NCBI RefSeq assembly: GCF_000768685.1
Contig: NZ_AVPK01000012.1
Coordinates: forward strand, 1-64,000
Reading direction: 5' to 3'
DNA: 64,000 nt
Origin: Knoellia subterranea KCTC 19937
GTDB taxonomy: Bacteria; Actinomycetota; Actinomycetes; Actinomycetales; Dermatophilaceae
Shown here: one piece after another, positions 1-64,000 of the stretch
Layout: the number at the start of each line of letters is the position of its first letter
Position numbering within the stretch: position 1 is the first letter of the stretch
The notes under the pieces: model-generated
Told to the model about the DNA's origin: nothing
What the model saw: the letters and a program-made list of their open reading frames with translations, nothing else
Databases searched by the model: none
Position numbers and translations under genes: made by a program

Positions 1-32
1 GCCCGGCGCCCCGGCGCGGCGAGGTGCTGCAC
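1..32 (-). CDS. possible 5' end of ftsI/pbpB (penicillin-binding protein), cut by window edge
   Basis: A GTG at 32-30 opens a minus-strand frame that runs off the window and reads Val-Gln-His-Leu-Ala-Ala-Pro. It lies 33 nt past the ftsL-like stop, with a GAGGACGG stretch upstream that could serve as a ribosome site. In actinobacterial dcw clusters the gene after ftsL is ftsI. The call rests on position and this short frame only; no penicillin-binding motif is visible. Confidence 0.3.
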   Translation of the reverse strand, partial: MQHLAAPGRR

Positions 33-65
33 CGGGGCGTCGGGGCCCGTCCTCGCGGCGGGGCG

Positions 66-863
66 TCACGGCGTCGTCGTGGCGCTGGCGGAGGGCGCCG
101 GGTTCGAGGTGTTCGGGGCGTTGCCCGACGGGGTGGCGGTCGCGTTTGGAGTCGCGCCTGCCGACTCGGAGGCAGAGGGTGTCGCCGAGGGCTGAGAACC
201 GTTCGCCGCACCCGGTGTGGCCGATGCCTCCGGGGTCGGGGTGGCAGCGGCCGGGGCAGCGTCCTTGGTCTCCGTCGTCGTGCTCGTCTCACCGGTGGCC
301 GAGTCGACGCTCGTCGTCGTGACCTCGATGGTGGCTCCCTTGACCGTCGTGACTGTCGTGGTCGTCACGGTGCCCACCGTCCGGACCGTGGTCTGGGGAG
401 TCGTGGCGGGGCGGGCTGCCGCGGCGGCCGAATTGCCTTGTGTGGCAACAGTAAATTCTTTCTTGGTGTCGGCCACCTCCGCCACGCCGAGAACCTTCCC
501 ATCGCTCAACCTGAGGAAGGCCGCACTCGTGGCCGGAACCATTCCGAGGTCCAGGGCACGACGCGCCAGCTCAGCCGGAGCGCCCTGCGCATTGATGGCG
601 TGGTTGAGCTCCTCCTCGGCAGCCGAGAGCTCGTTGGAGGTGTCCTGGAGGTCGCCCAGAACGAAGGAACCCTTGGCCATCGCCGTGTTGAGCATCAGGA
701 CCCCGAGGAGGCCCGCAACGAGGAGCGCGAGACAGGCCGCCACGAAAGCCGGCTGCCCCTGCTGCGGCTGCTCGCGGACGACACGCAGTGGACGCGGGCG
801 CGCCGTGCGGGCGGTGGATCGGGGAAGTGACCGGGTCAGTGGACGGGCGGCGGTCTGAGTCAT
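66..863 (-). CDS. ftsL: FtsL-like cell division protein with long Thr/Ala/Pro tail
   Basis: Predicted 265 aa. A basic, Pro/Arg-rich cytoplasmic N-terminus of about 38 residues is followed by one membrane segment (about 39-58) and a short extracytoplasmic region predicted to be helical (about 60-130). The C-terminal half is low-complexity Thr/Ala/Pro/Ser, which typical FtsL proteins lack. The start ATG overlaps the rsmH stop in an ATGA, implying translational coupling. FtsL is a bitopic septum protein that works with DivIC/FtsB and recruits the FtsW/FtsI synthase. Assignment comes from topology and position after rsmH, since FtsL sequence is poorly conserved. The tail may reach into or bind the wall; that is inference. 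Confidence 0.75.
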
Positions 864-1840
864 CGCCGTGCTCCCTTCGTCGGACGGGTACGTTCTGCGG
901 CCCTGAGGCGGGCCGATGCGGATCGAGGATTCGTGGACTGCTCCGCGGCCGAGGGCTCCTCGGAGCCGCGGGTCAGCAGACGGAGGTATGCCGCGTGCTC
1001 GGGGAGCTCGACCGGCATACCGGGTGGGGTGCTCGAGGTCGCACCGGCCGCGAGCGCGCGCTTGGTGATGCGGTCCTCCAGCGAGTGGTAGGAGAGGACG
1101 GCGATCCGGCCACCCACCGCGAGCGAGTCGACGGCGCCGACGATGGCGCGCTCCCACGCGCCGAGCTCGTCGTTGACCTCGATGCGCAGGGCCTGGAAGG
1201 TTCGCTTGGCCGGGTGGCCCCCGGTGCGCTGCGACGCGGCCGGGACGGCTTCGCGCAGGAGCTCGACCAGTCGAGCGGATCGGGTGAACGGTTCCTTCTC
1301 GCGCTCGCGAACAATCGCGGAGACGATGCGCTTGGCGAAGCGCTCCTCTCCGAAGTCGCGCAGGATCCGGATGAGGTCACCCGGCGCGTAACCGTTGAGC
1401 ACTTCCGCCGCGGTGATACCCCGCCCCTGGTCCATCCGCATGTCGAGCGGAGCATCCTGGGCGTAGGCGAACCCGCGGTCCGCCTCGTCGAGCTGGAGCG
1501 AGGAGACCCCGAGGTCGAACAGCACGGCCTGCACGGCCCCGGATGTGTGCTCAGCCACGACGTCGGCGATCTCGTCGTAGACCGCGTGGACTCCGACGAA
1601 CCTGTCCCCGAAATTCGCGAGGCGCTCGCCCGCCAGGGCCAACGCCTCCTCGTCCCGGTCGATCCCGATGACCCGAGCCTCCGGGCAGTGCTCGAGGAAG
1701 GCCTCGGTGTGGCCGCCCATGCCCAGCGTCCCGTCCACGAGCACCGACCCCGGATCGGTGAGGGCAGGGGCCAGCAGGTCGACGATGCGGTCGCGGAGCA
1801 CGGGAACGTGCCGCTCGTGCGCGGCTCCCCGTGACGACAT
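860..1840 (-). CDS. rsmH: 16S rRNA (cytosine(1402)-N(4))-methyltransferase RsmH
   Basis: Predicted 326 aa, normal for the family. It methylates N4 of C1402 in 16S rRNA, in the decoding centre, using S-adenosylmethionine. The N-terminal HVPVL motif, the SAM-binding [10 protein letters not shown] and GIDRD, the LFDLGVSS motif and the C-terminal SYHSLEDRI all match the MraW/RsmH family. The start ATG at 1840 has AAGGAG upstream with good spacing. It lies between mraZ and ftsL in the division/cell-wall cluster and ends in a 4-nt overlap with ftsL. Confidence 0.97.
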
Positions 1841-1882
1841 CTGCTGCTCCTTCGTGGTGGGTGGCTGTTCTCCAGCGCTGCG

Positions 1883-1937
1883 GTGGTGCGAAGTGGTGCG
1901 ACTCGGCTGTGGTGCGAGGGGTGGTGCGAAGTGGTGG
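1883..1937. repeat. four copies of a 9-bp direct repeat in the mraZ-rsmH spacer
   Basis: GTGGTGCGA occurs at 1883, 1893, 1909 and 1921 on the plus strand, in the transcribed gap between mraZ and rsmH (1841-2032). The rest of the gap is GC-rich with several short hairpins. A structured mraW RNA motif is known upstream of this gene in some actinobacteria. I could not establish whether this gap matches it. The repeats could be a protein or RNA binding site or simple slippage. Confidence 0.6.
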
Positions 1938-2032
1938 GCGCTCCCCGGCCCCTGGTCCCCATCCGTCCGGGGCCCGGCACGGGGGAAGTCGTGTCGGGAA
2001 CCGGTCGGCTGGAGGCCGAGGGCCGGGGTGGA

Positions 2033-2464
2033 TCACATGAGTCCGGGGATGACCTCCTCGGACTGCTCGGAGTAGGCCTGCTCGGTGCTGGCCAGGTAGT
2101 CGTTCCACGCCTCGGTGTCCCAGACCTCGACCCGCGAGCCGGTGCCGATGACGGTGCACTCGCGGTTGAGACCCGCGTACTGACGCAGGTGCGCGGGGAT
2201 CGTGACGCGCCCCTGCTTGTCGGGGATCTCGTCGCTGGCCCCGGACAGGAAGACACGGATGTAGTCGCGCACCGCGCGGTTCGTCGTCGGCGCCTCCTGC
2301 ATCTGCTGCGTGACCTTGACGAACTCGTCCATGGGGAAGACGTAGAGGCAGCGCTCCTGCCCACGGGTCACGACGAGGCCGGTCGAGAGGCGCTCGCGGA
2401 ACTTGGCGGGGAGGAACAGCCGGCCCTTGTCATCGAGGCGAGGCGTGTGCGTACCGAGAAACAC
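2033..2464 (-). CDS. mraZ: transcriptional regulator MraZ
   Basis: Predicted 143 aa from GTG at 2464, the usual length in actinobacteria. Two SpoVT/AbrB-type repeats are visible, marked by [12 protein letters not shown] near the N-terminus and [12 protein letters not shown] in the middle. MraZ forms ring-shaped oligomers and binds direct repeats upstream of its own gene to control the division/cell-wall cluster. An earlier in-frame ATG at 2506 exists, but the GTG that yields Met-Phe-Leu-Gly-Thr matches family N-termini. It is the first gene of the minus-strand mraZ-rsmH-ftsL run. Confidence 0.96.
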
Positions 2465-2510
2465 CGCACTCACCACCCCTTCTGACTCGACCCACCGGGC
2501 CAACACTTCG

Positions 2511-2535
2511 CTCCGGTGTCCTCCACTTTACTCCA
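2511..2535 (-). promoter_or_regulatory. MraZ box array upstream of mraZ
   Basis: On the minus strand this reads TGGAG-TAAAG-TGGAG-GACAC-CGGAG: three pentamers repeated every 10 bp, 47 nt or more before the mraZ GTG. MraZ is known to bind TGGGN-type pentamers separated by 5 nt, so this is very likely its autoregulatory operator. Confidence 0.75.
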
Positions 2536-2598
2536 CCTCCAACCGAAATCAAGTCGTTATCAACCTCAAACCCTCCTTTTTCCGCAGGTCAGAGTAGG

Positions 2599-2761
2599 TG
2601 GTGGAAAGTGGGGCACATTCGCAGACCACAGCGTGATTCGGGCACATGAGCACCCGGCATACCGGCGTGTATGCCGCCCCGCGGCGCCGGCGGAACCTGA
2701 ACGAACGCTGGGAGCCTCACCTTTTCCCGCCCCATCCCTCCCCGAGTGGAGCAATGTGGGG
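2599..2761 (+). promoter_or_regulatory. two MraZ-type box pairs plus an inverted CGGCATAC pair ahead of moxR
   Basis: Two further pentamer pairs with exact 5-nt spacers face the plus-strand moxR gene: TGGTG-GAAAG-TGGGG at 2599-2613 and TGGAG-CAATG-TGGGG at 2747-2761. Between them lie CGGCATAC (2655-2662) and GTATGCCG (2669-2676), an inverted pair with a 6-nt spacer. With the mraZ operator these account for the 351-bp gap 2465-2815. I see no convincing gene in it. Confidence 0.5.
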
Positions 2762-2815
2762 CAAGATCGAAGACCCCGTTGCGCAGGGCTGCGGGTGCAC
2801 CCCGAGGAGCCACCG

Positions 2816-3838
<1,023 letters not shown>

Positions 3839-3846
3839 GTCGCGCC

Positions 3847-5145
3847 ATGCGACGATTCCGCGACTCACTCACCACGCGCGGCGCCGCGTTCCTCGCGTCG
3901 GGCATCGTGCTCGTTCTGGCCGGTCTGGCGCTCGGCCAGCACGACCTCAGCCGGATCGGCACGGCGCTCGGCGCACTGCCCATCCTCTCGGGGCTCCTCG
4001 GGCGCCGGCACGACCTCGACCTGGTCGTCGACCGCGAGGCCCAGCCCTCGCGCGTCACCATCGACCAGCCGGCGGTCGTCCAGATGACGCTGTCCAACCC
4101 GTCGACGACCCGCTCGCCGATGCTCTTCGCCGAGGAACACCTCGACTACTCACTCGGCGACCGACCACGGTTCGTGCTCCCGTCGCTCGCAGCCGGCGGA
4201 TCAACGCATGTGGAGTATGCCGTCCGCGCCCACGCGCGCGGAGCTCACCGACTCGGTCCGCTCGGCGTCCGGGTCCAGGACCCCTTCGGGCTCACGCTCC
4301 GGCACGCTTCGGTCAGCACCCACGACGAGCTCCTCGTCCTGCCAAGGGTCGTCGCCCTCGCCGATGGTCGGGCGCTCGGCCGCGGCCTCGGCTCGGAAGG
4401 TTCGGTCCCTCACCGGGTCGCGCTGCACGGCGAGGATGACCAGTCGATCCGTGAGTACCGCGACGGTGACGACCTGCGCCGCATCCACTGGCCGGCGACC
4501 GCCCGCACCGGTGAGCTCATGGTGCGTCAGGAGGATCGTCCGGCGAAACGTCGAGCCGTCGTGCTCCTCGACACCCGGGCACAGGCACACGGAGGCAAGG
4601 GTCCGTCGGGCTCCCTCGAATGGGCAGTCACCATGGCCGCCTCCGCGCTGGCCCACCTGCTGGAGATGGGTTTCGCCGTCCACCTGCTCACCCCCGACGG
4701 CGAATCGGAGTCGGGGGTACGCGAGGACACCGACCTCGACCGCGGTCTCGAAACCCTGGCCCGCACCGTCCACTCCGAGGACAAGGGCATCGGAAGCCTG
4801 CTCCACGCGGCGAGTGCCGCGACCGCGCAGGGAGGACTGGTCGTCGCCATCGTCGGCGCCGTCGACGACGACGCCTCGCGTGCGCTGGCCTCCCTCCGTC
4901 AGCCCGGTGGCCCCGGCTTGGCATTCGTCATCAACGCGGCGTCCTTCGGTGGCCGGACTGCGACACCGACCGCGGCATCGAGTGGCGCACCGGGTGCCGC
5001 GCCGGGCGGGGACGTCGGTCCGCCGGCCACGACGGCGTCACTCGCGGGTGCCGGATGGTCGGTCCTGAGCGTCGACCCGCAACTCGGCGTCGCCGACGCG
5101 TGGGCTGCAGCGGCCGGATCCCGCAGTCTGGTGGGTGCCCGATGA
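3847..5145 (+). CDS. DUF58 domain-containing membrane protein
   Basis: Predicted 432 aa. Two membrane segments lie near the N-terminus (about 12-50), followed by a beta-rich region with the EDDQSIREYRDGDDLRRIHW signature typical of DUF58 (about residues 195-215) and a VWA-like C-terminal region (VVLLDTR). DUF58 proteins are thought to work with MoxR ATPases in envelope-linked complexes. The stop overlaps the next gene in an ATGA. The function of the family is not firmly established. Confidence 0.93.
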   Translation: MRRFRDSLTTRGAAFLASGIVLVLAGLALGQHDLSRIGTALGALPILSGLLGRRHDLDLVVDREAQPSRVTIDQPAVVQMTLSNPSTTRSPMLFAEEHLDYSLGDRPRFVLPSLAAGGSTHVEYAVRAHARGAHRLGPLGVRVQDPFGLTLRHASVSTHDELLVLPRVVALADGRALGRGLGSEGSVPHRVALHGEDDQSIREYRDGDDLRRIHWPATARTGELMVRQEDRPAKRRAVVLLDTRAQAHGGKGPSGSLEWAVTMAASALAHLLEMGFAVHLLTPDGESESGVREDTDLDRGLETLARTVHSEDKGIGSLLHAASAATAQGGLVVAIVGAVDDDASRALASLRQPGGPGLAFVINAASFGGRTATPTAASSGAPGAAPGGDVGPPATTASLAGAGWSVLSVDPQLGVADAWAAAAGSRSLVGAR

Positions 5146-7451
5146 ACCGCACCCGCCCGCTGGAAGCCCTCCTCGCTGCCCTCGCGACCTTGGCCGTCGC
5201 CCTTCCCCTCCTCACCCTCTTCGACTCCAACACGTGGGTGCGCCCCGCCGGCCTCGTCATCGTCACGATCGCGCTCGTCGGCGTGGGCCTGCGCTCACTC
5301 GCGCTGTCGGCGTGGGTCGTGATCCTCGGCCAGGCCGTGGCAGGGTTCCTCGCCATTTCGTGGTTGCACGGACGGGGCCACCTCTTGGGCGGACTCCTCC
5401 CCGGACCGGACAGCGTGCACGCCCTGGGCATCCTGCTCGGCGAGGCCCGCGAAACGGTCATGGCCTTCTCGGCTCCTGTCCCGACCGAACGCGGCATCAT
5501 CGTGGCCATCACGATCCTCGTCGGCTTCACGGCGCTCGTGGTCGACGCCGTGGGGGTGACCCTGCGCTCCCCCGCACTGGCCGGTCTCGCCCTCCTCACG
5601 GCATACCTCGTGTCGGCGACGAACTCCGGTGACGGGCTCTCGTGGAAGTACTTCATCCTGCCGATCGCCTTCTGGCTGGCACTGCTGGCGACACAGGGAC
5701 TTGGCGTCGTCCGGCGCTGGAGCACCACGGTGCCGCGTGGTTCCGATGGCGCGGATCACGACCCCGTTCTCGGTGTCGCCGGAACGGCCCGGCTCCTCGG
5801 GGCGGGCACGCTCGCATTGGCCATCGTGCTGCCCATGGTCGTGCCGCACCTGCCCACGACCTTCCTCGCCGACGGCCTCGGCCGAGCGGACAACGCCCGC
5901 GGCGGAGGCTCGATCACGCTCAACACCACGGTTGACCTACGACGCTCCCTCGAGGACCAGTCGCAGACGCCGGTCATCAGCTACCGGACGACGACGACCA
6001 GCCCGGATCCCCTGCGCGTCGCGATCCTCACGGACTACCGGCGGGGCGAGTGGAGTACCGGCTTCACCGCCGGGCGCAACGTTCAGCCCGACTCCATCGC
6101 CCAGGATGGCGACCCGTCGGTCAAGCGCACCCCGGTTCGGATCGACGTCACCGAGAACCGGCTTCAGGCACCTCAGATCGCCCTGCCATCACCGCTGCAG
6201 AACGTCGACCTTGGAGACGTGCCTCTGCGCACCAACTTCGTCGGCAGCTTCGAGGTCGACCGCAACGTCGGCGAATACACCGCGAACTACAACCAGCTGC
6301 AACCGACGACCGGCGACTTCTCGACGGACGGTCCGGGGCCACGCGGCTGGGACGAGGGGATCTACAACGAGATCGACGGCGAGAGCTTCGAACGGCTCCA
6401 GGAACTCGTCAACAACGTCGTGCCCGAGGGTTCCACCCCGCTGGAAACTGCGCGTCTGCTCCAGGCCCACTTCCGCAGCAGTCAGTACACCTACTCCCTC
6501 CAGCTGCCCACGCCGACCGATCCGGTATCTGGCCGCACGATGATGGCCGACCCGCTGTCGAACTTCCTGGTGTCACGCACCGGCTACTGCGTCCAGTTCG
6601 CGTCCGCGTTCGTCATGGCCGCGCGCATCAAGGGCATCCCGGCGCGGTTGGCGATCGGGTTCCTCCCGGGCACGTTCGCCAATGCCTCCTACACCGTGCG
6701 CGCGGCGGACGCCCACGCCTGGCCGGAACTGTGGTTCCCGGACCTCGGGTGGACCCGCTTCGAGCCCACGCCCGGTGTCCGTACGGGTGGTGCGCCGACC
6801 TACAGCCTCATCCCCACCGAGGTCGGCCCCACGGAGTCGGCGTCGCCCACGGCGTCCAGCTCCGCCCCGGCACCGACCGCGAGCGAACGACCCGACAGCG
6901 ACACCGGATCGGTCGGTCCCACCACGACGTCGACGAGCGGCCCGTTCCGATGGATCACCGACAACCTGCTGACCCTCGTCGTCATCGTCGCCGCGTTGCT
7001 GTCGCTGCTCCTTTTGCCGGTTGCGGCCTGGGTGCGTCGACGGCGCCTGCGCAAGGCTGCCCGTGACGATGCGGAGCGGGTCGAGGCCGACTGGGCCTCG
7101 CTCATCTCCAGGCTCGGCGACATCGGCATCGCCCCACCCGACGGGAGCACACCGCGGCAGGCCGGGACCCGGCTCGCCCACGACGCCATTCTGTCGGCCG
7201 AGCCCAAGGCCGCGATGGGCCGGATCGTCTCGACCGTCGAGCAGGCGCGCTACGCGCCGCCCCATGCGCAGATCCCCGACGTCAGCACCGACACCCGCGC
7301 CGTCTGGCGTGCGGCACTGTCCGCGCGCCAGCGCGGTGACCGGGTTCGCGCGCTGCTGATCCCTGCCGACGGGCTCCGCCAATGGCGCGACGTCGTCGAC
7401 GGAACCCTCGCGTGGCCACGACGGGCATGGTCTCGCCTCCGCCGGCGTTGA
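5142..7451 (+). CDS. TgpA-like transglutaminase domain membrane protein (DUF3488/DUF4129)
   Basis: Predicted 769 aa. The N-terminal region has about six membrane helices. It is followed by a large extracytoplasmic transglutaminase-like domain with the Cys in GYCVQFA, the His in ADAHAWPE and the Asp in FPDLGW. A Ser/Thr/Pro linker, a final membrane helix and a cytoplasmic DUF4129-like tail complete it. The family is related to TgpA of Pseudomonas; its physiological substrate is unknown in actinobacteria. The start ATG overlaps the DUF58 stop (ATGA), so the MoxR-DUF58-TgpA trio is a translationally coupled operon. Confidence 0.93.
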   Translation: MNRTRPLEALLAALATLAVALPLLTLFDSNTWVRPAGLVIVTIALVGVGLRSLALSAWVVILGQAVAGFLAISWLHGRGHLLGGLLPGPDSVHALGILLGEARETVMAFSAPVPTERGIIVAITILVGFTALVVDAVGVTLRSPALAGLALLTAYLVSATNSGDGLSWKYFILPIAFWLALLATQGLGVVRRWSTTVPRGSDGADHDPVLGVAGTARLLGAGTLALAIVLPMVVPHLPTTFLADGLGRADNARGGGSITLNTTVDLRRSLEDQSQTPVISYRTTTTSPDPLRVAILTDYRRGEWSTGFTAGRNVQPDSIAQDGDPSVKRTPVRIDVTENRLQAPQIALPSPLQNVDLGDVPLRTNFVGSFEVDRNVGEYTANYNQLQPTTGDFSTDGPGPRGWDEGIYNEIDGESFERLQELVNNVVPEGSTPLETARLLQAHFRSSQYTYSLQLPTPTDPVSGRTMMADPLSNFLVSRTGYCVQFASAFVMAARIKGIPARLAIGFLPGTFANASYTVRAADAHAWPELWFPDLGWTRFEPTPGVRTGGAPTYSLIPTEVGPTESASPTASSSAPAPTASERPDSDTGSVGPTTTSTSGPFRWITDNLLTLVVIVAALLSLLLLPVAAWVRRRRLRKAARDDAERVEADWASLISRLGDIGIAPPDGSTPRQAGTRLAHDAILSAEPKAAMGRIVSTVEQARYAPPHAQIPDVSTDTRAVWRAALSARQRGDRVRALLIPADGLRQWRDVVDGTLAWPRRAWSRLRRR

Positions 7452-7475
7452 GTCGAGCCGTCCCGAAACGACGAC

Positions 7476-7508
7476 GCGCCCCGAGAGACACAGTGTCTCC
7501 CGGGGCGC
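7476..7508. terminator. terminator hairpin between TgpA-like gene and sigA
   Basis: Arms 7476-7491 and 7493-7508 are complementary at 15 of 16 positions around a very short loop. It lies between convergent genes and could serve both. Confidence 0.7.
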
Positions 7509-7532
7509 GGGCGTCTGAGGTTGGCGGATCAG

Positions 7533-7643
7533 TCCGCTGCGTTGCCTCCGCCGATCGTCGTCAGTCCAACCTTCTGGGACTGACTCCTTCCGGCTACGGG
7601 CCTCGCTCCGCTGCGTTGCCTCCGCCGATCGTCGTCAGTCCAA
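7533..7643. repeat. 37-bp perfect direct repeat duplicating the sigA 3' end
   Basis: The same 37 bases occur at 7533-7569 and 7607-7643. The second copy contains the last codons and stop of the sigma factor gene; the first lies downstream in the spacer. It appears to be a small tandem duplication with 37 bp between the copies. Confidence 0.85.
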
Positions 7644-9350
7644 GTAATCGCGCAGGGCCTGCGAGCGGCTCGGGTGACGCAGCTTGCTCATCGTCTTCGA
7701 CTCGATCTGGCGGATGCGCTCACGCGTCACGCCATAGACCTTGCCGATCTCGTCGAGCGTCTTGGGCTGACCGTCGGTGAGACCGAAGCGCATCGACACG
7801 ACTCCCGCCTCACGCTCCGAGAGGGTGTCGAGCACCGAGTGCAACTGCTCCTGGAGGAGGGTGAAGCTCACGGCGTCGGCCGGGACAACCGCCTCGGAGT
7901 CCTCGATGAGGTCACCGAACTCGCTGTCGCCGTCCTCACCGAGGGGCGTGTGCAGCGAGATGGGCTCGCGACCGTACTTCTGGACCTCGACGACCTTCTC
8001 GGGCGTCATGTCGAGCTCGAGAGCCAGCTCCTCCGGGGTGGGCTCGCGACCGAGGTCCTGGAGCATCTGCCGCTGGACACGAGCCAGCTTGTTGATGACC
8101 TCCACCATGTGCACCGGGATACGGATGGTGCGGGCCTGGTCTGCCATGGCGCGGGTGATGGCCTGACGGATCCACCACGTCGCGTACGTCGAGAACTTGT
8201 AGCCCTTGGTGTAGTCGAACTTCTCGACCGCACGGATGAGGCCGAGGTTGCCTTCCTGGATGAGGTCGAGGAAGAGCATGCCGCGGCCGGTGTAGCGCTT
8301 GGCCAGCGACACCACGAGGCGCAGGTTGGCCTCGAGGAGGTGGTTCTTGGCGTTCTTGCCGTCCTGCGCGATCCACCAGAGCTCACGCTTGAGCTTCATG
8401 TCGATCTTCTCGCCGGAGTTCAGTCGCTCCTCGCTGAACAGACCGGCCTCGATCCGCTTCGCGAGTTCGACTTCCTGCTCGGCGTTGAGGAGGGCAACCT
8501 TGCCGATCTGCTTGAGGTAGTCCTTGACCGGGTCGGCCGTGGCGCCCGCGGTGACGACCTGCTGGACGGGTGCGTCCTCCTCGTCGTCGTCGCGCAGGAC
8601 GAACCCACCGGCAGCAGCCGCAGTCTCGGGAGCCTCGTCCGTGCTGGACGACTCCTCGGACTCGTCAGCATCGTCCTCGGGTTCGACCTCGGCACCATCG
8701 ACCGTCGCGGCAGCAGCGTCAGCCGACGCCTTCTTCGCGGCAGCCTTCCTGGCCGTCGACGTGGAGGCAGCCTTGGCCGCCGGTGCCGCAGCCGCAGCCG
8801 CAGCCGCCTTGGTGGTGGCGGCCTTCTTGGCCGGCGTGGCCTTGGCGGTCTTGGTGGCGGCGGCCTTGGTGGCGGCGGCCTTGGTGGCCGCGGTCTTGGT
8901 GGCGGCCGTCTTCGTCGCAGCGGTCTTCGTTGCAGCGGTCTTCGTGGCAGCCGTCTTGGCCGCTGCCTTCTTGGTCGCGGGCTTCGTGGCCGATGCGTCG
9001 TCGTCGGTTGCGGACGCCTTGGCGTCGGCCTTCTTCGACGCCGCCGGAGCAGCCTTCTTGGTGACGGCCTTCTTGGTGGCCGCGGTCGTGGTCTTCTTGG
9101 CGGTCGCCTTCGTGGCAGCCACGGCCCCTGCCGGCATCGTCATGCTCACCTCAATGCCCTGCGCAGCCAGAGCCGTGAGGACGGTGCGACCACGGCTGGG
9201 CTTCACGCCTGCGGCAAGGATGGCCTGAGCCACCTGCTCTCCGGTCACCTGACCGGTGGTGTGACCCGTGCGAACGAGATCCTGAAGGGCTGGGTGGCCG
9301 AACTCGGCGGGGAGGGGCATCTCGGAGGCGTTCGTGGGCACAGGCGACAC
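7635..9350 (-). CDS. sigA: principal RNA polymerase sigma factor (SigA/HrdB type)
   Basis: Predicted 571 aa from GTG at 9350 (GAAAGG upstream). After a short N-terminal domain comes a long Lys/Ala/Thr-rich low-complexity stretch (about residues 75-230) built of repeated KTAAT-like units, then an acidic linker. The sigma-70 core follows: region 1.2 ([11 protein letters not shown]), region 2.3-2.4 ([18 protein letters not shown]), region 3, and region 4.2 ([18 protein letters not shown]). It directs housekeeping transcription. Basic Ala/Lys repeats before region 1.2 are characteristic of actinobacterial primary sigmas. The repeat number may vary between strains. Confidence 0.97.
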
Positions 9351-9485
9351 CGACAACCTTTCGTCACGGGAGCACTCGGTGAGGCTCACGCGTGGGCGGA
9401 GCACTGACCGGCTGGTCGAGTTGGCGCACACTCCAAGGTGATCCACAGGGGTGAAGATCGACCGTTGCTTCGAGCGTGCACTTAC

Positions 9486-9537
9486 ATTATAAATCGCCGC
9501 GGCCCCCAGCCCTATTCCGGGAGGGACCGCGGCGATT
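9486..9537 (-). promoter_or_regulatory. uspA terminator hairpin abutting a TATAAT promoter for sigA
   Basis: An 11-bp inverted repeat (9492-9502 with 9527-9537) lies about 80 nt past the uspA stop and probably ends that transcript. Directly beside it on the minus strand is a perfect TATAAT (9491-9486), about 135 nt before the sigA GTG. No canonical -35 hexamer is visible because the hairpin arm occupies that position. The gap 9351-9617 otherwise shows nothing. Confidence 0.5.
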
Positions 9538-9617
9538 CGTCAACGGTGTGCTGCACCGCTTCTCGCGCCACACGGATGTGGCCAGCGGTTTGCACAGGAC
9601 CAGTGAGTCGGGCGACG

Positions 9618-9992
9618 TCAGCTCTTGACTGCGAGCACCGGACAGGGAGCGTCGAGCAGGATCCGCTGGGCGTTGGAACCGAGGATCAGCTTGCCCACGG
9701 GGGTGCGCCGACGCAGGCCGATCACGATCAGCTCCGCATCGAGCTCGTCGGCCACGGCGATCAGGTCCTCGGCGGGCTCGTTGCCCCGGATGAGCTGGCG
9801 CACGGTGACCGTGACCCCCTGGGCCTTGAGGTCTTCGCCCAGCTTGCTCAACTCCTCGGAGTCCTCACCAGCACCGTCGCGGTTGGAGTTGATGACGACC
9901 AGGTCGGTCTTGCGCAGGAGGGCTTCCTCGCCCGCGCGGGTCAGTGCAGCCGCGCCTTCCTTGGTCGGGATGTATCCGACGACGATGGCCAC
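9618..9992 (-). CDS. universal stress protein (UspA family)
   Basis: Predicted 124 aa, a single Usp domain. The start is GTG at 9992 with a strong AAGGAGG site. The C-terminal nucleotide-binding signature of ATP-type Usp proteins is present in modified form (VIGLRRRTPVGKLILGSNAQ). Such proteins are cytoplasmic and induced under stress or growth arrest; individual functions are poorly defined. It is monocistronic here, between metX and sigA, ending at a hairpin. Confidence 0.92.
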   Translation of the reverse strand: MAIVVGYIPTKEGAAALTRAGEEALLRKTDLVVINSNRDGAGEDSEELSKLGEDLKAQGVTVTVRQLIRGNEPAEDLIAVADELDAELIVIGLRRRTPVGKLILGSNAQRILLDAPCPVLAVKS

Positions 9993-10128
9993 TGTTCCTC
10001 CTTGTCAGCAGGTCAGCCCAACCGTGGGCTCTTGTGGGGACCGTACCGGAGATTGTGACGCTTGACACGGCGCATCACCGGGACTCTCAGATGCGCCCCA
10101 CCGCGGACGCCCACGGCCGCTGGCACCG

Positions 10129-11262
10129 TCACGACCCGGCCGGCTCCAACGCCTCGCGGAGGATCTCACCAACTCGGTCGATCTCGATGAGGAAACCGTC
10201 GTGCCCGTAGCGGGATGAGATGTGCCGCAACACGGTGCCGGGCCGCAGCGCGGCGATCTCGTCGGACAGCCGAGCCGGATAGAGGCGGTCGGTGTCCACC
10301 CCTGCCACGACGAGCGTCCCCGTGAAGGCCGCCAGTGCCGCCGCGACTCCCCCACGACCGCGCCCGACGTCGTGGCTGTTCATCGCCTCACTGAGGACGA
10401 CGTAGGAGTTCGCGTCGAAGCGCGCACCCAGCTTGCCTGCGTGGTGGTCGAGGTAGGACTCGACGGCGAAGCGCCCACCGTGGCCGAGAGGCTCCTCGCC
10501 CGGCTGGGCGTCCCGCCCGAAGCGTTCGGCCAACTCACCCTCGTGGCGGTAGGTGACGTGGGCGATCCTGCGCGCGATCCCCAGTCCGTCGAGGGGTGCG
10601 ACACCCCGCTCGTAGTAGTCGCCATCGTGGAAGTTCGGGTCACTTCGGATCGCGAGCAGCTGCGGCTGGCACCACGCGATCTGGTCCGCCGTCGCATAGG
10701 CGGTCGAGGCGAGCACGATGCAGGTCGAGACCCGGTCCGGGTGGCTCGTCGCCCACTCGATCGCACGCATGCCACCCATGGAGCCGCCGAGGACACCAGC
10801 CCACCGGTGAATCCCGAGGAGATCGGCCACGCGCGCCTCGACCTCCACCTGGTCGCGGATCGTGACGAACGGAAAGCTCCCGCCGTAGGGCAGGCCATCG
10901 GCTGCCTCCGACGACGGCCCGGTCGTCCCCTGGCAGCCGCCGAGGACGTTGGTCGCGACGACGAACCACCGATCGGTGTCGAGCGGACCTCCCGGCCCGA
11001 CGAGGCCGTCCCACCAGCCGGCGGTGGCCTGGCCCGGACCGGCTGGCCCGTCGACGTGGGCATCACCGGTGAGGGCGTGCTCGACGAGGATCGCGTTGTC
11101 GCGCGCGGCGTTGAGCCGGCCCCAGGTCTCGTAGGCCACGGTCACGTCCGGGAGGTGCCCGCCCCGCTCGAGGTCAAGGGCGCCCACCGAAGCGAAGAGA
11201 CGGTCACCCGGCGGATCGCCGGGGCGCCAGAAGGACGCCGTCGGGAGGTCGGTGATGGTCAT
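10129..11262 (-). CDS. metX: homoserine O-acetyltransferase MetX
   Basis: Predicted 377 aa, an alpha/beta-hydrolase-fold acyltransferase. It transfers an acetyl group from acetyl-CoA to L-homoserine, the first committed step of methionine synthesis by direct sulfhydrylation. The nucleophile is in GGSMGGMRAIEW, the acid in VDTDRLYP and the His in YGHDGFL. A SAM-IV riboswitch lies in the leader, so expression should fall when S-adenosylmethionine is high. Its product is the substrate of MetY, encoded 11 kb away behind a second SAM-IV element. Confidence 0.95.
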   Translation of the reverse strand: MTITDLPTASFWRPGDPPGDRLFASVGALDLERGGHLPDVTVAYETWGRLNAARDNAILVEHALTGDAHVDGPAGPGQATAGWWDGLVGPGGPLDTDRWFVVATNVLGGCQGTTGPSSEAADGLPYGGSFPFVTIRDQVEVEARVADLLGIHRWAGVLGGSMGGMRAIEWATSHPDRVSTCIVLASTAYATADQIAWCQPQLLAIRSDPNFHDGDYYERGVAPLDGLGIARRIAHVTYRHEGELAERFGRDAQPGEEPLGHGGRFAVESYLDHHAGKLGARFDANSYVVLSEAMNSHDVGRGRGGVAAALAAFTGTLVVAGVDTDRLYPARLSDEIAALRPGTVLRHISSRYGHDGFLIEIDRVGEILREALEPAGS

Positions 11263-11275
11263 CGCAAGGAGCTCC

Positions 11276-11391
11276 TCGTGTCGCGCTTGCCCGTCGGAAC
11301 CGACAGGGCCGTGTCTTCACCCGGGGCACCCCACCGCGAGGAGGGTTGCCGCCCAGCAAGCCGGGGCTTGGCGCTGGGACTCTTGACCTGC
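11276..11391 (-). promoter_or_regulatory. SAM-IV riboswitch upstream of metX
   Basis: The minus strand shows the conserved core in order: GGTCAAGAGTCCCAGCG, AAGCCCCGGCTTGCTGG, GGCAACCCTCC and GGTGGGGTGCCCCGGGTGA, then a hairpin around CCCTGTCGG/CCGACGGG and GCAAGCGCG next to the ribosome site. This matches my memory of the actinobacterial SAM-IV consensus, which binds S-adenosylmethionine. The ribosome site lies just after the pseudoknot strand, which suggests control of translation initiation. Confidence 0.9.
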
Positions 11392-11484
11392 GCACAAGTC
11401 TAGAACCGACCGCTGCTCCCGCGGGAGGGTTGTCCGCAGCGTGAGAGAGCTGTCCGCACCCGGCCGCGACGTCAGACCGACACG

Positions 11485-12531
11485 TCAGGCCGCGACGTCC
11501 GGCCACGTGTGTCGCGGGCGCAACTGGTACGCGACCATCCGCTCGAGGAACGTCGCGAGCAGATACTCGGGGACGACCCGCAGTGCCCGGGTCACGGCGT
11601 CGGCGGCGGTCGACCCGTTGCCGACTCCCCAGGCCACGCAACCAGCCAGGGTACTGATGGCTGCGGCCTCCTGGGGGAAGGCGTCCGGGACGCGTCGGGC
11701 CAGACCCAGAAGCCGTCGGAGCACGATCTTCGATGCGTCCGACGAACCCGCGGGACCGGCAGGGACCGCCTGGTCCAGCGCCCGCCGCGACACCTCGTCG
11801 ACCTTCTCGATGGGAAACATGACGGGAGACATCCACGCCACGAGGGCGTCCCGCCACGGCTTGGTCGCGAGCGAGCACAGCATCCGCGCGAGCTCCTGAT
11901 CGGTGACCTGGAACGCGTCGCCGCGCTCCCCCACGGGAGCGAGCAGCCGACCCCACAGTTCTGGCACGGGATCAGATCCGGAGATCGCCGAGAGAGCCTC
12001 CGCGACACCGGCGCTCAACCCTGGATCCTCCTCGACGAGGGCCCCGACGGCGTCGCGGCTGGCGAGCGGTGCACTGCCGTTGGCGATGAAGGCCGCCGCC
12101 GCTGGCACGCACGAGTCGTCGACGAGGGCGTGCCCGTCGACATGGTCGGGCCGCAGACCGTCGAGCTCATCGACCGGGCGGCAGCACCAGCCCCACCATC
12201 GACCGTCTCGGACCACGACGTGGTCGATGATGCCGACACCTGCCGCCTGCAGGCCATGGTGCACTGCGTGGAGCATGGACCGTGACTCCCCCGGCACGTC
12301 CTCGTAGCCGACGAGCATGGCGGCCTGCGGCTTGACCCGGAGGAGTCCGTCGAGCAGTCCGTCCGCCATCTGCCGAACGTACTTCTCGGGTGGCAGGTCG
12401 ACTCGTGCGACGGGGCCGAGGGCCCGGGACGTCACCGTCATGACGGCAACGCACTGGGCGAGGTGGTGGCCCACTTGGTGGGGCAGGACGGCGAGCCATT
12501 CTTCGGTGGTGGAGATCTTCAGTGAGGTCAT
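11485..12531 (-). CDS. DUF4192 domain-containing protein
   Basis: Predicted 348 aa, no signal peptide or membrane segment. The N-terminal part (LAVLPHQVGHHLAQCVAVMTV), the middle Trp-rich motif (RWWGWCC) and the Ala/Leu-rich C-terminal half match the actinobacterial DUF4192 family, whose function is unknown. The start ATG lies inside a 22-bp inverted repeat (12520-12541). It is followed by the metX leader on the same strand. I infer a cytoplasmic protein and can say nothing more specific. Confidence 0.85.
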   Translation of the reverse strand: MTSLKISTTEEWLAVLPHQVGHHLAQCVAVMTVTSRALGPVARVDLPPEKYVRQMADGLLDGLLRVKPQAAMLVGYEDVPGESRSMLHAVHHGLQAAGVGIIDHVVVRDGRWWGWCCRPVDELDGLRPDHVDGHALVDDSCVPAAAAFIANGSAPLASRDAVGALVEEDPGLSAGVAEALSAISGSDPVPELWGRLLAPVGERGDAFQVTDQELARMLCSLATKPWRDALVAWMSPVMFPIEKVDEVSRRALDQAVPAGPAGSSDASKIVLRRLLGLARRVPDAFPQEAAAISTLAGCVAWGVGNGSTAADAVTRALRVVPEYLLATFLERMVAYQLRPRHTWPDVAA

Positions 12532-12551
12532 GCCCTCACTGTCCGAAGATC
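12514..12551. promoter_or_regulatory. nested inverted repeats around the DUF4192 start codon
   Basis: Perfect arms CAGTGAGG (12520-12527) and CCTCACTG (12534-12541) flank a 6-nt spacer that contains the start codon. An outer pair, GATCTTC (12514-12520) and GAAGATC (12545-12551), surrounds them. It could be a protein operator or an mRNA hairpin that hides the start. Confidence 0.5.
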
Positions 12552-12624
12552 CAGCCCACCTCGGGAAGACTCACTTCACACAAATGTGGACAACCCGGCA
12601 TACCTCGTGGGTCTGTGGACGGGA

Positions 12625-13038
12625 TCAGCCCCGGAACTCGGGCCCGCCGTCACGCGCGTCGTCGACGACTTCGCCCGGCACCGCGGCGCCATGCCCACTG
12701 CCCCGCCCAGTCGAGCGCTCCCAGGCCAGGAACTCCTCGGTCTCGGTCACGAGCTGCGCCGCCAACCAGGAACCGACCACCGCGTCGTCGGCGAGACCGA
12801 GCGCACCGAGCACGCCCTCGGGCAGGAGGTCGACCGGCGACACGAGGTATCCGGCCGCGCCCAGCATGAGCAGCAAGCGACCGACCGACGTGCCCTTGTA
12901 TTCACCCGACCGCACCGCCTTGACCATGCGCGGCACCGCCTGCGCTCGCTCAGTCATGGATGGCCCACCCGGGCGCGTCGCGATCTTGATCGCCGTCGCC
13001 AGGCTCTTGAACGTCGCGACCTTCGCGTGCATCGCCAT
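12625..13038 (-). CDS. DUF1232 (YkvA-like) membrane protein
   Basis: Predicted 137 aa. The central GYLVSPVDLLPEGVLG and LADDAVVGSW segment is the DUF1232 signature. The family is small, helical and membrane-linked, with unknown function. The N-terminus is basic; the C-terminus is polar and Gly-rich. It starts 4 nt after the stop of the EcsC-like gene, so the two are probably co-transcribed. Confidence 0.88.
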   Translation of the reverse strand: MAMHAKVATFKSLATAIKIATRPGGPSMTERAQAVPRMVKAVRSGEYKGTSVGRLLLMLGAAGYLVSPVDLLPEGVLGALGLADDAVVGSWLAAQLVTETEEFLAWERSTGRGSGHGAAVPGEVVDDARDGGPEFRG

Positions 13039-13042
13039 GCGA

Positions 13043-13801
13043 TCAGCCCTGCTCGATCTGCGCCGAGTTCGCGGCGCTCACCGAGAACTCACGACGCGCG
13101 TTGTCCGCGATGCGCTTGAGCAGCCAGCCGTCGAGGCCCGCGCCCACGACGCCGCCGACGATCGGGACGTTGCGGCCGAACCGGGAGAACGTCTTCTTGC
13201 CGGCGGTCGAGAGCAGGCGGAAGCCGATGGCCTTGTTGACGACCATGAGCGCCGGACCGGGGAGCCGCTGGGCGGCGAGATTCGTGAGCCGACCCGTTGG
13301 AGCAACCATGCCGGCCTTGGCGAGCAGGTCGTCTGCGTCGGCACCCACGAGCGTGAGCAGCACGGCCGTGCGGATCTGTGGCTTGGTGATGTCGTGGCCG
13401 CGGACGCTGGCGACCGCCGCGGTCATGCGCGTCGCGAGGAGATAGAAGCCGAGGACGTTGGCCGGGAGGGAGACCGGCAGCGTGATGAAGCCACCGAGGC
13501 TCGTGACGAAGCCACTGGCGGCCGCCAGCTTGAGGTGACCCTTGACGATGTCGTCCACGGCTTCCTCGGCGTTGCCGCCGTTCTTCTTCAGCGCGTTCGC
13601 CGCGACCTTGGCGGCGGAGTCGAACGGGCCCTTGCCGTCGATGCCGGTGTCGAGCAGGTTCTCGACCATCTTGGTGGCGCTGTTGCCGACGAACCCTTGG
13701 TCCTTGGGCGCTTCCTGGGCCTGTTCGAGCGCGGACTTGGTCTGCGCGATCTGGTCCTTGGCTTCCTTGGCGTCGTCCTTGCCGAATCCGAAGAGTCCCA
13801 C
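13043..13801 (-). CDS. EcsC family protein
   Basis: Predicted 252 aa from GTG at 13801, which has an AGGAGG site and good spacing; an upstream ATG at 13873 has none. The protein begins with a charged helix predicted to be coiled. A region with amphipathic or membrane helices follows (VTSLGGFITLPVSLPANVLG), then the RNVPIVGGVVGAGLDGW motif characteristic of EcsC proteins. The family name comes from the Bacillus ecs locus, but the biochemical role is unknown. It forms an operon with the DUF1232 gene downstream. Confidence 0.88.
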   Translation of the reverse strand: MGLFGFGKDDAKEAKDQIAQTKSALEQAQEAPKDQGFVGNSATKMVENLLDTGIDGKGPFDSAAKVAANALKKNGGNAEEAVDDIVKGHLKLAAASGFVTSLGGFITLPVSLPANVLGFYLLATRMTAAVASVRGHDITKPQIRTAVLLTLVGADADDLLAKAGMVAPTGRLTNLAAQRLPGPALMVVNKAIGFRLLSTAGKKTFSRFGRNVPIVGGVVGAGLDGWLLKRIADNARREFSVSAANSAQIEQG

Positions 13802-13932
13802 TGGTGACCTCCTGTGGCCGCTCGGGGCTACCGAGCGGCAATCTCGAAGTGCTGTCGTGTCCGATCCTGCCATGGTGACGACCCGTCACAGTGCTCGACG
13901 GGGTGTCTGCACGCTCACCTAGGCTGCGTTCC

Positions 13933-15630
13933 ATGGCCCATCCCGGCGGCCCTGCCGACCTCGTCGCGGCCGTCGTCCACGACGGTCGCGCCGCACTCGT
14001 CGGCACGGGTCGTCGCGCCACGGGACGCGTCACGGACGTCGCTCGCGAGATGGCCGCCTGGGAGTCCGCGTCCCGTCCGCGATGGGTCTGGTGGTCTGCC
14101 CGGTATGCCGGTGAGCTGGCTGCCGCCGTCGGCTCACCCCTCGCGCGGGCCTGGGACCTGGCCGAGGCGCACCGGATCCTCCACGGCGGGTGGAAGGCCG
14201 AGCCGGGTCGCGTGTGGGCGGGAGCACACGGCATACCCACGTCGTCCATGCCGACCCCAGCCGCAGGTGACCTCTTCGACTTCTCGGCAGGTGACGGCAT
14301 CGGACCGGACGACCTCGTCCGAGCGGACGGCCACCTGCGCGCCGACGCCACCTCCGGGTGGCTCGAGAGCGACGAGCACCTGGCGATGTGGGCAGCCGCG
14401 GCGCTCGAATGCGCTGTGCGACAACGGGATCGGGCCGAATCCGTGGGTCCGCGAGCCACAGCGACCATCCACTCCGAATCCGCCGCGGCTCTCATGTGCC
14501 TCGAACTCGAACGCGGTGGGCTCCCGGTGAACCGACCCGTCATGGAGCGGCTCATCGGGGACTTCGCCGGGCCACGCGCGGCGTCGGAGGAGGCGGCCCG
14601 CGAGTCGCGCCGGCAGCGTGACCTCGAGGTGCTCCGCCACGTTCCCGGGCGGGAGTCGACCGACCTGCGCAACCCGCAGCAGGTGCGCGACATGCTCGTC
14701 GGGGTCGGCGTCGACGTGCCCAACACCCGCAAGTGGGTCCTCGACGGCTACCGCCAGGTGCATCCGGTGGTGGACGCGCTCCTCGCCTGGCGCAAGGCCG
14801 AGCGGATCGCGACCACTTATGGCTACCGGTGGCTCGACGAGTGCGTCGGCCCCGACGACCGACTGCGGGGTGGCTGGACCTCCTGCGATGGCGCGGCTGG
14901 GCGCATGACGGCGGAGAACGGATTGCACAACCTGCCCGCGGCCCTGCGTCCGGGCGTGGCCGCGCATCCGGGACACGTCTTCGTGCGTGCTGACCTCGGG
15001 CAGATCGAGCCGCGCGTCCTCGCGGTCGTCTCCGGAGATCCCGTGTTCGCGGAGGCGACCCGCGCCGACGATCTCTACGCACCCGTCGCCACGCGGCTCG
15101 GGGTCGAGCGACCGGTCGCGAAGGTGGCGGTGCTCGCGGCGATGTATGGCCAGCGCAGCGGCGCGGCAGGCGAGGCCCTGCGCGGGCTGGAGCGGGCCTA
15201 CCCGGTGGCGATGGGGCTGCTTGACCGGGCCTACGAGACCGGGGTGCGCGGGGAGCCGTTGCGGACCTTCGGCGGTCGGTTGATCCCGACCGGTCGCTTC
15301 CTGGCGCAGTCGCCCGTCGGAACCAATCCGGCGCTCGACGCGGCCCGGGGGCGCTTCGCACGCAACGCGATCATCCAGGGCGCTGCCGCGGAGCTCTTCA
15401 AGGCGTGGGCGGCGACGGTCCGGGCACTCGGACGACCTCTCGGCGCGGAGATCGTGCTGTGCCTGCACGACGAGTTGCTCGTGCACGCCCCCGCTGACAG
15501 AGCCGGCGACGTCGCTGAGCTGGTGAATCAGTCCCTGGCCGATGCCTCACGGCGGTGGGCTGCCGGTGCGCCGGTGCGGTTCGTCGCCGACACGTCGGTC
15601 ATCGAGCGCTGGTCGGACGCCAAGGACTGA
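13933..15630 (+). CDS. PolA-type DNA polymerase with N-terminal exonuclease-like region
   Basis: Predicted 565 aa, shorter than full DNA polymerase I and lacking a 5'-3' exonuclease domain. The C-terminal two thirds are a family A polymerase: motif A is RADLGQIEPR, motif B is reduced to KVAVLAAMYGQRSG, and motif C is LCLHDELLVH. The N-terminal 200 residues occupy the position of a 3'-5' exonuclease, but I cannot confirm an intact DEDD set. Such proteins are annotated in actinobacteria as bifunctional 3'-5' exonuclease/DNA polymerase, probably accessory or repair enzymes. It stands alone, ending at a long hairpin. Confidence 0.9.
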   Translation: MAHPGGPADLVAAVVHDGRAALVGTGRRATGRVTDVAREMAAWESASRPRWVWWSARYAGELAAAVGSPLARAWDLAEAHRILHGGWKAEPGRVWAGAHGIPTSSMPTPAAGDLFDFSAGDGIGPDDLVRADGHLRADATSGWLESDEHLAMWAAAALECAVRQRDRAESVGPRATATIHSESAAALMCLELERGGLPVNRPVMERLIGDFAGPRAASEEAARESRRQRDLEVLRHVPGRESTDLRNPQQVRDMLVGVGVDVPNTRKWVLDGYRQVHPVVDALLAWRKAERIATTYGYRWLDECVGPDDRLRGGWTSCDGAAGRMTAENGLHNLPAALRPGVAAHPGHVFVRADLGQIEPRVLAVVSGDPVFAEATRADDLYAPVATRLGVERPVAKVAVLAAMYGQRSGAAGEALRGLERAYPVAMGLLDRAYETGVRGEPLRTFGGRLIPTGRFLAQSPVGTNPALDAARGRFARNAIIQGAAAELFKAWAATVRALGRPLGAEIVLCLHDELLVHAPADRAGDVAELVNQSLADASRRWAAGAPVRFVADTSVIERWSDAKD

Positions 15631-15641
15631 CGCCCCACTGC

Positions 15642-15716
15642 CGACTTCTTGCCCTGTTGGGACACGATTCCCAGGCCGAAGGCCCGCTCATCGTGTCCCA
15701 ACAGGGCAAGAAGTCG
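15642..15716. terminator. 27-bp perfect-stem terminator between convergent genes
   Basis: Left arm 15642-15668 and right arm 15690-15716 are perfect complements, with a 21-nt loop that itself holds a small GGCC/GGCC stem. It fills the gap between the polymerase gene and the PAC2 gene. A single diverged copy of one arm recurs at 62392-62418. Confidence 0.85.
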
Positions 15717-15721
15717 AGGTG

Positions 15722-16630
15722 TCAGTCGTCGCTGACGTTGCGGAGGAACTCCTCGATGTCTGCACCGAGCTCGTCGGCCGACGGGAGGTCCTGCGCCTCG
15801 GTCGCGAGCAGGCTGGGCCGCTCCTGACCTTCGACGAAGGCGTCGTACTGCTGCTCCAGGGCGTTGACGATCTGGCCCGCATCCGCGTTCTCGGCCAGCT
15901 CGCTGGCGATCTCCCGGTTGTTGACGCCTGCCTTGGCGATGAGGTCGTCGTTGGGCAGGTTGAGGCCAGTGGCGTCCGTGATCGCGTTGAGGGCCGCGAG
16001 CGCACCCTCGGCCCACTCCGCCTGCGCGAGGTACTGCGGCACGTGGATCGCGAAGCCCAGAGCGTCGCGCCCGGCCTCACCGAGGCGCAGCTCGAGCAGC
16101 GCGGGGAAGCTCGCCGGCACCTGCACCTGGCCGAAGGGCGACTCCTTGCCCCCGACGAGCCGCGGGTTGGTCGCGTGCGCGGTCATGCCGACGGGGCGCG
16201 TGTGCGGCACGCCCATGGGGATGCCGTGGCTCGTGACGACGAGGTTGATCCCGAGGATCTGGATGAGCTGACGGATCGCCTCGATCGTGCGCTCCCACTG
16301 GAAGTCCGGCTCGGGACCCGTGAGCAGGTAGTAGGTCTGTCCGTCCCGGTCCCGCATCCGGTAGAGCACCATCGACGGGTCGGCGTAGCTCTCCCACCGG
16401 TTGGTGTCGAACACCATCGCGGGGCGTCGACCGCGGTAGTCGATCAGCGCGTCGACATCGAAGGTCGCCACGACCTCGGCGTCGCTCGAGTCCACGAGGT
16501 GGGTTCCGAGGATGCGCTGGATGTTGCCGGCGTCGATGAACGCACCGAGCAGCACGATGAGGGCACCCGGCTCGCGGGTGGGCATCGGCGCGTCGGTCTC
16601 GAAGCGATACAGGTCAGACGGGTTCTGCAC
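15722..16630 (-). CDS. PAC2 family protein
   Basis: Predicted 302 aa, starting at GTG 16630 with GAGAGG upstream. The PAC2 fold (proteasome assembly chaperone 2-like) is indicated by LIVLLGAFIDAGN, DIDALIDYRG-type and HGIPMGVPHTRP segments. In actinobacteria, which can carry a 20S proteasome, PAC2 proteins are widespread but their role is unproven. The acidic C-terminal 60 residues are probably flexible. It is preceded by hrpA on the same strand with a 71-nt gap. Confidence 0.9.
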   Translation of the reverse strand: MQNPSDLYRFETDAPMPTREPGALIVLLGAFIDAGNIQRILGTHLVDSSDAEVVATFDVDALIDYRGRRPAMVFDTNRWESYADPSMVLYRMRDRDGQTYYLLTGPEPDFQWERTIEAIRQLIQILGINLVVTSHGIPMGVPHTRPVGMTAHATNPRLVGGKESPFGQVQVPASFPALLELRLGEAGRDALGFAIHVPQYLAQAEWAEGALAALNAITDATGLNLPNDDLIAKAGVNNREIASELAENADAGQIVNALEQQYDAFVEGQERPSLLATEAQDLPSADELGADIEEFLRNVSDD

Positions 16631-16701
16631 GGGAACAGCCTCTCAGGGGGGTCACGTGAAGGATGGAACGTGGCTGGCCGCGCCGAGATTCCCGGCCGGG
16701 C

Positions 16702-19700
16702 TCACGGAATCAGGGTAGCGATCGCCGCCCGTACCCGCTTCTCGCTGACCGGGTGCGCCGTCCCGAGTGACTGCGCGAAGAGGCTGACCCGCAACTCCTC
16801 GATCTGCCATGCGACGTCGGTCACCTCGGGTGCCCGCCTGTCCGTCGCCGGGAGCGCGTCGAGCAGATCGGCGTATGCCGTCTCGATCCCGTCGATCTGT
16901 GCCTGCAGCTGCGCTTCGCGCGCGTTCGTTGCGGCCCGCTCGAGCCGCTGGAGCATGGCGCGAAGGTAGCGCTGGAGATGCGGGAGGCGGGCCAGACCAC
17001 TGTCCGCGACGAACCCGGGGCGGATGAGGCCGTCGAGCTGTGCCCTCACATCGGCGAGGGTCACCGCCAGGCTCTGGCGGGCTGCGCTGGTGCCGAGCGC
17101 ATCGAGGCGGCGGCGCACGTCACCTGCCAGCGCAAGCACCGGCTCCACGGCTTCGATGACCTGGAGGACGCGTGTGACGACGTGGGTGCGCACCGCAGCG
17201 TGGGCGGTGTCGTACTCGGCCCGGGTGCGGACCTCGGCCGGCACGTGTTCGGCAACGATCGAGTCGACGGCGGCCGCCAGGCAGTCCTCGAGAAGCGCCG
17301 GCACCGATCCGTGGGGGTTCTGTCCGAGGGCGAGCTTCTGGGCGTTGCTCAGCCGGGCCAGCACGCGCTTCCACGGCGCGGTCGTGTTGAGGAGAAGCAG
17401 TCGGCGGACACCGGCCCGGTGTGCCGCCGTCGCCGAACCGGCGTGGTCGAGGACCCTCAGGGCGACGCTCGCACCCTCGTCGACGAGGGCCGGGAAGCCC
17501 TGAACGGTGTGACCTGCGGAGCGCCCCTCGAAGGTCCGCGGCACGTCGTCCATCGTCCAGTCGGTCAGTCCCGTGCGTTCGATCGACGCGCCTGCCCTGG
17601 CCATCCGTTGACGGACGGCACCCTGCGATTTCGGCCGCAGCTCATCGAGGTCCTTGCCCCGCGCAATGACCCTCCCGCCGGGCGCCTCCACGGAGAAGGT
17701 GATCCGCAGATGGTCGGGGACGCGAGCCCAATCCCACTCTCCTGCACCGATGCTCACGCCCGTGCGGTCCTTGAGAACCCGTGCCAGGTCGTCGGTCAAG
17801 GAGGCACCCGAGGCACGGTCGGCTCCGGCGAGTGCTGCCCGGGCGTGGTCCGGCGTGGGGACGAAGTGGCGTCGGGTCGCCTTGGGCAACGACTTGAGCA
17901 GGGCAATGGCCAGGTCCTCGCGCAACCCGGGGACCTGCCAGTCGAAACCCTCCGCCGTCACCCGGTTGAGGATGGCCGTGGGCACGTGGACCGTCACGCC
18001 GTCAGCGGCATCTCCGGGTGAGAACTGATAGGTCACGTCGAGGTCGAGGTCCCCCTGCTGCCACGTCCGCGGGTAGTCCTGGGCCGACACTGCGTCGACG
18101 TCGTCCCGGGTGAGGAGCTCCTCGGTGAAGGTGAGCAGGTCGGGACGGCGCCGATGCTCACCTCGCCACCACCGGTCGAAGTGCCGCGCCGACGTGACGT
18201 CAGGCGGGACGCGCGCGTCGTAGAACGAGAAGACCACCTCGTCGTCGACGATGAGATCGCGGCGGCGGGCACGCTCCTCCAACTCCGAAAGGCGCTGCAG
18301 GAGTTCGGCATTCGCCTTCCAGAACTTGTGGTGGGTGTCCCAGTCCCCCTCGACCAGCGCATGTCGGATGAAGAGCTCGCGCGCCTCCTCGGGGTTGATC
18401 CGGCCGTATTGCACCGTGCGGTCGACGATGAGCGGCACCCCGTAGAGCGTCACCCGCTCGGACGCGACGACACTCCCCTGCGACTTCGACCATCGCGGCT
18501 CGCTGTAGGTCCGCTTGACCACGTGTGCGCCGACCTCCTCGGCCCACTCGGGGTCGATCGCGGCGTTGACCCGGGCCCACAACCGCGTGGTCTCGACGAG
18601 CTCCGCGGCCATGACGACATCGGGTTGCTTCTTGAACAGGCCCGACCCGGGATTGATGCCGAAACGCGAACCCCGCGCACCGGCATACTCGCGCCGTTGT
18701 TCGTCACGGACGCCGACGTGCGAAAGGAGGCCGGCGAGCAACGCCTTGTGCACGACGTCCCAGTCCGGCTCGGTGTCCTTCGCCGACGTGCTGCGGTCGG
18801 GATCGATGCGCGCCTGCTTGCACGCTGTGCGCAGCTGCTGGTGGAGGTCCTGCCACTCCCGGATCCGGAGATAGTGGAGGAACTCGGCCTTGCACATGCG
18901 ACGAAAAGCGCTGCCGGACAACGCTTTCTGTTGTTCCTTGAGGTAGCGCCAGAGCGCGTGGAAGCCCGCGAAGTCGGATGTCTCGCTCTTGAAGCGCGCG
19001 TGCTGCTGCTGCGCCTGGGCCTCCTTGTCGACCGGACGCTCTCGCGGATCCTGGATGGACAGAGCCGCGACGATGACCAGCACTTCGCGGGTGCAACCGA
19101 GTCGTCCGGCTTCGATGATCATCCGACCCATGCGCGGATCGAGTGGCAGTCTCGCGAGCGTCTTTCCGTATGCCGTGAGGCGCCTCTCGCCGCGCCTCCC
19201 CTTGTCGTCGCGCAGGGCGCCGAGTTCGTCGAGCAGCCGCACGCCATCGACGATCTGCTTCTGGTCGGGGGCATCGACGAAGGGGAACCGTCCGATGTCA
19301 CCCAGTCCGAGAGCCGTCATCTGCAGGATGACCGCCGCCAGCGAGGTCCGCTGGATCTCGGGGTCGGTGAACTCGGGTCGTGACTCGAAGTCCTCCTCCG
19401 AATAGAGCCTGATGGCAACGCCATCGGCGACACGGCCGCATCGACCCGAACGTTGCGCCGCACTCGCCTGCGAGATCGGTTCGATGGGGAGCCGTTGGAC
19501 CTTGGTGCGCTGCGAGTAGCGAGAGATGCGCGCCGTGCCGGTGTCGATGACGTAGCCAATGCCGGGGACCGTCAGCGACGTCTCGGCGACGTTGGTCGCG
19601 AGGATGATCCGTCGGCCACTCCCCCGCGTGAAGACCCGGTGCTGCTCGGCGGCCGAGAGACGGGCGTAGAGAGGCAGGACATCGGTGTGGGGCAGGTTGA

Positions 19701-20562
19701 GGCCGTTGAGGGCATCGGCGGCATCGCGGATCTCCCGCTCTCCGGAGAAGAACACGAGGATGTCCGTGGCGAGGTGCCCCGGCGGGGTCTCGGTCCACAA
19801 CTCCTCGACGGCCTCGACGACGCCCGTGACCTGGTCCCGCTCCTCGACGATGGCGCCGTTGTCGTCGCGTTCGACGAGCGGTCGGTAGCGGACCTCGACT
19901 GGGTATGTGCGGCCCGACACCTCGATGATCGGCACTTCACGCACAGTGGCCCCGCGAGCATCCGTCGAGAAGTGGTCGGCGAAGCGCCCGGGGTCGATCG
20001 TTGCCGACGTGATGATGACCTTGAGATCGGGCCGGCGCGGCAGCAGCGACTTGAGGTAGCCGAGGATGAAGTCGATGTTGAGCGACCGCTCGTGTGCCTC
20101 GTCGATGATGATCGTGTCGTAGCGGCGCAGGTCGCGGTCCCGCTGCATCTCCGCGAGCAGGATGCCGTCGGTCATGACCTTGACGCGGGTGCGGTCGCTG
20201 CTGTGGTCGGTGAACCGCACCTGGTAGCCGACGAGGTCCCCGAGCTCGACCTCCATCTCCTCGGCGATGCGTTCGGCCACGCTGCGGGCAGCGATCCGGC
20301 GCGGTTGGGTGTGACCGATCTGGCCCGTGCCGCCGAGGCCGAGCTCGAGGCACATCTTGGGCAGCTGCGTCGTCTTGCCGGAGCCGGTCTCACCGGCGAT
20401 GACGACGACCTGGTGGTCACGGATCGCGGCCAGGATGTCGTCGCGTCGCTCGACGACGGGGAGCTGCTCGGGATACCTCAGTTGCGCGGGGTCGACGGGT
20501 CCGCGGTCTCGGACTGGTCTCCCTCCTCGCTCTGGCACGGGTTCAAGGATAGGTCGGAGCAT
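16702..20562 (-). CDS. hrpA: ATP-dependent RNA helicase HrpA
   Basis: Predicted 1286 aa, full length for the DEAH-box HrpA family. Motif I is GETGSGKTTQ, motif II is DEAH, motif III is SAT, and motif VI is QRSGRCGR. The helicase-associated, OB-fold and DUF3418 C-terminal regions follow. HrpA unwinds RNA and acts in mRNA processing and ribosome rescue in E. coli. The start is uncertain: ATG at 20562 overlaps the upstream gene by 85 nt, and the only later in-frame start before the helicase core is GTG at 20538. Confidence 0.95.
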   Translation of the reverse strand: MLRPILEPVPERGGRPVRDRGPVDPAQLRYPEQLPVVERRDDILAAIRDHQVVVIAGETGSGKTTQLPKMCLELGLGGTGQIGHTQPRRIAARSVAERIAEEMEVELGDLVGYQVRFTDHSSDRTRVKVMTDGILLAEMQRDRDLRRYDTIIIDEAHERSLNIDFILGYLKSLLPRRPDLKVIITSATIDPGRFADHFSTDARGATVREVPIIEVSGRTYPVEVRYRPLVERDDNGAIVEERDQVTGVVEAVEELWTETPPGHLATDILVFFSGEREIRDAADALNGLNLPHTDVLPLYARLSAAEQHRVFTRGSGRRIILATNVAETSLTVPGIGYVIDTGTARISRYSQRTKVQRLPIEPISQASAAQRSGRCGRVADGVAIRLYSEEDFESRPEFTDPEIQRTSLAAVILQMTALGLGDIGRFPFVDAPDQKQIVDGVRLLDELGALRDDKGRRGERRLTAYGKTLARLPLDPRMGRMIIEAGRLGCTREVLVIVAALSIQDPRERPVDKEAQAQQQHARFKSETSDFAGFHALWRYLKEQQKALSGSAFRRMCKAEFLHYLRIREWQDLHQQLRTACKQARIDPDRSTSAKDTEPDWDVVHKALLAGLLSHVGVRDEQRREYAGARGSRFGINPGSGLFKKQPDVVMAAELVETTRLWARVNAAIDPEWAEEVGAHVVKRTYSEPRWSKSQGSVVASERVTLYGVPLIVDRTVQYGRINPEEARELFIRHALVEGDWDTHHKFWKANAELLQRLSELEERARRRDLIVDDEVVFSFYDARVPPDVTSARHFDRWWRGEHRRRPDLLTFTEELLTRDDVDAVSAQDYPRTWQQGDLDLDVTYQFSPGDAADGVTVHVPTAILNRVTAEGFDWQVPGLREDLAIALLKSLPKATRRHFVPTPDHARAALAGADRASGASLTDDLARVLKDRTGVSIGAGEWDWARVPDHLRITFSVEAPGGRVIARGKDLDELRPKSQGAVRQRMARAGASIERTGLTDWTMDDVPRTFEGRSAGHTVQGFPALVDEGASVALRVLDHAGSATAAHRAGVRRLLLLNTTAPWKRVLARLSNAQKLALGQNPHGSVPALLEDCLAAAVDSIVAEHVPAEVRTRAEYDTAHAAVRTHVVTRVLQVIEAVEPVLALAGDVRRRLDALGTSAARQSLAVTLADVRAQLDGLIRPGFVADSGLARLPHLQRYLRAMLQRLERAATNAREAQLQAQIDGIETAYADLLDALPATDRRAPEVTDVAWQIEELRVSLFAQSLGTAHPVSEKRVRAAIATLIP

Positions 20563-21761
20563 TGGGTGCCCTCATCCGGCTTTTCCTCGCCAGCTTCGAC
20601 TGCCTTGACGAGTCGTGACTCCGCCTGCGGCGTGGCCTTCTCCAGGGTGACGCCCGCGACGAACATCCTCTGTGCGGTGGGGCCGCCCGCGGAGGCAGCG
20701 CGCCAGTCGTCGAGCAGCACGGCGTCGGCCTTGCGTCGCGCCATGACCTTCGCACGTTCGGCCAGGACGCGAGCCTTGTCGGCCAGGGGCAGTCCTGCCG
20801 TCGGTGTCGTGGGGAGGTCGCTGCCGTCGAGGATGATCCGCCGGCTGGGTTGCATCGAGGGATCGAGGCGCTGGGACGCCTTCGGGAAGGTTGCGTGCAA
20901 CTGCTCGCGGGTGCCGATGAAGAAACGCTGCCGGGTCGAGAGTTTCTCCCCCGCGTAGTCGCGTGCCCTGGTGTCCAGTCGCGACACCGGATGTGCGCCG
21001 ACGACGCTCCCCCGCTTGACCACAGCTCCTGCGCCCGTCCCGACAGTCCCGACGGCGTTGATGCCCACAGTCTTCCAACTGCCCTCCCCGTAGAAGGCAC
21101 GGAGCCCGACTCCACTGATGAACCCCGAGACCTCACCCGCAGCCCCGAGCTGCTTGAGACCGGGCGCATTGCCGAGCACAGGCGGCATGGAGGACATCTC
21201 GCCGGAGAACTCCTGCATCGTGGCCAGTGCGGCGTAGGACGTCGGGTCGTCGAGGACATCGGCCGCGAGCGCCCGCAGGCGACCCGCCGTCCGACGGTCT
21301 GCCTCGGTGAAGGACTGCCACGCGGCTCGGTGGTCCCGCTCCGCCGACACGACGGCGGACATCGCGTGGTTGTGCCGACGGAGAACGAGGGCCTCGTCAG
21401 GGGTGCCCTGCGCAGCGACGAGTAGCCCCTCGAGACGCAGGTACTCATCCGTCGCGGCCGCGTGGCGCTCGATGGCTGCCTGGCAGCGTCGTTGCGCCGA
21501 CTCGAGTTCCTCGGCGAAGGACTGGAGCGCCCCCGACGCGCCTGCGTAGCGATCGATGAGGGCGTCGATGACAGGTGGCGACTCCTGCACCGCCGCCTCG
21601 AACATCTCCCCAGCGCAACTGTCCCACCTGGCCCCGGCCTTGATCCCCACCAGAACGCCGTTGACCGTCGCCAGTCGTGCCGCCCCCTCCCGGAGGGCGC
21701 GCGCCAGGGCTCGCGCGGAATCGGGGTGGCCTTCAATGGGCCGGAGCGTCTGGCCGATCAC
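20478..21761 (-). CDS. putative type VII/ESX-secreted protein with N-terminal secretion-type domain
   Basis: Predicted 427 aa. The first about 180 residues are helical, beginning with a segment like the actinobacterial T7SS-signal/WXG-type domain: ALARALREGAARLATVNG, a conserved Trp at about 46 and long helical hairpins. A short Gly/hydrophobic region (about 205-240) precedes a basic C-terminal domain of unknown fold rich in Arg/Lys, then an acidic Ser/Glu tail. The pattern of helical leader plus variable C-terminus is typical of polymorphic toxins or effectors, but no catalytic motif is visible. It is coupled by ATGA to the small upstream partner and overlaps hrpA by 85 nt. Confidence 0.55.
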   Translation of the reverse strand: MIGQTLRPIEGHPDSARALARALREGAARLATVNGVLVGIKAGARWDSCAGEMFEAAVQESPPVIDALIDRYAGASGALQSFAEELESAQRRCQAAIERHAAATDEYLRLEGLLVAAQGTPDEALVLRRHNHAMSAVVSAERDHRAAWQSFTEADRRTAGRLRALAADVLDDPTSYAALATMQEFSGEMSSMPPVLGNAPGLKQLGAAGEVSGFISGVGLRAFYGEGSWKTVGINAVGTVGTGAGAVVKRGSVVGAHPVSRLDTRARDYAGEKLSTRQRFFIGTREQLHATFPKASQRLDPSMQPSRRIILDGSDLPTTPTAGLPLADKARVLAERAKVMARRKADAVLLDDWRAASAGGPTAQRMFVAGVTLEKATPQAESRLVKAVEAGEEKPDEGTQCSDLSLNPCQSEEGDQSETADPSTPRN

Positions 21762-22045
21762 CGGGTCTCACCCCCGACCATTCGCTGGGTCAGGTTCTCC
21801 GTCTCGAGGTAGGCCGTGCCCGCCGTCTGCGCCTTCTCACCGAGCAGTTGCAGCTGTGCCGCGAGCCGCAGCCGATTGAGTCGCCACCCCGACAGGAGGT
21901 GGTCGAACGCCGCGGAGGTCTCGCCACACCCCAGGGCCCAGCGATCCTCTTCGCCGTTCCTGGTCGCCTCGAGGTCACGTGCGATCTCGCCGAGCGAGAC
22001 CCCCATCGCCGCGATCACGTCGGCACCGACCGTCATCCGTGTCAT
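21758..22045 (-). CDS. small WXG100/ESX-like helical protein
   Basis: Predicted 95 aa, about the size of WXG100 proteins. Two helices flank a turn containing Ser-Gly-Trp-Arg at about residue 52, similar to the Trp-x-Gly turn but with the order changed. It starts with no signal peptide and ends in an ATGA overlap with the larger putative T7SS substrate, as expected for an ESX chaperone/partner pair. No ESX secretion ATPase is in the window, so secretion is inference. Confidence 0.55.
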   Translation of the reverse strand: MTRMTVGADVIAAMGVSLGEIARDLEATRNGEEDRWALGCGETSAAFDHLLSGWRLNRLRLAAQLQLLGEKAQTAGTAYLETENLTQRMVGGETR

Positions 22046-22089
22046 GTCTCAGACGGTAGGCCGGATGGCGCGACCCGCCGCAGACTTAT

Positions 22090-22158
22090 CCACAGGGCCC
22101 GGACGCGAAGGCGCCGGGCCCTGTGGGACACAGCGGACGGCATACGACGCCGTCCGCT
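22090..22158 (-). terminator. two tandem terminator hairpins after metY
   Basis: A 10-bp stem (22132-22141 with 22149-22158, carrying CGGCATAC) is followed in the minus direction by a 13-bp perfect stem (22090-22102 with 22114-22126). They separate metY from the ESX-like pair. Confidence 0.75.
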
Positions 22159-22163
22159 CCGGC

Positions 22164-23498
<1,335 letters not shown>

Positions 23499-23511
23499 GG
23501 CAATGCTCCTT

Positions 23512-23632
23512 GGGTATGCCGTGCTTGCGGACGCCGATTGACGCCTCGCCCGGTCTTCACCCGGGGCACCCCACCGCGGTTGGAGGGTTGCCGGCCAGCG
23601 AGCCGGGGCTTCGCGCTGGCACTCATGACCTG
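23512..23632 (-). promoter_or_regulatory. SAM-IV riboswitch upstream of metY
   Basis: The minus strand carries GGTCATGAGTGCCAGCG, AAGCCCCGGCTCGCTGG, GGCAACCCTCCAACCGCGG and GGTGGGGTGCCCCGGGTGA in order, then GCAAGCACGG near the ribosome site. It is closely similar to the metX element. The octamer GTATGCCG lies at its 3' edge (23514-23521). Confidence 0.92.
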
Positions 23633-23714
23633 CAGAAACGTTAACGCGTGAACCAACCGGGCTGGCAGAACCGTCTCGGTTCGTGGACTGGCATCGCGGG
23701 GCATGATGGGTCGC

Positions 23715-24785
23715 ATGACCTTCCACGCCGATGAGTACAAGGCGGCCGCTGGCCGCTACCGCGCCGGTATGCCGTTCCGCCGGGTCGGGCGGTCCGGTCT
23801 CGACCTGCCGGCCATCAGTCTGGGCCTGTGGCACAACTTCGGTGACGATGTGCCGCTGGAGCGTCAGCAGGCCATCCTTCGGCGGGCCTTCGACAGGGGC
23901 GTGACGCACTTCGACCTCGCCAACAACTACGGACCGCCCTATGGCAGCGCCGAGCGCAACTTCGGCACGCTGTTCGCCCGCGACTTCCGGCCCTACCGCG
24001 ACGAACTCGTCATCAGCTCGAAGGCGGGCTACGACATGTGGCCCGGGCCCTACGGCCAGGGTGGCGGCGGCCGCAAGTACATCCTGGCCAGCGCCGACCA
24101 GTCCCTGAAGCGCATGGGCCTCGACCACGTCGACATCTTCTACAGCCACCGGTTCGACGAGACGACTCCGCTCGAGGAGACGATGGGCGCGTTGGATTCC
24201 CTTGTGCGACAGGGGAAGGCGCTCTACGTGGGCATCTCGTCCTACTCGGGACCGCGCACCCGGGAGGCCGTCGCCATCCTCCGCGACCTCGGGACGCCAC
24301 TCCTCATCCACCAGCCGTCCTACTCGATGCTCAACCGATGGGTCGAGTCTGCAACTGCCTCCGGCGGCGGCGCAGGCCTCCTCGACGTCCTCGGCGAGGA
24401 GGGCGTCGGCTGCATCGCGTTCTCGCCGCTGGCGCAGGGCATGCTCACGAGCAAGTACCTCGGCGGCATCCCCGAGGGGTCACGGGCCAGCCAGGGCAAG
24501 AGCCTGTCTCCCGATCTGCTGACCGAGGAGTCCCTCAAGCACGTTCGCGCCCTCAACACGATGGCCAAGAAGCGCGGTCAGACACTCGCTCAGATGGCTC
24601 TCGCGTGGTTGCTCAAGGACTCCCGGGTCACCTCGGTCCTCGTCGGGGCGTCCAGTGTCGAGCAGCTCGACGACAACCTCCTGGCCGTCAAGAACCTGTC
24701 CTTCTCCGACGACGAACTCGCGAAGATCGACAAGCACGCGGTCGACGCCGGCATCAACCTCTGGGCGAAGTCCTCAGCCGGCTGA
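23715..24785 (+). CDS. aldo/keto reductase (L-glyceraldehyde 3-phosphate reductase-like)
   Basis: Predicted 356 aa from ATG at 23715; an ATG 12 nt upstream is also possible. It is an AKR-fold NADPH-dependent oxidoreductase: the catalytic Asp/Tyr lie in DLANNYGPPYGSAE, the Lys in ISSKAG and the His in FYSHRFD. The insertion MWPGPYGQGGGRKY is typical of the YghZ/Gpr subgroup that reduces L-glyceraldehyde 3-phosphate and methylglyoxal in E. coli. The natural substrate here is unknown. It is divergent from metY and its last 12 nt overlap the convergent membrane gene. Confidence 0.93.
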   Translation: MTFHADEYKAAAGRYRAGMPFRRVGRSGLDLPAISLGLWHNFGDDVPLERQQAILRRAFDRGVTHFDLANNYGPPYGSAERNFGTLFARDFRPYRDELVISSKAGYDMWPGPYGQGGGGRKYILASADQSLKRMGLDHVDIFYSHRFDETTPLEETMGALDSLVRQGKALYVGISSYSGPRTREAVAILRDLGTPLLIHQPSYSMLNRWVESATASGGGAGLLDVLGEEGVGCIAFSPLAQGMLTSKYLGGIPEGSRASQGKSLSPDLLTEESLKHVRALNTMAKKRGQTLAQMALAWLLKDSRVTSVLVGASSVEQLDDNLLAVKNLSFSDDELAKIDKHAVDAGINLWAKSSAG

Positions 24786-25205
24786 GCGTCGCGCGGTGCG
24801 GAGCCACCAAATGCCCAGCACCGGCAGCACCAGCGGCACGTAGCCGTACCCGGAACCGAAGTGCGACCAGACGGTCTTGTCCGGGAAGGCGTCGGGGACG
24901 GCATACGACATCGCACCCACGACGAGGACACCGATGAGTTCGACGGTGCACGCGACGAGAGCGACTCGGGTCGACGTGCGGTCACCGCGAGCCATCCCGA
25001 CCGTGGCGACGATGTAGATCACGGCCGCGAGCGCGGACAGCACGTACGCCAGCGGCGCCCGGTCGAAGTACTCGACGATCTGGAGAATCGAGCGTCCGGT
25101 CGCCGCGAGCGCGAGAACTCCGTAGACCGCGACGAGGATGCGACCTGGCCCCTTGGCGGAGCCGGTCTTTTCTGTCCGCCCGGTCTGGTTGGTCGGCTCA
25201 GCCAT
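24774..25205 (-). CDS. small four-helix membrane protein
   Basis: Predicted 143 aa. A polar Lys/Thr-rich N-terminus is followed by four hydrophobic segments (about 22-42, 52-72, 80-100 and 118-136). No named family recognised. It overlaps the upstream membrane gene by 8 nt, so the two are co-translated and may form one complex. The 3' end overlaps the convergent aldo/keto reductase gene by 12 nt. Confidence 0.75.
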   Translation of the reverse strand: MAEPTNQTGRTEKTGSAKGPGRILVAVYGVLALAATGRSILQIVEYFDRAPLAYVLSALAAVIYIVATVGMARGDRTSTRVALVACTVELIGVLVVGAMSYAVPDAFPDKTVWSHFGSGYGYVPLVLPVLGIWWLRTARRSAG

Positions 25206-25560
25206 GGAGGTCCCAGATCTGCTGGAGTCGGAGGGTCATGACGGCCACGGCGAACGCGCCCACGGCGATCGAGCCCATCGCCCACCGCGTCTTGTCCTTG
25301 ATCGCGCTGTAGACCGTGATGGCGAGCACGAACGGCAGGGTGATGAGGTAGGCCGCGAACGTCGCCTTGTGCCCCGACCCGTCCAGCACCGGGATGGCGA
25401 AGAGCCCCCGGACGAGCTGGATCAGGACGCCCAGTTCGACGAGGACGGCCAGGCCGAGGACGACGTTGCCGATGACCTTGTCGAACAGGGCGAAACCGGT
25501 CGCGACGACCGTGAGCAGGAGCGCCACGGCGACAAGGATCTGGGTGAGCAGGAGGAACAC
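25198..25560 (-). CDS. small four-helix membrane protein
   Basis: Predicted 120 aa with four hydrophobic segments covering most of the chain and short charged loops (a Lys/Asp-rich loop near residue 88). No named family recognised. It is the first gene of a two-gene unit with the 143-aa membrane protein and is divergent from the alpha/beta hydrolase gene, 41 nt away. Confidence 0.75.
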   Translation of the reverse strand: MFLLLTQILVAVALLLTVVATGFALFDKVIGNVVLGLAVLVELGVLIQLVRGLFAIPVLDGSGHKATFAAYLITLPFVLAITVYSAIKDKTRWAMGSIAVGAFAVAVMTLRLQQIWDLHG

Positions 25561-25601
25561 GGCCGACAGCCTACGTGCGTCCGATTTGGTTGGATGACGG
25601 C

Positions 25602-26909
25602 ATGACTTCTGCCCAGGTCGGGGACCAGGTCGTCGAGTACGTCATGGACGGCCCGGACGACGGTGAACCGCTTCTCCTCATCATGGGCATGGCGGCCCAG
25701 CTCGTGGCGTGGCCACAGGACTTCGTCGAGCTCCTTGCCGCGCGGGGGTTCCGGGTCATCCGCTACGACAACCGCGACATGGGCCTGTCCGGGCAGACGC
25801 CGGCCCCGCCGCCGACCCGAGCCGTCGTCGCCAAGGGGCTGGCCTCACGGCGACTCGCGACGAGCGATTACACACTCGGCGACCTCGCCGACGATGCCGC
25901 TGGCCTCCTCGCCCATCTCGGCATCACGTCGGCGCACGTCGTCGGGATGTCGATGGGCGGGATGATCGCGCAGGAACTCACCCTGCGCCATCCATCCCTC
26001 GTGCGCTCGCTCTGCTCGATCATGTCCAACACCGGACACCGGCGCTTCGGGCGCACGTCGGCCCGCCTGCTGCCGGCCCTCGTCAAACAGGTCCGGGCCG
26101 CTCCGCCGACGACCCGCGAGGAGGCGATCGCGGCAGGCGTCAATGCCTTCCGGATCATCGCCGGGGACGAGTTCGACGAGAAGGAGGTTGGTGCCCTCGC
26201 GGAGCTGCACCTCCAGCGGGGCGGCATCTCCGCCGCGAGCCGGGATCGTCAGCTCAACGCCATCAATGCCTCGCCCGACCGGACGCCGAGGCTGCGCACC
26301 ATCACCGTGCCCACCCTCGTCGTGCATGGACTCCGGGATCCGCTCGTCCTGCCCAGCGGTGGCGTCGCGACGGCGAAGGCCATCCAGGGGTCGCGGCTCC
26401 TCATGTTCCCCGAGATGGGTCACGACCTACCGCGCAGTCGGCGCGGCGAGATCGCGGACGCCATCGCAGCCAATGCCCGACGGGCCGATGCCGCCCCGAC
26501 CGAGGTCGAGGCCATCGAGAGGCTCGTCGCGGAGTTCTTCGCCGCGTTCACGAGCGGTCCCGGACTCGACGAGCGCATGGCCCGGCTTCGCGAGATGTTC
26601 CTGCCGGATGCCCGGATCGTGTCCACCGTCGGAGGCTCCATCCGCAACTACGGCGTCGAGGAGTTCATCGAACCCCGACGCACGCTGCTCTCCGAAGGCG
26701 GCTCCCTCTTCGAGTTCAGCGAGTGGCCCACACATGGACAGGTCGACATCTTCGGCAACGTCGCACACTGGTTCGGTCGCTACGCCAAAAGCGGTGTGCA
26801 GGAGGGCAATTCGTTCACCGGGCAGGGAGGCAAGTCGATCCAGTTCGTTCGCACGGAGGATCACTGGCTCATCGCCGCCGCCGCCTGGGACGACGAGCCG
26901 ACAGCCTGA
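25602..26909 (+). CDS. alpha/beta hydrolase fused to a C-terminal SnoaL-like domain
   Basis: Predicted 435 aa from ATG at 25602. Residues 1-285 are an alpha/beta hydrolase: nucleophile elbow GMSMGG, acid in HGLRDPL, His in PEMGHDLP. Residues about 300-435 look like an NTF2/SnoaL fold (VAEFFAAFTSG, ALLSEGGSLFEFSEWPTHGQ-type and WLIAAAAWDDE segments). Fusion of the two is uncommon. The hydrolase part resembles aclacinomycin methylesterase-like enzymes, and both folds occur in polyketide tailoring, but no such cluster is nearby. Substrate unknown. Confidence 0.85.
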   Translation: MTSAQVGDQVVEYVMDGPDDGEPLLLIMGMAAQLVAWPQDFVELLAARGFRVIRYDNRDMGLSGQTPAPPPTRAVVAKGLASRRLATSDYTLGDLADDAAGLLAHLGITSAHVVGMSMGGMIAQELTLRHPSLVRSLCSIMSNTGHRRFGRTSARLLPALVKQVRAAPPTTREEAIAAGVNAFRIIAGDEFDEKEVGALAELHLQRGGISAASRDRQLNAINASPDRTPRLRTITVPTLVVHGLRDPLVLPSGGVATAKAIQGSRLLMFPEMGHDLPRSRRGEIADAIAANARRADAAPTEVEAIERLVAEFFAAFTSGPGLDERMARLREMFLPDARIVSTVGGSIRNYGVEEFIEPRRTLLSEGGSLFEFSEWPTHGQVDIFGNVAHWFGRYAKSGVQEGNSFTGQGGKSIQFVRTEDHWLIAAAAWDDEPTA

Positions 26910-26940
26910 CCGGGGAGAACTCCGACGGTAGCTGAAACGT

Positions 26941-26978
26941 CCACGCCGGGCGCGTCACGTGCGACGCGCCCGGCGTGG
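26941..26978. terminator. 16-bp perfect-stem bidirectional terminator
   Basis: Arms 26941-26956 and 26963-26978 are perfect complements around a 6-nt loop, between the convergent hydrolase and ornithine aminotransferase genes. Confidence 0.85.
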
Positions 26979-27006
26979 CCGGACGGAGGCACGGCCCCGA
27001 GATGGT

Positions 27007-28254
<1,248 letters not shown>

Positions 28255-28443
28255 GGCGGGTTTCACTCCTTCGTCGTGTGGTTGAGTTCACTGTATCGGC
28301 GCGTTCCGCCGTGCCCGACTCGGTCACGGATGTCGCGTATGCCGGACGCTCACCCTCCCGGGGAGTCCTCCCCATTGAGGATGGTCGGCGTCCCGGGGTT
28401 GGCTGGGGGCGCACACACGAAACTCGACACGCGAAGGATGGTT

Positions 28444-29745
28444 ATGGGGCACGCACGCAGGTGGGCGACGGTGGGGGTGGCCGCGCTGTTGGTGGCCGGT
28501 TGCGGGGCAGGGGGTTCGGACGAAGGCTCCGGTAGGGCGAGCGGCTCGACGGGAGCCGGGACGGCCACCAGCGAGGGCGGCGACGCGCAGGGAGGTGGCG
28601 CGAAGGTGCCGACGTTCGACCCGCCCAAGGCATTCGAGCCTCGTGGCGGGATCGTCCTCCACTCAGTGAAGGGTGACGCCTCGTCCCCTTCCGAGCCCAT
28701 GACGCCCGTCGCCCTGTCCGGGACTCTCGTCATCTCGTACGACCCCGAGACCCAGCAGCTCACTGCCGTGGACGTCATGAAGGAGGACCAGGCATGGGTC
28801 CTGGACTCCCCTGTGGAGGCAGCTCCCCCTCAGGGCAAGAGCAACCCGGGCCCCGGTCTCCCGCCCGTGGTGAGCGAGGACGGGAAGACCGTCTACGCGG
28901 CATACAGCGTTCGCACACCGGATTCGGGAACGACCAAGGGTGGCGAACGCGGTGTGGCCGTGGCCGTCGACATCGCCACGGGCAAGGCCAAGTGGACCGC
29001 GGACCTGGGCGCTCAGGGCATCGGCGGCGGCGTCCGCCAGCTCGTCGGTGACCGGGTCGTGGTCTGGAACCGCTCCACCAGCGAAGGGGCACACACGTGG
29101 ATCCTTGACGCGTCGACGGGCAAGACCGTGTTGGACCGCGACGGTGGCATCACCGCCGCCAACGACGCGATCGGGACGGTCGTCGACGTCGAGTTCGAGG
29201 GACGGTTCGGGCGCGTCGTGTCCCTGACCGATGGCAAGACCCTCGCGACGGTCGGGGACGACGTCGGCAAGTTCGAGGTCATCGGCAGCACCGACGCCGG
29301 AGTGCTCACCACGACCAACGACTGGGGTTCTGGTGAGGAGGACAGGGGCTTCCTGCTCGATCCGAAGGCAGGGACCGTCCGCAAGGAGCTCCCCGGCGTC
29401 ACGAGTCCGAGCGAGATCCAGGGCGCCAACGCCGAGTGCACGACGACCCCCGGCAAGGCCGTTGCGATGTGCCTCGGGTCGGGTGCGCGCGGCTACGACC
29501 TCGCCACCGGGCGCGTGGTGTGGGACCTCTTCACCAAGGACCGCATCGCGCCCTCCCACGTCACGCAGTTCCACGGTCAGGTCTATGCCGTCGTCGACAA
29601 TAACGGTTCACCGTCGGGAGTCGTCATCGACGGCCAGACCGGCAAGGACATCGCCTCCGGCGGACTGCCCGTCGAGGTCGTCAACGAGCACGGAGGCATC
29701 CTCCGGGCCGAGGGCAGCGGCGCGTTCTACTTCGCGAACGCGTGA
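28444..29745 (+). CDS. lipoprotein with PQQ-like beta-propeller repeats
   Basis: Predicted 433 aa. It has a signal peptide with a lipobox ending VAGC (Cys at about 19), a Gly/Ser/Ala linker, then repeats with YDPETQQLTAVD, VDIATGKAKWTADLG, LDASTGKTVLD and YDLATGRVVWDL, the pattern of PQQ-like/WD40-type beta-propeller blades. It would be anchored to the outer face of the membrane. ATG at 28444 is preferred over 28438 because AAGG then has usable spacing. Likely ligand- or protein-binding; role unknown. Confidence 0.85.
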   Translation: MGHARRWATVGVAALLVAGCGAGGSDEGSGRASGSTGAGTATSEGGDAQGGGAKVPTFDPPKAFEPRGGIVLHSVKGDASSPSEPMTPVALSGTLVISYDPETQQLTAVDVMKEDQAWVLDSPVEAAPPQGKSNPGPGLPPVVSEDGKTVYAAYSVRTPDSGTTKGGERGVAVAVDIATGKAKWTADLGAQGIGGGVRQLVGDRVVVWNRSTSEGAHTWILDASTGKTVLDRDGGITAANDAIGTVVDVEFEGRFGRVVSLTDGKTLATVGDDVGKFEVIGSTDAGVLTTTNDWGSGEEDRGFLLDPKAGTVRKELPGVTSPSEIQGANAECTTTPGKAVAMCLGSGARGYDLATGRVVWDLFTKDRIAPSHVTQFHGQVYAVVDNNGSPSGVVIDGQTGKDIASGGLPVEVVNEHGGILRAEGSGAFYFANA

Positions 29746-29791
29746 CGCGCTGAACCCGTGACCACCTGCACTGCCTGAATGATCTGGCTGA

Positions 29792-30472
29792 TCAGGGTTG
29801 GCGGCGGCTCAGCGACCACGCACCCGCGTCGTCGAGCGAGCCGTCGCCGACCCGGCTGAACACCAGCCGGTCGTGCAACCGGTTCGTGCGGCCACCCCAG
29901 AACTCCACCTCGTCGCACGTGATCCGGTAGCCGCCCCAGAAGTCCGGCGTCGGGACGTCGTCGGGGCTTCCGGTGTCGGGCCACTGCGCCGCGAACTTCT
30001 CGTATGCCGCCTCGAGCTCGCTTCTCGACGTGGCTGGCTGCGACTGCCTCGACGTCCACGCCGAGATGCGCGAGCCCCACGGCCGCGTCACGAAATAGTC
30101 GTCGACCTCGTCGCGGTCCAGCAGCACCGCACGACCGCGGAAACGGATCGCCCGAAACATGGCCGGCCACGTCAGCGACGCGGCAATCGCATCGTTGCCC
30201 GCGAGCTCAGTTCCCTTGGCCGACAACGTGTTCGTGAGGAATCCCGGACCGCGCTCGTCGAAGAAGCGCATGAGCACCGTGCGGACGTTGGGCACGCCGT
30301 GGGCATCGACGGTTGCCACGGACAGCGCGTGGGGTTCGGGGACATCGTCTCGAACCTGCGAGCGCTCGACCGCGTCGTCGAGCCATTGCTGGGCCTGGAG
30401 CCACGGCGTCGCGGCCACGTCCTCCTCGGAGAGCCCGGTCCCGGTGTAGTCGACCCGCGTCACGTCGTTCAC
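29792..30472 (-). CDS. pdxH: pyridoxamine 5'-phosphate oxidase PdxH
   Basis: Predicted 226 aa from GTG at 30472; a start at 30520 is possible but would touch the divergent gene. An FMN enzyme that oxidises pyridoxine or pyridoxamine phosphate to PLP. Motifs RTVLMRFF, GSRISAWTSRQSQP and the C-terminal NRLHDRLVFSR are conserved in PdxH. The ribosome site is weak. It is convergent with the lipoprotein gene and divergent from the next plus-strand gene. Confidence 0.93.
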   Translation of the reverse strand: MNDVTRVDYTGTGLSEEDVAATPWLQAQQWLDDAVERSQVRDDVPEPHALSVATVDAHGVPNVRTVLMRFFDERGPGFLTNTLSAKGTELAGNDAIAASLTWPAMFRAIRFRGRAVLLDRDEVDDYFVTRPWGSRISAWTSRQSQPATSRSELEAAYEKFAAQWPDTGSPDDVPTPDFWGGYRITCDEVEFWGGRTNRLHDRLVFSRVGDGSLDDAGAWSLSRRQP

Positions 30473-30518
30473 GCCAGCGAGCCTAAGCCCGCCGGCCAGC
30501 GGTAGCGTCGGCCTGACC

Positions 30519-31220
30519 ATGGGGATCCACAGCTTCCACCTCGCCGAAGTACCACCGACGACGGCTGCCCGCGTTCTCGTCGGACATCGCAATGACCCCG
30601 GCACAGCCGGGCTCCAGCACATCGAGCACTTGTCGCTCATGACGCTCGGAGCGCCGGCAATCTCACTCGAGCGTCTCCAACTTCGACGCCACGCGGTCTT
30701 TGCCCAGTGGGAGTCGGAGGCTGCTCTCGACGACTATCTCGCGGGCGACCCGGTCGGGCAGCACCTCGCTCGCGGTTGGCACGTACGGCTGGAGTTCGTG
30801 CGCCGCTGGGGTGCCGTCACCGGACTGCACCGACTGCCCCTCAACGCGGACACGATGGATGACGACGAGCCGGTCGTCGCCGTCACCCTGGCCCACCTCA
30901 AGCTGCCTCAACTCGCGCGGTTCTTCCGTTGGGGCCGGCCGGTCGAACGGCTCGTGCGCGATCACCCCGGCCAGACCCTCGCACTCGCCGCCGTGCGGCC
31001 ACCCAGAACGTTCTCGACGTTCTCCGTCTGGGAGTCGGTCTCGGCAATGCGGGACATGGTGGAGGGCCGCGGCGGGGGCCAGGCACCGGAACGGCACGCG
31101 CGGGCCATGGTCGAACGCGAACGCGAGGACTTCCACAGCGAGTTCACGACCCTGCGCTTCCGACCCCTGTCCGAGCACGGCTTCTGGCAGGGCCGGAACG
31201 GGATCGTCCCCACCCCGTGA
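30519..31220 (+). CDS. CrtA-like/monooxygenase-fold hypothetical protein
   Basis: Predicted 233 aa without signal peptide or membrane segment. It has two related halves: HSFHLAEVPPTTAARVL with a WESEAALDDYL segment, and VVAVTLAHLKLPQLARFFRW with a WESVSAMRDMV segment. This suggests a duplicated ferredoxin-like (ABM/Dabb) fold, as in spheroidene monooxygenase CrtA-type proteins. No carotenoid gene is close by. The function is a guess; the internal duplication is what the sequence shows. Confidence 0.6.
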   Translation: MGIHSFHLAEVPPTTAARVLVGHRNDPGTAGLQHIEHLSLMTLGAPAISLERLQLRRHAVFAQWESEAALDDYLAGDPVGQHLARGWHVRLEFVRRWGAVTGLHRLPLNADTMDDDEPVVAVTLAHLKLPQLARFFRWGRPVERLVRDHPGQTLALAAVRPPRTFSTFSVWESVSAMRDMVEGRGGGQAPERHARAMVEREREDFHSEFTTLRFRPLSEHGFWQGRNGIVPTP

Positions 31221-31238
31221 CCGTGCGATGCAACTGCG

Positions 31239-31967
31239 TCAGCTGGCCAGGCGCTCGGCGAGGGCCAGGAGCTCGTTGGGCACGGCATACAGGTCATCGC
31301 CCACCCGGACCTGACTACGGGTCGGGAACGACGCCTCGACCTCACCGAGGACACCGTTCATGACGCCATCGGCCACGATCCGCACCATCGAGCCGATCGG
31401 GAACGATGCCATCACCGGCTCGGCCACCGGGACCGGCTGCGCACGTCGGACGACCTCGGCGCCGTGTCGGGCGATGATGCCGTCGAGCTCCTCGCGGTAG
31501 GCCTCACCCATGTCGACTCGCTTCCCACGGTAGGTCCACGCGAGCAGTGCCGTGGCGTCGAACTCCGGGCTGCACCTCAGGCAGCTGAGAACGCTCCCCG
31601 GTCGACGGTGCCGCGTGTAGGTGTGACCCTGCGGGCACTCACCCCGCCAGGGTCCCTCGACGCGCGGAGCATCGGCGTCAACGGTGCGCTCCCCCGAGCA
31701 GCCGATCTGTTGGGCCTTGGCGCGCCACACCTCGTCGTGTCCGTGGTCGGGTCCGACGAGCGCATGGGCGACCTCGTGCAGGATCGTGTCGAGAACGTCG
31801 GCCTCGTCGTGAAGGCGAGTCAACGGGGCGCTGAGGGAGATCGTGCGGGTGGCGAAACGGCATACGCCGGCTCGGGTCTTGGCCTGATCGGTCGTCAGGG
31901 TCCAGTGCTCCAGACCGTGCTCGCGCAGCACACGTCGCCCGAGGGCGAGGGCTGCTGTCATCTCCAT
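31239..31967 (-). CDS. SprT-like zinc metallopeptidase domain protein
   Basis: Predicted 242 aa. The SprT fold is marked by HEVAHALVGPDHGHD (HExxH plus a distal His) at about residues 66-80, followed by a region with two CxxC-type cysteine sites (GECPQGHTY, SCLRCSPE) that could form a zinc ribbon. The C-terminal 60 residues look like a small beta domain. SprT/Spartan-type peptidases cleave DNA-linked proteins in eukaryotes; bacterial SprT roles are unclear. Starts at 31967 or 31961 are possible; neither has a strong ribosome site. Confidence 0.85.
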   Translation of the reverse strand: MEMTAALALGRRVLREHGLEHWTLTTDQAKTRAGVCRFATRTISLSAPLTRLHDEADVLDTILHEVAHALVGPDHGHDEVWRAKAQQIGCSGERTVDADAPRVEGPWRGECPQGHTYTRHRRPGSVLSCLRCSPEFDATALLAWTYRGKRVDMGEAYREELDGIIARHGAEVVRRAQPVPVAEPVMASFPIGSMVRIVADGVMNGVLGEVEASFPTRSQVRVGDDLYAVPNELLALAERLAS

Positions 31968-32038
31968 GGATCCGATGCTGCCAGCCACCACTGACAGTCC
32001 CCGGGAAGTCAGGACACAGCGTCTGTCCGCCGACGGGC

Positions 32039-32857
32039 TCAGCTCGCGTACTTCCCCTGGATCCACCCCAGCACGGTCGTCGCGAGTGGCGTGAAGACCG
32101 GGTCCACACTCATGCCGTCACTGATCCCCGTCCATCCGTGGGCCTGCCCGTCCATGGGCACGTATGCCTTGTGAGCCGACGGACTCGCCCGGACGGCTGC
32201 CTGCAGTTCGGCTGCGTCGATGCCGTCGTCCGCTTCGGCCGCCGAGACCAGCAGCGGCACAGTCGTCGCCCGCGCGGCATCCACGGCGTCGGGGACGCCC
32301 TCCCACTCGGACGGGCCGGAGAGGTTGACGATCGCGTCGGCTCCCGCCTCCTCCCCCACACCCATCGCGACGACTCCGCCGAGCGAGGCGCCGACGAGCG
32401 TCACCGACGTGGCTCCACGACCGCGGGCGAAGTCGACGCCGGCCTTGACCTGCGCCGTCCAGTCCTTGACCAGGGCGTCGTCACACGTCGACTGGCCGTA
32501 GTTGCACAGGTCGAGCATGACCACATTGACGCCCTTGGCGCCGAGCCATTGCCCGTAGGTGGCCCACCCACAGAACCCGGATCCCGAGGTCTGGTGCAGC
32601 AGCACGGCGCCCACCGTGCCCTTGCCGAGGACCCCGGCGCTGAGCGTCCCGCCGGTCGCCGGGACTTTCGCGATCTCACCCTGCGCCGGGATCTTGCAGC
32701 GCTCCTCGACCGTCGCGGGCCAGGGGCGCGTCGACGCCTTCGCCGCACTCGGTGAGGACGCCTGTGTTCCTGCGGCACCCGTGGGCGAGTCCGCTGAGGA
32801 GCCACAGCCCGACACGGACAGGGTAAGGACGAGTATGACGAGGCTCCAGCGCTTCAT
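32039..32857 (-). CDS. lipoprotein alpha/beta hydrolase (dienelactone hydrolase-like)
   Basis: Predicted 272 aa. It has a signal peptide with lipobox VSGC (Cys at about 18), a Ser/Ala/Thr linker, and an alpha/beta hydrolase domain with VLLHQTSGSGFCGW, nucleophile elbow GASLGG, an acid in SAAEADDGID and a His in DGQAHGW. It is secreted and lipid-anchored; substrate unknown. The gene is divergent from the PadR regulator with only 16 nt between start codons, and its ATG lies inside the shared operator, so it is the obvious PadR target. Confidence 0.87.
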   Translation of the reverse strand: MKRWSLVILVLTLSVSGCGSSADSPTGAAGTQASSPSAAKASTRPWPATVEERCKIPAQGEIAKVPATGGTLSAGVLGKGTVGAVLLHQTSGSGFCGWATYGQWLGAKGVNVVMLDLCNYGQSTCDDALVKDWTAQVKAGVDFARGRGATSVTLVGASLGGVVAMGVGEEAGADAIVNLSGPSEWEGVPDAVDAARATTVPLLVSAAEADDGIDAAELQAAVRASPSAHKAYVPMDGQAHGWTGISDGMSVDPVFTPLATTVLGWIQGKYAS

Positions 32858-32876
32858 ATGTCAACATTGACATATG
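32855..32876. promoter_or_regulatory. PadR operator containing both divergent start codons
   Basis: A perfect 22-bp inverted repeat, CATATGTCAA-CA-TTGACATATG. It contains ATGT-N8-ACAT, the core bound by PadR regulators. The minus-strand ATG (32857-32855) and the plus-strand ATG (32874-32876) sit at its two ends, so both mRNAs are probably leaderless. Confidence 0.85.
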
Positions 32877-33443
32877 CAGCGTGAGGAGTCCACGGGCAGT
32901 TTGGGATTCGCCCTCCTGGGACTGCTGGCACGGAAGCCCAGCACGGGTTACGAACTGGCCAGGCGCATGGAGCGGCCCGTCGGCTACTTCTGGAGCGCCA
33001 ACCACAGCCAGATCTATCCAGAGCTCGCGCGGCTCGAGGACCGCGGCTTCGTCCGCCACACCGTCATCGAGGGTGCCGGTCCACGACCAACCAAGAGGTA
33101 TGCCGTCAGCGCCCGTGGCCGAAAAGCGTTGCGGGAGTGGGTGGTTGCCGAACTCGAACCGCAACCCGTTCGCGACCTCGAGACACTCCGGCTCTGGAAC
33201 ATCTGGCTCGTGGACCGGCAGGCCGCCCTGGACCTCGTGGCCCAGGTGCGGCGCGGACACGAAGACCGGCTCACGGCATACGAGCAAGAACTCGCCGACC
33301 TCGAAGGTGACCCGGAAGCCGTCGATCCAACGCACCCGAAGTTCGCCAGCGTTCTGACGCTCGAGGGTGGAGTCCTGACCCGTCGGGCGGCCCTCGAGTG
33401 GTGCGACCGGATGCGCCAACGCCTCGAGTCCGCCCCTCGTTGA
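32874..33443 (+). CDS. PadR family transcriptional regulator
   Basis: Predicted 189 aa. The N-terminal winged helix is typical of PadR (ALLGLLARKPSTGYELARRM, then SQIYPELARLEDRGFV with the recognition helix). The C-terminal Vir/AphA-type helical dimerisation domain begins at about residue 95. PadR proteins repress and are released by phenolic or other ligands. Start codon and operator coincide, which predicts tight autoregulation together with the divergent lipoprotein hydrolase. Confidence 0.95.
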   Translation: MQREESTGSLGFALLGLLARKPSTGYELARRMERPVGYFWSANHSQIYPELARLEDRGFVRHTVIEGAGPRPTKRYAVSARGRKALREWVVAELEPQPVRDLETLRLWNIWLVDRQAALDLVAQVRRGHEDRLTAYEQELADLEGDPEAVDPTHPKFASVLTLEGGVLTRRAALEWCDRMRQRLESAPR

Positions 33444-33519
33444 AGCCCAGCGGCAGCGTGATCGGGGTTCTCCTCGGCCCGTGCGGGGGACCTCGCCCAG
33501 TCGCTGACGGACGTCTCGT

Positions 33520-33729
33520 CTAGATTGCTGCCATCGCGATCCAGACGATCGCGATCGGGTCCAGAGCACCACCTTCACCGGTGGTGGTTCGTCGGCCACA
33601 CGCCTCCGGACGTGGCCGACCGGCAACCGCGTCACCCGACACGGTGCCCTCCGGAGAAGACCCGGGTCGCCAGCGCGATTGACCCGGCGGTGCGCGACCA
33701 AGACGGGACAACCCAGGGAGTGATGCTCC
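33520..33729 (+). promoter_or_regulatory. hairpin-rich leader before the amber-interrupted gene
   Basis: A TAGATT hexamer (33520-33525) could be a -10 element. Three consecutive hairpins follow: a 7-bp stem (33567-33573 with 33580-33586), a 9-bp stem (33591-33599 with 33612-33620) and a 7-bp stem (33662-33668 with 33681-33687). A GGGAG lies before the ATG. It matches no riboswitch class I could recall. The region from the padR stop at 33443 to 33520 shows nothing. Confidence 0.4.
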
Positions 33730-33906
33730 ATGCTGGTCAACTTCGAGCCGGTCGACTACCTCGGCCACACCTACGACATCCGTGTCATCAACGCACCTCT
33801 CGAGACGCTGATGCTCAACCGGGAGATCCGCCACGGCAACAAGTCGGTCGGGGCGCAGTTCGCCGCCGTGTTCCTCCTCGACTACTTGTCCATCCTCGAC
33901 GCGTAG
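33730..33906 (+). CDS. small hypothetical protein (N-terminal part of interrupted frame)
   Basis: Predicted 58 aa with a plausible start: GGGAG about 11 nt before ATG. No membrane segment; hydrophobic toward the C-terminus (QFAAVFLLDYLSILDA). If the TAG is a true stop, this is a separate small protein. Family unknown. Confidence 0.4.
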   Translation: MLVNFEPVDYLGHTYDIRVINAPLETLMLNREIRHGNKSVGAQFAAVFLLDYLSILDA

Positions 33907-33924
33907 GAACGTGGCATCCATCGG

Positions 33925-34167
33925 GTGGCGTTCGAGAACAAGCCGAACGGGCGAGTCTGCACCTGCGGGCTCGTGACCGGATTCGTTCCCATCGAGGAGG
34001 TTGAGGGTCATCTCGACACCAGGACGTGGGAACCGGCCAACGACGTGGTCTTCGATCTCACGGACCCCAACGCAGCGCATCCATCGATCAACCTTGACGA
34101 GCTGGAATCGGTCGACTGGATCCTGTCGACCGAGGACGTCGAACTGCTCGACGAGAACGACGACTGA
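33925..34167 (+). CDS. small acidic hypothetical protein (C-terminal part of interrupted frame)
   Basis: Predicted 80 aa if translation restarts at GTG 33925; no ribosome site is visible before it. It contains a CTC pair of cysteines and a strongly acidic C-terminal third (LDELESVDWILSTEDVELLD). It shares its frame with the upstream 58-codon segment, so it may be the tail of one broken protein. Confidence 0.4.
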   Translation: MAFENKPNGRVCTCGLVTGFVPIEEVEGHLDTRTWEPANDVVFDLTDPNAAHPSINLDELESVDWILSTEDVELLDENDD

Positions 34168-34203
34168 GTCCACCTGGTTTCATCGCTCGCAACGTGCGCC
34201 GCG

Positions 34204-34941
34204 TCAGCCTCGCGACATCACTGTCGCCACGAGGCTGGCGCGGTGCGCGTCGGTGAGCGCAGCGACCCCGGCCGACGGCGTGCGGGACTCGAGGTCGGCG
34301 AGCACTGCTGCGGCTGCGGGATCCCGAGGCTTCAATTCCGCCACTCGAGCCGGAACGGTGCAGGCGGGAACCGTGCCGTGCAGACCGCGATGCGCAGCTG
34401 CCGCCTCGTCGCGCGCAGCATCGATGACGGGCCGATACGCCGCGAGACCACCGACCGTGAGAGGTGCTGCGAGACCGCGTCGCACGACCTCCGCGCCGAG
34501 CATCGTGCCGTTGGAGAGCCAGGCCTCGCCCAGCGTCCGGCCGTAGCGATCCTTGCCGTGGCGCACGACCCGCAATGGCGTGTTGCGCGGCGCGAGTTCG
34601 ATGAGGACCCCTGCTGCCTCACCACTGAGACACTCGGCCGGGATGGCTCCGGAGCGCTTCTCCGGGGCGTTGATGTTGAGGAGGCGCAGACGTTCCACCA
34701 CCCCGTTCACTGAAATGTCGATGGTGTCGCCATCGATCGTCCAATGCGCCTGCGCCGCAATCGAATTCGCTGGAATTGTCGCTGTTGTCGATGCAGTTGT
34801 CGATGCAGCTGTTGACGAGGGTTTCGACGTCGCTGCGGTCGAGTCGGCTCCGGGTCCGACCGGGCGATTGAGGATCCACCAGGCCAGGGCGATCACGGCA
34901 ACTCCTGCGACGAGACTCAGCCACGCTCGCCCTCGACCCAT
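34204..34941 (-). CDS. staphylococcal-nuclease-like (thermonuclease) protein
   Basis: Predicted 245 aa. One N-terminal membrane or uncleaved signal segment (about 7-26) and a Ser/Thr/Ala-rich linker are followed by an SNase domain with IDGDTIDI, LRLLNINAPE (catalytic Arg and Glu) and DRYGRTLGEAW (second Arg). It is calcium-dependent phosphodiesterase chemistry in the family, acting outside the cell. The C-terminal 60 residues are Ala-rich with an excalibur-less tail. It is divergent from the ceramidase-like gene. Confidence 0.87.
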   Translation of the reverse strand: MGRGRAWLSLVAGVAVIALAWWILNRPVGPGADSTAATSKPSSTAASTTASTTATIPANSIAAQAHWTIDGDTIDISVNGVVERLRLLNINAPEKRSGAIPAECLSGEAAGVLIELAPRNTPLRVVRHGKDRYGRTLGEAWLSNGTMLGAEVVRRGLAAPLTVGGLAAYRPVIDAARDEAAAAHRGLHGTVPACTVPARVAELKPRDPAAAAVLADLESRTPSAGVAALTDAHRASLVATVMSRG

Positions 34942-35036
34942 GCCGTCAGCGTAGGCGCAGCGCCATGCGTCACGACGCTTCAGCAGCAGCATGAGCAGGA
35001 CCCCGAGCAATGAGCCCAGGGGCTACTTTGGGCGAC

Positions 35037-35834
35037 ATGGCATGGGCCACCACCCGCGGCACGGAACGACGTCGTGCGCCATTGCTTCTTGCCGCCGTGG
35101 CAGCGGCCGTGTCCATGGCCCTGCTCGGGATCGCCCTGGCACAGAGCTGGCTCGGTCCTGCCGTGGACCGTGGCGGTGCCTTCTGCGAGGCCGCCCGTGA
35201 TGCCGTCGTCCGACAACCCGCGAACACGTTCAGCAACCTCGGGTTCGTCATCGCGGGACTCGCCATCGCCCATCGCGTCACCCGACACGGATCCGGAGGG
35301 ATGCCGAGGAGTCTCGCGACGGCATACACAATCCTCGTCGTCCTCCTCGGCCCGGGAAGTGCCGCGATGCACGCATCGGAGAGCACCTTCGGCGGTCACC
35401 TCGACCTCTACAGCATGTACTTCCTCGCGAGTTTCGCTCTCGCGTATGCCGTTTCACGACTTCTCACCCTCGGCACGTCCGGTTTCGTCGCACTTTTCGG
35501 CGCAGGCCTCGGCGTCTGCACCGTGGCTGAGTTCCAGTCGGTCGACGTGCCCGTACTCATGACGATGGGCAACGCGGTATTCGCGTCGATGCTGCTCGCT
35601 GGGCTCTTCGTGGAGCTGGTGCTGCGGCGGCGCGGCACGGAGCGACTGGACCTCCGCTGGGGCGTGGCGTCCGTCGTCACTCTGGCGGTGGCCTTCGCCA
35701 TCTGGAGCATGGGCAAGGACGGTGGCGCGCTGTGCGACCCGGAGTCCTGGCTGCAGCCTCACGCGGTGTGGCACGCCATGGATGCCGGGGCTGCGTGGTT
35801 TCTGTATCGCTATTGGGCGAGCATGTCCCCGTGA
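35037..35834 (+). CDS. ceramidase-like (CREST superfamily) membrane protein
   Basis: Predicted 265 aa from ATG 35037; an upstream ATG at 35010 is possible and neither has a clear ribosome site. About seven membrane helices. The family residues are visible: FCEAARDAVVRQPANTFSNL after the first helix, HASESTFGGHLDLYSMYF in the middle, and HAVWHAMDAGAAWF near the C-terminus, giving the Ser/His/Asp/His set of alkaline ceramidase-type hydrolases. It presumably cleaves a lipid amide in the membrane. GTGA overlap with the next gene indicates coupling. Confidence 0.83.
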   Translation: MAWATTRGTERRRAPLLLAAVAAAVSMALLGIALAQSWLGPAVDRGGAFCEAARDAVVRQPANTFSNLGFVIAGLAIAHRVTRHGSGGMPRSLATAYTILVVLLGPGSAAMHASESTFGGHLDLYSMYFLASFALAYAVSRLLTLGTSGFVALFGAGLGVCTVAEFQSVDVPVLMTMGNAVFASMLLAGLFVELVLRRRGTERLDLRWGVASVVTLAVAFAIWSMGKDGGALCDPESWLQPHAVWHAMDAGAAWFLYRYWASMSP

Positions 35835-36481
35835 ATCCCATCCTTCGTGTCCTCGGCCTCGGCCTGCTCGAATCCATCGCGTCGCGACTGTCGCCTCTCG
35901 CCGCGACCGTGGTGCAGTTCACGCTGATCATCGGCGGGTCCCTGCTGCCGATCATCCCGTTGCTCACGGGGGCGATCCACCTCGCGGACCTACTGGCGTA
36001 CACGGTGCTCGGGATGGCGCTGTCCATCGCCGGGACGCTCATTCGGCTCCGCACGATGAAGAAGCGGAGCAAGGCGACCACGTTCCTGATGCTCCACTAC
36101 TCGATCATGATCGGCATCCTGTGCCTCGTCTGCGGGGTATGGGCGGTCATCCTGCTGGTTCACGCCGGGCCGAGCGGTGGATGGATTGGCCTGTTGCCCA
36201 TGGCGATCGCGCTCGTCCTGGCACACGGCTGGTCGCTGGCCGACGGTTGGTTCACTCGAGGCGGCCGCTATGTCGTCACCGAAGGCCAGGTCGTGCTGCC
36301 GGGGTATCTGCGATTCGCTCCCCTCCTGTTCGCGACCGTCCTCGGGGCGTCGGCCTACCTCGGTGACGGGTCCGAGTGGCAGCTGGTCGCCATTGCTGTC
36401 GGTCTCGTACTCGCCCAGACCGTCATTGACCTGGGCATGGCGCTATGGGCGGTGAAGCTCCACTCCCGCGTGGCTGCCTGA
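35831..36481 (+). CDS. polytopic membrane protein (DUF6498-like)
   Basis: Predicted 216 aa starting at GTG 35831, overlapping the ceramidase-like stop in GTGA. Five or six hydrophobic segments, a basic loop (RLRTMKKRSK) and conserved-looking HYSIMIG and AHGWSLADGWF motifs. It may belong to DUF6498; I am not sure. Coupling suggests work with the ceramidase-like enzyme. Confidence 0.65.
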   Translation: MNPILRVLGLGLLESIASRLSPLAATVVQFTLIIGGSLLPIIPLLTGAIHLADLLAYTVLGMALSIAGTLIRLRTMKKRSKATTFLMLHYSIMIGILCLVCGVWAVILLVHAGPSGGWIGLLPMAIALVLAHGWSLADGWFTRGGRYVVTEGQVVLPGYLRFAPLLFATVLGASAYLGDGSEWQLVAIAVGLVLAQTVIDLGMALWAVKLHSRVAA

Positions 36482-36580
36482 ACTGCTCAGCCTGGCTGCG
36501 GGCATCAGGCAGCTGAGTCGAGCAAGCGCCCGCGCCGACCCCATCTGGAGCCCGGGCGGCCCATGGAGCACCGCCGCATT

Positions 36581-38194
36581 TCAGGCAGGCTGCGCCCAGA
36601 GGTCGTCGTGCGCACCCCAAGTCGCCCACGCGTCGTGCTCGTCCGGGTCGAAAGCGTCCTCGAACAGTTCGTGTTCGGCGAGGAGCTCGTCACCGAGTTC
36701 GAGAAGGTCTTCCTCGGACATGGCACTCCCCCAGCCCTCGGGCAGACCGGTGTCCAGCTTCCTCCGGCGCCGTCGCCTCTCAGCGGCGTCCCGTTTGGCT
36801 CGCGCGAATTCGGCGAGACGTTCGGGCAACTCACGGTCATACGAGTCTGGGCCCAGGTCCCAGGTCACGGACCGGCCATCCGCGTCGGGAGGATGGACTG
36901 TCGCGATCAGCCTCTGCTGGTGGACCTGTGTGTGGTGTCGCTGGCACAACAGGGCGGCGTTGGTCAGATCGGAGGCTCCGCCGTCGACCCAGTGCACCAG
37001 ATGATGCGCCTGAGTCCAGGCCGCCGGAGCCGTGCATCCCGGGAACGTACAGCCGCCGTCCCGATGCCACAGCCACCTGCGCTGTCCGCGCGTGAACAGT
37101 CGGGTCACGCGCCCCAGGTCAACCACTTCACCGTCCGCACCGAGCACGACCGGCACCACATCTGCGTCACAAGCCATCTGCCGCACCGTCGAGGGGGCGA
37201 GCATCGTCTGCTGAGCTCGTGAGCCCATGACCCTGCCGGCACCGCTGCCGTGACCATCCCCTTGGGACAGGCCGGCCAACAGCTCGGCGAGCGTCATGGA
37301 GACGTGGACGACGGTGGGCGCTCCGCCGGGTTCGGCGTGATCTGCATCCTCACCAGCGCGGCCGGCAAGGACCGCGGTCAGGGCCTCGACGCGGCGCTGC
37401 CCGGCGCTGCGGAGGTCGGCTTCACCCGTGTCCGGATTGGGGGCGGGCTTCGAGAGTGGCCCGATGGCCGCCTCGAGTCGCGCAGCCTGTTCGGGGGTCA
37501 TCGCCATCCGATACTCGGTCAGCTCGGCCTCCTCCACGATGGGGCTCGTGAGGAAAGCGCCCGGCGCCAACTTCTTCTGCTTCTTGTCGAACGCACCCTC
37601 CAGGCCGTGCTTCGCCAACAGGCGCGGCCGGAGTTTGCGGGCCTCCCCCTGCCCCCAGAACTGACCGACATCGAGGATGCCGTCCGTGACCGTCGGGATC
37701 GCCTCGGGCTTGAGGAGGTCCTTCATCCGCTCGATCTCGCGCAGGGTCGTCAGCGCCAGGGAGACTCCCACCTCGCCGGCGGCAACCCGCTTCCACACCT
37801 TCCCCTCGGGCTGCTCCTCATCCGCGAAGGAACCCGCCCGCGGTGCCCCGTTGACCCACTCGCCCGAAGGAGTGGCCGCCGCGACAAGTTGGGCGAACTG
37901 AGCGAGCTGCCCCGCTCCGCCCTGCCTCAGCGACGGCGCATGCATCCGCACCCAGCCGTGCGCCGTGCCCTCGCCCCGCATGGCTGCGGTGAAGTCCCCC
38001 CGGTGCGCCCCCTCGGCGACGACACGAACCTGTGCAGCCTCGGTCTGTGCTCGCACACCGTCGACAAGCGTCATCAACTCGGCAAGGTCGCCCGAGGACA
38101 GGGACGAGAGGGCGGAACCCACCCCCGCCAGGCCGTCATGAGCGGCAGTCAGCACCTCGCGCAGGTGCGCGAGCGGAGCTGCTGATTCGCTCAT
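36581..38194 (-). CDS. DUF222 domain HNH endonuclease (13E12-type)
   Basis: Predicted 537 aa with a strong AAGGGAGG ribosome site. The N-terminal 350 residues are the helical DUF222 region. The HNH domain follows (about 380-440): DGGCTFPGCTAPAAWTQAHH, then LTNAALLCQRHHTQVH. The C-terminal 90 residues are charged, with an acidic Glu/Asp end. This family is repeated in many actinobacterial genomes and includes the mycobacterial REP13E12 proteins. Its biological role is unknown, and a selfish or phage-related history is suspected. A cluster of TGACA-type repeats lies upstream. Confidence 0.93.
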   Translation of the reverse strand: MSESAAPLAHLREVLTAAHDGLAGVGSALSSLSSGDLAELMTLVDGVRAQTEAAQVRVVAEGAHRGDFTAAMRGEGTAHGWVRMHAPSLRQGGAGQLAQFAQLVAAATPSGEWVNGAPRAGSFADEEQPEGKVWKRVAAGEVGVSLALTTLREIERMKDLLKPEAIPTVTDGILDVGQFWGQGEARKLRPRLLAKHGLEGAFDKKQKKLAPGAFLTSPIVEEAELTEYRMAMTPEQAARLEAAIGPLSKPAPNPDTGEADLRSAGQRRVEALTAVLAGRAGEDADHAEPGGAPTVVHVSMTLAELLAGLSQGDGHGSGAGRVMGSRAQQTMLAPSTVRQMACDADVVPVVLGADGEVVDLGRVTRLFTRGQRRWLWHRDGGCTFPGCTAPAAWTQAHHLVHWVDGGASDLTNAALLCQRHHTQVHQQRLIATVHPPDADGRSVTWDLGPDSYDRELPERLAEFARAKRDAAERRRRRRKLDTGLPEGWGSAMSEEDLLELGDELLAEHELFEDAFDPDEHDAWATWGAHDDLWAQPA

Positions 38195-38228
38195 GGTTCC
38201 CTCCCTTGGGCTACTGCTTCAAACCTAT

Positions 38229-38335
38229 CGGCGACCTCTGACAACGACTCTTGCATCGGCCACTGACACCCACCGTGTCATCCACCTCTGACAACCACCG
38301 CGCCATCCACCTTTGACATCCACCACTGACAGTCC
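38229..38335. repeat. clustered TGACA repeats upstream of the DUF222-HNH gene
   Basis: CTCTGACAAC occurs twice, and CACTGACA or CTTTGACA forms three more times, within about 100 bp, interspersed with CCACC. The last, CCACCACTGACAGTCC (38320-38335), is identical over 16 bp to 31985-32000, and 14 bp of it recur at 54718-54731. The remainder of the gap between the HNH gene and the response regulator shows no gene. Confidence 0.6.
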
Positions 38336-38408
38336 CGAAGGCACGACCTCACCGACCGAGTCGCACCGCGAATCCCCACTCCCACAACGGAATTTGCCAC
38401 ATCAGGCT

Positions 38409-39062
38409 TCAGAGCAGGCCAGCCCGCTCAGCGAGGACCGCGACCTGCGTGCGGCTCTGCACACCCAGCTTGAGCTGCGCGCTCGACAGGTGTGACTTCA
38501 CCGTCGCCTCGCCCATGAACAGGGACCGCGCCGCCTCAGCATTCGTCATGCCATGACCGACCGCGCGGACGACGTCCACCTCGCGAGGAGTGAGCGTTGC
38601 CACCAACCCCTCGGCCGCCACCCGACGCTCCCGCGCAGGATCCGACAGCAACTGCTCGATGACCTGTCGCGCCGGCCCCGGCGACAACACGCTGTCCCCG
38701 GCCGCGACGGCGCGCACCGCCCCGATGATCTCCTGTGGACCGGCCGACTTGAGCAGGAACGACGTCGCCCCCGCCTCCAGAGCACGCATGACCGCGTTGT
38801 CGTGTTCATACGTCGTCAGCACGATGACCCGCGGCGGGTCGGTCAGCGATTGCAGAGCCGCCGTTGCACTGATGCCGTCCTGCCGACGCATCCGGACGTC
38901 CATGAGGATCACGTCGGGCCGGTGTCGGTGCACGGCCTCCATGACCTCGTCGCCGTCCTCCACGCTGGCCACGACCTCGACGTCGTCGGCCGATCCGAGG
39001 ATGCTGCGCAGCGCCCCGCACGTCAGCGCGTCGTCGTCGACCACCAGAACGCGGATCGTCAT
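38409..39062 (-). CDS. NarL/LiaR-type response regulator
   Basis: Predicted 217 aa from ATG at 39062 (GGAGGAGA upstream). Receiver domain with VVDDDALT, phospho-acceptor Asp in DVILMDVRM and Lys in FLLKSA. LuxR-type helix-turn-helix at the C-terminus (LTPREVDVVRAVGHGMTN, ATVKSHLSSAQLKLG). It is coupled to the histidine kinase by an ATGA overlap. DNA targets unknown; the neighbouring promoter with 15-bp repeats at 40384-40431 is a candidate. Confidence 0.95.
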   Translation of the reverse strand: MTIRVLVVDDDALTCGALRSILGSADDVEVVASVEDGDEVMEAVHRHRPDVILMDVRMRRQDGISATAALQSLTDPPRVIVLTTYEHDNAVMRALEAGATSFLLKSAGPQEIIGAVRAVAAGDSVLSPGPARQVIEQLLSDPARERRVAAEGLVATLTPREVDVVRAVGHGMTNAEAARSLFMGEATVKSHLSSAQLKLGVQSRTQVAVLAERAGLL

Positions 39063-40348
39063 CTTCTCTCCTCCCGAACCGATCCCTCCGGCACCCACGG
39101 CAGCCGCACGGCAACCCGGAACACCCGTCGCTGGTCGACGAAGCACCGGAAATCGCCGTCGAGCGCCTGCACCCGATGGCGTATGCCGTCCAGTCCGGAG
39201 CCGGGGCGAAACTCCAGTGCCGCTTCGGCCGGGAGGTGGTTGGCCACCTCGATCTGTACGCCCGATTCGGGGGCCGCACGAACCAGCACCCGAACACCGA
39301 TGCCCGGCGCGTGCTTGCGGGCGTTGGTGAGCAGTTCCTGGGTGATCCGGTAGGCACTGCGGCTCGTCGTCTCGGCGAGCCCGCCCAGCCCATCGATCTG
39401 CACGGTCGACACGAGGTTCACCCCGGTCGAGACCGTGTCATCCACGAGCGAGGCGATGTCGGCCAGCGTCGGCACCACCGCGGCCACGTCAGGTGAATCC
39501 GGCTGTCGCAGAACGGCAAGCAGCGATCTCAGGTCCACCATCGACTGCTGAGCATTCACCCGCAACAGCTTGGCCGCGTCGGCCACCCGCTGGTCCTCGC
39601 CGGCGTTCACCTCGAGCGCACCGGCGTGGAGCGACAGCAGCGACAACCGGTGTCCCAGAGCGTCATGCACCTCTTGCGCGATGCGTTCGCGCTCGGCCTG
39701 CCGCCCCACCTCGTCGCTGAGCGCGTCCACCACGACCTGTTGGTCCTCGACGCGCGCCGACGCCTGAGTGAAGCCCTGCCGGAACCGGATGAGCAGGGCG
39801 AGCCCCACGCACACCACCACGAGTCCGGCGGTGATCAAGGCAACGACCCACCAGGACAGTGGCTCGAAGCGGGCGCCGGTGTCGCTGGACCACAGCGTCT
39901 GGAAGAACGAATCCTGGATCGACGTGCCCCGTGAGTCACGCCAGATCGCGACGTACGTCGAGACGGTCACCAAACCGATCAGGACACCTGCGACGCGGTC
40001 GACACGACGCACGAGCAGCGAGCCCAACGCGATGAGCGACGGGACCGGATCGAGCGGGAAGATCAGCGGAACCAGGCTCGTCGCCACCACCAACGCCTCG
40101 GGCCAGCGGCGTCGCCAGTGCAGAGCAGCCGCTGCGAGCAGCCCCACGAGCCAGACGCCCATCGCGAGATTCGACGCCGTCGGCATCGGCCGACCGTTGT
40201 GCCGCACGTCAAAGGTCGAGATCGCAAGGACCGACGTGAACAGGCACAGCGGGAAATACACGAGCCACATGCGCCAGCTCGGCCGCAGCAGCCGGGGAGC
40301 CCACGTGACCGCGCGTGGCGGTGCTTGCGAGGCGGCGACAGTGGTCAT
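39059..40348 (-). CDS. sensor histidine kinase (NarL-partner, HisKA_3 type)
   Basis: Predicted 429 aa from ATG at 40348. The N-terminus has about five or six membrane segments (about 30-220), a coiled-coil-prone linker, a HisKA_3 dimerisation domain with RIAQEVHDALGHRLSLL carrying the phospho-His, and a reduced HATPase domain with ELLTNARKHAPG and GSGLDGIRHRV. It signals to the response regulator immediately downstream. The signal is unknown; membrane-embedded sensing is typical of this subgroup. Confidence 0.94.
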   Translation of the reverse strand: MTTVAASQAPPRAVTWAPRLLRPSWRMWLVYFPLCLFTSVLAISTFDVRHNGRPMPTASNLAMGVWLVGLLAAAALHWRRRWPEALVVATSLVPLIFPLDPVPSLIALGSLLVRRVDRVAGVLIGLVTVSTYVAIWRDSRGTSIQDSFFQTLWSSDTGARFEPLSWWVVALITAGLVVVCVGLALLIRFRQGFTQASARVEDQQVVVDALSDEVGRQAERERIAQEVHDALGHRLSLLSLHAGALEVNAGEDQRVADAAKLLRVNAQQSMVDLRSLLAVLRQPDSPDVAAVVPTLADIASLVDDTVSTGVNLVSTVQIDGLGGLAETTSRSAYRITQELLTNARKHAPGIGVRVLVRAAPESGVQIEVANHLPAEAALEFRPGSGLDGIRHRVQALDGDFRCFVDQRRVFRVAVRLPWVPEGSVREERR

Positions 40349-40383
40349 GGGGTGAAAAGTAGAGCGCGGCACCGACAGCCACG

Positions 40384-40431
40384 TCCCCCGAACGGCTCGA
40401 CACGGCATACCCCATCTCCCCCGAACGGCTC
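40384..40431. repeat. 15-bp direct repeat in the kinase / Pro-rich protein divergent region
   Basis: TCCCCCGAACGGCTC occurs at 40384-40398 and 40417-40431, 33 bp apart (about three helical turns), between the divergent kinase and plus-strand gene. CGGCATAC sits between the copies at 40403. It could be an operator for the adjacent response regulator. Confidence 0.55.
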
Positions 40432-40536
40432 CGCAAGGCGAGCCGCCCTGTGGGAGACCGCAACCCGGCATACGCGATGAACTCGGTCCGTCAACGAGAA
40501 CCGGCCGGACAGCGGCCGCGAGCCAAGGAGTACAGC

Positions 40537-41133
40537 ATGAGCCAGCAGCCGATCCAGCCCCAGAATCCGCAGCCCGGACAGTGGCAGCCGACCTACCCGC
40601 CGGCGCCGCCGGTCAAGGAGAAGAACTGGTTCATGAGGCACAAGATCCTCACCGGCATCCTCGGCCTCGTCGTCGTCGGTGGGCTGGCGGGAGCTCTCGG
40701 CGGTGGAGGGGACACGCCGAGCGCCTCGTCCGAGCCGACGACCGCCACGTCAGGTGCGCCTGCGGCCGCGACCCCTGCGACCGCCCCTGCGGAGAACGCC
40801 GTCGACCCCGATGACGCCGGCAACGAGGCGAATCCCGTGACGATCGTGGAGGGGAAGGCGTTCGACATCCGCAAGTTCGCCTACGCCGCCGGCTGGAAGG
40901 TGACGAGCAACGACTTCGGCATGGAGCTCAAGAACCTCAAGGTGACGAACAACCGGGGTGAGCGCGACGGGGCGCTGGTGCAGATCAAGTACATGAAGGG
41001 CTCTGAAGTCCTCGCCACGATCGACTGCACATCCGATCAGATCCTGCCCGGCCAGACCGTGACGCTGAACTGCTTCGGGACGGAGAAGAAGCCGAGCGGA
41101 TACGACCGCATCACGATCAACGACACCTTCTGA
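40537..41133 (+). CDS. membrane-anchored protein with extracytoplasmic FxLYD/DUF4352-like domain
   Basis: Predicted 198 aa with an AAGGAG site. A Gln/Pro-rich cytoplasmic N-terminus of about 28 residues is followed by one membrane segment (about 38-58), a Thr/Ala/Pro linker and a C-terminal beta domain with LKNLKVTNNRGERDGALVQI and two cysteines. The arrangement is common in actinobacterial immunoglobulin-like surface proteins of unknown function. It is divergent from the two-component system and could be its target. Confidence 0.75.
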   Translation: MSQQPIQPQNPQPGQWQPTYPPAPPVKEKNWFMRHKILTGILGLVVVGGLAGALGGGGDTPSASSEPTTATSGAPAAATPATAPAENAVDPDDAGNEANPVTIVEGKAFDIRKFAYAAGWKVTSNDFGMELKNLKVTNNRGERDGALVQIKYMKGSEVLATIDCTSDQILPGQTVTLNCFGTEKKPSGYDRITINDTF

Positions 41134-41158
41134 ACAGCCTTTCAGGACAACCCTTTTC

Positions 41159-41195
41159 GGTATGCCGTCCGCTCGCCTCGAGCGGACGGCGTACC
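41159..41195 (+). terminator. octamer-pair terminator hairpin
   Basis: Arms 41159-41173 and 41181-41195 pair over 15 bp with one G-T wobble around a 7-nt loop. The left arm carries GTATGCCG and the right arm the near copy CGGCGTAC. It lies 26 nt past the stop of the preceding gene. Confidence 0.8.
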
Positions 41196-41324
41196 TCCCC
41201 TCGACTCACCGAAACGGCCACTGTCAGTGGTCGCAGGCACACTGGACAACGACCGGTCGCAGGGGGCTGGTCGTCTTCACCAACGCCGTGCATCCTGGTG
41301 CGCGCCGAGCATTTGGAGGTCGTC

Positions 41325-41933
41325 ATGACCCAACCCGATTACACCCATCTGACCCTCGTGGTCGACCGCTCCGGGAGCATGTCGACCGATCGTGACGAGG
41401 CGCAGGCAGGGATCAATTCCCTTCTCGCAGAGCAGTTCTCGCTCGACGGGAAGCTCACGGTGACGCTGTCGCAGTTCGACAGCGAGTTCGACACGATCGA
41501 GCGGATGCGGGACACGCCGTTCACCTACGAGCTCGAGCCGCGCGGCATGACGGCCCTGCTCGACGCCGTCGGGATGGAGGTCGTGCGCACTGGTGAGGAC
41601 CTCGCTGCCCTCGCTGAGTCCGAGCGGCCCGGGAGGGTTCTGCTCGTCGTCGTGACGGACGGACACGAGAACTCCTCGCACGAGTACACGCTGGAGCGGG
41701 TCCGTGAACTACTGCGCGTCCAGCGCGAGGACTTCGCCTGGGAGGTGCAGTTCCTGGGCGCCGACGATGCCGCATGGCAGGGTCGCGAGCTCGGAGTCCG
41801 GACGACACGTTTCGCGAACAGCAAGGCCGGCAAGAAGGCGGTGTTCGAGTCGATGTCCGCGTCACTCAAGGTCTATCGCGAGGCGCCCGTGGCGGGTGCG
41901 TTCGAGATGCCCGAAGAGGTCACCGGCAGCTGA
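41325..41933 (+). CDS. cytoplasmic von Willebrand factor A domain protein
   Basis: Predicted 202 aa; GGAGG lies 7 nt before ATG. It is almost entirely one VWA domain with MIDAS motif DRSGSMS (about residue 15), a Thr in RGMTALLDAV and an Asp in VVTDGHEN. No signal peptide or membrane segment. Such stand-alone VWA proteins resemble those of tellurite/stress or phage-like contexts, but no partner ATPase is adjacent. Role unknown. Confidence 0.85.
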   Translation: MTQPDYTHLTLVVDRSGSMSTDRDEAQAGINSLLAEQFSLDGKLTVTLSQFDSEFDTIERMRDTPFTYELEPRGMTALLDAVGMEVVRTGEDLAALAESERPGRVLLVVVTDGHENSSHEYTLERVRELLRVQREDFAWEVQFLGADDAAWQGRELGVRTTRFANSKAGKKAVFESMSASLKVYREAPVAGAFEMPEEVTGS

Positions 41934-42161
41934 GGCGGGCGGCTTGGCCAGGCGGCGTCCGGGGTTGCCAGGGGGCTGGGGATAACTTCGCGGCCGGTTT
42001 GGCGAATCGCGGCACACTGCCTGACATGACGTGTTTGCGAAGGTTCGGGCCCCGTGCCAAGTGGCGGATTCCCCGGATTTCTCTACTCTGGGTAGCAAGT
42101 CACGATGCTGCGCGCCCTCTTTGCGGCCTGCCGGCACCGCACCACGGAGGGGTTCCGCACG

Positions 42162-42770
42162 ATGAAGTCACGCACGACGATGACGTATGCCGTTGCCTTG
42201 GCTCTGGCGTCCACGCTCGCCCTGGCGGGGTGCAACGGCGGTGAGAAGGAGCCGACGAAGTCGGCCACGGGGACAAGTCCTGCGACGGGATCTGCGAGCC
42301 CGAGCGGTTCTCCCAGCTCGAGCGCGACGACGTCGCCCAGCGCTTCCACGGCAGTCAGCATCCCCGCCGCCGCCCGCGCGCATACCGACGAGGGCGCCAT
42401 CGCGTTCGTCCGCTTCTTCTTCGAGACGGTGAATGCCGCACACCGTGCGCCTGACACGACCCTCCTGCCCCCGCTCTCGACGAATGAGTGCAAGAGCTGC
42501 ACCTCACTTCAAGCGACTGCGCTTGAGTACGCGACAAAGGGCCATCGAGCCGAGTCCGCACCGACAGCGCCGTTGAGCGCATTGCGCATGCGCGTTGCTT
42601 TGCCTGCCGACCCCGTGATGGTCGAGTTCACCCTGACGCAGAACAAGACAAGCGTCGTCGACAAGGCCGGCAACATCGTCGACTCCCAGGAGCGAAAGCA
42701 GCGCAGCCAGATCGCGGTGCTCGTCTGGAAGGAGGGGCAATGGTTCATGAATGGGCTCGCCGCGGCCTAG
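42162..42770 (+). CDS. DUF6318 lipoprotein
   Basis: Predicted 202 aa. Signal peptide with lipobox LAGC (Cys at about 23), a Ser/Thr/Ala/Pro linker, then a domain beginning GAIAFVRFFFETVNAAHR with a CKSC cysteine pair. This matches the actinobacterial DUF6318 family of surface lipoproteins with unknown function. The last 31 nt overlap the start of the next gene, indicating coupling. Confidence 0.8.
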   Translation: MKSRTTMTYAVALALASTLALAGCNGGEKEPTKSATGTSPATGSASPSGSPSSSATTSPSASTAVSIPAAARAHTDEGAIAFVRFFFETVNAAHRAPDTTLLPPLSTNECKSCTSLQATALEYATKGHRAESAPTAPLSALRMRVALPADPVMVEFTLTQNKTSVVDKAGNIVDSQERKQRSQIAVLVWKEGQWFMNGLAAA

Positions 42771-43660
42771 CCTTTGCTGTTGCATCCTTCGTTGTGCTTA
42801 CTGCGGGTGCAGCGCATGCGGCAACGGGCGACGACATCTTCGGCTCTGTCGATGACGACGGTCTGCAGACGAGTGGCTTGGGCAAAGGTGAACTGAACAA
42901 GCTCGGTAGCAAGACGCATAACGCAGCCAACGCGTCGTCCACACCGCCGTGGTATCAGTACGGCTCCTCCTCCTTCTGCTCGAACACTCCCCCGGGCGCA
43001 TCCGGCGGATCGGATCCGAGCTGCACGGCCGAGTTCGCGGTCTGCAACCCCACCGGTGCCAGTGGCGGCGCGTCGGGTCCGGCCGTTCGCGTCTGGCAGC
43101 GCGAAGTCGATCGAACCGGGCAGCCGATAGCCGGGGCCGCCTGGCGCGAGATTGGTTGGACGTGTCTGTCGTCGCTCGTCCCCGGGGCAACCAACGTGCT
43201 CACGATGCAGATGATCCTCAACGAGTTCCACGACACGGTCTTCGCCAAGCCGACGGCGTCGATCCAGCCTGTCGGACTCAAGACTCTCGTGAACCTGCCG
43301 ACGTATTACGAGCTGAAGTGGCCCGAGGCGGGCTTCGAGCCGGGCGAGGCCGACACCACGACTCTGGTTGGTCGCCGCGTCGAGATCGAACCGGTCTTCG
43401 TCAGTGCGACGTACATCTACGGCGACGGCGAAGCCAGCGGACCGGTCGAGTCCCTGGGTGGCCCCTACCCCACCGGTGACGTGATCCACACGTACCGACA
43501 GAGGATGATCGCCCCGGTTCAGATCAACGTCACCTACTCCGGACGATTCCGCGTCGACGGCGGAGCCTGGATCGACATTCCCGACACCGTCACGATCGAA
43601 GGAACCGCGTCCAACCTCGAAGTCGCCGAGGCCAAGGCGCGCCTCTACAACAACGGTTGA
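42740..43660 (+). CDS. secreted protein of unknown function, partner of DUF6318 lipoprotein
   Basis: Predicted 306 aa; GGAGGGG lies just before ATG 42740, inside the previous gene. Cleavable signal peptide (about 1-27, ending AAHA). The mature part is Ser/Gly/Pro-rich with several cysteines, then beta-rich with FVSATYIYGDGEA and VIHTYRQRMIAPVQINVTYS, which resembles a PKD-like fold. No named family recognised. The 31-nt overlap suggests that it and the DUF6318 lipoprotein are made together; both end up outside the membrane. Confidence 0.78.
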   Translation: MVHEWARRGLAFAVASFVVLTAGAAHAATGDDIFGSVDDDGLQTSGLGKGELNKLGSKTHNAANASSTPPWYQYGSSSFCSNTPPGASGGSDPSCTAEFAVCNPTGASGGASGPAVRVWQREVDRTGQPIAGAAWREIGWTCLSSLVPGATNVLTMQMILNEFHDTVFAKPTASIQPVGLKTLVNLPTYYELKWPEAGFEPGEADTTTLVGRRVEIEPVFVSATYIYGDGEASGPVESLGGPYPTGDVIHTYRQRMIAPVQINVTYSGRFRVDGGAWIDIPDTVTIEGTASNLEVAEAKARLYNNG

Positions 43661-43823
43661 GTCCGGTGAGGCACCCGGCCTGCCGGACGGTCTGAGCAGG
43701 ATTGGCTATCTACGTTGCGATAATTGCTTCACCAGGTGGAGCAAAGGCACGTCATTTGCTGAGTACCCCTGCGTGTGACGAGCGCGGCGACCCAGCGTGC
43801 CCAGCTAGCCAAGCCCAAATCCC

Positions 43824-44396
43824 TCAGGCGGCTTCCGCGACCACGACGTAGTTCGCGACGCGATGCCCGTCCTTGCGATAGCCGAGTTCGTCGTCGCACG
43901 TGATGAGCACGATCCGACGGCTCGACGTGTTCGGGCCCCACACTGTGTCGTCCCCGGTCAGTTCGACCTTGTCGACGACGTCCGTGCGCGTCACCTCGAA
44001 CGTCAGGTCCGCATCTCCCGCGACGAGGGCGAAGCGGTCCCCGACCCGCAGCTCGGGGAGTCGGGCAAAGACGTCCTTGGCGCCGGAGTGCTCAAGGTGC
44101 CCGGCGACGACCGCCGTTCCGACAGCCCCCGGTCGGACGCGGTCATAGCCCTGCAACCACATCGCGGTGCGCGCCGGAGGGTTGACTCGCCCATCAGCGT
44201 TGACCGTCCCACCGCGGAGATCGACGGCGACACCGATGGACGCAATCTCCAGCCGCGGCCCGACGGCACCGGACAACTTCGAGGACGCCTCGTCGAACGC
44301 TCCCCCTCCTCCCCCGGCTGTGAAACCGAGGACGACGAGGAACGCTCCGACGAGAACGGCTCCCAGGGCACCCAGCCGCAGTGGGCGCCGCGACAT
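43824..44396 (-). CDS. class F-type sortase
   Basis: Predicted 190 aa. One N-terminal membrane anchor (about 9-28) and a sortase domain with the catalytic His in AVVAGHLEHSG, the Cys in VLITCDDELGY and an Arg in DGHRVANYV. Class E/F sortases of actinobacteria join surface proteins to the wall at LPxTG-like signals. Its start overlaps the stop of the putative partner gene by one base (TGATG). The partner lacks a recognisable LPxTG motif. Confidence 0.87.
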   Translation of the reverse strand: MSRRPLRLGALGAVLVGAFLVVLGFTAGGGGGAFDEASSKLSGAVGPRLEIASIGVAVDLRGGTVNADGRVNPPARTAMWLQGYDRVRPGAVGTAVVAGHLEHSGAKDVFARLPELRVGDRFALVAGDADLTFEVTRTDVVDKVELTGDDTVWGPNTSSRRIVLITCDDELGYRKDGHRVANYVVVAEAA

Positions 44397-45142
44397 CAGG
44401 AGTGCAGGCCCCGGCGGCGGTTCACCAGGACGAGGGCAGAGCCGCCGGCGAGCATGAGGGCCGCTCCGCTGCCGACAAGCCGGAAGTCAATGCCTGCCGG
44501 GTCGACACCGTCGGTCTCGACGACCGGCTTCGTCGGCGTCTGGGACGGCGTGGAGGTTCCGGGCGGCGTCGACGTCCCGCTCGGCGTTTCCGTGGGCGTG
44601 GCAGTCACCGTCGGCGTCACGGTCACAGTCGGCGTGGGCGTCGTCGTTGCAGTGGGCGTCGGGCTGGGGGTCGGCGTCTCCGTCGACGTCTTGCCCTTGC
44701 ACTGATCCACGGTGACCTCGTCGCCCTCACGCAGCTGCGCAACTCCAGCGGAGTCGACGGACCAGTTGGACTCCCAGTTCAGCCCGGGATAGGTCACCGT
44801 CTCACCAGTGTTCTCGGCCACGTAGGTGAACGGCGGGATGACATCGCGGCGGTCCTGGTGCTGGTCATGCCCCTGGGTGGTGATGGCCGCAGCATCAATG
44901 GTCAGCACGTTGAACGGATTGGTCGCCGAGGCCGTCGCGTGGCAGATCGTGATGTTCGGGTTGGGGTCGGCATACGCCGCGCCGGCCAGGGCGACGCCCG
45001 TCGCTCCCGCTCCGGCAAACGTCATCGCGAAGCCGCCTGCGCTGATGCGCCGAAGCACCCTGCGTCGCGTTCCGCGGGCACGGCGGGTGTCCTCCGTCGG
45101 CCAGATGGTGTTCGTCAGCTTCGTGATCTCGAGGTCGTCCAT
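44396..45142 (-). CDS. surface protein linked to sortase, with Thr/Pro stalk
   Basis: Predicted 248 aa. A long, basic N-terminus (possible Tat-like signal with RRRVLRRISAGG) leads to a domain with ITICHATASATNPFNV and GHDQHQDRRDVIPPF, a motif set found in actinobacterial surface proteins. A long Thr/Pro/Ser stalk, a hydrophobic segment (about 220-240) and a basic RRR tail follow. This is the architecture of a sorting substrate, but no LPxTG-like pentapeptide is visible before the hydrophobic segment. It is transcribed just ahead of the sortase. Confidence 0.78.
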   Translation of the reverse strand: MDDLEITKLTNTIWPTEDTRRARGTRRRVLRRISAGGFAMTFAGAGATGVALAGAAYADPNPNITICHATASATNPFNVLTIDAAAITTQGHDQHQDRRDVIPPFTYVAENTGETVTYPGLNWESNWSVDSAGVAQLREGDEVTVDQCKGKTSTETPTPSPTPTATTTPTPTVTVTPTVTATPTETPSGTSTPPGTSTPSQTPTKPVVETDGVDPAGIDFRLVGSGAALMLAGGSALVLVNRRRGLHS

Positions 45143-45230
45143 GTGCGTGCTCCTCCGTGCCAATCCCAAGGGGAATTCAAGGGCCGGTCGGCCCCCTGCA
45201 GGCCTTCTCGGTTCCACGGCGGACGCTAGC

Positions 45231-45264
45231 AGCACATACGTCACATGAGTCACATTTGTCACAT
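45231..45264 (-). promoter_or_regulatory. 9-bp-period direct repeats upstream of sortase locus
   Basis: On the minus strand ATGTGAC occurs three times at exact 9-bp steps (plus-strand GTCACAT at 45240, 45249 and 45258), with a partial fourth copy at 45231. They lie 90-120 nt before the surface-protein start and look like an operator. Confidence 0.5.
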
Positions 45265-45320
45265 CGGCACCAACGGCGTGTCGCCACCTCGGCGCGACAG
45301 CCCCCGGCGCCACTACGCCG

Positions 45321-46223
45321 TCAGTCGACCGCCGCGTCGTCGCGGAGCAGCGCGTAGCCATACGTGTCGAGCCACTCCCCCGAACGGTGCAAGGCATCCG
45401 CCACCGCATGAAGCTCGCGCCGCATCCCGACCCGTTCCATGAGACGCCATGACCGCTCGTTGTCCGCGAAGGAGAATGCCACGATCCGCCGAATCCCCAA
45501 CTCGGAGAGGCAGATCCGAATCATCGCGCGGACCGCTTCAGTGCCGAAACCCTTCCCCTCGTATGCCGGGTGCAGAGTCCACGCCAGCTCCGCCTGGGTG
45601 CCCCTCGCGTCGTCAACCACGTCCGTCTGGCCCCAGGCGTCCTCGACCCGGAGCATGAGGTCACCGATGACCTCACCGTCGTGCTCGACGACCAGCGTGA
45701 CGGCGATCCGGTCGGCTTCGGCGAATCGCGCCCGGAACGCCTCGATCGCCATGGGGCCGTCGCTCTGCCACTGGCACACGGAGTCGAGGTGCCGGAAGGC
45801 CCACACCGCATCGGCGTCCTCGGGGCGGGCCGGGCGAAGGGTCAGCCGTTCGGTCTGCTTCGGCCATGAGAGCCCAGTCAGAGGCGTCCCCGCGGCAGCC
45901 ACCGCCGCGGCGCCATCGACGGACACAGCGCCGTCGACGAACACAGGGCTATCGATGGACGGGGCACCGCCGACGGAGGCGGCACGGCTGTCCTTCGCAC
46001 CAGCTGGCTCCGAGACCATGCGCACAGCCAACAGCGGCGCTCCGACGTCACGCAAGCCCGCGAGCACGCCGTGCAACTGGGACTGATCGGCCAGCGCCCC
46101 GCTGAGCACCGACGTGCCGTCGCCGTCGTGACGGAGCTCGAGTCCGCCCAGCCGCCCTGACCAGTGTTCGTCGAGGTGGCCGGCCACCTGGAACTCATAC
46201 GTCGCAGCCACGGTGGCCCTCAC
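45321..46223 (-). CDS. GNAT acetyltransferase with N-terminal accessory domain
   Basis: Predicted 300 aa from GTG 46223, which overlaps the stop of the upstream pseudogene in GTGA. Residues 1-70 (YEFQVAGHLDEHWSGRLGG, LSGALADQSQLHGVL) form a small domain often seen alone in actinobacteria. A low-complexity Ala/Ser/Asp linker follows, then a RimJ/RimL-type GNAT domain (about 115-300) with LRPARPEDADAVW and HPAYEGKGFGTEAVRAMI for acetyl-CoA binding. Substrate unknown. The fusion of the two domains is unusual. Confidence 0.82.
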   Translation of the reverse strand: MRATVAATYEFQVAGHLDEHWSGRLGGLELRHDGDGTSVLSGALADQSQLHGVLAGLRDVGAPLLAVRMVSEPAGAKDSRAASVGGAPSIDSPVFVDGAVSVDGAAAVAAAGTPLTGLSWPKQTERLTLRPARPEDADAVWAFRHLDSVCQWQSDGPMAIEAFRARFAEADRIAVTLVVEHDGEVIGDLMLRVEDAWGQTDVVDDARGTQAELAWTLHPAYEGKGFGTEAVRAMIRICLSELGIRRIVAFSFADNERSWRLMERVGMRRELHAVADALHRSGEWLDTYGYALLRDDAAVD

Positions 46224-47154
46224 CCCCGCTGCCCCACGATGAGCCGCGCCCCGGGTCGAGGCTTCGACAACCGACCGTGACCGAGGGGCTCGCGCCGGAT
46301 GATCCACTCGGCGACAGCCAGGTTGATGACCCACGCAGCTCCACGCGACACATCGAGCGCGAGCGCCCCATCGCCGAACACTGCCCCGCCGATCCCTTCG
46401 GTGAACGCCTGTGTCCCCGCGGCCAGAGCAATGGCATAGGACCGCGTCATCCACGCCCGGTGCGTGGCCACGTCACCCCGACGGATGGCCCGCACGCCGA
46501 GCCCCAGCCCCGCGATCATCGCCGACCCGAAGCGGACACGCAGGACGAACAGCAGCACTCCCGAGTCGGGTTGCGGCGGGAAGAACAACGTCAACCACAA
46601 CGCGGACCCGGCGACGCCCAGCCCCGCCACCACCAACATGCGTCCCGATCGCCGGTGCCACTCCGGGTGACGGCGACGCAGCGCGCCGACGAACTGCAAC
46701 GACCCGACGAGCGCATAGACCGCTGCCGAGACGATGTGCACGACGACCGCCACGGGCGAGTCGGTGAGCCGCGCGTCACCCACGGCCTGGCCGCCATAGG
46801 CGACAGCGACGACGTCCGTTGCGTACTCCGGCGACGTCTCCGCAACGGTCGGGAGGACGAACCCCGCGATCACCTCAGTCGCGAACATGGAGAGGTAGCC
46901 GAGGGTCAGCACGATCCAGCCGGCCTAGCCCCATGCGCCGATTCGGCTGCGCTGGCGCAGATACATGTCGGTGATGCCCGCCAGGGCGAGCACGGCCATG
47001 ACGGCCTTGGCGGCGCTGCGCACGAACCAGTCGGTCGTCGCCAGGGTCGCAAGCTCCATCGGCGGGTGGTTGACCTGGACGCGACGAAGATCGCGCCGGC
47101 CGTGGCCGCGGCGATGCCGCCGGCCTGTCCGAGTCGAGTGGTCGGGATGTGCAT
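46220..47154 (-). pseudogene. chimeric, broken membrane-protein gene ending in a DUF2306 domain
   Basis: Start ATG 47154 (GAGGA upstream) reads MHIPTTRLGQAGG, then shifts frame near 47085. The new frame carries VQVNHPPMELATLATTDWF and more membrane helix, meets TAG at 46927-46925, and continues in the same frame with AGWIVLTLGYLSMFATEVIA into a DUF2306 domain (HIVSAAVYALVGSLQF, HRAWMTRSYAIAL). The N-terminal third and the DUF2306 part seem to come from different families. The 3' portion 46220-46912 remains open for 230 codons from an internal ATG and might still be expressed. Confidence 0.7.
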
Positions 47155-47340
47155 GGCGGGTCCTCTGCCTTCCGGGTTGCGGTGTGTCCCAGCGGTTTCC
47201 GGGACAGGTCGAACCTAGGAAAAGGAAGGGTGACCGCACATCACCACATGATGTGACCGCCGTGGTGATTCCCGGACGACCAAGGCAGAGGCGACCAAGG
47301 CAGGGGCGACCCACGCACACGCGGCCCACCACACAAGGTG

Positions 47341-47382
47341 GCCCAGCGGCATACGGAGGTTTCATTCCGTATGCCGCTGGGC
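47341..47382 (-). terminator. 17-bp perfect hairpin with paired octamers
   Basis: Arms 47341-47357 and 47366-47382 are perfect complements around an 8-nt loop, each carrying the octamer CGGCATAC/GTATGCCG. It lies 36 nt past the stop of the VWA gene. The rest of the gap 47155-47417 has a short tandem repeat near 47280-47310 and nothing else clear. Confidence 0.85.
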
Positions 47383-47417
47383 GGGGAGGCGCTCGCTCCC
47401 TGGACGAGCGCTGTGGC

Positions 47418-48746
47418 TTACTTCTTCTTCGGTGGGACCGAGCAGGTGGCGGTGGCGGTGTTGCCCGCCGCGTCGGTGGCCGTCAGGGTGGCGTCACCCT
47501 TGAAGGTGAAGTGCCAGTCGACCGCACCTTCGAAGGGAACGACCGTCGAGGCCGCGATGCCGGGGGCCTGCGTCAGCTTGAAGTACGTCCCCGGGTCGTA
47601 CGGCCCGAAGGTCGTTCCGGTGACGTTGTCCTTGATGCTGACCGTGACGCCGGGCAGGTTGTCGGACGCCACCATCTGGAAGAAACCGGCGTTCTGCCAA
47701 CCACCAGGTGTCACACCGTCGGGGTTGACGCCGGGACCGCACGCCATGGTGGGCGGCGTGACGTCGTTGACCTTGATGTTGACCGTCTGGACGAACTCGT
47801 CGCCGGCTTCGGCACCGTTGATGAGGAACGTCGTGGTGCAGGTGAGCGTCGATCCCTGCGGGGCGTCGGCCGCGACGGTGATGGCCTCGTCGAGGACGAC
47901 GTCGGTGCCGCTCGGCACGGTCTGGGGCAGGCTGGGGGTGAAGGCCACCGACAGGCCGGTGTCACACGTCGTGTTGGCGGTCACCTCGGCCGGCAGGTTC
48001 GACAGGCCGTCGAGGATCGCCGTGGAGACGCCGCTCGGGTCGACGTTCGGCATGAACGTGCCACCGGTCGCGCCGGTGATCGACGTGGCCTGCCCCGTGG
48101 CGTTGAGCCCGTCACCGGATCCGCTGTCGACGTTGATGGCGATGACCCGCGCCGACACGTCGGTCAGCGAGGTCGTGGCGTCGGCGAGGCTGTGACCGAG
48201 GCTCGGGTCGTGACCGCTCGCGTCGCCGAACCACACGACGATGCGCGACGAACCGGGCCGGAAGGAGATCTGGTCTCCCCCGTTGCCGATCTGCCAGAGC
48301 GCGTTGAGCTGGGCCTCCGGGGTGTCGCCACCACCGGACGCGCTGACCGCGTTGATCGCGGCCTGGGCCGTCGCCGGCGTCGGCGTGAGATCCGTGCGAC
48401 GCGTGAAGACCCCCGCGCCATCGCCCTCGTCCTTGTAGTCGACGACGGCGAACTGTGCCTCGGGTTGGGCCGTCTGGACGTCGCCGACGATGGACGTCAT
48501 CGCGGCCTTGACGTTGTTGATCGCCGAATCCATCGAACCCGTCGAGTCGACGACGAGCACGATGTCGGGCTTCGGCGGAATCTCCGGTGTGGAGACTGTC
48601 TTCGTGACGTGGATCGTCGTGCCCGGGTCGACGGACTGGTCGACCGTGGACGGGCTGACACCCGCCGCGAGTGCGGAGGCGGGCAGGGCCACCAGCGCTC
48701 CGGTGGCGACGAGGGAAAGTACTGACTTTCGTGCGCGAACAAACAT
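47418..48746 (-). CDS. secreted von Willebrand factor A domain protein
   Basis: Predicted 442 aa from ATG 48746 with GAGGACG upstream. Cleavable signal peptide (ending ASALAAG), then a VWA domain (about 60-260) with MIDAS motif VDSTGSMDS. Two beta-sandwich-like regions follow with ADAPQGSTLTCTTTFLINGA and ATLTATDAAGNTATATCSVP, the last similar to bacterial Ig/HYR-type repeats, and a Lys-Lys-Lys end. No anchor is visible, so it is released or wall-bound. The frame extends upstream but without signal-like sequence. Confidence 0.86.
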   Translation of the reverse strand: MFVRARKSVLSLVATGALVALPASALAAGVSPSTVDQSVDPGTTIHVTKTVSTPEIPPKPDIVLVVDSTGSMDSAINNVKAAMTSIVGDVQTAQPEAQFAVVDYKDEGDGAGVFTRRTDLTPTPATAQAAINAVSASGGGDTPEAQLNALWQIGNGGDQISFRPGSSRIVVWFGDASGHDPSLGHSLADATTSLTDVSARVIAINVDSGSGDGLNATGQATSITGATGGTFMPNVDPSGVSTAILDGLSNLPAEVTANTTCDTGLSVAFTPSLPQTVPSGTDVVLDEAITVAADAPQGSTLTCTTTFLINGAEAGDEFVQTVNIKVNDVTPPTMACGPGVNPDGVTPGGWQNAGFFQMVASDNLPGVTVSIKDNVTGTTFGPYDPGTYFKLTQAPGIAASTVVPFEGAVDWHFTFKGDATLTATDAAGNTATATCSVPPKKK

Positions 48747-48960
48747 TGCATCGTCCTCAGCTCTGTTGTGCGTTGCTGTCGAACGAGCCTCCCCGGCCTG
48801 GGGCTCGAGTGGCAGGTCGGCGCCGCGTCGTGACTGTCGTGGCGACCATGGCTTCGCCTGCGTACCGGCCTGGCTGGCCGAGGTCCCCCGAGGGCGATGG
48901 CTCTCCAGCCGATCCCGTGCCCCCTGTTTCCCACCTTCAGGATAGGACCGGGACTTCGCG

Positions 48961-49347
48961 GTGGCGTCGAGTTTTCGGAAATTGGAGCGAGTCAGAGAAT
49001 CCCGAACTCGCACTCCCCGTCATCAGCATCGCGCGGACCGCGGCGGCCTCATCCGACCCCGCACGGAGACGCTGGTGGTCGGCGGGCGCAGCCAACACAA
49101 GCTCGTTGACTCGATGTTCAAACAGGTCGAGGTCGTTCGCAGCGTCGTGGGCGAGTCCGTCCCCGTAACGGGCGTGCTTTGCTTCATCGAGTCAGACTGG
49201 CCCCTGATCGACGGAGACTTCACAACGCGAGGCGTGCTGGTGACGTGGCCCAAGCGGCTCTACGCATTGCTGGCTAAGGACGGACCACAAGCGCACGCGA
49301 TCGCCGACCTTCATCGACGAATCGCGGCAACACTGCCGCCTGCCTGA
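48961..49347 (+). pseudogene. truncated NERD (nuclease-related) domain gene
   Basis: The frame ending at 49347 encodes ETLVVGGRSQHKLVDSMFKQ, then VPVTGVLCFIESDWPLIDG and FTTRGVLVTWPKRLYALL. This is the C-terminal half of a NERD domain. The N-terminal half with its expected nuclease residues is missing, and the sequence before about 49040 is not NERD-like. It looks like a decayed or truncated remnant at the edge of the nuclease-type island. Confidence 0.6.
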
Positions 49348-49439
49348 CCCAAGGAGGACCCTCAGCACCCCGACGTCAGCTGCCGGTGGCAATGTCGAAT
49401 CGCGCAACCAGGCAGGACTCTTCGCAATAGAGTGACGAC

Positions 49440-50270
49440 GTGGCTGCGGGCGAGGCATGGAGCTCCTTGGAGAACGAGGTCATCGTTGCCGCTTACCTCG
49501 ACATGCTGGAGCGCGAGCTCCGTGGCGAACCCTTCACTAAGAGCGTGATCAACGAACGTGTTCGACAGCAGATAGGTCGCTCTCGCGGTTCTGTCGAGTA
49601 CAAGTTCCAAAACGTCTCCGCGGTCCTCATCGAGTTGGGCCACCCCTATGTCCGGGGCTATAAGGCTGCGTCCAATTTCCAGGATTCGCTTCGCGACGCG
49701 GTTCTGGCGCATGTTGACGCGGCGCCATCGCTGCGCGCAACGGCCTTGGCAGAGTTTGGCCGTGTGCCAGAGCCACGAGGCGACTTCTCGTGGAACCTCA
49801 CGGATCCCCCGAAGGTGGAGTTCAGTGCCCACCACGGATTCTTAAGGCGGGCCGCCAAGGTCGACTTTGTTCAGGTCGACGCCGCGAATCGAGCCCTTGG
49901 ATTGGCCGGCGAGCGGGCTGTCGTCGAACTCGAGCGACAGCGGCTTGCTGATGCTGGCTTGGGGAAGCTCGCACGAAGCGTCAGGCACGTAAGCGTCGAA
50001 GAGGGCGATGGGCTGGGCTACGACATCAGATCCTTCAACTTCCAAGGTGAAGAGAAGTTCATCGAGGTCAAGACGACGCGGCGAGGGCCCTTGTGGCCGA
50101 TGCTCATTTCAAGCAACGAGGTCAAATTCAGTCAGGAAGAGTCCGAACGGTTCCACCTTTACCGTGTCTTCGACTTCGACGAGCCGAAGCGTGGGCTCTA
50201 TGAGTTGGCTGGCGATGTGGCCGAGAGTTGCCAGCTACGCCCGGCCCAGTACGAGGCAATACCCGCGTAG
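49440..50270 (+). CDS. DUF3883 (PD-(D/E)xK nuclease-like) protein
   Basis: Predicted 276 aa starting at GTG 49440. The N-terminal 90 residues (LENEVIVAAYLDMLERELRG, SVINERVRQQIGRSRGSVEY) resemble a helical domain found on restriction-type proteins. The C-terminal DUF3883 region has GDGLGYDIRSF and EKFIEVKTTRRG, the D...ExK set of the restriction-enzyme fold, as in Mrr-like and defence-island proteins. Base and codon use are less GC-biased than in neighbours, consistent with transfer. Likely a DNA-modifying or restriction-linked protein; target unknown. Confidence 0.82.
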   Translation: MAAGEAWSSLENEVIVAAYLDMLERELRGEPFTKSVINERVRQQIGRSRGSVEYKFQNVSAVLIELGHPYVRGYKAASNFQDSLRDAVLAHVDAAPSLRATALAEFGRVPEPRGDFSWNLTDPPKVEFSAHHGFLRRAAKVDFVQVDAANRALGLAGERAVVELERQRLADAGLGKLARSVRHVSVEEGDGLGYDIRSFNFQGEEKFIEVKTTRRGPLWPMLISSNEVKFSQEESERFHLYRVFDFDEPKRGLYELAGDVAESCQLRPAQYEAIPA

Positions 50271-50308
50271 CTCGACCATTTGTCGGAACCGAGCACCAGG
50301 GTGAGGGC

Positions 50309-50599
50309 ATGGCATCTCAACGTGCAGACCTGTGGGATCGGTTCGTCGACGAGGCCCTCCCCTACGTCGGACTCCCTGAACTCCCGGACCGGCTCCGAAT
50401 CATCTGTCCCAACCTCACGTCTCGTGAGGTCGACTCGTGGGTAGCGAGGTTCAACACTGCCAACAGTCATCCTTCCGCAGCGGCAGGGTCCAGCTCCAGC
50501 CTCTGCTTGACGGACGACGAGGCCGACGGCATCTGGTACGACCGTATGAAGTCCGTGGCCTTCGACTTCATCGAAGAAGTCGAAACACATGGAGCCTGA
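50309..50599 (+). CDS. small hypothetical protein in nuclease island
   Basis: Predicted 96 aa from ATG 50309; an upstream ATG at 50228 in frame would overlap the DUF3883 gene. Helical, soluble (RADLWDRFVDEALPYVG, DRMKSVAFDFIEEVETHG). Family unknown. It lies 38 nt after the DUF3883 gene and ends 7 nt from the convergent HNH gene, so it is probably co-transcribed with DUF3883. Confidence 0.6.
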   Translation: MASQRADLWDRFVDEALPYVGLPELPDRLRIICPNLTSREVDSWVARFNTANSHPSAAAGSSSSLCLTDDEADGIWYDRMKSVAFDFIEEVETHGA

Positions 50600-50606
50600 G
50601 GGGTTT

Positions 50607-51524
50607 CTAGCCCGCAGCGTGGAAACGCTCATACGCAGCCTCAAGCAGGTCTTTGTCAGGTCGGTCGCGTCTGGCCGAGGGAACGACCATGAGGCGACCG
50701 CCGTGCAAATCCTGCAAACCGTGCTTCAGCATGGGCCCGTCGATCTCGTGAAGTAGATCCTCTCGGATCTGGACTACCAGATCGGGACGAATCCCGAGGA
50801 TGTACGAGTCGAGCGCCGCATGGTGAATCTTGCACAGGGCCAACCCATTTCGCACGGCAGCGACGCCGGCCTCATCTCGATCCGGGACCAAGTGGGCGGC
50901 ATCGAGGAGTGGGCTGTGCCCTAACGCGCAGACGGCACAACGCGTCCCGTACGCGTGCATTACGGCGGCCCGGAAAATCGGTTGATGCAGGCGCCGACGC
51001 GTCTCGACGGTGACGTAGCGCTTCAGCATGTCCTCAAGCTGGGAGTCCGGCTGCAGCGCACCTCCCGCGACAGCGTCTACGAGGAACTCCAGACCTGCCT
51101 CATGTTCACCGACGATAAAGACTGGAAATGCCGCGTGATAGACCCCGGGCGCTACGCCGAAGAACCAGATCAGCGGGAGCCTCTGATCCATCGCTGCACG
51201 AAGAGCACGGTTCTCCGGGTGCTGCGCGTCGGTGCCGCGGTACTTGTAGCGGATCAATCCGTCTTCACCGCGCGAGTCCTCATAGGGGCGATCCGCGCCC
51301 TCAGGCCTATAGACGGTTCGAAATGACAGTGCCGCATCGAGGACGGCTGGTTTCCGAATACCCCGCTGTGGATCCATGAGAGGCATCGGTTGACCCCGGA
51401 ATCGAAACTCCTTGATCTCCTCTGTCGTCAATGCATCGAGTCCGTCATTGGTCCGCAGAGCCAGCCAAGCCATCGCCTCACGCCGGAGGGCTATATCAAC
51501 GTCGTCGCTCCACGTCGTGGCCAT
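50607..51524 (-). CDS. HNH endonuclease, putative restriction enzyme (HNH_2 type)
   Basis: Predicted 305 aa. The N-terminal 160 residues form a domain (IRYKYRGTD, HPENRALRAAMDQRLPLIWF, FPVFIVGE) like the DNA-recognition part of ScoMcrA-type or SRA-like restriction proteins. The C-terminal HNH_2 motif follows: GTRCAVCALGH, DAAHLVPDRD, NGLALCKIHHAALDSY. Such proteins are candidates for modification-dependent (type IV) restriction. No methyltransferase is adjacent, which fits that reading. It faces the DUF3883 pair tail to tail. Confidence 0.83.
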   Translation of the reverse strand: MATTWSDDVDIALRREAMAWLALRTNDGLDALTTEEIKEFRFRGQPMPLMDPQRGIRKPAVLDAALSFRTVYRPEGADRPYEDSRGEDGLIRYKYRGTDAQHPENRALRAAMDQRLPLIWFFGVAPGVYHAAFPVFIVGEHEAGLEFLVDAVAGGALQPDSQLEDMLKRYVTVETRRRLHQPIFRAAVMHAYGTRCAVCALGHSPLLDAAHLVPDRDEAGVAAVRNGLALCKIHHAALDSYILGIRPDLVVQIREDLLHEIDGPMLKHGLQDLHGGRLMVVPSARRDRPDKDLLEAAYERFHAAG

Positions 51525-51623
51525 ACCGGACAGCTTGCCATCTCAGACATTGACGCCTGGCGCTCTGCAAAAGATCTCGGGTCAGTGCTCAACATCGCGG
51601 GCCGGCCGAATCGACAACGAAAG

Positions 51624-51659
51624 AAGGGCCCGAGACGGTGTTCCGTCTCGGGCCCTTCG
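51624..51659 (-). terminator. 16-bp perfect-stem terminator after nrdJ
   Basis: Arms 51624-51639 and 51644-51659 are perfect complements around a TGTT loop, 10 nt past the nrdJ stop. Confidence 0.9.
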
Positions 51660-51669
51660 ATGCTTTCGA

Positions 51670-54651
51670 TCAGCTGCAGCCGCTGGTGGATCCGCAGCCT
51701 TCGCAGACGTAGCAGCTACCGGCGGGGCGCATCTTCGTTCCGCAGGTCATGCAGATCGGTGCGTCTGCCGACTTGCCCTGGAACTTCTCCAGGAGCTCGG
51801 CCGACGAGTGCACGTCACCGGAGACCTCACGAGCGGAGGCAGCACCGGCACCGAAGTTGACCTCACCGGCGCGGTCCTCGGACTCGCCCGCCTCGTCAGC
51901 CGCGACCTCGTCGGTCTTGGCCGGAGCAGCCGCAGCCGTCTTCTTCGGCGAGGCCGCACCGACTCCCTGCGAGTAGGACTCGATCTCGTCCTCGATCGCC
52001 TCGGCGTCATCCGAGTCGACCGTGGCCGGGGCGTAGGACCCGGTCTCGAGCTGACGCTGACGCTCCTCGGCGGTGTGGATGCCCATGAACGACCGGGTCT
52101 CGAAGTCGAGGTGGTCGAGCGCCAGGCGGCGGAAGACGTAGTCGACGAGCGACTGGCCCATCCGGATGTCCTGGTCGTCGGTCATGCCGGCCGGCTCGAA
52201 GCGCATGTTCGTGTACTTCTCGACGTACGTCTCGAGCGGCACGCCGTACTGCAGGCCGACCGAGATCGCGATGGAGAAGGCGTCCATGACTCCGGCGAGG
52301 GTCGAGCCCTGCTTGCCGAACTTGAGGAAGACCTCACCGAGGCGACCGTCCTCGTAGGTGCCGGCCGTCATGTAGCCCTCGGCGCCACCGATCGCGAACG
52401 ACGTCGTCTGCGAGTTGCGGCGCTTCGGCAGACGCTCACGCGTCGGACGGTAGACGACCTTCTCGACGACCTTGGTCTCGCCGGCCTCGGCACCAGCGGC
52501 AGCCTTGCCCGCCTCGGCGTCCTTGGCGGTCGAGCCACCGTCGGACAGCGGCTGACCAACCTTGCACGCGTCGCGGTAGACCGCGAGCGCCTTGAGGCCC
52601 ATCTTCCAACCCTGGATGTAGACGTCCTCGATCTCCTCGACCGTGGCCGTCTCCGGCAGGTTGACCGTCTTGGAGATGGCGCCGGAGAGGAACGGCTGAG
52701 TCGCCGCCATCATCCGCACGTGACCCATCGGCGAGATCGCCCGGGCGCCCATGGCGGTGTCGAAGATCTCGTAGTGCTCGGTCTTGAGGCCGGGGGCGTC
52801 GATGACGTGACCCTTGTCGGCGATGAACTCGACGATCGCCTCGACCGTCTCCTCGGTGTAGCCGAGCTTGCGCAGGGCCCGCGGGATGGTGAGGTTGACG
52901 ATCTGCATCGAGCCGCCACCGACGAGCTTCTTGAACTTCACGAGCGAGAAGTCCGGCTCGATGCCCGTGGTGTCGCAGTCCATCATGAATCCGATGGTTC
53001 CGGTCGGGGCGAGCACCGACGCCTGGGCGTTGCGGTAGCCGTTCTTCTCCCCCACCTTGACGACGGCGTCCCACGCCTTCGTCGCGGCGCGGTGGATGTC
53101 CTTGTCCATGGTGTGCATGGTGCGGATCGCGTCGTTGGCCGCGGCGTGCTTGCGCATGACGCGCTTGTGGGCGTCGGCGTTGCGGGCGTACCCGTTGTAC
53201 GCACCGACGACACCGGCGAGCTCGGCGGAGCGCTTGTAGGCGGCACCGGTGAGCAGCGAGGTGATCGACGCGGCGAGCGCGCGGCCACCGTCGGAGTCGT
53301 AGCCGTGACCCGTCGCCATGAGGAGCGCGCCGAGGTTGGCGTAGCCGATGCCGAGCTGGCGGTAGTCACGAGTAGTTGCGCCGATGCTTTCGGTCGGGAA
53401 GTCCGCGAAGCAGATCGAGATGTCCATCGCCGTGATGACGAGCTCGGTCACCTTCTGGAAGGTCGCGACGTCGAACGTGTCGTCGTCCTTGAGGAACTTC
53501 AGCAGGTTGAGCGAGGCCAGGTTGCACGAGGAGTTGTCGAGCGACATGTACTCCGAGCACGGGTTCGACGCGGTGATGCGACCCGTCTCCGGGTTGGTGT
53601 GCCAATCGTTGATCGTGTCGTCGTACTGGATGCCCGGGTCGGCGCACTCCCACGCGGCCTTGGCGATCTTGCCCATGAGCTCGCGAGCGTCGACGGTCTC
53701 GATGACGGAGCCGTCCTTGCGCGAGCGCAGACCGAACTCGGTGCCCTCCTCGACCGCGCGCATGAACTCGTCGTTGACGCGCACCGAGTTGTTGGCGTTC
53801 TGGTACTGCACGGACACGATGTCCTTGCCGCCCAGGTCCATGTCAAAGCCGGCGTCACGCAGCGCGCGGATCTTGTCCTCCTCGCGCGCCTTCGTCTCGA
53901 CGAACTCCTCGATGTCCGGGTGGTCGACGTCGAGGACGACCATCTTGGCTGCACGACGGGTCGCGCCACCGGACTTGATCGTTCCGGCGGACGCGTCGGC
54001 GCCACGCATGAACGAGACCGGGCCGGAGGCCGTGCCACCGGAAGACAGGAGCTCCTTGCTGGAGCGGATGCGCGACAGGTTGAGACCCGCGCCCGAGCCG
54101 CCCTTGAAGATGAAGCCCTCTTCCTTGTACCAGTTGAGGATCGAGTCCATCGAGTCGTCGACGGAGAGGATGAAGCAGGCCGAGACCTGCTGCGGCGACT
54201 TGGTGCCGACGTTGAACCAGACCGGCGAGTTGAAGCTGAACACCTGGTGCAGCAGGGCGTAGGTCAGCTCGTGCTCGAAGATCTCGGCGTCGGTGTCAGC
54301 GGCAAAGTAGCCGTGCTCCTTGCCGGCCTTGACGTAGGTCAGGACGACACGGTCGATGAGCTGCTTGAGCCCCTGCTCGCGCTCGGGCGTGCCGACGGCG
54401 CCGCGGAAGTACTTCGTCGTGACGATCGTGGAGGCGTTGACGCTCCAGAAGTCAGGGAACTCGACGCCGCGCTGCTCGAAGATCGTCTCGCCGGTCTTCC
54501 AGTTCTGCTGGACGACGTCGCGCTTCTCCCAGGTCACCTCGTCGTAGGGGTGGACTCCGGGGGTCGTGTAGATGCGCTCGACTTTGATGCCGTTGCTCCC
54601 CTTGGCCGAATTCTTACGGGCACCTGCACGTGCTCCGGCGGTCTCGGTCAT
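51670..54651 (-). CDS. nrdJ: vitamin B12-dependent (class II) ribonucleotide reductase
   Basis: Predicted 993 aa from ATG 54651, with AGGGAG 6 nt upstream; ATG 54657 sits on that site and is less likely. It reduces ribonucleotides to deoxyribonucleotides using adenosylcobalamin, with or without oxygen. Active-site Cys/Glu region ASNPCSEYMSLDNSSCNLAS, ACFILSVDDSMDSI, and PTGTIGFMMDCDTTGIEP are diagnostic. The C-terminal CMTCGTKMRPAGSCYVCEGC provides redox/zinc cysteines. It follows nrdR on the same strand, and the NrdR boxes upstream of nrdR probably control both. Confidence 0.97.
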   Translation of the reverse strand: MTETAGARAGARKNSAKGSNGIKVERIYTTPGVHPYDEVTWEKRDVVQQNWKTGETIFEQRGVEFPDFWSVNASTIVTTKYFRGAVGTPEREQGLKQLIDRVVLTYVKAGKEHGYFAADTDAEIFEHELTYALLHQVFSFNSPVWFNVGTKSPQQVSACFILSVDDSMDSILNWYKEEGFIFKGGSGAGLNLSRIRSSKELLSSGGTASGPVSFMRGADASAGTIKSGGATRRAAKMVVLDVDHPDIEEFVETKAREEDKIRALRDAGFDMDLGGKDIVSVQYQNANNSVRVNDEFMRAVEEGTEFGLRSRKDGSVIETVDARELMGKIAKAAWECADPGIQYDDTINDWHTNPETGRITASNPCSEYMSLDNSSCNLASLNLLKFLKDDDTFDVATFQKVTELVITAMDISICFADFPTESIGATTRDYRQLGIGYANLGALLMATGHGYDSDGGRALAASITSLLTGAAYKRSAELAGVVGAYNGYARNADAHKRVMRKHAAANDAIRTMHTMDKDIHRAATKAWDAVVKVGEKNGYRNAQASVLAPTGTIGFMMDCDTTGIEPDFSLVKFKKLVGGGSMQIVNLTIPRALRKLGYTEETVEAIVEFIADKGHVIDAPGLKTEHYEIFDTAMGARAISPMGHVRMMAATQPFLSGAISKTVNLPETATVEEIEDVYIQGWKMGLKALAVYRDACKVGQPLSDGGSTAKDAEAGKAAAGAEAGETKVVEKVVYRPTRERLPKRRNSQTTSFAIGGAEGYMTAGTYEDGRLGEVFLKFGKQGSTLAGVMDAFSIAISVGLQYGVPLETYVEKYTNMRFEPAGMTDDQDIRMGQSLVDYVFRRLALDHLDFETRSFMGIHTAEERQRQLETGSYAPATVDSDDAEAIEDEIESYSQGVGAASPKKTAAAAPAKTDEVAADEAGESEDRAGEVNFGAGAASAREVSGDVHSSAELLEKFQGKSADAPICMTCGTKMRPAGSCYVCEGCGSTSGCS

Positions 54652-54784
54652 TGCCATCTCCCTCTTCTGCCCGGCTCAACCCGGGCGTTCTGTGACCTGT
54701 TATTGAGTGAATCAGCGACCACTGACAGTCCGTGCCAGCGATCGAATGGTGCTGGTGATGCGACGTTCTTTTCGCGTATGCCGG

Positions 54785-55300
54785 TCAGCTGGGACCGGCG
54801 GCCGGGTCGCCTTCGCGACCGGACGGCATACGTTCAGGCTCGTGGCCGAGGGCTTCGCGCTCGACGCGCAGCAGGGTGATCGCCTGCTCGAAGTCCTCGA
54901 GGTTGTCGAAGGCCTGGTAGACGCTGGCGAACCGCAGGTAGGCGACCTCGTCGAGGCACCGCAGCGGCTCGAGGATGGCGAGCCCGACCTCGTGGGCGTC
55001 GACCTCGGCCTGTCCGAGGCCGCGGATCGACTCCTCCACCTTGTGGGCGAGGAGGGCGAGCTCGTCCTCGGTGACCGGTCGGCCCTGGCAGGCCTTGCGG
55101 ACGCCGACGAGGACCTTGGCCCGGCTGAACGGCTCCGTCGCTCCGGACCGCTTGACGACGGACAGTGCCGCGGTCTCGACGGTCGTGAAGCGCTTGCCGC
55201 ACTCGGGGCACTGACGGCGGCGGCGAATGCTCGAGCCGTCGTCGGTGGCGCGCGAGTCCATGACGCGTGAGTCGGTGTGACGACAGAACGGGCAGTGCAT
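54785..55300 (-). CDS. nrdR: transcriptional repressor NrdR
   Basis: Predicted 171 aa from ATG 55300 (AAAGGAG). An N-terminal zinc ribbon ([28 protein letters not shown]) is followed by an ATP-cone domain ([20 protein letters not shown]). It represses ribonucleotide reductase genes in an (d)ATP-dependent manner. It precedes nrdJ, as in Streptomyces. Two NrdR-box-like sites lie upstream. Its 3' end contains one GTATGCCG-type octamer and another overlaps its stop region. Confidence 0.96.
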
Positions 55301-55743
55301 GAACCGGGCTCCTTTCGCGCCGATGGGTCGCCGATTGGGGATGAATCTGGGGACCACTTGGGGACAACGTGTGGAGAACCCCCGTGCCCCTGTGAACCAT
55401 ATGTGGATGAACTACATCGGTGTAACCACTAGATGTAGTAGCCAGTATGCGCCTGTGACACAGGCCTCGCAACCCCATCCACGAACTTCTGTGTGTCCTC
55501 GGCGTGTCCCGGCGTGTCGCCCCCAACCTCCCCGGATTTGCCCCCTCAGAGGCGTATCAGGACCACCCGCACCGCACGTCCCAACTCGCCTATTCCTCCT
55601 CTCCGGCCCAACCTGCGCACCGGGTGCGGCAAACGCCCACACAGGCGACGGGCCTGCGCGTAGCACTCCCTCACCGGGCGACGTTTGCCGCACACCGTGC
55701 CCGCGACCAGGTCCTGTCAGTGCCCGCCCGTACGGTCCACCTC
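55301..55743. other. 443-bp gene-free region between nrdR and the VOC gene
   Basis: It holds the nrdR promoter side with the NrdR-box pair and an A/T-richer patch at about 55395-55450. From 55450 to 55743 I see no convincing gene, repeat or hairpin, only GC-rich spacer before the VOC start. Confidence 0.5.
55411..55440 (-). promoter_or_regulatory. adjacent NrdR-box-like sites
   Basis: The plus strand reads ACTACATCGGTGTA (55411-55424) then ACCACTAGATGTAGTA (55425-55440). Both resemble the 16-bp NrdR box with CTA/TAG-type arms. Centre spacing is about 16 bp rather than the 31-32 bp I recall for E. coli, so the exact register is uncertain. Confidence 0.55.
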
Positions 55744-56097
55744 ATGACGCTGAAACTGGGAATGATCACGACCGACACGACCGATGCCGAGGGCCTCGCC
55801 ACCTGGTGGGCGGAGGTGACCGGCGCCGAGATCACCGAGACCAACGACGGCTGGTACGTCATCGTCAAGGGCGGTTCCCTGCCCGTGCTGTTGGCCTTCC
55901 AGAAGGTCGAGGAACCCACGCCGGGCAAGAACCGCATCCACCTCGACCTCACCACCGAGGACCTCGAGGGCGCCACTGAGCAGCTCCTCGCGAGGGGCGC
56001 CACCTTGGTCGGACGCCGAGGCGACGAGAACTTCCGCTGGCACACGCTGGCGGATCCGCAGGGCAACGAGTTCTGCATCGCTGGCTCTGCCGACTGA
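55744..56097 (+). CDS. VOC (glyoxalase-like) family protein
   Basis: Predicted 117 aa, one vicinal-oxygen-chelate domain made of two beta-alpha-beta-beta-beta units: MITTDTTDAEGLATWWAEVT and RIHLDLTTEDLEGATEQLLA with a C-terminal LADPQGNEFCI. Small VOC proteins of this type include dioxygenases, glyoxalases and drug-binding proteins; no specific substrate can be read. Ribosome site weak. It is convergent with the hydrolase gene, separated by an octamer hairpin. Confidence 0.85.
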   Translation: MTLKLGMITTDTTDAEGLATWWAEVTGAEITETNDGWYVIVKGGSLPVLLAFQKVEEPTPGKNRIHLDLTTEDLEGATEQLLARGATLVGRRGDENFRWHTLADPQGNEFCIAGSAD

Positions 56098-56109
56098 ACC
56101 ACGGACGCC

Positions 56110-56146
56110 GGTATGCCGGCCGCGCGAGTCGCGCGGACGGCATACC
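56110..56146. terminator. octamer-pair hairpin at left edge of caspase/CHAT module
   Basis: Arms 56110-56125 and 56131-56146 pair with one mismatch around loop GAGTC, each carrying the octamer. It lies between the convergent VOC and hydrolase genes and differs from the hairpin at 61543-61579 at only one of 37 positions. Confidence 0.8.
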
Positions 56147-56189
56147 TGCAATGGTCCGCGGCGGCGAAGCTGCTGTTCCGTCCGCCGAA

Positions 56190-57071
56190 TCAGTCCGTCA
56201 ACGCGGCGTGGATGCGGGAGGCGACCGTGGGATCGGAGAGGTAGCCGACGATGCCGTGCCGGTTCGGGGTGCCGTTGTGGACCGTGACGTTCTCGATCGC
56301 GGGCGTGACCGGGAAGTGGGCCTCGTCCAAGGGGTGGAGTGACACCACGTCCTGCGGGTCGTAGGCGTTGAACCACGTCCTGACACCGTCGGGCGTTCCG
56401 ATCGGCGCGAGCGCCTCGACGATCGTCCCGACGGCCAGTGGGCTGCCCACAGTGACGAAGTGCGGCGCAGACCACCCTTCCGCGGCGGCCCGTCGGCGCA
56501 GGACGTCGTAGGCCACGACCGACCCGAGTGAGTGACCCACGACAACGAACTCCCCCGCCGAATCGAAGGCCTTGCGCACGCCGCCCTCGATGATGGTCTG
56601 GATGCCCGGGTTGCGGAGATAGCGATACACGTCGAGGGTCGCGAGCGCGAGGCTGGCGTTGCCCAGTCCGGGGACGTTCTCGAGGGCACGCAACGCCGCC
56701 AACACCCACGGCCAGTTCTGCACACCCTGCTCGACGACGGCGCCGTCCTCGGCGTGCGCCCGGATGTCCTCCTCGGTCAGTCCCACCGTGGCCACTGTGT
56801 CGGACACGGCGGCGGCCAGGAACTCCAGCTCGGCCGGGTTGGGTTCACCCGCAGACTGGATGATCACCTCGGCCGGCTTGCCGCCCGCGTTCTTGACGAG
56901 GTCATCGAGGGTGTCGCCGTAGTAGGGGAAGCGCACCTGCTCGGTGGGCAGGTCGACGTCGAGGCCGGCAGCGCGGAAGCCGGTATGGAGGGCGTCGAGC
57001 CACTCCTGCTTGAGCGCCTTGGAGTCCTTCCGCTGCTGGGAGCGGCCGTGGATGAGGACGAGCGTGCGCAT
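56190..57071 (-). CDS. alpha/beta hydrolase (lipase-like) in caspase locus
   Basis: Predicted 293 aa, no signal peptide. It begins with TLVLIHGRSQQRKDS, has the nucleophile elbow VVGHSLGSVVAYD (about residue 180), a possible acid in NAYDPQDVVS and the His in RHGIVGYL. It resembles cytoplasmic lipase/esterase proteins. It starts 24 nt after the caspase-like gene and is almost certainly co-expressed. In toxin-protease systems such a hydrolase could be the effector (membrane lipid attack) or the substrate; this is inference. Confidence 0.83.
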   Translation of the reverse strand: MRTLVLIHGRSQQRKDSKALKQEWLDALHTGFRAAGLDVDLPTEQVRFPYYGDTLDDLVKNAGGKPAEVIIQSAGEPNPAELEFLAAAVSDTVATVGLTEEDIRAHAEDGAVVEQGVQNWPWVLAALRALENVPGLGNASLALATLDVYRYLRNPGIQTIIEGGVRKAFDSAGEFVVVGHSLGSVVAYDVLRRRAAAEGWSAPHFVTVGSPLAVGTIVEALAPIGTPDGVRTWFNAYDPQDVVSLHPLDEAHFPVTPAIENVTVHNGTPNRHGIVGYLSDPTVASRIHAALTD

Positions 57072-57095
57072 GGCGATCTCCTGTCGTGGCTGGGT

Positions 57096-58991
57096 TCAGT
57101 GAGGCCGGTCGGTGAGGAGTTGTTCGAGGGCGGCGAGGTCGGCAGCATCCGCCCGGAAGGCCGTCCACAGGGACGCACTGCGACCCGGCAGAGTCGGCAT
57201 GGGGGCCACGCCGTCATCCCCGAGAAGAGACCATCCGGCGCTCATGAGGGGGAACGGCGGACCGTCGAAGGCAGACAGGTCCTCGGCCAGCAGCGCCACG
57301 TCGTACGGGACCGGGCTCCCCTGAACCTGCAGTCCGTCGAGGAGGGTGAGCACGTGGGCCCGGTGTCCCGACTCGACCAGTCCGTACGCGACGTAGACCG
57401 CGATCGACGGGTCCTCCCCCGCCGCCTCGACAGCGCGGGCGACGGCCTCCGCCGGGTCGTTCAGCCACTGCAGACCGAACCGGCTGCGGCTGGCCACGCT
57501 TGAGCGCCACTCGGGCACAACGGTCTCGACCTCCCCACCCTGGCCACGCGAGTGCCATCTCAGGTCCTCGGCTCCCGACTCGTCGAGGACCGCGGTGCAG
57601 CCACGATCACCGAAGTTCGGAACCACAAGGACGAAATCGCCGACGCCCGCCAGTTGTCCTCGTGGCCCGCGCGCCAGCGCGGTGATGTCCATCGGCTCGG
57701 GCACGTCCTGCTGCTCGCGAACGGCGAGCGCCGTCAGCGGTTCGCCACCGCCAGCGAGGGCTGCGGTGGTGAGATGGGACGCCGCTCGTGTCGCGCGCAG
57801 CTCGTCGTGGTCGACCATCCGGCTCGGCGGGCGCGGCGGCACCGAAAGCGGCGGCGGCGACGGTGACGCTCCCGTCGTGGGGGCCGGCGGCCCCGTCTCA
57901 CTCGGCGGCACCGGCATCGGCGGGGCTGGCATCGGCGGCGCCGGCAGGTCCGGAGCAGGCGTGGAACTCCAGGGCTTGCGCCAGGGCAGGCGACGACGTT
58001 TTCGCCCGCGGTAGCGCCGCGGCGGCTCCGGCGCTTCCCCGTCCTGCACCTGTTCCTCGACGGCGGGTGGCGGTCCGGCCGCAGGCGGCGGTGCCGGTGC
58101 GGGAGGCGGTGCGCCCGCTGGTGCTGCGGGGCCGAGAGGCGGATCCGGCGCGCCCGCCGGTGCGGTCGGCGCAACGAGGTGCGGCAACTGGGACAACCAC
58201 ACCTCCGTCGGGTTGGACGTGATCCGGCTGTCCGGGAATTGCGCCACCTGTGCGAGGACACCCAAGTGGTTGAGCCGGTTCGCCAGGAGGGTCGGAAGCG
58301 CCTGGTGCAACGACCACGGCCGCACGACGTCCACCTCGGTTCCGCCCAGCTGGACGGTCTCGCGCTGCACCTCGGGGTACGTACCTCGCAGCGCCTCGGC
58401 GACCACCTCGGTCCAGACGGGGTGGAACGTCTTGGCCGCGGCTCCGACCGCAGCGAGCGCCTCCTCTTCGGCCACCTGGTGTGCGTTCTCTCCCACCCGC
58501 GTGGCATAGAAGACGTCGACCTTGCGAGACCCGACGGTGTTGGGGTTGGGGAAGATCGACGAGCCTGTGACCTCCCCGAACTGCAGCGAGGCAGCCTGAC
58601 TCCGGCACGCGTCGGAGAGCAGGACGATGTGCGGGATGACGCCGCGCTCGGCCAACCGGACGGACTTCGCGACGTTGACCGCTGCGCTCGGGTCGTCGGG
58701 TGCACCGGAGAGGAGCCAGAGTTCGCTGCCGTCGTTCACGACGCCGTGCCCGCAGAAATAGACGACCAGTTGTTCGACCACGCGACTGTCGGCAAAGGCC
58801 TTGACCGCATCGAAGAGTTGGGCGACTTCGACCGGGTTCCCTCCCGAGTCGTCCAACTGTGCGACCAACTCGTCGGGCACTCCCTGCTCGCGGATCCAGT
58901 CCCGGACGGCCTTGAGACCGGCGTCCACCGCAGGCAGGATCGGCAGCCGCCCGGTCCTTCCCACACCCACAAGCACGAAGGCTCGTTTCAC
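57096..58991 (-). CDS. caspase-like (peptidase C14) protein with C-terminal actinobacterial domain
   Basis: Predicted 631 aa from GTG 58991, which sits directly after GGAG; nearby alternative starts are possible. The N-terminal caspase domain (about 1-260) has the catalytic His in VVYFCGHGVVND and Cys in IVLLSDACRSQA. A Pro-rich linker with a basic patch (RYRGRKRRRLPWRK) spans about 270-420. The C-terminal domain (about 430-631) contains VYVAYGLVESGHRAHVL and PFPLMSAGWSLLG, a helical unit of unknown function. No signal peptide. It is divergent from the CHAT protease gene and leads the hydrolase. Confidence 0.85.
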   Translation of the reverse strand: MKRAFVLVGVGRTGRLPILPAVDAGLKAVRDWIREQGVPDELVAQLDDSGGNPVEVAQLFDAVKAFADSRVVEQLVVYFCGHGVVNDGSELWLLSGAPDDPSAAVNVAKSVRLAERGVIPHIVLLSDACRSQAASLQFGEVTGSSIFPNPNTVGSRKVDVFYATRVGENAHQVAEEEALAAVGAAAKTFHPVWTEVVAEALRGTYPEVQRETVQLGGTEVDVVRPWSLHQALPTLLANRLNHLGVLAQVAQFPDSRITSNPTEVWLSQLPHLVAPTAPAGAPDPPLGPAAPAGAPPPAPAPPPAAGPPPAVEEQVQDGEAPEPPRRYRGRKRRRLPWRKPWSSTPAPDLPAPPMPAPPMPVPPSETGPPAPTTGASPSPPPLSVPPRPPSRMVDHDELRATRAASHLTTAALAGGGEPLTALAVREQQDVPEPMDITALARGPRGQLAGVGDFVLVVPNFGDRGCTAVLDESGAEDLRWHSRGQGGEVETVVPEWRSSVASRSRFGLQWLNDPAEAVARAVEAAGEDPSIAVYVAYGLVESGHRAHVLTLLDGLQVQGSPVPYDVALLAEDLSAFDGPPFPLMSAGWSLLGDDGVAPMPTLPGRSASLWTAFRADAADLAALEQLLTDRPH

Positions 58992-59046
58992 CTCCACAAC
59001 GCTACTCAGGTCGGGGGTGTCCCGTTCGGAATTGCCAAAGGTCCGC

Positions 59047-59062
59047 GGGCTCACTCGAGCCC
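59047..59062. promoter_or_regulatory. small inverted repeat between caspase and CHAT genes
   Basis: GGGCTC (59047-59052) and GAGCCC (59057-59062) form a perfect palindrome with a 4-nt spacer in the 87-bp divergent region, 16 nt before the CHAT GTG. A candidate shared operator. Confidence 0.4.
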
Positions 59063-59078
59063 TCGATACGCTCGTTGC

Positions 59079-61511
59079 GTGACCCTCGCGGAGGAGGTCC
59101 TGCAGGTGGCGCTGAACGCCCCTGACACCCTCCCGGCCAGGCTCCAGGCCGCCGGGGCGCTCCCACCTGACGTGGCTGTCGAGGTGGCTCAGGCCGGGTT
59201 CACCGCTCTGGATGCCGGCGACCTGCCTCGAGCCCGGGCCGCATTCGGTGCGGCCATGCTCATGTTCAGCAACAACGACGACTGGCCCCGTGCCATCACC
59301 TGCGGCGTCCAACATGCCGAGATCTGCAAGGTGCTCGCGACGACGGAGGATGAGCATTCGTCGGCCCGTGATCGAGCAGTGGGCATGCGAGGGCTGGCGC
59401 GCCGGTTGCGGTTGGCCACGCAGGCCTTCAATGCCGGGGTCGTGGTGGCAGACAGCGCCTGGTTCGCTGGGCAGTCCGCCCGGGAGCAGCGCGACCATGA
59501 GGCCTACGGTCGGTGGCTGCTCGTCACCCTCGACGACTGTGTCGATGCACTGACCCTCATCGAGACCGATCCCACCGGTGGGCGGGCACGGAATCTCATC
59601 TCGCTCGTCGGGGTCGCCGTGCGTGAGGTCCAGCAGACACCGTGGCTCGACGCCGAACAATCACAGGCAGACGCGGCCCTGCGCAAGGTCGCCCTCGCGA
59701 CCGAGTCCTTCGTGGCCCCCGGGACCCACTCCTTCACGGGCGGCGCGTCCAGCCAGACGGATCTGGAGCTGGTTCTCGCGGGTCTGTCCTACCAATGGGG
59801 CAGCCCTGATGTCGCCCGCGCGCGACTGACGCACGTTGCGGAAACGGCCCACGCCGGTGGGGACCTCACGACCTTCATCGAGGCCGTCTCAACTCTGTAT
59901 GCCGGTGAACGGGAGTGCTATCGGCTCACCGACACGCTCATCGCGGTGACGGAACGGTTCGCAGGAGCTGTCGACGACTTCCGAAGCAGCTCGCGATCCC
60001 GGGCGGGGCGGCTCTGGATGGCCCAACAGCTCGACGAGCTGAGTGGCGACATGGTGACGGACGAGTTCACCCGGCTGGTGGGACGCGATGTCGAGCGCGC
60101 CTACCAGGCGGTCGAACGCTTCCGCGCGCGCACGCTGCTCGACGAGATGACCGGTCACGTGCGCGAACTCGAACCGTCCCTGCGGGATCGGGCCGCCGCA
60201 CTGGGCGCGGCGGTCCTTCATCTCGAGGCTCCCCCGACCCTGGACGACGACGTCGGCGACCAGATCCGACTCGTCAGTCGCCTCCCCATTGGTGGCCTGA
60301 CGGCCGACCCGGAACGGCTCCGGACGTTGGCCACTCTCGAAGCGCTTCACGCCGAGTCCGACGCCGGCTTCATCGGGACCGAACCGATCGGTTCCCTCGA
60401 CAGCGTCATCGGCCGGCTGGCACCCGACGAAGCGATCGTGACCTACCACATCCCCTACGACGCGCTCGATCCGGCGGGAACGCTCCTGATCATGGCGATC
60501 ACGCCCCGAGGCCCGCTGACCCTCCACCTCCCGCTGCATCCCGGCGAGGGAGTTGGGCACTTCATCGGCCGGATCCAGGTCGACGGCCGGCAACCGATCG
60601 ATGCCAGCCCGCTGGCCGAACTGATCGTCAACACCCGAATGTCGATCCTCGACAACGACGGGGACGCCGACCCGCGGCTTGCCGAGCTGTATCGGATCCT
60701 CGTGGCACCCCTCAAGGAGGCGGGTCTGGCGATCCGTGACTTCCGGACCCTCTTCATCGTCCCCCACGGCATCCTCCATGCCGTGCCGTTCGCCGCTCTG
60801 CGCACGCCCGAGGGGCGTTGTCTCGTCGAGGATGTCGCCACCGTGGTCGTGCCCAGCGTCTCGGTGTGGGAGGTCCTTCGCGAGCGCGAAGCCACGGCAC
60901 CCAGGCGCTTCGTCGGCTTCGCGAACCCGTCCGTGACGGACTATGAGCCGCTCCCCCAGGCCGAGCTCGAGGTCGCCGAGGTGCGCTCGCTCCTGTCGCA
61001 GCTGGAGGCGAGTGTGCTCGTGGGCGACGAGGCCAGCGAGTCGGCACTCCGTCGATGGTCCCCCGGCGCAGACGTTGTTCATCTCGCGACCCACGGCGAA
61101 TTCCCCGAGGCCGACGCCATGAATCTGCATCGCGTCCTCTTGAGTGCAACGGAGGAACACGACGGCCACGTCAACGCCGAGGAACTCCGGAGTCTGGACC
61201 TGAGATCCGCTCAACTCGTCGTCCTCAGTATCTGTGATGGCGGCGTCTACCGCTTCGGGCCGGGCGATGAGCCCTATGGCTTGCTGTCGGCTCTCCTTGC
61301 CGCCGGAGCCCGGAACGTGTTGGGGCCGCTGTGGGCGGTCGAGGACACCCAGACCCGACTCCTCATGACCACGTTCTATCGTCGTCTGCTCGCCGACGGG
61401 CCCGCCGTCGCCCTGCAGCACGCCGTCGTGGACCGGCTGCGGGCCGGCGCCCAGATCCGAGACTGGGCTGGCTTCGTCCTCTTCGGCGGCGGGATGTGGG
61501 CGACCGCCTGA
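59079..61511 (+). CDS. CHAT domain protease with N-terminal helical repeats
   Basis: Predicted 810 aa from GTG 59079; the frame stays open upstream but crosses the caspase gene. The N-terminal 430 residues are helical with TPR-like spacing (AGFTALDAGDLPRARAAFGA, GSPDVARARLTHVAETAHAG). The C-terminal CHAT domain (about 480-810) has the entry motif IVPHGILHAVPFAAL, the His in VVHLATHGEFPEAD and the Cys in LVVLSICDGGVY, then LLAAGARNVLGPLWAV. CHAT is the caspase-HetF-associated protease family, which includes separase relatives and the Craspase protease. Two divergent caspase-fold proteases in one locus is striking. Confidence 0.87.
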   Translation: MTLAEEVLQVALNAPDTLPARLQAAGALPPDVAVEVAQAGFTALDAGDLPRARAAFGAAMLMFSNNDDWPRAITCGVQHAEICKVLATTEDEHSSARDRAVGMRGLARRLRLATQAFNAGVVVADSAWFAGQSAREQRDHEAYGRWLLVTLDDCVDALTLIETDPTGGRARNLISLVGVAVREVQQTPWLDAEQSQADAALRKVALATESFVAPGTHSFTGGASSQTDLELVLAGLSYQWGSPDVARARLTHVAETAHAGGDLTTFIEAVSTLYAGERECYRLTDTLIAVTERFAGAVDDFRSSSRSRAGRLWMAQQLDELSGDMVTDEFTRLVGRDVERAYQAVERFRARTLLDEMTGHVRELEPSLRDRAAALGAAVLHLEAPPTLDDDVGDQIRLVSRLPIGGLTADPERLRTLATLEALHAESDAGFIGTEPIGSLDSVIGRLAPDEAIVTYHIPYDALDPAGTLLIMAITPRGPLTLHLPLHPGEGVGHFIGRIQVDGRQPIDASPLAELIVNTRMSILDNDGDADPRLAELYRILVAPLKEAGLAIRDFRTLFIVPHGILHAVPFAALRTPEGRCLVEDVATVVVPSVSVWEVLREREATAPRRFVGFANPSVTDYEPLPQAELEVAEVRSLLSQLEASVLVGDEASESALRRWSPGADVVHLATHGEFPEADAMNLHRVLLSATEEHDGHVNAEELRSLDLRSAQLVVLSICDGGVYRFGPGDEPYGLLSALLAAGARNVLGPLWAVEDTQTRLLMTTFYRRLLADGPAVALQHAVVDRLRAGAQIRDWAGFVLFGGGMWATA

Positions 61512-61542
61512 GCACCTTCGTCTCACCCGAACCCACAACGCA

Positions 61543-61579
61543 GGTATGCCGTCCGCGCGAGTCGCGCGGACGGCATACC
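61543..61579 (+). terminator. octamer-pair hairpin at right edge of caspase/CHAT module
   Basis: Arms 61543-61558 and 61564-61579 are perfect 16-bp complements around loop GAGTC, 31 nt past the CHAT stop. The sequence is the same as the hairpin at 56110-56146 except for one base. Confidence 0.85.
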
Positions 61580-61612
61580 GTCACGGTGTTCTTGCCTGAG
61601 CAAGAAGGTGAG

Positions 61613-62290
61613 TCAGAGGCCGGGGCCCTGGGAGCGGAGCTTGTCGACCTCGCTCATCGCCTCACGGAGCTGACCGAGCCATTCGTCGGCGTGCTGGCCG
61701 ACGAGTCGGACCGACCACGCGAGCGCGTCGCTCCGGGAGCGAGCGACGCCGGCGTCGACGAGGGTGTCGAGGACCTGGCGCTCGGGCTGACGCAGGCGCG
61801 TCATGACCGGAGCCGCAAGGTGGGTGAAGAGCGCCTCGGTCTCGCCGAGTCGCACGCCCCAAGAGACCTTGCGCTCGTAGCGAGCCTCGGCCTCCTGGGC
61901 GATCGCGATGCGCGCCTCCTTGGTGTCGGCACGCCAGCGGCTGATCCGACCCTCGGCTTCAGCCGGCTTGAGGTCTTCCGCGGCGAGGGTGCCGATGACG
62001 GTGATCTCGTCACGGTCGACGTTGATGTCGACGTCGGTGAACCAGTCACTGGGCAGGCGCCCGGTGAACCAGTCCTGGGCGTCGTCGGCGCTGGGGACGT
62101 CGGCCTGCTGCCAGCCGCCGGGCCGGCCCATTCCGCGACCCATGCCGCGGCCGCGACCGCCGCCGGGACCGCCCATGCCACGGCCGCCGCGCGGGCCGCC
62201 GGGACCACGCCCGGGCATGCCGCGACGGGAGCCGCGCTCGGTGGGACGGGGGGTGTCTTCGGGGGTGAAGTGTGTGTGGTGGGACCTCAT
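61613..62290 (-). CDS. conserved actinobacterial protein with Gly/Arg-rich N-terminus
   Basis: Predicted 225 aa; AAGGAG lies before ATG 62290. The first 60 residues are Gly/Arg/Met/Pro-rich and probably disordered. The rest contains WFTGRLPSDWFTDVDINVDR, EITVIGTLAAEDL and a helical C-terminal part (SDALAWSVRLVGQHADEWL) that resembles a ribbon-helix-helix-like region. No named family recognised with confidence. An Arg/Gly-rich region could bind nucleic acid; that is inference. A 7-bp inverted repeat lies upstream. Confidence 0.7.
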   Translation of the reverse strand: MRSHHTHFTPEDTPRPTERGSRRGMPGRGPGGPRGGRGMGGPGGGRGRGMGRGMGRPGGWQQADVPSADDAQDWFTGRLPSDWFTDVDINVDRDEITVIGTLAAEDLKPAEAEGRISRWRADTKEARIAIAQEAEARYERKVSWGVRLGETEALFTHLAAPVMTRLRQPERQVLDTLVDAGVARSRSDALAWSVRLVGQHADEWLGQLREAMSEVDKLRSQGPGL

Positions 62291-62315
62291 GGTGGGTCTC
62301 CTTCCTGATGGTGCT

Positions 62316-62338
62316 GCACTGCGTCGGTATTGCAGTGC
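62316..62338 (-). promoter_or_regulatory. inverted repeat upstream of Gly-rich protein
   Basis: GCACTGC (62316-62322) and GCAGTGC (62332-62338) are perfect complements with a 9-nt spacer, 26 nt before the ATG on the minus strand, next to the A/T-richest patch nearby (62330-62360). A candidate operator. Confidence 0.45.
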
Positions 62339-62424
62339 TTACATCATTACACAACGACACTCATTGCGGAATGTTCCCGTTCCCCACACTCCGACTTCTT
62401 GCCCCCGTGGGACACAATGGGGCC

Positions 62425-63024
62425 ATGTCGGACGACGCCACGTGGGAGACGCATCCGGTGACGCCTGACCGGTTCGAGGACTTCGTCACCGTCGTCAACG
62501 CGAACCGGCGCCCCACCCACTGTTGGTGCCTCTCGCACCGCCTCACCCAGGCCGAGATCACCGAGCTGGGAGGTGACGGACCCACGCAACGTGAGCAGGC
62601 GATGCGCGCCCTGTGCGAACGCGAACTGCCACCGGGCGTCGTGACCTACCGGGACGGCATACCCGTCGGGTGGTGCAACATCGGACCGCGAGCCGACATC
62701 ACCCGGCTCGCCCGGTCCAAGCTCATGCTCCCCACCGACGACCTGCCCGTCTGGAGCATCGTCTGCGTCGTCGTGCGCAGCGGCCACCGCAGGCAGGGCG
62801 TGACGCAGCACCTCCTCGAGGGCGCCGTCGACTACGCCAGGGCCAACGGCGCGCCGGCGGTCGAGTCCCATCCGGTTGACCCGCCCGGGCGCATGGACCT
62901 CACGATGGCGTTTGTCGGCACGCGCGCGATGTTCGAGAAGGCCGGCTTCGAGGTCGTCGGCACGACCGAGGCGACGGCGAGCAAACTGCCCCGGCTCACG
63001 ATGCGCCGCACACTCGCCGCTTGA
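62425..63024 (+). CDS. GNAT family N-acetyltransferase
   Basis: Predicted 199 aa from ATG 62425. The acetyl-CoA site is in IVCVVVRSGHRRQGVTQHLL, and the C-terminus has MFEKAGFEVVG, both standard GNAT features. The N-terminal PTHCWCLSHRLT segment is typical of a subgroup annotated simply as GNAT. Ile-87 or so is encoded by the rare codon ATA inside the octamer CGGCATAC (62655-62662). Substrate unknown. A partial copy of the 15642-15716 stem arm lies just upstream at 62392-62418. Confidence 0.88.
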   Translation: MSDDATWETHPVTPDRFEDFVTVVNANRRPTHCWCLSHRLTQAEITELGGDGPTQREQAMRALCERELPPGVVTYRDGIPVGWCNIGPRADITRLARSKLMLPTDDLPVWSIVCVVVRSGHRRQGVTQHLLEGAVDYARANGAPAVESHPVDPPGRMDLTMAFVGTRAMFEKAGFEVVGTTEATASKLPRLTMRRTLAA

Positions 63025-63059
63025 CGCCCGCACCCTCCCTCACTCCCCCAGAGACGCCA

Positions 63060-63092
63060 CTGCCGGGGTGAGCGCGACGCTCACCCCGGCAG
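63060..63092. terminator. 15-bp perfect-stem bidirectional terminator
   Basis: Arms 63060-63074 and 63078-63092 are perfect complements around a 3-nt loop, between the convergent GNAT and subtilisin-like genes. Confidence 0.88.
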
Positions 63093-63147
63093 GGTCGTGC
63101 TGTCCTGCATCAGACGCAGGCCTGCTGGTTCGACTCGTTGGACTGCG

Positions 63148-64000
63148 TCAGCTGACGGCCTTCAGAGCGTCGACGACACCCTCACCGAAGTAGCTCTTGT
63201 TCTCCGGCGTGCCCACGCAGGCCGGGCCGCTCGCCGTGGAGCAGGCCGTGTCGACCGCGTCGGCGCGCAGCTTGGCCACCATCTGCTCGGGCGTGAGCTC
63301 GGGGTGGGCCGACTTCATGAGGGCGAGGACGCCGGCGACGTGCGGGGACGCCATCGACGTGCCGCTCTTGGTGCCATAACCGTTGTTGCGCACGATCGTC
63401 GAGAGGATCGAGCTGCCCGGAGCCGAGACGTCGATGACGCCGAGACCGCGGTTGGAGAAGCCGGACAGGGCGCCCGTGCTGGTGTGCGACGACACGGTCG
63501 CGACACCGGGAAGCTCGGCCGGAATGTCCTGGCAGCCGTCGTTGAGCGTGCGGTTGACCATCGGACTGCCGTCGTTCGGGCTGGTCGGGTCCGTGAAGGC
63601 CGACTTGTCGGACAGGTCGTAGGCCGAGTTGCCCGCAGCGGCGGCGTGGACGACGCCCTGCTTGGTCGACCATGCGACGGCGCGGCTCACGGCCTCCTTG
63701 GCGGCAGCCTGGTCGGGCTGGTCGCTGCACCAGAACTCGAACGGGTCGACGTAGTAGCTGTTGTTCGTGACGTCCATGTGCTTCTCACCGGCCCAGACAA
63801 AGCCACACACCGCGAACTCCGGGTAGATGTAGCCCTCGTTGCTCACGACCTTGACCGCGGCCATGCGCACGTTCGGCGCGACACCGACGATGCCGACACC
63901 ATTGCGGGCGGCTGCGATCGTGCCGGCCACGTGGGTGCCGTGGTCACTGGTGGTGGGGTTCCAGCCCGTGGCCGAGGTGTCGGGACGACCCGCGTTGGTG
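63148..64000 (-). CDS. S8 family (subtilisin-like) serine peptidase, 5' end outside window
   Basis: The 3' portion of a subtilase, about 284 codons here. The catalytic His is in SDHGTHVAGTI near the window edge and the Ser in GTSMASPHVAGVLALM; the oxyanion-region Asn is in AAAAGNSAYD. Cys pairs (CGFVWAG, WCSDQP, CQDIP, CSTASGPAC) suggest a disulfide-bonded extracellular enzyme. The frame remains open to position 64000, so the signal peptide, propeptide and catalytic Asp lie beyond the window. Ends at a strong hairpin. Confidence 0.93.
   Translation of the reverse strand, partial: TNAGRPDTSATGWNPTTSDHGTHVAGTIAAARNGVGIVGVAPNVRMAAVKVVSNEGYIYPEFAVCGFVWAGEKHMDVTNNSYYVDPFEFWCSDQPDQAAAKEAVSRAVAWSTKQGVVHAAAAGNSAYDLSDKSAFTDPTSPNDGSPMVNRTLNDGCQDIPAELPGVATVSSHTSTGALSGFSNRGLGVIDVSAPGSSILSTIVRNNGYGTKSGTSMASPHVAGVLALMKSAHPELTPEQMVAKLRADAVDTACSTASGPACVGTPENKSYFGEGVVDALKAVS

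Follow-up and report, generated by a model that had tools for sequence, protein, structure and literature searches.

The window, by which we mean the whole 64-kb stretch of DNA analysed here, carries 43 exact copies of the octamer GTATGCCG, 21 forward and 22 reverse, as an earlier note on this DNA had claimed; the first begins at 986 and the last finishes at 62662. The octamer is not palindromic, its other strand reading CGGCATAC. At the left end, the rsmH/mraW gene contains a forward copy (986..993, +) and one inverted relative to it (1013..1020, -). Intergenic copies follow (2655..2662, -, intact in 3/7 aligned congeners; 2669..2676, +, 4/7), then copies within a DUF58 gene (4215..4222, +, 8/8) and a TgpA/transglutaminase gene (5599..5606, -, 5/8), and another between genes (12596..12603, -, 5/8). 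A DNA polymerase A-like gene holds 14103..14110 (+, 8/8) and 14229..14236 (-, 4/8), the latter read as Gly-Ile with an ATA codon, and an HrpA-like helicase gene holds 16873..16880 (+, 8/8), 18681..18688 (-, 8/8) and 19168..19175 (+, 7/8). Beyond the intergenic copies at 22138..22145 (-) and 23514..23521 (+, 1/6), the octamer lies within an aldo/keto reductase gene (23767..23774, +, 6/8), a predicted gene at 24774-25205 (24899..24906, -, 7/8) and a class III aminotransferase gene (27308..27315, -, 8/8), as well as in DNA that the gene caller leaves intergenic (28337..28344, +; 28898..28905, -). Predicted genes contain the next copies (30002..30009, +, 6/8; 31283..31290, -, 4/6; 31858..31865, -, 6/8; 33098..33105, +, 2/2; 33274..33281, -, 1/2; 35320..35327, -, 4/4; 35444..35451, +, 4/4), followed by one in a histidine kinase gene (39181..39188, +, 4/4). 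A run of intergenic copies (40403..40410, -, 2/3; 40466..40473, -, 3/3; 41160..41167, +; 42185..42192, +) precedes two within predicted genes (44968..44975, -; 45561..45568, +, 1/2). Further right, copies form the arms of intergenic hairpins at 47347..47354 (-) and 47369..47376 (+) (-39.4 kcal/mol, z -7.7), at 56111..56118 (+) and 56138..56145 (-) (-34.9 kcal/mol, z -4.0), and at 61544..61551 (+) and 61571..61578 (-) (-41 kcal/mol, z -6.5). Among these lie an intergenic copy (54776..54783, +), one at the 3' end of a predicted gene at 54785-55300 (54824..54831, -) and one within a CHAT-domain gene (59897..59904, +); the last copy (62655..62662, -) is within a predicted gene at 62425-63024 and is again read as Gly-Ile with ATA.

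This abundance is far above chance for a short asymmetric motif. One hundred dinucleotide-preserving shuffles of the window gave a mean of 0.91 copies and at most 4, an order-3 Markov model predicts 2.2, and under that model no other octamer in the window is as over-represented as GTATGCCG (z=25). Genome-wide (3,566,056 bp) there are 2444 copies (1233+1211), about one per 1-2 kb and 45 times the 54 copies of the reversed-control octamer. A comparison with a third-order Markov expectation, one of the two refuting tests set by the earlier note, upholds the over-representation: when all 8-mers were counted de novo in another 335 kb of this genome, the octamer ranked first with 212 copies against 9.3 expected. 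In Knoellia the base after the octamer is T in about half of copies, and the flanks of different copies otherwise have little sequence in common.

Selection appears to act on the DNA rather than on the protein, as the earlier note had proposed. All six frame/orientation classes are used, together with intergenic DNA, and codon-pair preference in a single frame therefore does not account for the enrichment; Tyr-Ala and Ala-Tyr are the most frequent reading frames, and by our own gene caller intergenic density is about threefold that of coding DNA in this genome and about twofold in G079, a congener. The ATA codons imposed at 14229 and 62655 do follow from the predicted gene frames. Indeed, in genes predicted across 399 kb with a caller score of at least 60, the octamer accounts for 13 of 22 ATA codons, and TAT is chosen in 63 of 82 G.TAY.GCN.G contexts although it makes up 20% of Tyr codons. 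For the 27 of 43 window sites with an aligned congener, the octamer is intact in 123/159 comparisons with eight congeners (background 8-mers: 24% in coding and 26% in intergenic DNA), and fourfold-degenerate bases are conserved in 189/207 cases (91%) inside it compared with 55% outside. A gene-end bias of the kind reported for uptake signal sequences (USS) is not consistently seen. The octamer is real, genome-wide and kept at the DNA level.

The arrangement of the copies is regular in a particular way. Taken alone, each orientation is evenly spaced (gap CV 0.7, random 0.98), yet forward and reverse copies are positioned independently of each other. Neighbours less than 60 bp apart are opposite in orientation, with 0 same-orientation and 18 opposite cases in this genome and 0 and 12, respectively, in G079. 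On the single-contig chromosome of that congener, 20 stretches gave balanced orientations (126/127), no replichore strand bias and no Mb-scale clustering, with one 20-kb stretch holding only 2 copies.

GTATGCCG is present in all nine genomes of the genus, at 1,971-3,277 copies each, and is dense in 30 of the 53 genera of the host family (Knoellia remsis, Intrasporangiaceae, being the nearest named relative), while the genomes sampled from 19 further families in the order have at most 180 copies each. Some family members carry GGATGCCG or GTACGCCG in its place, and others none of the three. GGATGCCG reaches 3,619-4,480 copies in G034 and G035 of g15, both g9 genomes and G178 of g51, and GTACGCCG 1,125-4,185 copies in 2/3 g3, 2/4 g5 and 3/3 g34 genomes, the single g6 and g7 genomes and G083 of g32. 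These are single-base dialects of GTATGCCG in related genera; their bearers fall at separate places on a ComEC tree, and switches or losses also separate species within a single genus (G083/G084; G008; G113). In another relative, G041, the motif is extended to GTATGCCGCTG. Twelve motif-poor genomes sampled showed no one-base variant of GTATGCCG replacing the motif. Motif-free genomes show other enriched words (z 5-13), a point against the uptake reading favoured below.

The genome encodes comEA-comEC and a tadZABC cluster, the genes that the earlier note had suggested looking for. Within the family, ComEC is found in 180/186 genomes and T2SSF in 183/186, the three without the latter (G024, G069, G071) all being motif-free. 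Motif-free relatives mostly keep comEC and T2SSF (Tad-type) genes, and all three that were checked for comEA (G001, G057, G153) have it; the com genes therefore fail to explain where the motif occurs. PilM, a type IVa pilus gene, is absent from all nine genomes of the genus (7/186 in the family), and thus no Neisseria-type type IVa pilus is seen there. A precedent for another route is Micrococcus luteus, an actinobacterium with comEA/comEC whose transformation is described as requiring Flp/Tad pili (PMC4322843).

The anatomy of GTATGCCG resembles that of the DNA uptake sequences (DUS) of Neisseriaceae and the USS of Pasteurellaceae, as far as these are described in PMC3630211, PMC2346458 and PMC7811141. 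DUS are short and asymmetric, occur in thousands of copies in coding and intergenic DNA and as inverted hairpin pairs, and come in dialects among genera, some of which are motif-free (PMC3630211); GTATGCCG is alike in each of these respects. The letters ATGCCGT also occur in ATGCCGTCTGAA, and G041 carries the extension GTATGCCGCTG, possibly through convergence. USS have a mean spacing of about 1 kb and form hairpin pairs (PMC7811141), and Karlin et al. reported that they are evenly spaced in the genome (cited in PMC1939737). Spacing, pairs and evenness are all shared by GTATGCCG, whereas the sequences are unrelated, inspection of the flanks revealed no T-rich motif beside GTATGCCG, and its evenness holds per orientation and is lost when both are pooled. 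Further differences from DUS are a Gram-positive, high-GC host genus without PilM and, as a putative difference, even spacing specific to each orientation. Both known families rely on type IVa pili that carry a DNA-binding minor pilin (ComP or an equivalent), in place of which this genus has Tad-type genes. Density, balanced orientation, placement in genes, intergenic DNA and hairpins, maintenance in orthologues, dialects and ComEA/ComEC thus all agree with DUS/USS, and the type IVa pilus does not. The uptake analogy of the earlier note is partly supported, by silent-site conservation, relatives, com/Tad genes and dialects; it is weakened in that comEC does not track the motif and even spacing per orientation lies outside the textbook uptake model. 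For Haemophilus influenzae, PMC1939737 describes USS orientation as having no significant effect on uptake, and simple uptake therefore fails to predict this spacing.

On balance we favour, as somewhat probable, that GTATGCCG forms the core of a self-DNA mark that is spread over the genome and kept by natural transformation, as DUS and USS are. The best reading of our comparisons is an uptake signal of this type that would have evolved independently in Gram-positives without type IVa pili. Some component of the Tad/ComEA/ComEC path that binds DNA at the cell surface would prefer motif-bearing DNA, and preferential uptake of marked kin DNA would spread the mark and keep it conserved; a change of receptor could then switch the dialect, and if the specific receptor were lost, uptake would become unspecific and the mark would decay. 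Less certainly, the step that reads the motif may be strand-specific, since each orientation is even and yet independent of the other. A fuller proposal, which we advance tentatively and think a little likelier to fail than to hold, is that self-DNA uptake signals evolved independently a third time, here with their own dialects (GTATGCCG, GGATGCCG and GTACGCCG plus genus-specific 3' extensions), a receptor in the Tad/ComEA path and single-strand reading, such that each strand is watermarked evenly and separately from the other. We know of no earlier self-DNA uptake signal in Gram-positive bacteria; sequence-marked uptake of self-DNA has been described for two Gram-negative families. If true, an independent high-GC Gram-positive case, in which dialects switch among close relatives and the mark is repeatedly lost, would mean that type IVa pili are not required for the trait to arise and that natural transformation shapes these actinobacterial genomes. 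Sister genomes differing in dialect would then offer a natural experiment in which to look for the receptor, and the per-strand spacing a quantitative clue to the step that reads the mark.

The main rival, which we consider unlikely, is that the octamer acts in recombination as Chi does, its orientation mattering to an end-resecting helicase-nuclease that reads it (AdnAB or other, not RecBCD). Such an enzyme resects DNA ends, and each direction would therefore need its own regularly spaced sites, in keeping with a non-palindromic octamer whose orientations are both even and mutually independent; changes of enzyme could drive dialects. Furthermore, this genome has a PDDEXK_1 protein in a 1,051-aa open frame, a length that would suit an AdnAB-type subunit. 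However, PDDEXK_1 matches occur in 60/60 sampled genomes, and among the matches listed, those above 1,000 aa (putative AdnAB) include motif-free G001, G038, G053, G057 and G153; AdnAB is, to our knowledge, not known to respond to Chi. Over 450 kb, Chi of Escherichia coli, likewise an over-represented asymmetric octamer (RecBCD/AddAB), is strongly skewed (76/31) and uneven (CV 1.06 and 1.87), unlike the balanced and even GTATGCCG, and many relatives lack GTATGCCG with no one-base substitute in the motif-poor sample. The class of Chi sites proper was rejected on the replication-linked skew, absent in G079, and on RecC, missing from all nine genomes of the genus. Across the family 89/186 genomes are RecC-positive. 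RecC is commoner among motif-free or weak genomes (22/35) than among motif-bearing ones (18/66), in counts that ignore kinship; this difference tells against the uptake reading.

Next in plausibility, and also improbable, is a site bound or methylated by a protein that organises the chromosome, segregates it or marks host DNA. Genome-wide occurrence, conservation and evenness within each orientation would suit such a site. Against it stand the missing Mb-scale clustering across the 20 stretches, despite the one sparse stretch, and the lack of replichore strand bias; KOPS/AIMS polarity signals are skewed by strand along replichores, and that class was ruled against on the G079 data. Restriction-type sites are usually avoided rather than enriched, and the switches and losses within genera do not sit easily with a chromosomal role that is essential. 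HIP1 of cyanobacteria is a hugely over-represented octamer conserved in genes, as is GTATGCCG, but only HIP1 is palindromic, and a HIP1-like class was rejected for GTATGCCG / CGGCATAC.

A codon-pair or mutation/repair bias with no DNA-level function is very improbable and already strongly contradicted: the commonness of Tyr-Ala and Ala-Tyr would fit, but not the denser intergenic copies, the use of every frame, the silent-site conservation, the imposed rare codons or the related genomes without the octamer. Mobile or palindromic repeats scattered over the genome (REP/MITE-like), or else transcription terminators, are equally improbable; they could explain the near-identical hairpins at 56111/56138 and 61544/61571, yet are already contradicted for most copies by the dissimilar flanks and by inverted pairs closer than 60 bp making up only 18/253 neighbouring pairs in this genome. 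The earlier note's remark on inverted pairs needs one correction. Six inverted pairs closer than 60 bp occur in the window, of which 47347/47369 and the two just named are strong intergenic hairpins; 986/1013 folds within a gene (z -1.3), 2655/2669 shows no self-pairing in the fold, and 54776/54824 pairs partially in the centroid and is absent from the minimum-energy fold. The hairpins may additionally serve as terminators.

The reading of GTATGCCG that we favour, and hold to be rather probable, is that of a DNA uptake or transformation signal; it is made the most likely one by the density of the octamer, its balance, hairpin pairs, intergenic preference, conservation at silent sites and single-base dialects, together with the uptake path encoded in the genome. 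In the window the octamer is the most over-represented of all, with exactly 43 copies (21 forward, 22 reverse) as the earlier note had roughly counted; dinucleotide shuffles predict 0.91 and a third-order Markov model 2.2. The whole genome of Knoellia subterranea KCTC 19937 (G000; 3.57 Mb in 33 contigs) holds 2,444 copies versus 54 of the reversed word, a mean density of one per 1.46 kb, and a separate 335 kb of it held 212 versus 9.3 expected. About half of the copies are followed by a T, and flanks further out are weak. Twenty scanned window proteins resemble those of a core chromosome, among them rsmH, a MoxR-type ATPase, an RpoD-type sigma factor, an HrpA-like helicase, a Cys/Met-metabolism PLP enzyme and a class II ribonucleotide reductase; the sigma factor and reductase genes (7635-9341 and 51670-54651) fall within the window's two longest stretches free of the octamer (5607-12595 and 47377-54775).

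Selection appears at the level of DNA. Conservation against relatives, which the earlier note had suggested comparing, is high: of 159 aligned comparisons with eight congeners, 123 show the octamer intact (105/125 in genes, 18/34 between genes), and background 8-mers are intact in 24% of coding and 26% of intergenic cases, in a comparison that started from sites chosen for their presence in G000, 16 of the 43 window sites having no aligned congener. Fourfold-degenerate positions were identical at 189 of 207 places inside the octamer versus 55% of 44,419 outside. Within the window's first part, each congener holds 0-1 copies at places where G000 lacks one, and G000 holds 1-5 where that congener lacks one. 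In predicted genes scoring 60 or more, TAT accounts for 20% of Tyr codons overall and for 63 of the 82 found in a G.TAY.GCN.G context, and the rare Ile codon ATA, said earlier to be imposed by the octamer, indeed falls inside the motif in 13 of 22 cases; the single-contig congener G079 gives 61/69 and 11/28, respectively. By our own simple gene caller, 167 of 255 copies in G000 lie in genes, occupying all six frame classes, 85 are intergenic (three times the density) and 3 cross borders; of 253 copies in G079, 194 are genic, 56 are intergenic (at double the density) and 3 cross borders.

Neighbouring copies less than 60 bp apart are inverted in 18 of 18 cases in G000, 12 of 12 in G079, 41 of 43 over pooled GTATGCCG samples and 9 of 11 in G178, a relative that uses GGATGCCG; three of these close pairs form strong hairpins in the window. 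Hairpins at 56111-56145 and 61544-61578 are nearly identical, the octamer forming the outer stem and CCGCGCGAGTCGCGCGG the inner stem and loop, and look like copies of one hairpin unit. Directly after a DNA polymerase A-like gene there is also a 75-bp near-perfect inverted repeat (15642-15716) with arms of about 26 bp (GACTTCTTGCCCTGTTGGGACACGAT...) and no octamer inside it; BLAST found its relatives in several G000 contigs and in congeners, and it may represent a dispersed repeat of the terminator or REP type.

The least expected feature of the motif is its evenness within each orientation. Gaps between copies of one orientation in G000 have a coefficient of variation (CV) of 0.72 and 0.71, versus 0.99 and 0.98 for random placement (0 of 2000 as low), and with both orientations pooled the CV is 0.97 (335 kb of contig 1); the window alone, a small sample, gives p 0.10 and 0.04, and G079 gives CVs of 0.72 and 0.80 (p 0.017 for 0.80). 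Pairs of the same orientation are depleted below about 1.5 kb in G000 and G079 together (32, 37 and 63 per 500-bp bin versus 66-82 later), with no such depletion of opposite-orientation pairs, and of the neighbours 60-1000 bp apart, 50 share their orientation and 140 do not, which makes the same-orientation fraction 0.26; the lowest value is 0.42 in 300 orientation shuffles and 0.40 among 120 control octamers and 270 control heptamers. The GGATGCCG dialect in G178 behaves alike (CV 0.69 and 0.77; neighbours at 60-1000 bp, 30 same and 63 opposite), and in pooled small samples of GTACGCCG genomes the evenness is not clear. No strand bias was seen along the G079 chromosome (126 versus 127 copies over twenty 20-kb stretches), nor was a USS-like orientation bias at gene ends consistent between G000 and G079. 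If a + site makes other + sites within about 1.5 kb superfluous, and not - sites, the reading step would have to treat the strands separately; it might be the selection of the strand that enters, or else a direction-dependent step, end resection for instance.

Since such a direction-dependent step could explain the per-orientation evenness, a Chi-like recombination signal is kept as the main rival, an improbable one in our judgement; E. coli Chi itself (450 kb) differs in being skewed, 76 to 31, and uneven (CV 1.06 and 1.87). RecBCD-Chi proper is rejected because RecC (PF04257) was not found in any genome of the genus. RecC is patchy in the family (89/186 genomes), occurring in 22 of 35 genomes lacking or weak in the motif versus 18 of 66 bearing it, a tabulation of 101 of the 186 genomes that ignores kinship. 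Within genus g4, G008 has RecC and no motif, in striking contrast to the four other genomes, which have the motif and no RecC. Putative AdnAB-type proteins were uninformative as a discriminator, with PDDEXK_1 matches in 60 of 60 sampled genomes (of 186); among the matches listed, one in G000 has an open frame of 1,051 aa and is a candidate AdnAB subunit.

As for the uptake signal, the com and Tad genes that the earlier note had suggested looking for are encoded in G000, as comEA-comEC and tadZ-tadA-tadB-tadC, the tad names being assigned from Pfam matches and gene order. Transformation of the actinobacterium Micrococcus luteus, which has comEA/comEC, needs Flp/Tad pili (PMC4322843). Neither machinery correlates with the motif: ComEC, in 180 of 186 family genomes, occurs in motif-rich and motif-free ones alike, and T2SSF proteins occur in 183, the three exceptions all motif-free. 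The six genomes without ComEC (G016, G051, G121, G128, G168, G181) say nothing on the link, as they are incomplete or fragmented assemblies and carry 341-1,485 motif copies. The feature set of the motif matches those of the DNA uptake sequence (DUS) of Neisseriaceae and the uptake signal sequence (USS) of Pasteurellaceae as described by van Passel (PMC2346458), Bakkali (PMC1939737) and the H. influenzae uptake maps (PMC7811141), and that of the DUS dialects as described by Frye et al. (PMC3630211). The motif would work like a DUS, yet for all this likeness we place it in neither family, since their type IVa pilus, sought via PilM, was not found: PilM occurs in 7 of 186 family genomes and in none of the genus.

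The survey of the family covered 186 genomes of 53 genera. All nine genomes of the genus hold 1,971-3,277 copies, and in 30 of the 53 genera, by our own tally, one genome or more exceeds 200 copies per Mb; other genomes have 7-200 copies, and some are intermediate at about 200-620 (e.g., g9, g10, g13, G119, G131). None of 362 genomes from 19 other families of the order exceeded 180 copies (34 of the 396 surveyed were from the family itself and counted apart), and in a phylum sample of 227 genomes the maximum outside the family was 386 in 7.5 Mb (control 176). A literature search, run mostly without subscription papers and without preprints, so that a report elsewhere is possible, showed no such signal in Actinomycetota among the papers listed, and those listed as containing the octamer itself were unrelated. 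The nearest named ComEC to that of G000, at 77% identity and in a search that may skip entries from G000, is from Knoellia remsis (Knoellia being placed in Intrasporangiaceae by NCBI), other near ones including Phycicoccus, Janibacter, Intrasporangium, Humibacillus, Arsenicicoccus, Ornithinimicrobium and Terrabacter. At named ComEC loci (12-22 kb each) the octamer is dense in K. remsis (11 in 14.7 kb), Phycicoccus elongatus (22 in 22 kb), Humibacillus xanthopallidus (13), a Terrabacter (12) and Intrasporangium oryzae (10), sparser in four Ornithinimicrobium (3-16) and Arsenicicoccus (6), and at zero in Janibacter indicus, Intrasporangium flavum, Dermacoccus abyssi and one uncultured Phycicoccus.

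Twenty family genomes in which GTATGCCG is scarce or at intermediate numbers were searched de novo for replacement octamers, using 20-60 kb per genome. Two single-base replacements emerged and were confirmed genome-wide: GGATGCCG (G034, G178) and GTACGCCG (G002, G015, G089, weakly G083). Counts of GGATGCCG reach 3,816 and 3,838 in g9, 4,480 and 3,619 in two g15 genomes and 3,949 in G178 (g51), and the two other g15 genomes have 2,195 and 2,099 plus about 1,200 GTATGCCG. Those of GTACGCCG are 2,366 and 2,618 in two g3 genomes, 1,125 and 2,529 in two of four g5 genomes, 1,359 in G014, 2,216 in G015, 2,111-4,185 in g34 and 1,463 in G083, whose congener G084 has 3,681 GTATGCCG and 177 GTACGCCG; both words are present in G143 and G146 (g43). 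Given the natural background of GTACGCCG, up to about 650 per genome and presumably from the codon pair TAC-GCC, weak cases were left uncalled (G004 785, G019 752, G184 648), as were the g46 genomes G153 and G158, with about twice the usual GGATGCCG (1,210 and 1,336). On a tree of 45 ComEC sequences GGATGCCG occupies two distinct positions and GTACGCCG three or more, with a minimum of 13 state changes ('none' taken as a state). Among switched genomes, G002, G003, G017, G018 and G034 retain GTATGCCG at 47-98 copies per Mb, as relics would; G178, G015, G083 and g34 show no such residue.

The 3' extension of the motif also differs among genera. In G041 (g18, L134-L136) it runs to about CGTATGCCGCTG[G/A]G, far longer than in other sampled genomes, with GTATGCCGCT common to 22 of 23 copies in 60 kb, and includes CTG, the core of the Neisseria DUS. 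The match of ATGCCG(T) and CTG to that DUS, ATGCCGTCTGAA, is possibly convergence and was not counted as evidence.

Twelve motif-poor genomes had no one-base octamer variant above z 4.4 (G053, G153, G082, G184, G038, G022, G011, G021, G008, G001 and, in 20 kb only, G113 and G069). Other words reach z 5-13 in them (G053 CCCCCTTC 12.9, G001 CAGGGTGC 9.7, G082 CATGGCCA 9.0), so the octamer may have an unrelated substitute there. G053 (g27, L029-L031), which lies near Janibacter judging by the ComEC of its congener G057, is without the octamer and enriched in CCCCCTTCG/CGAAGGGGG, with 22 copies versus 1.5 expected in 60 kb.
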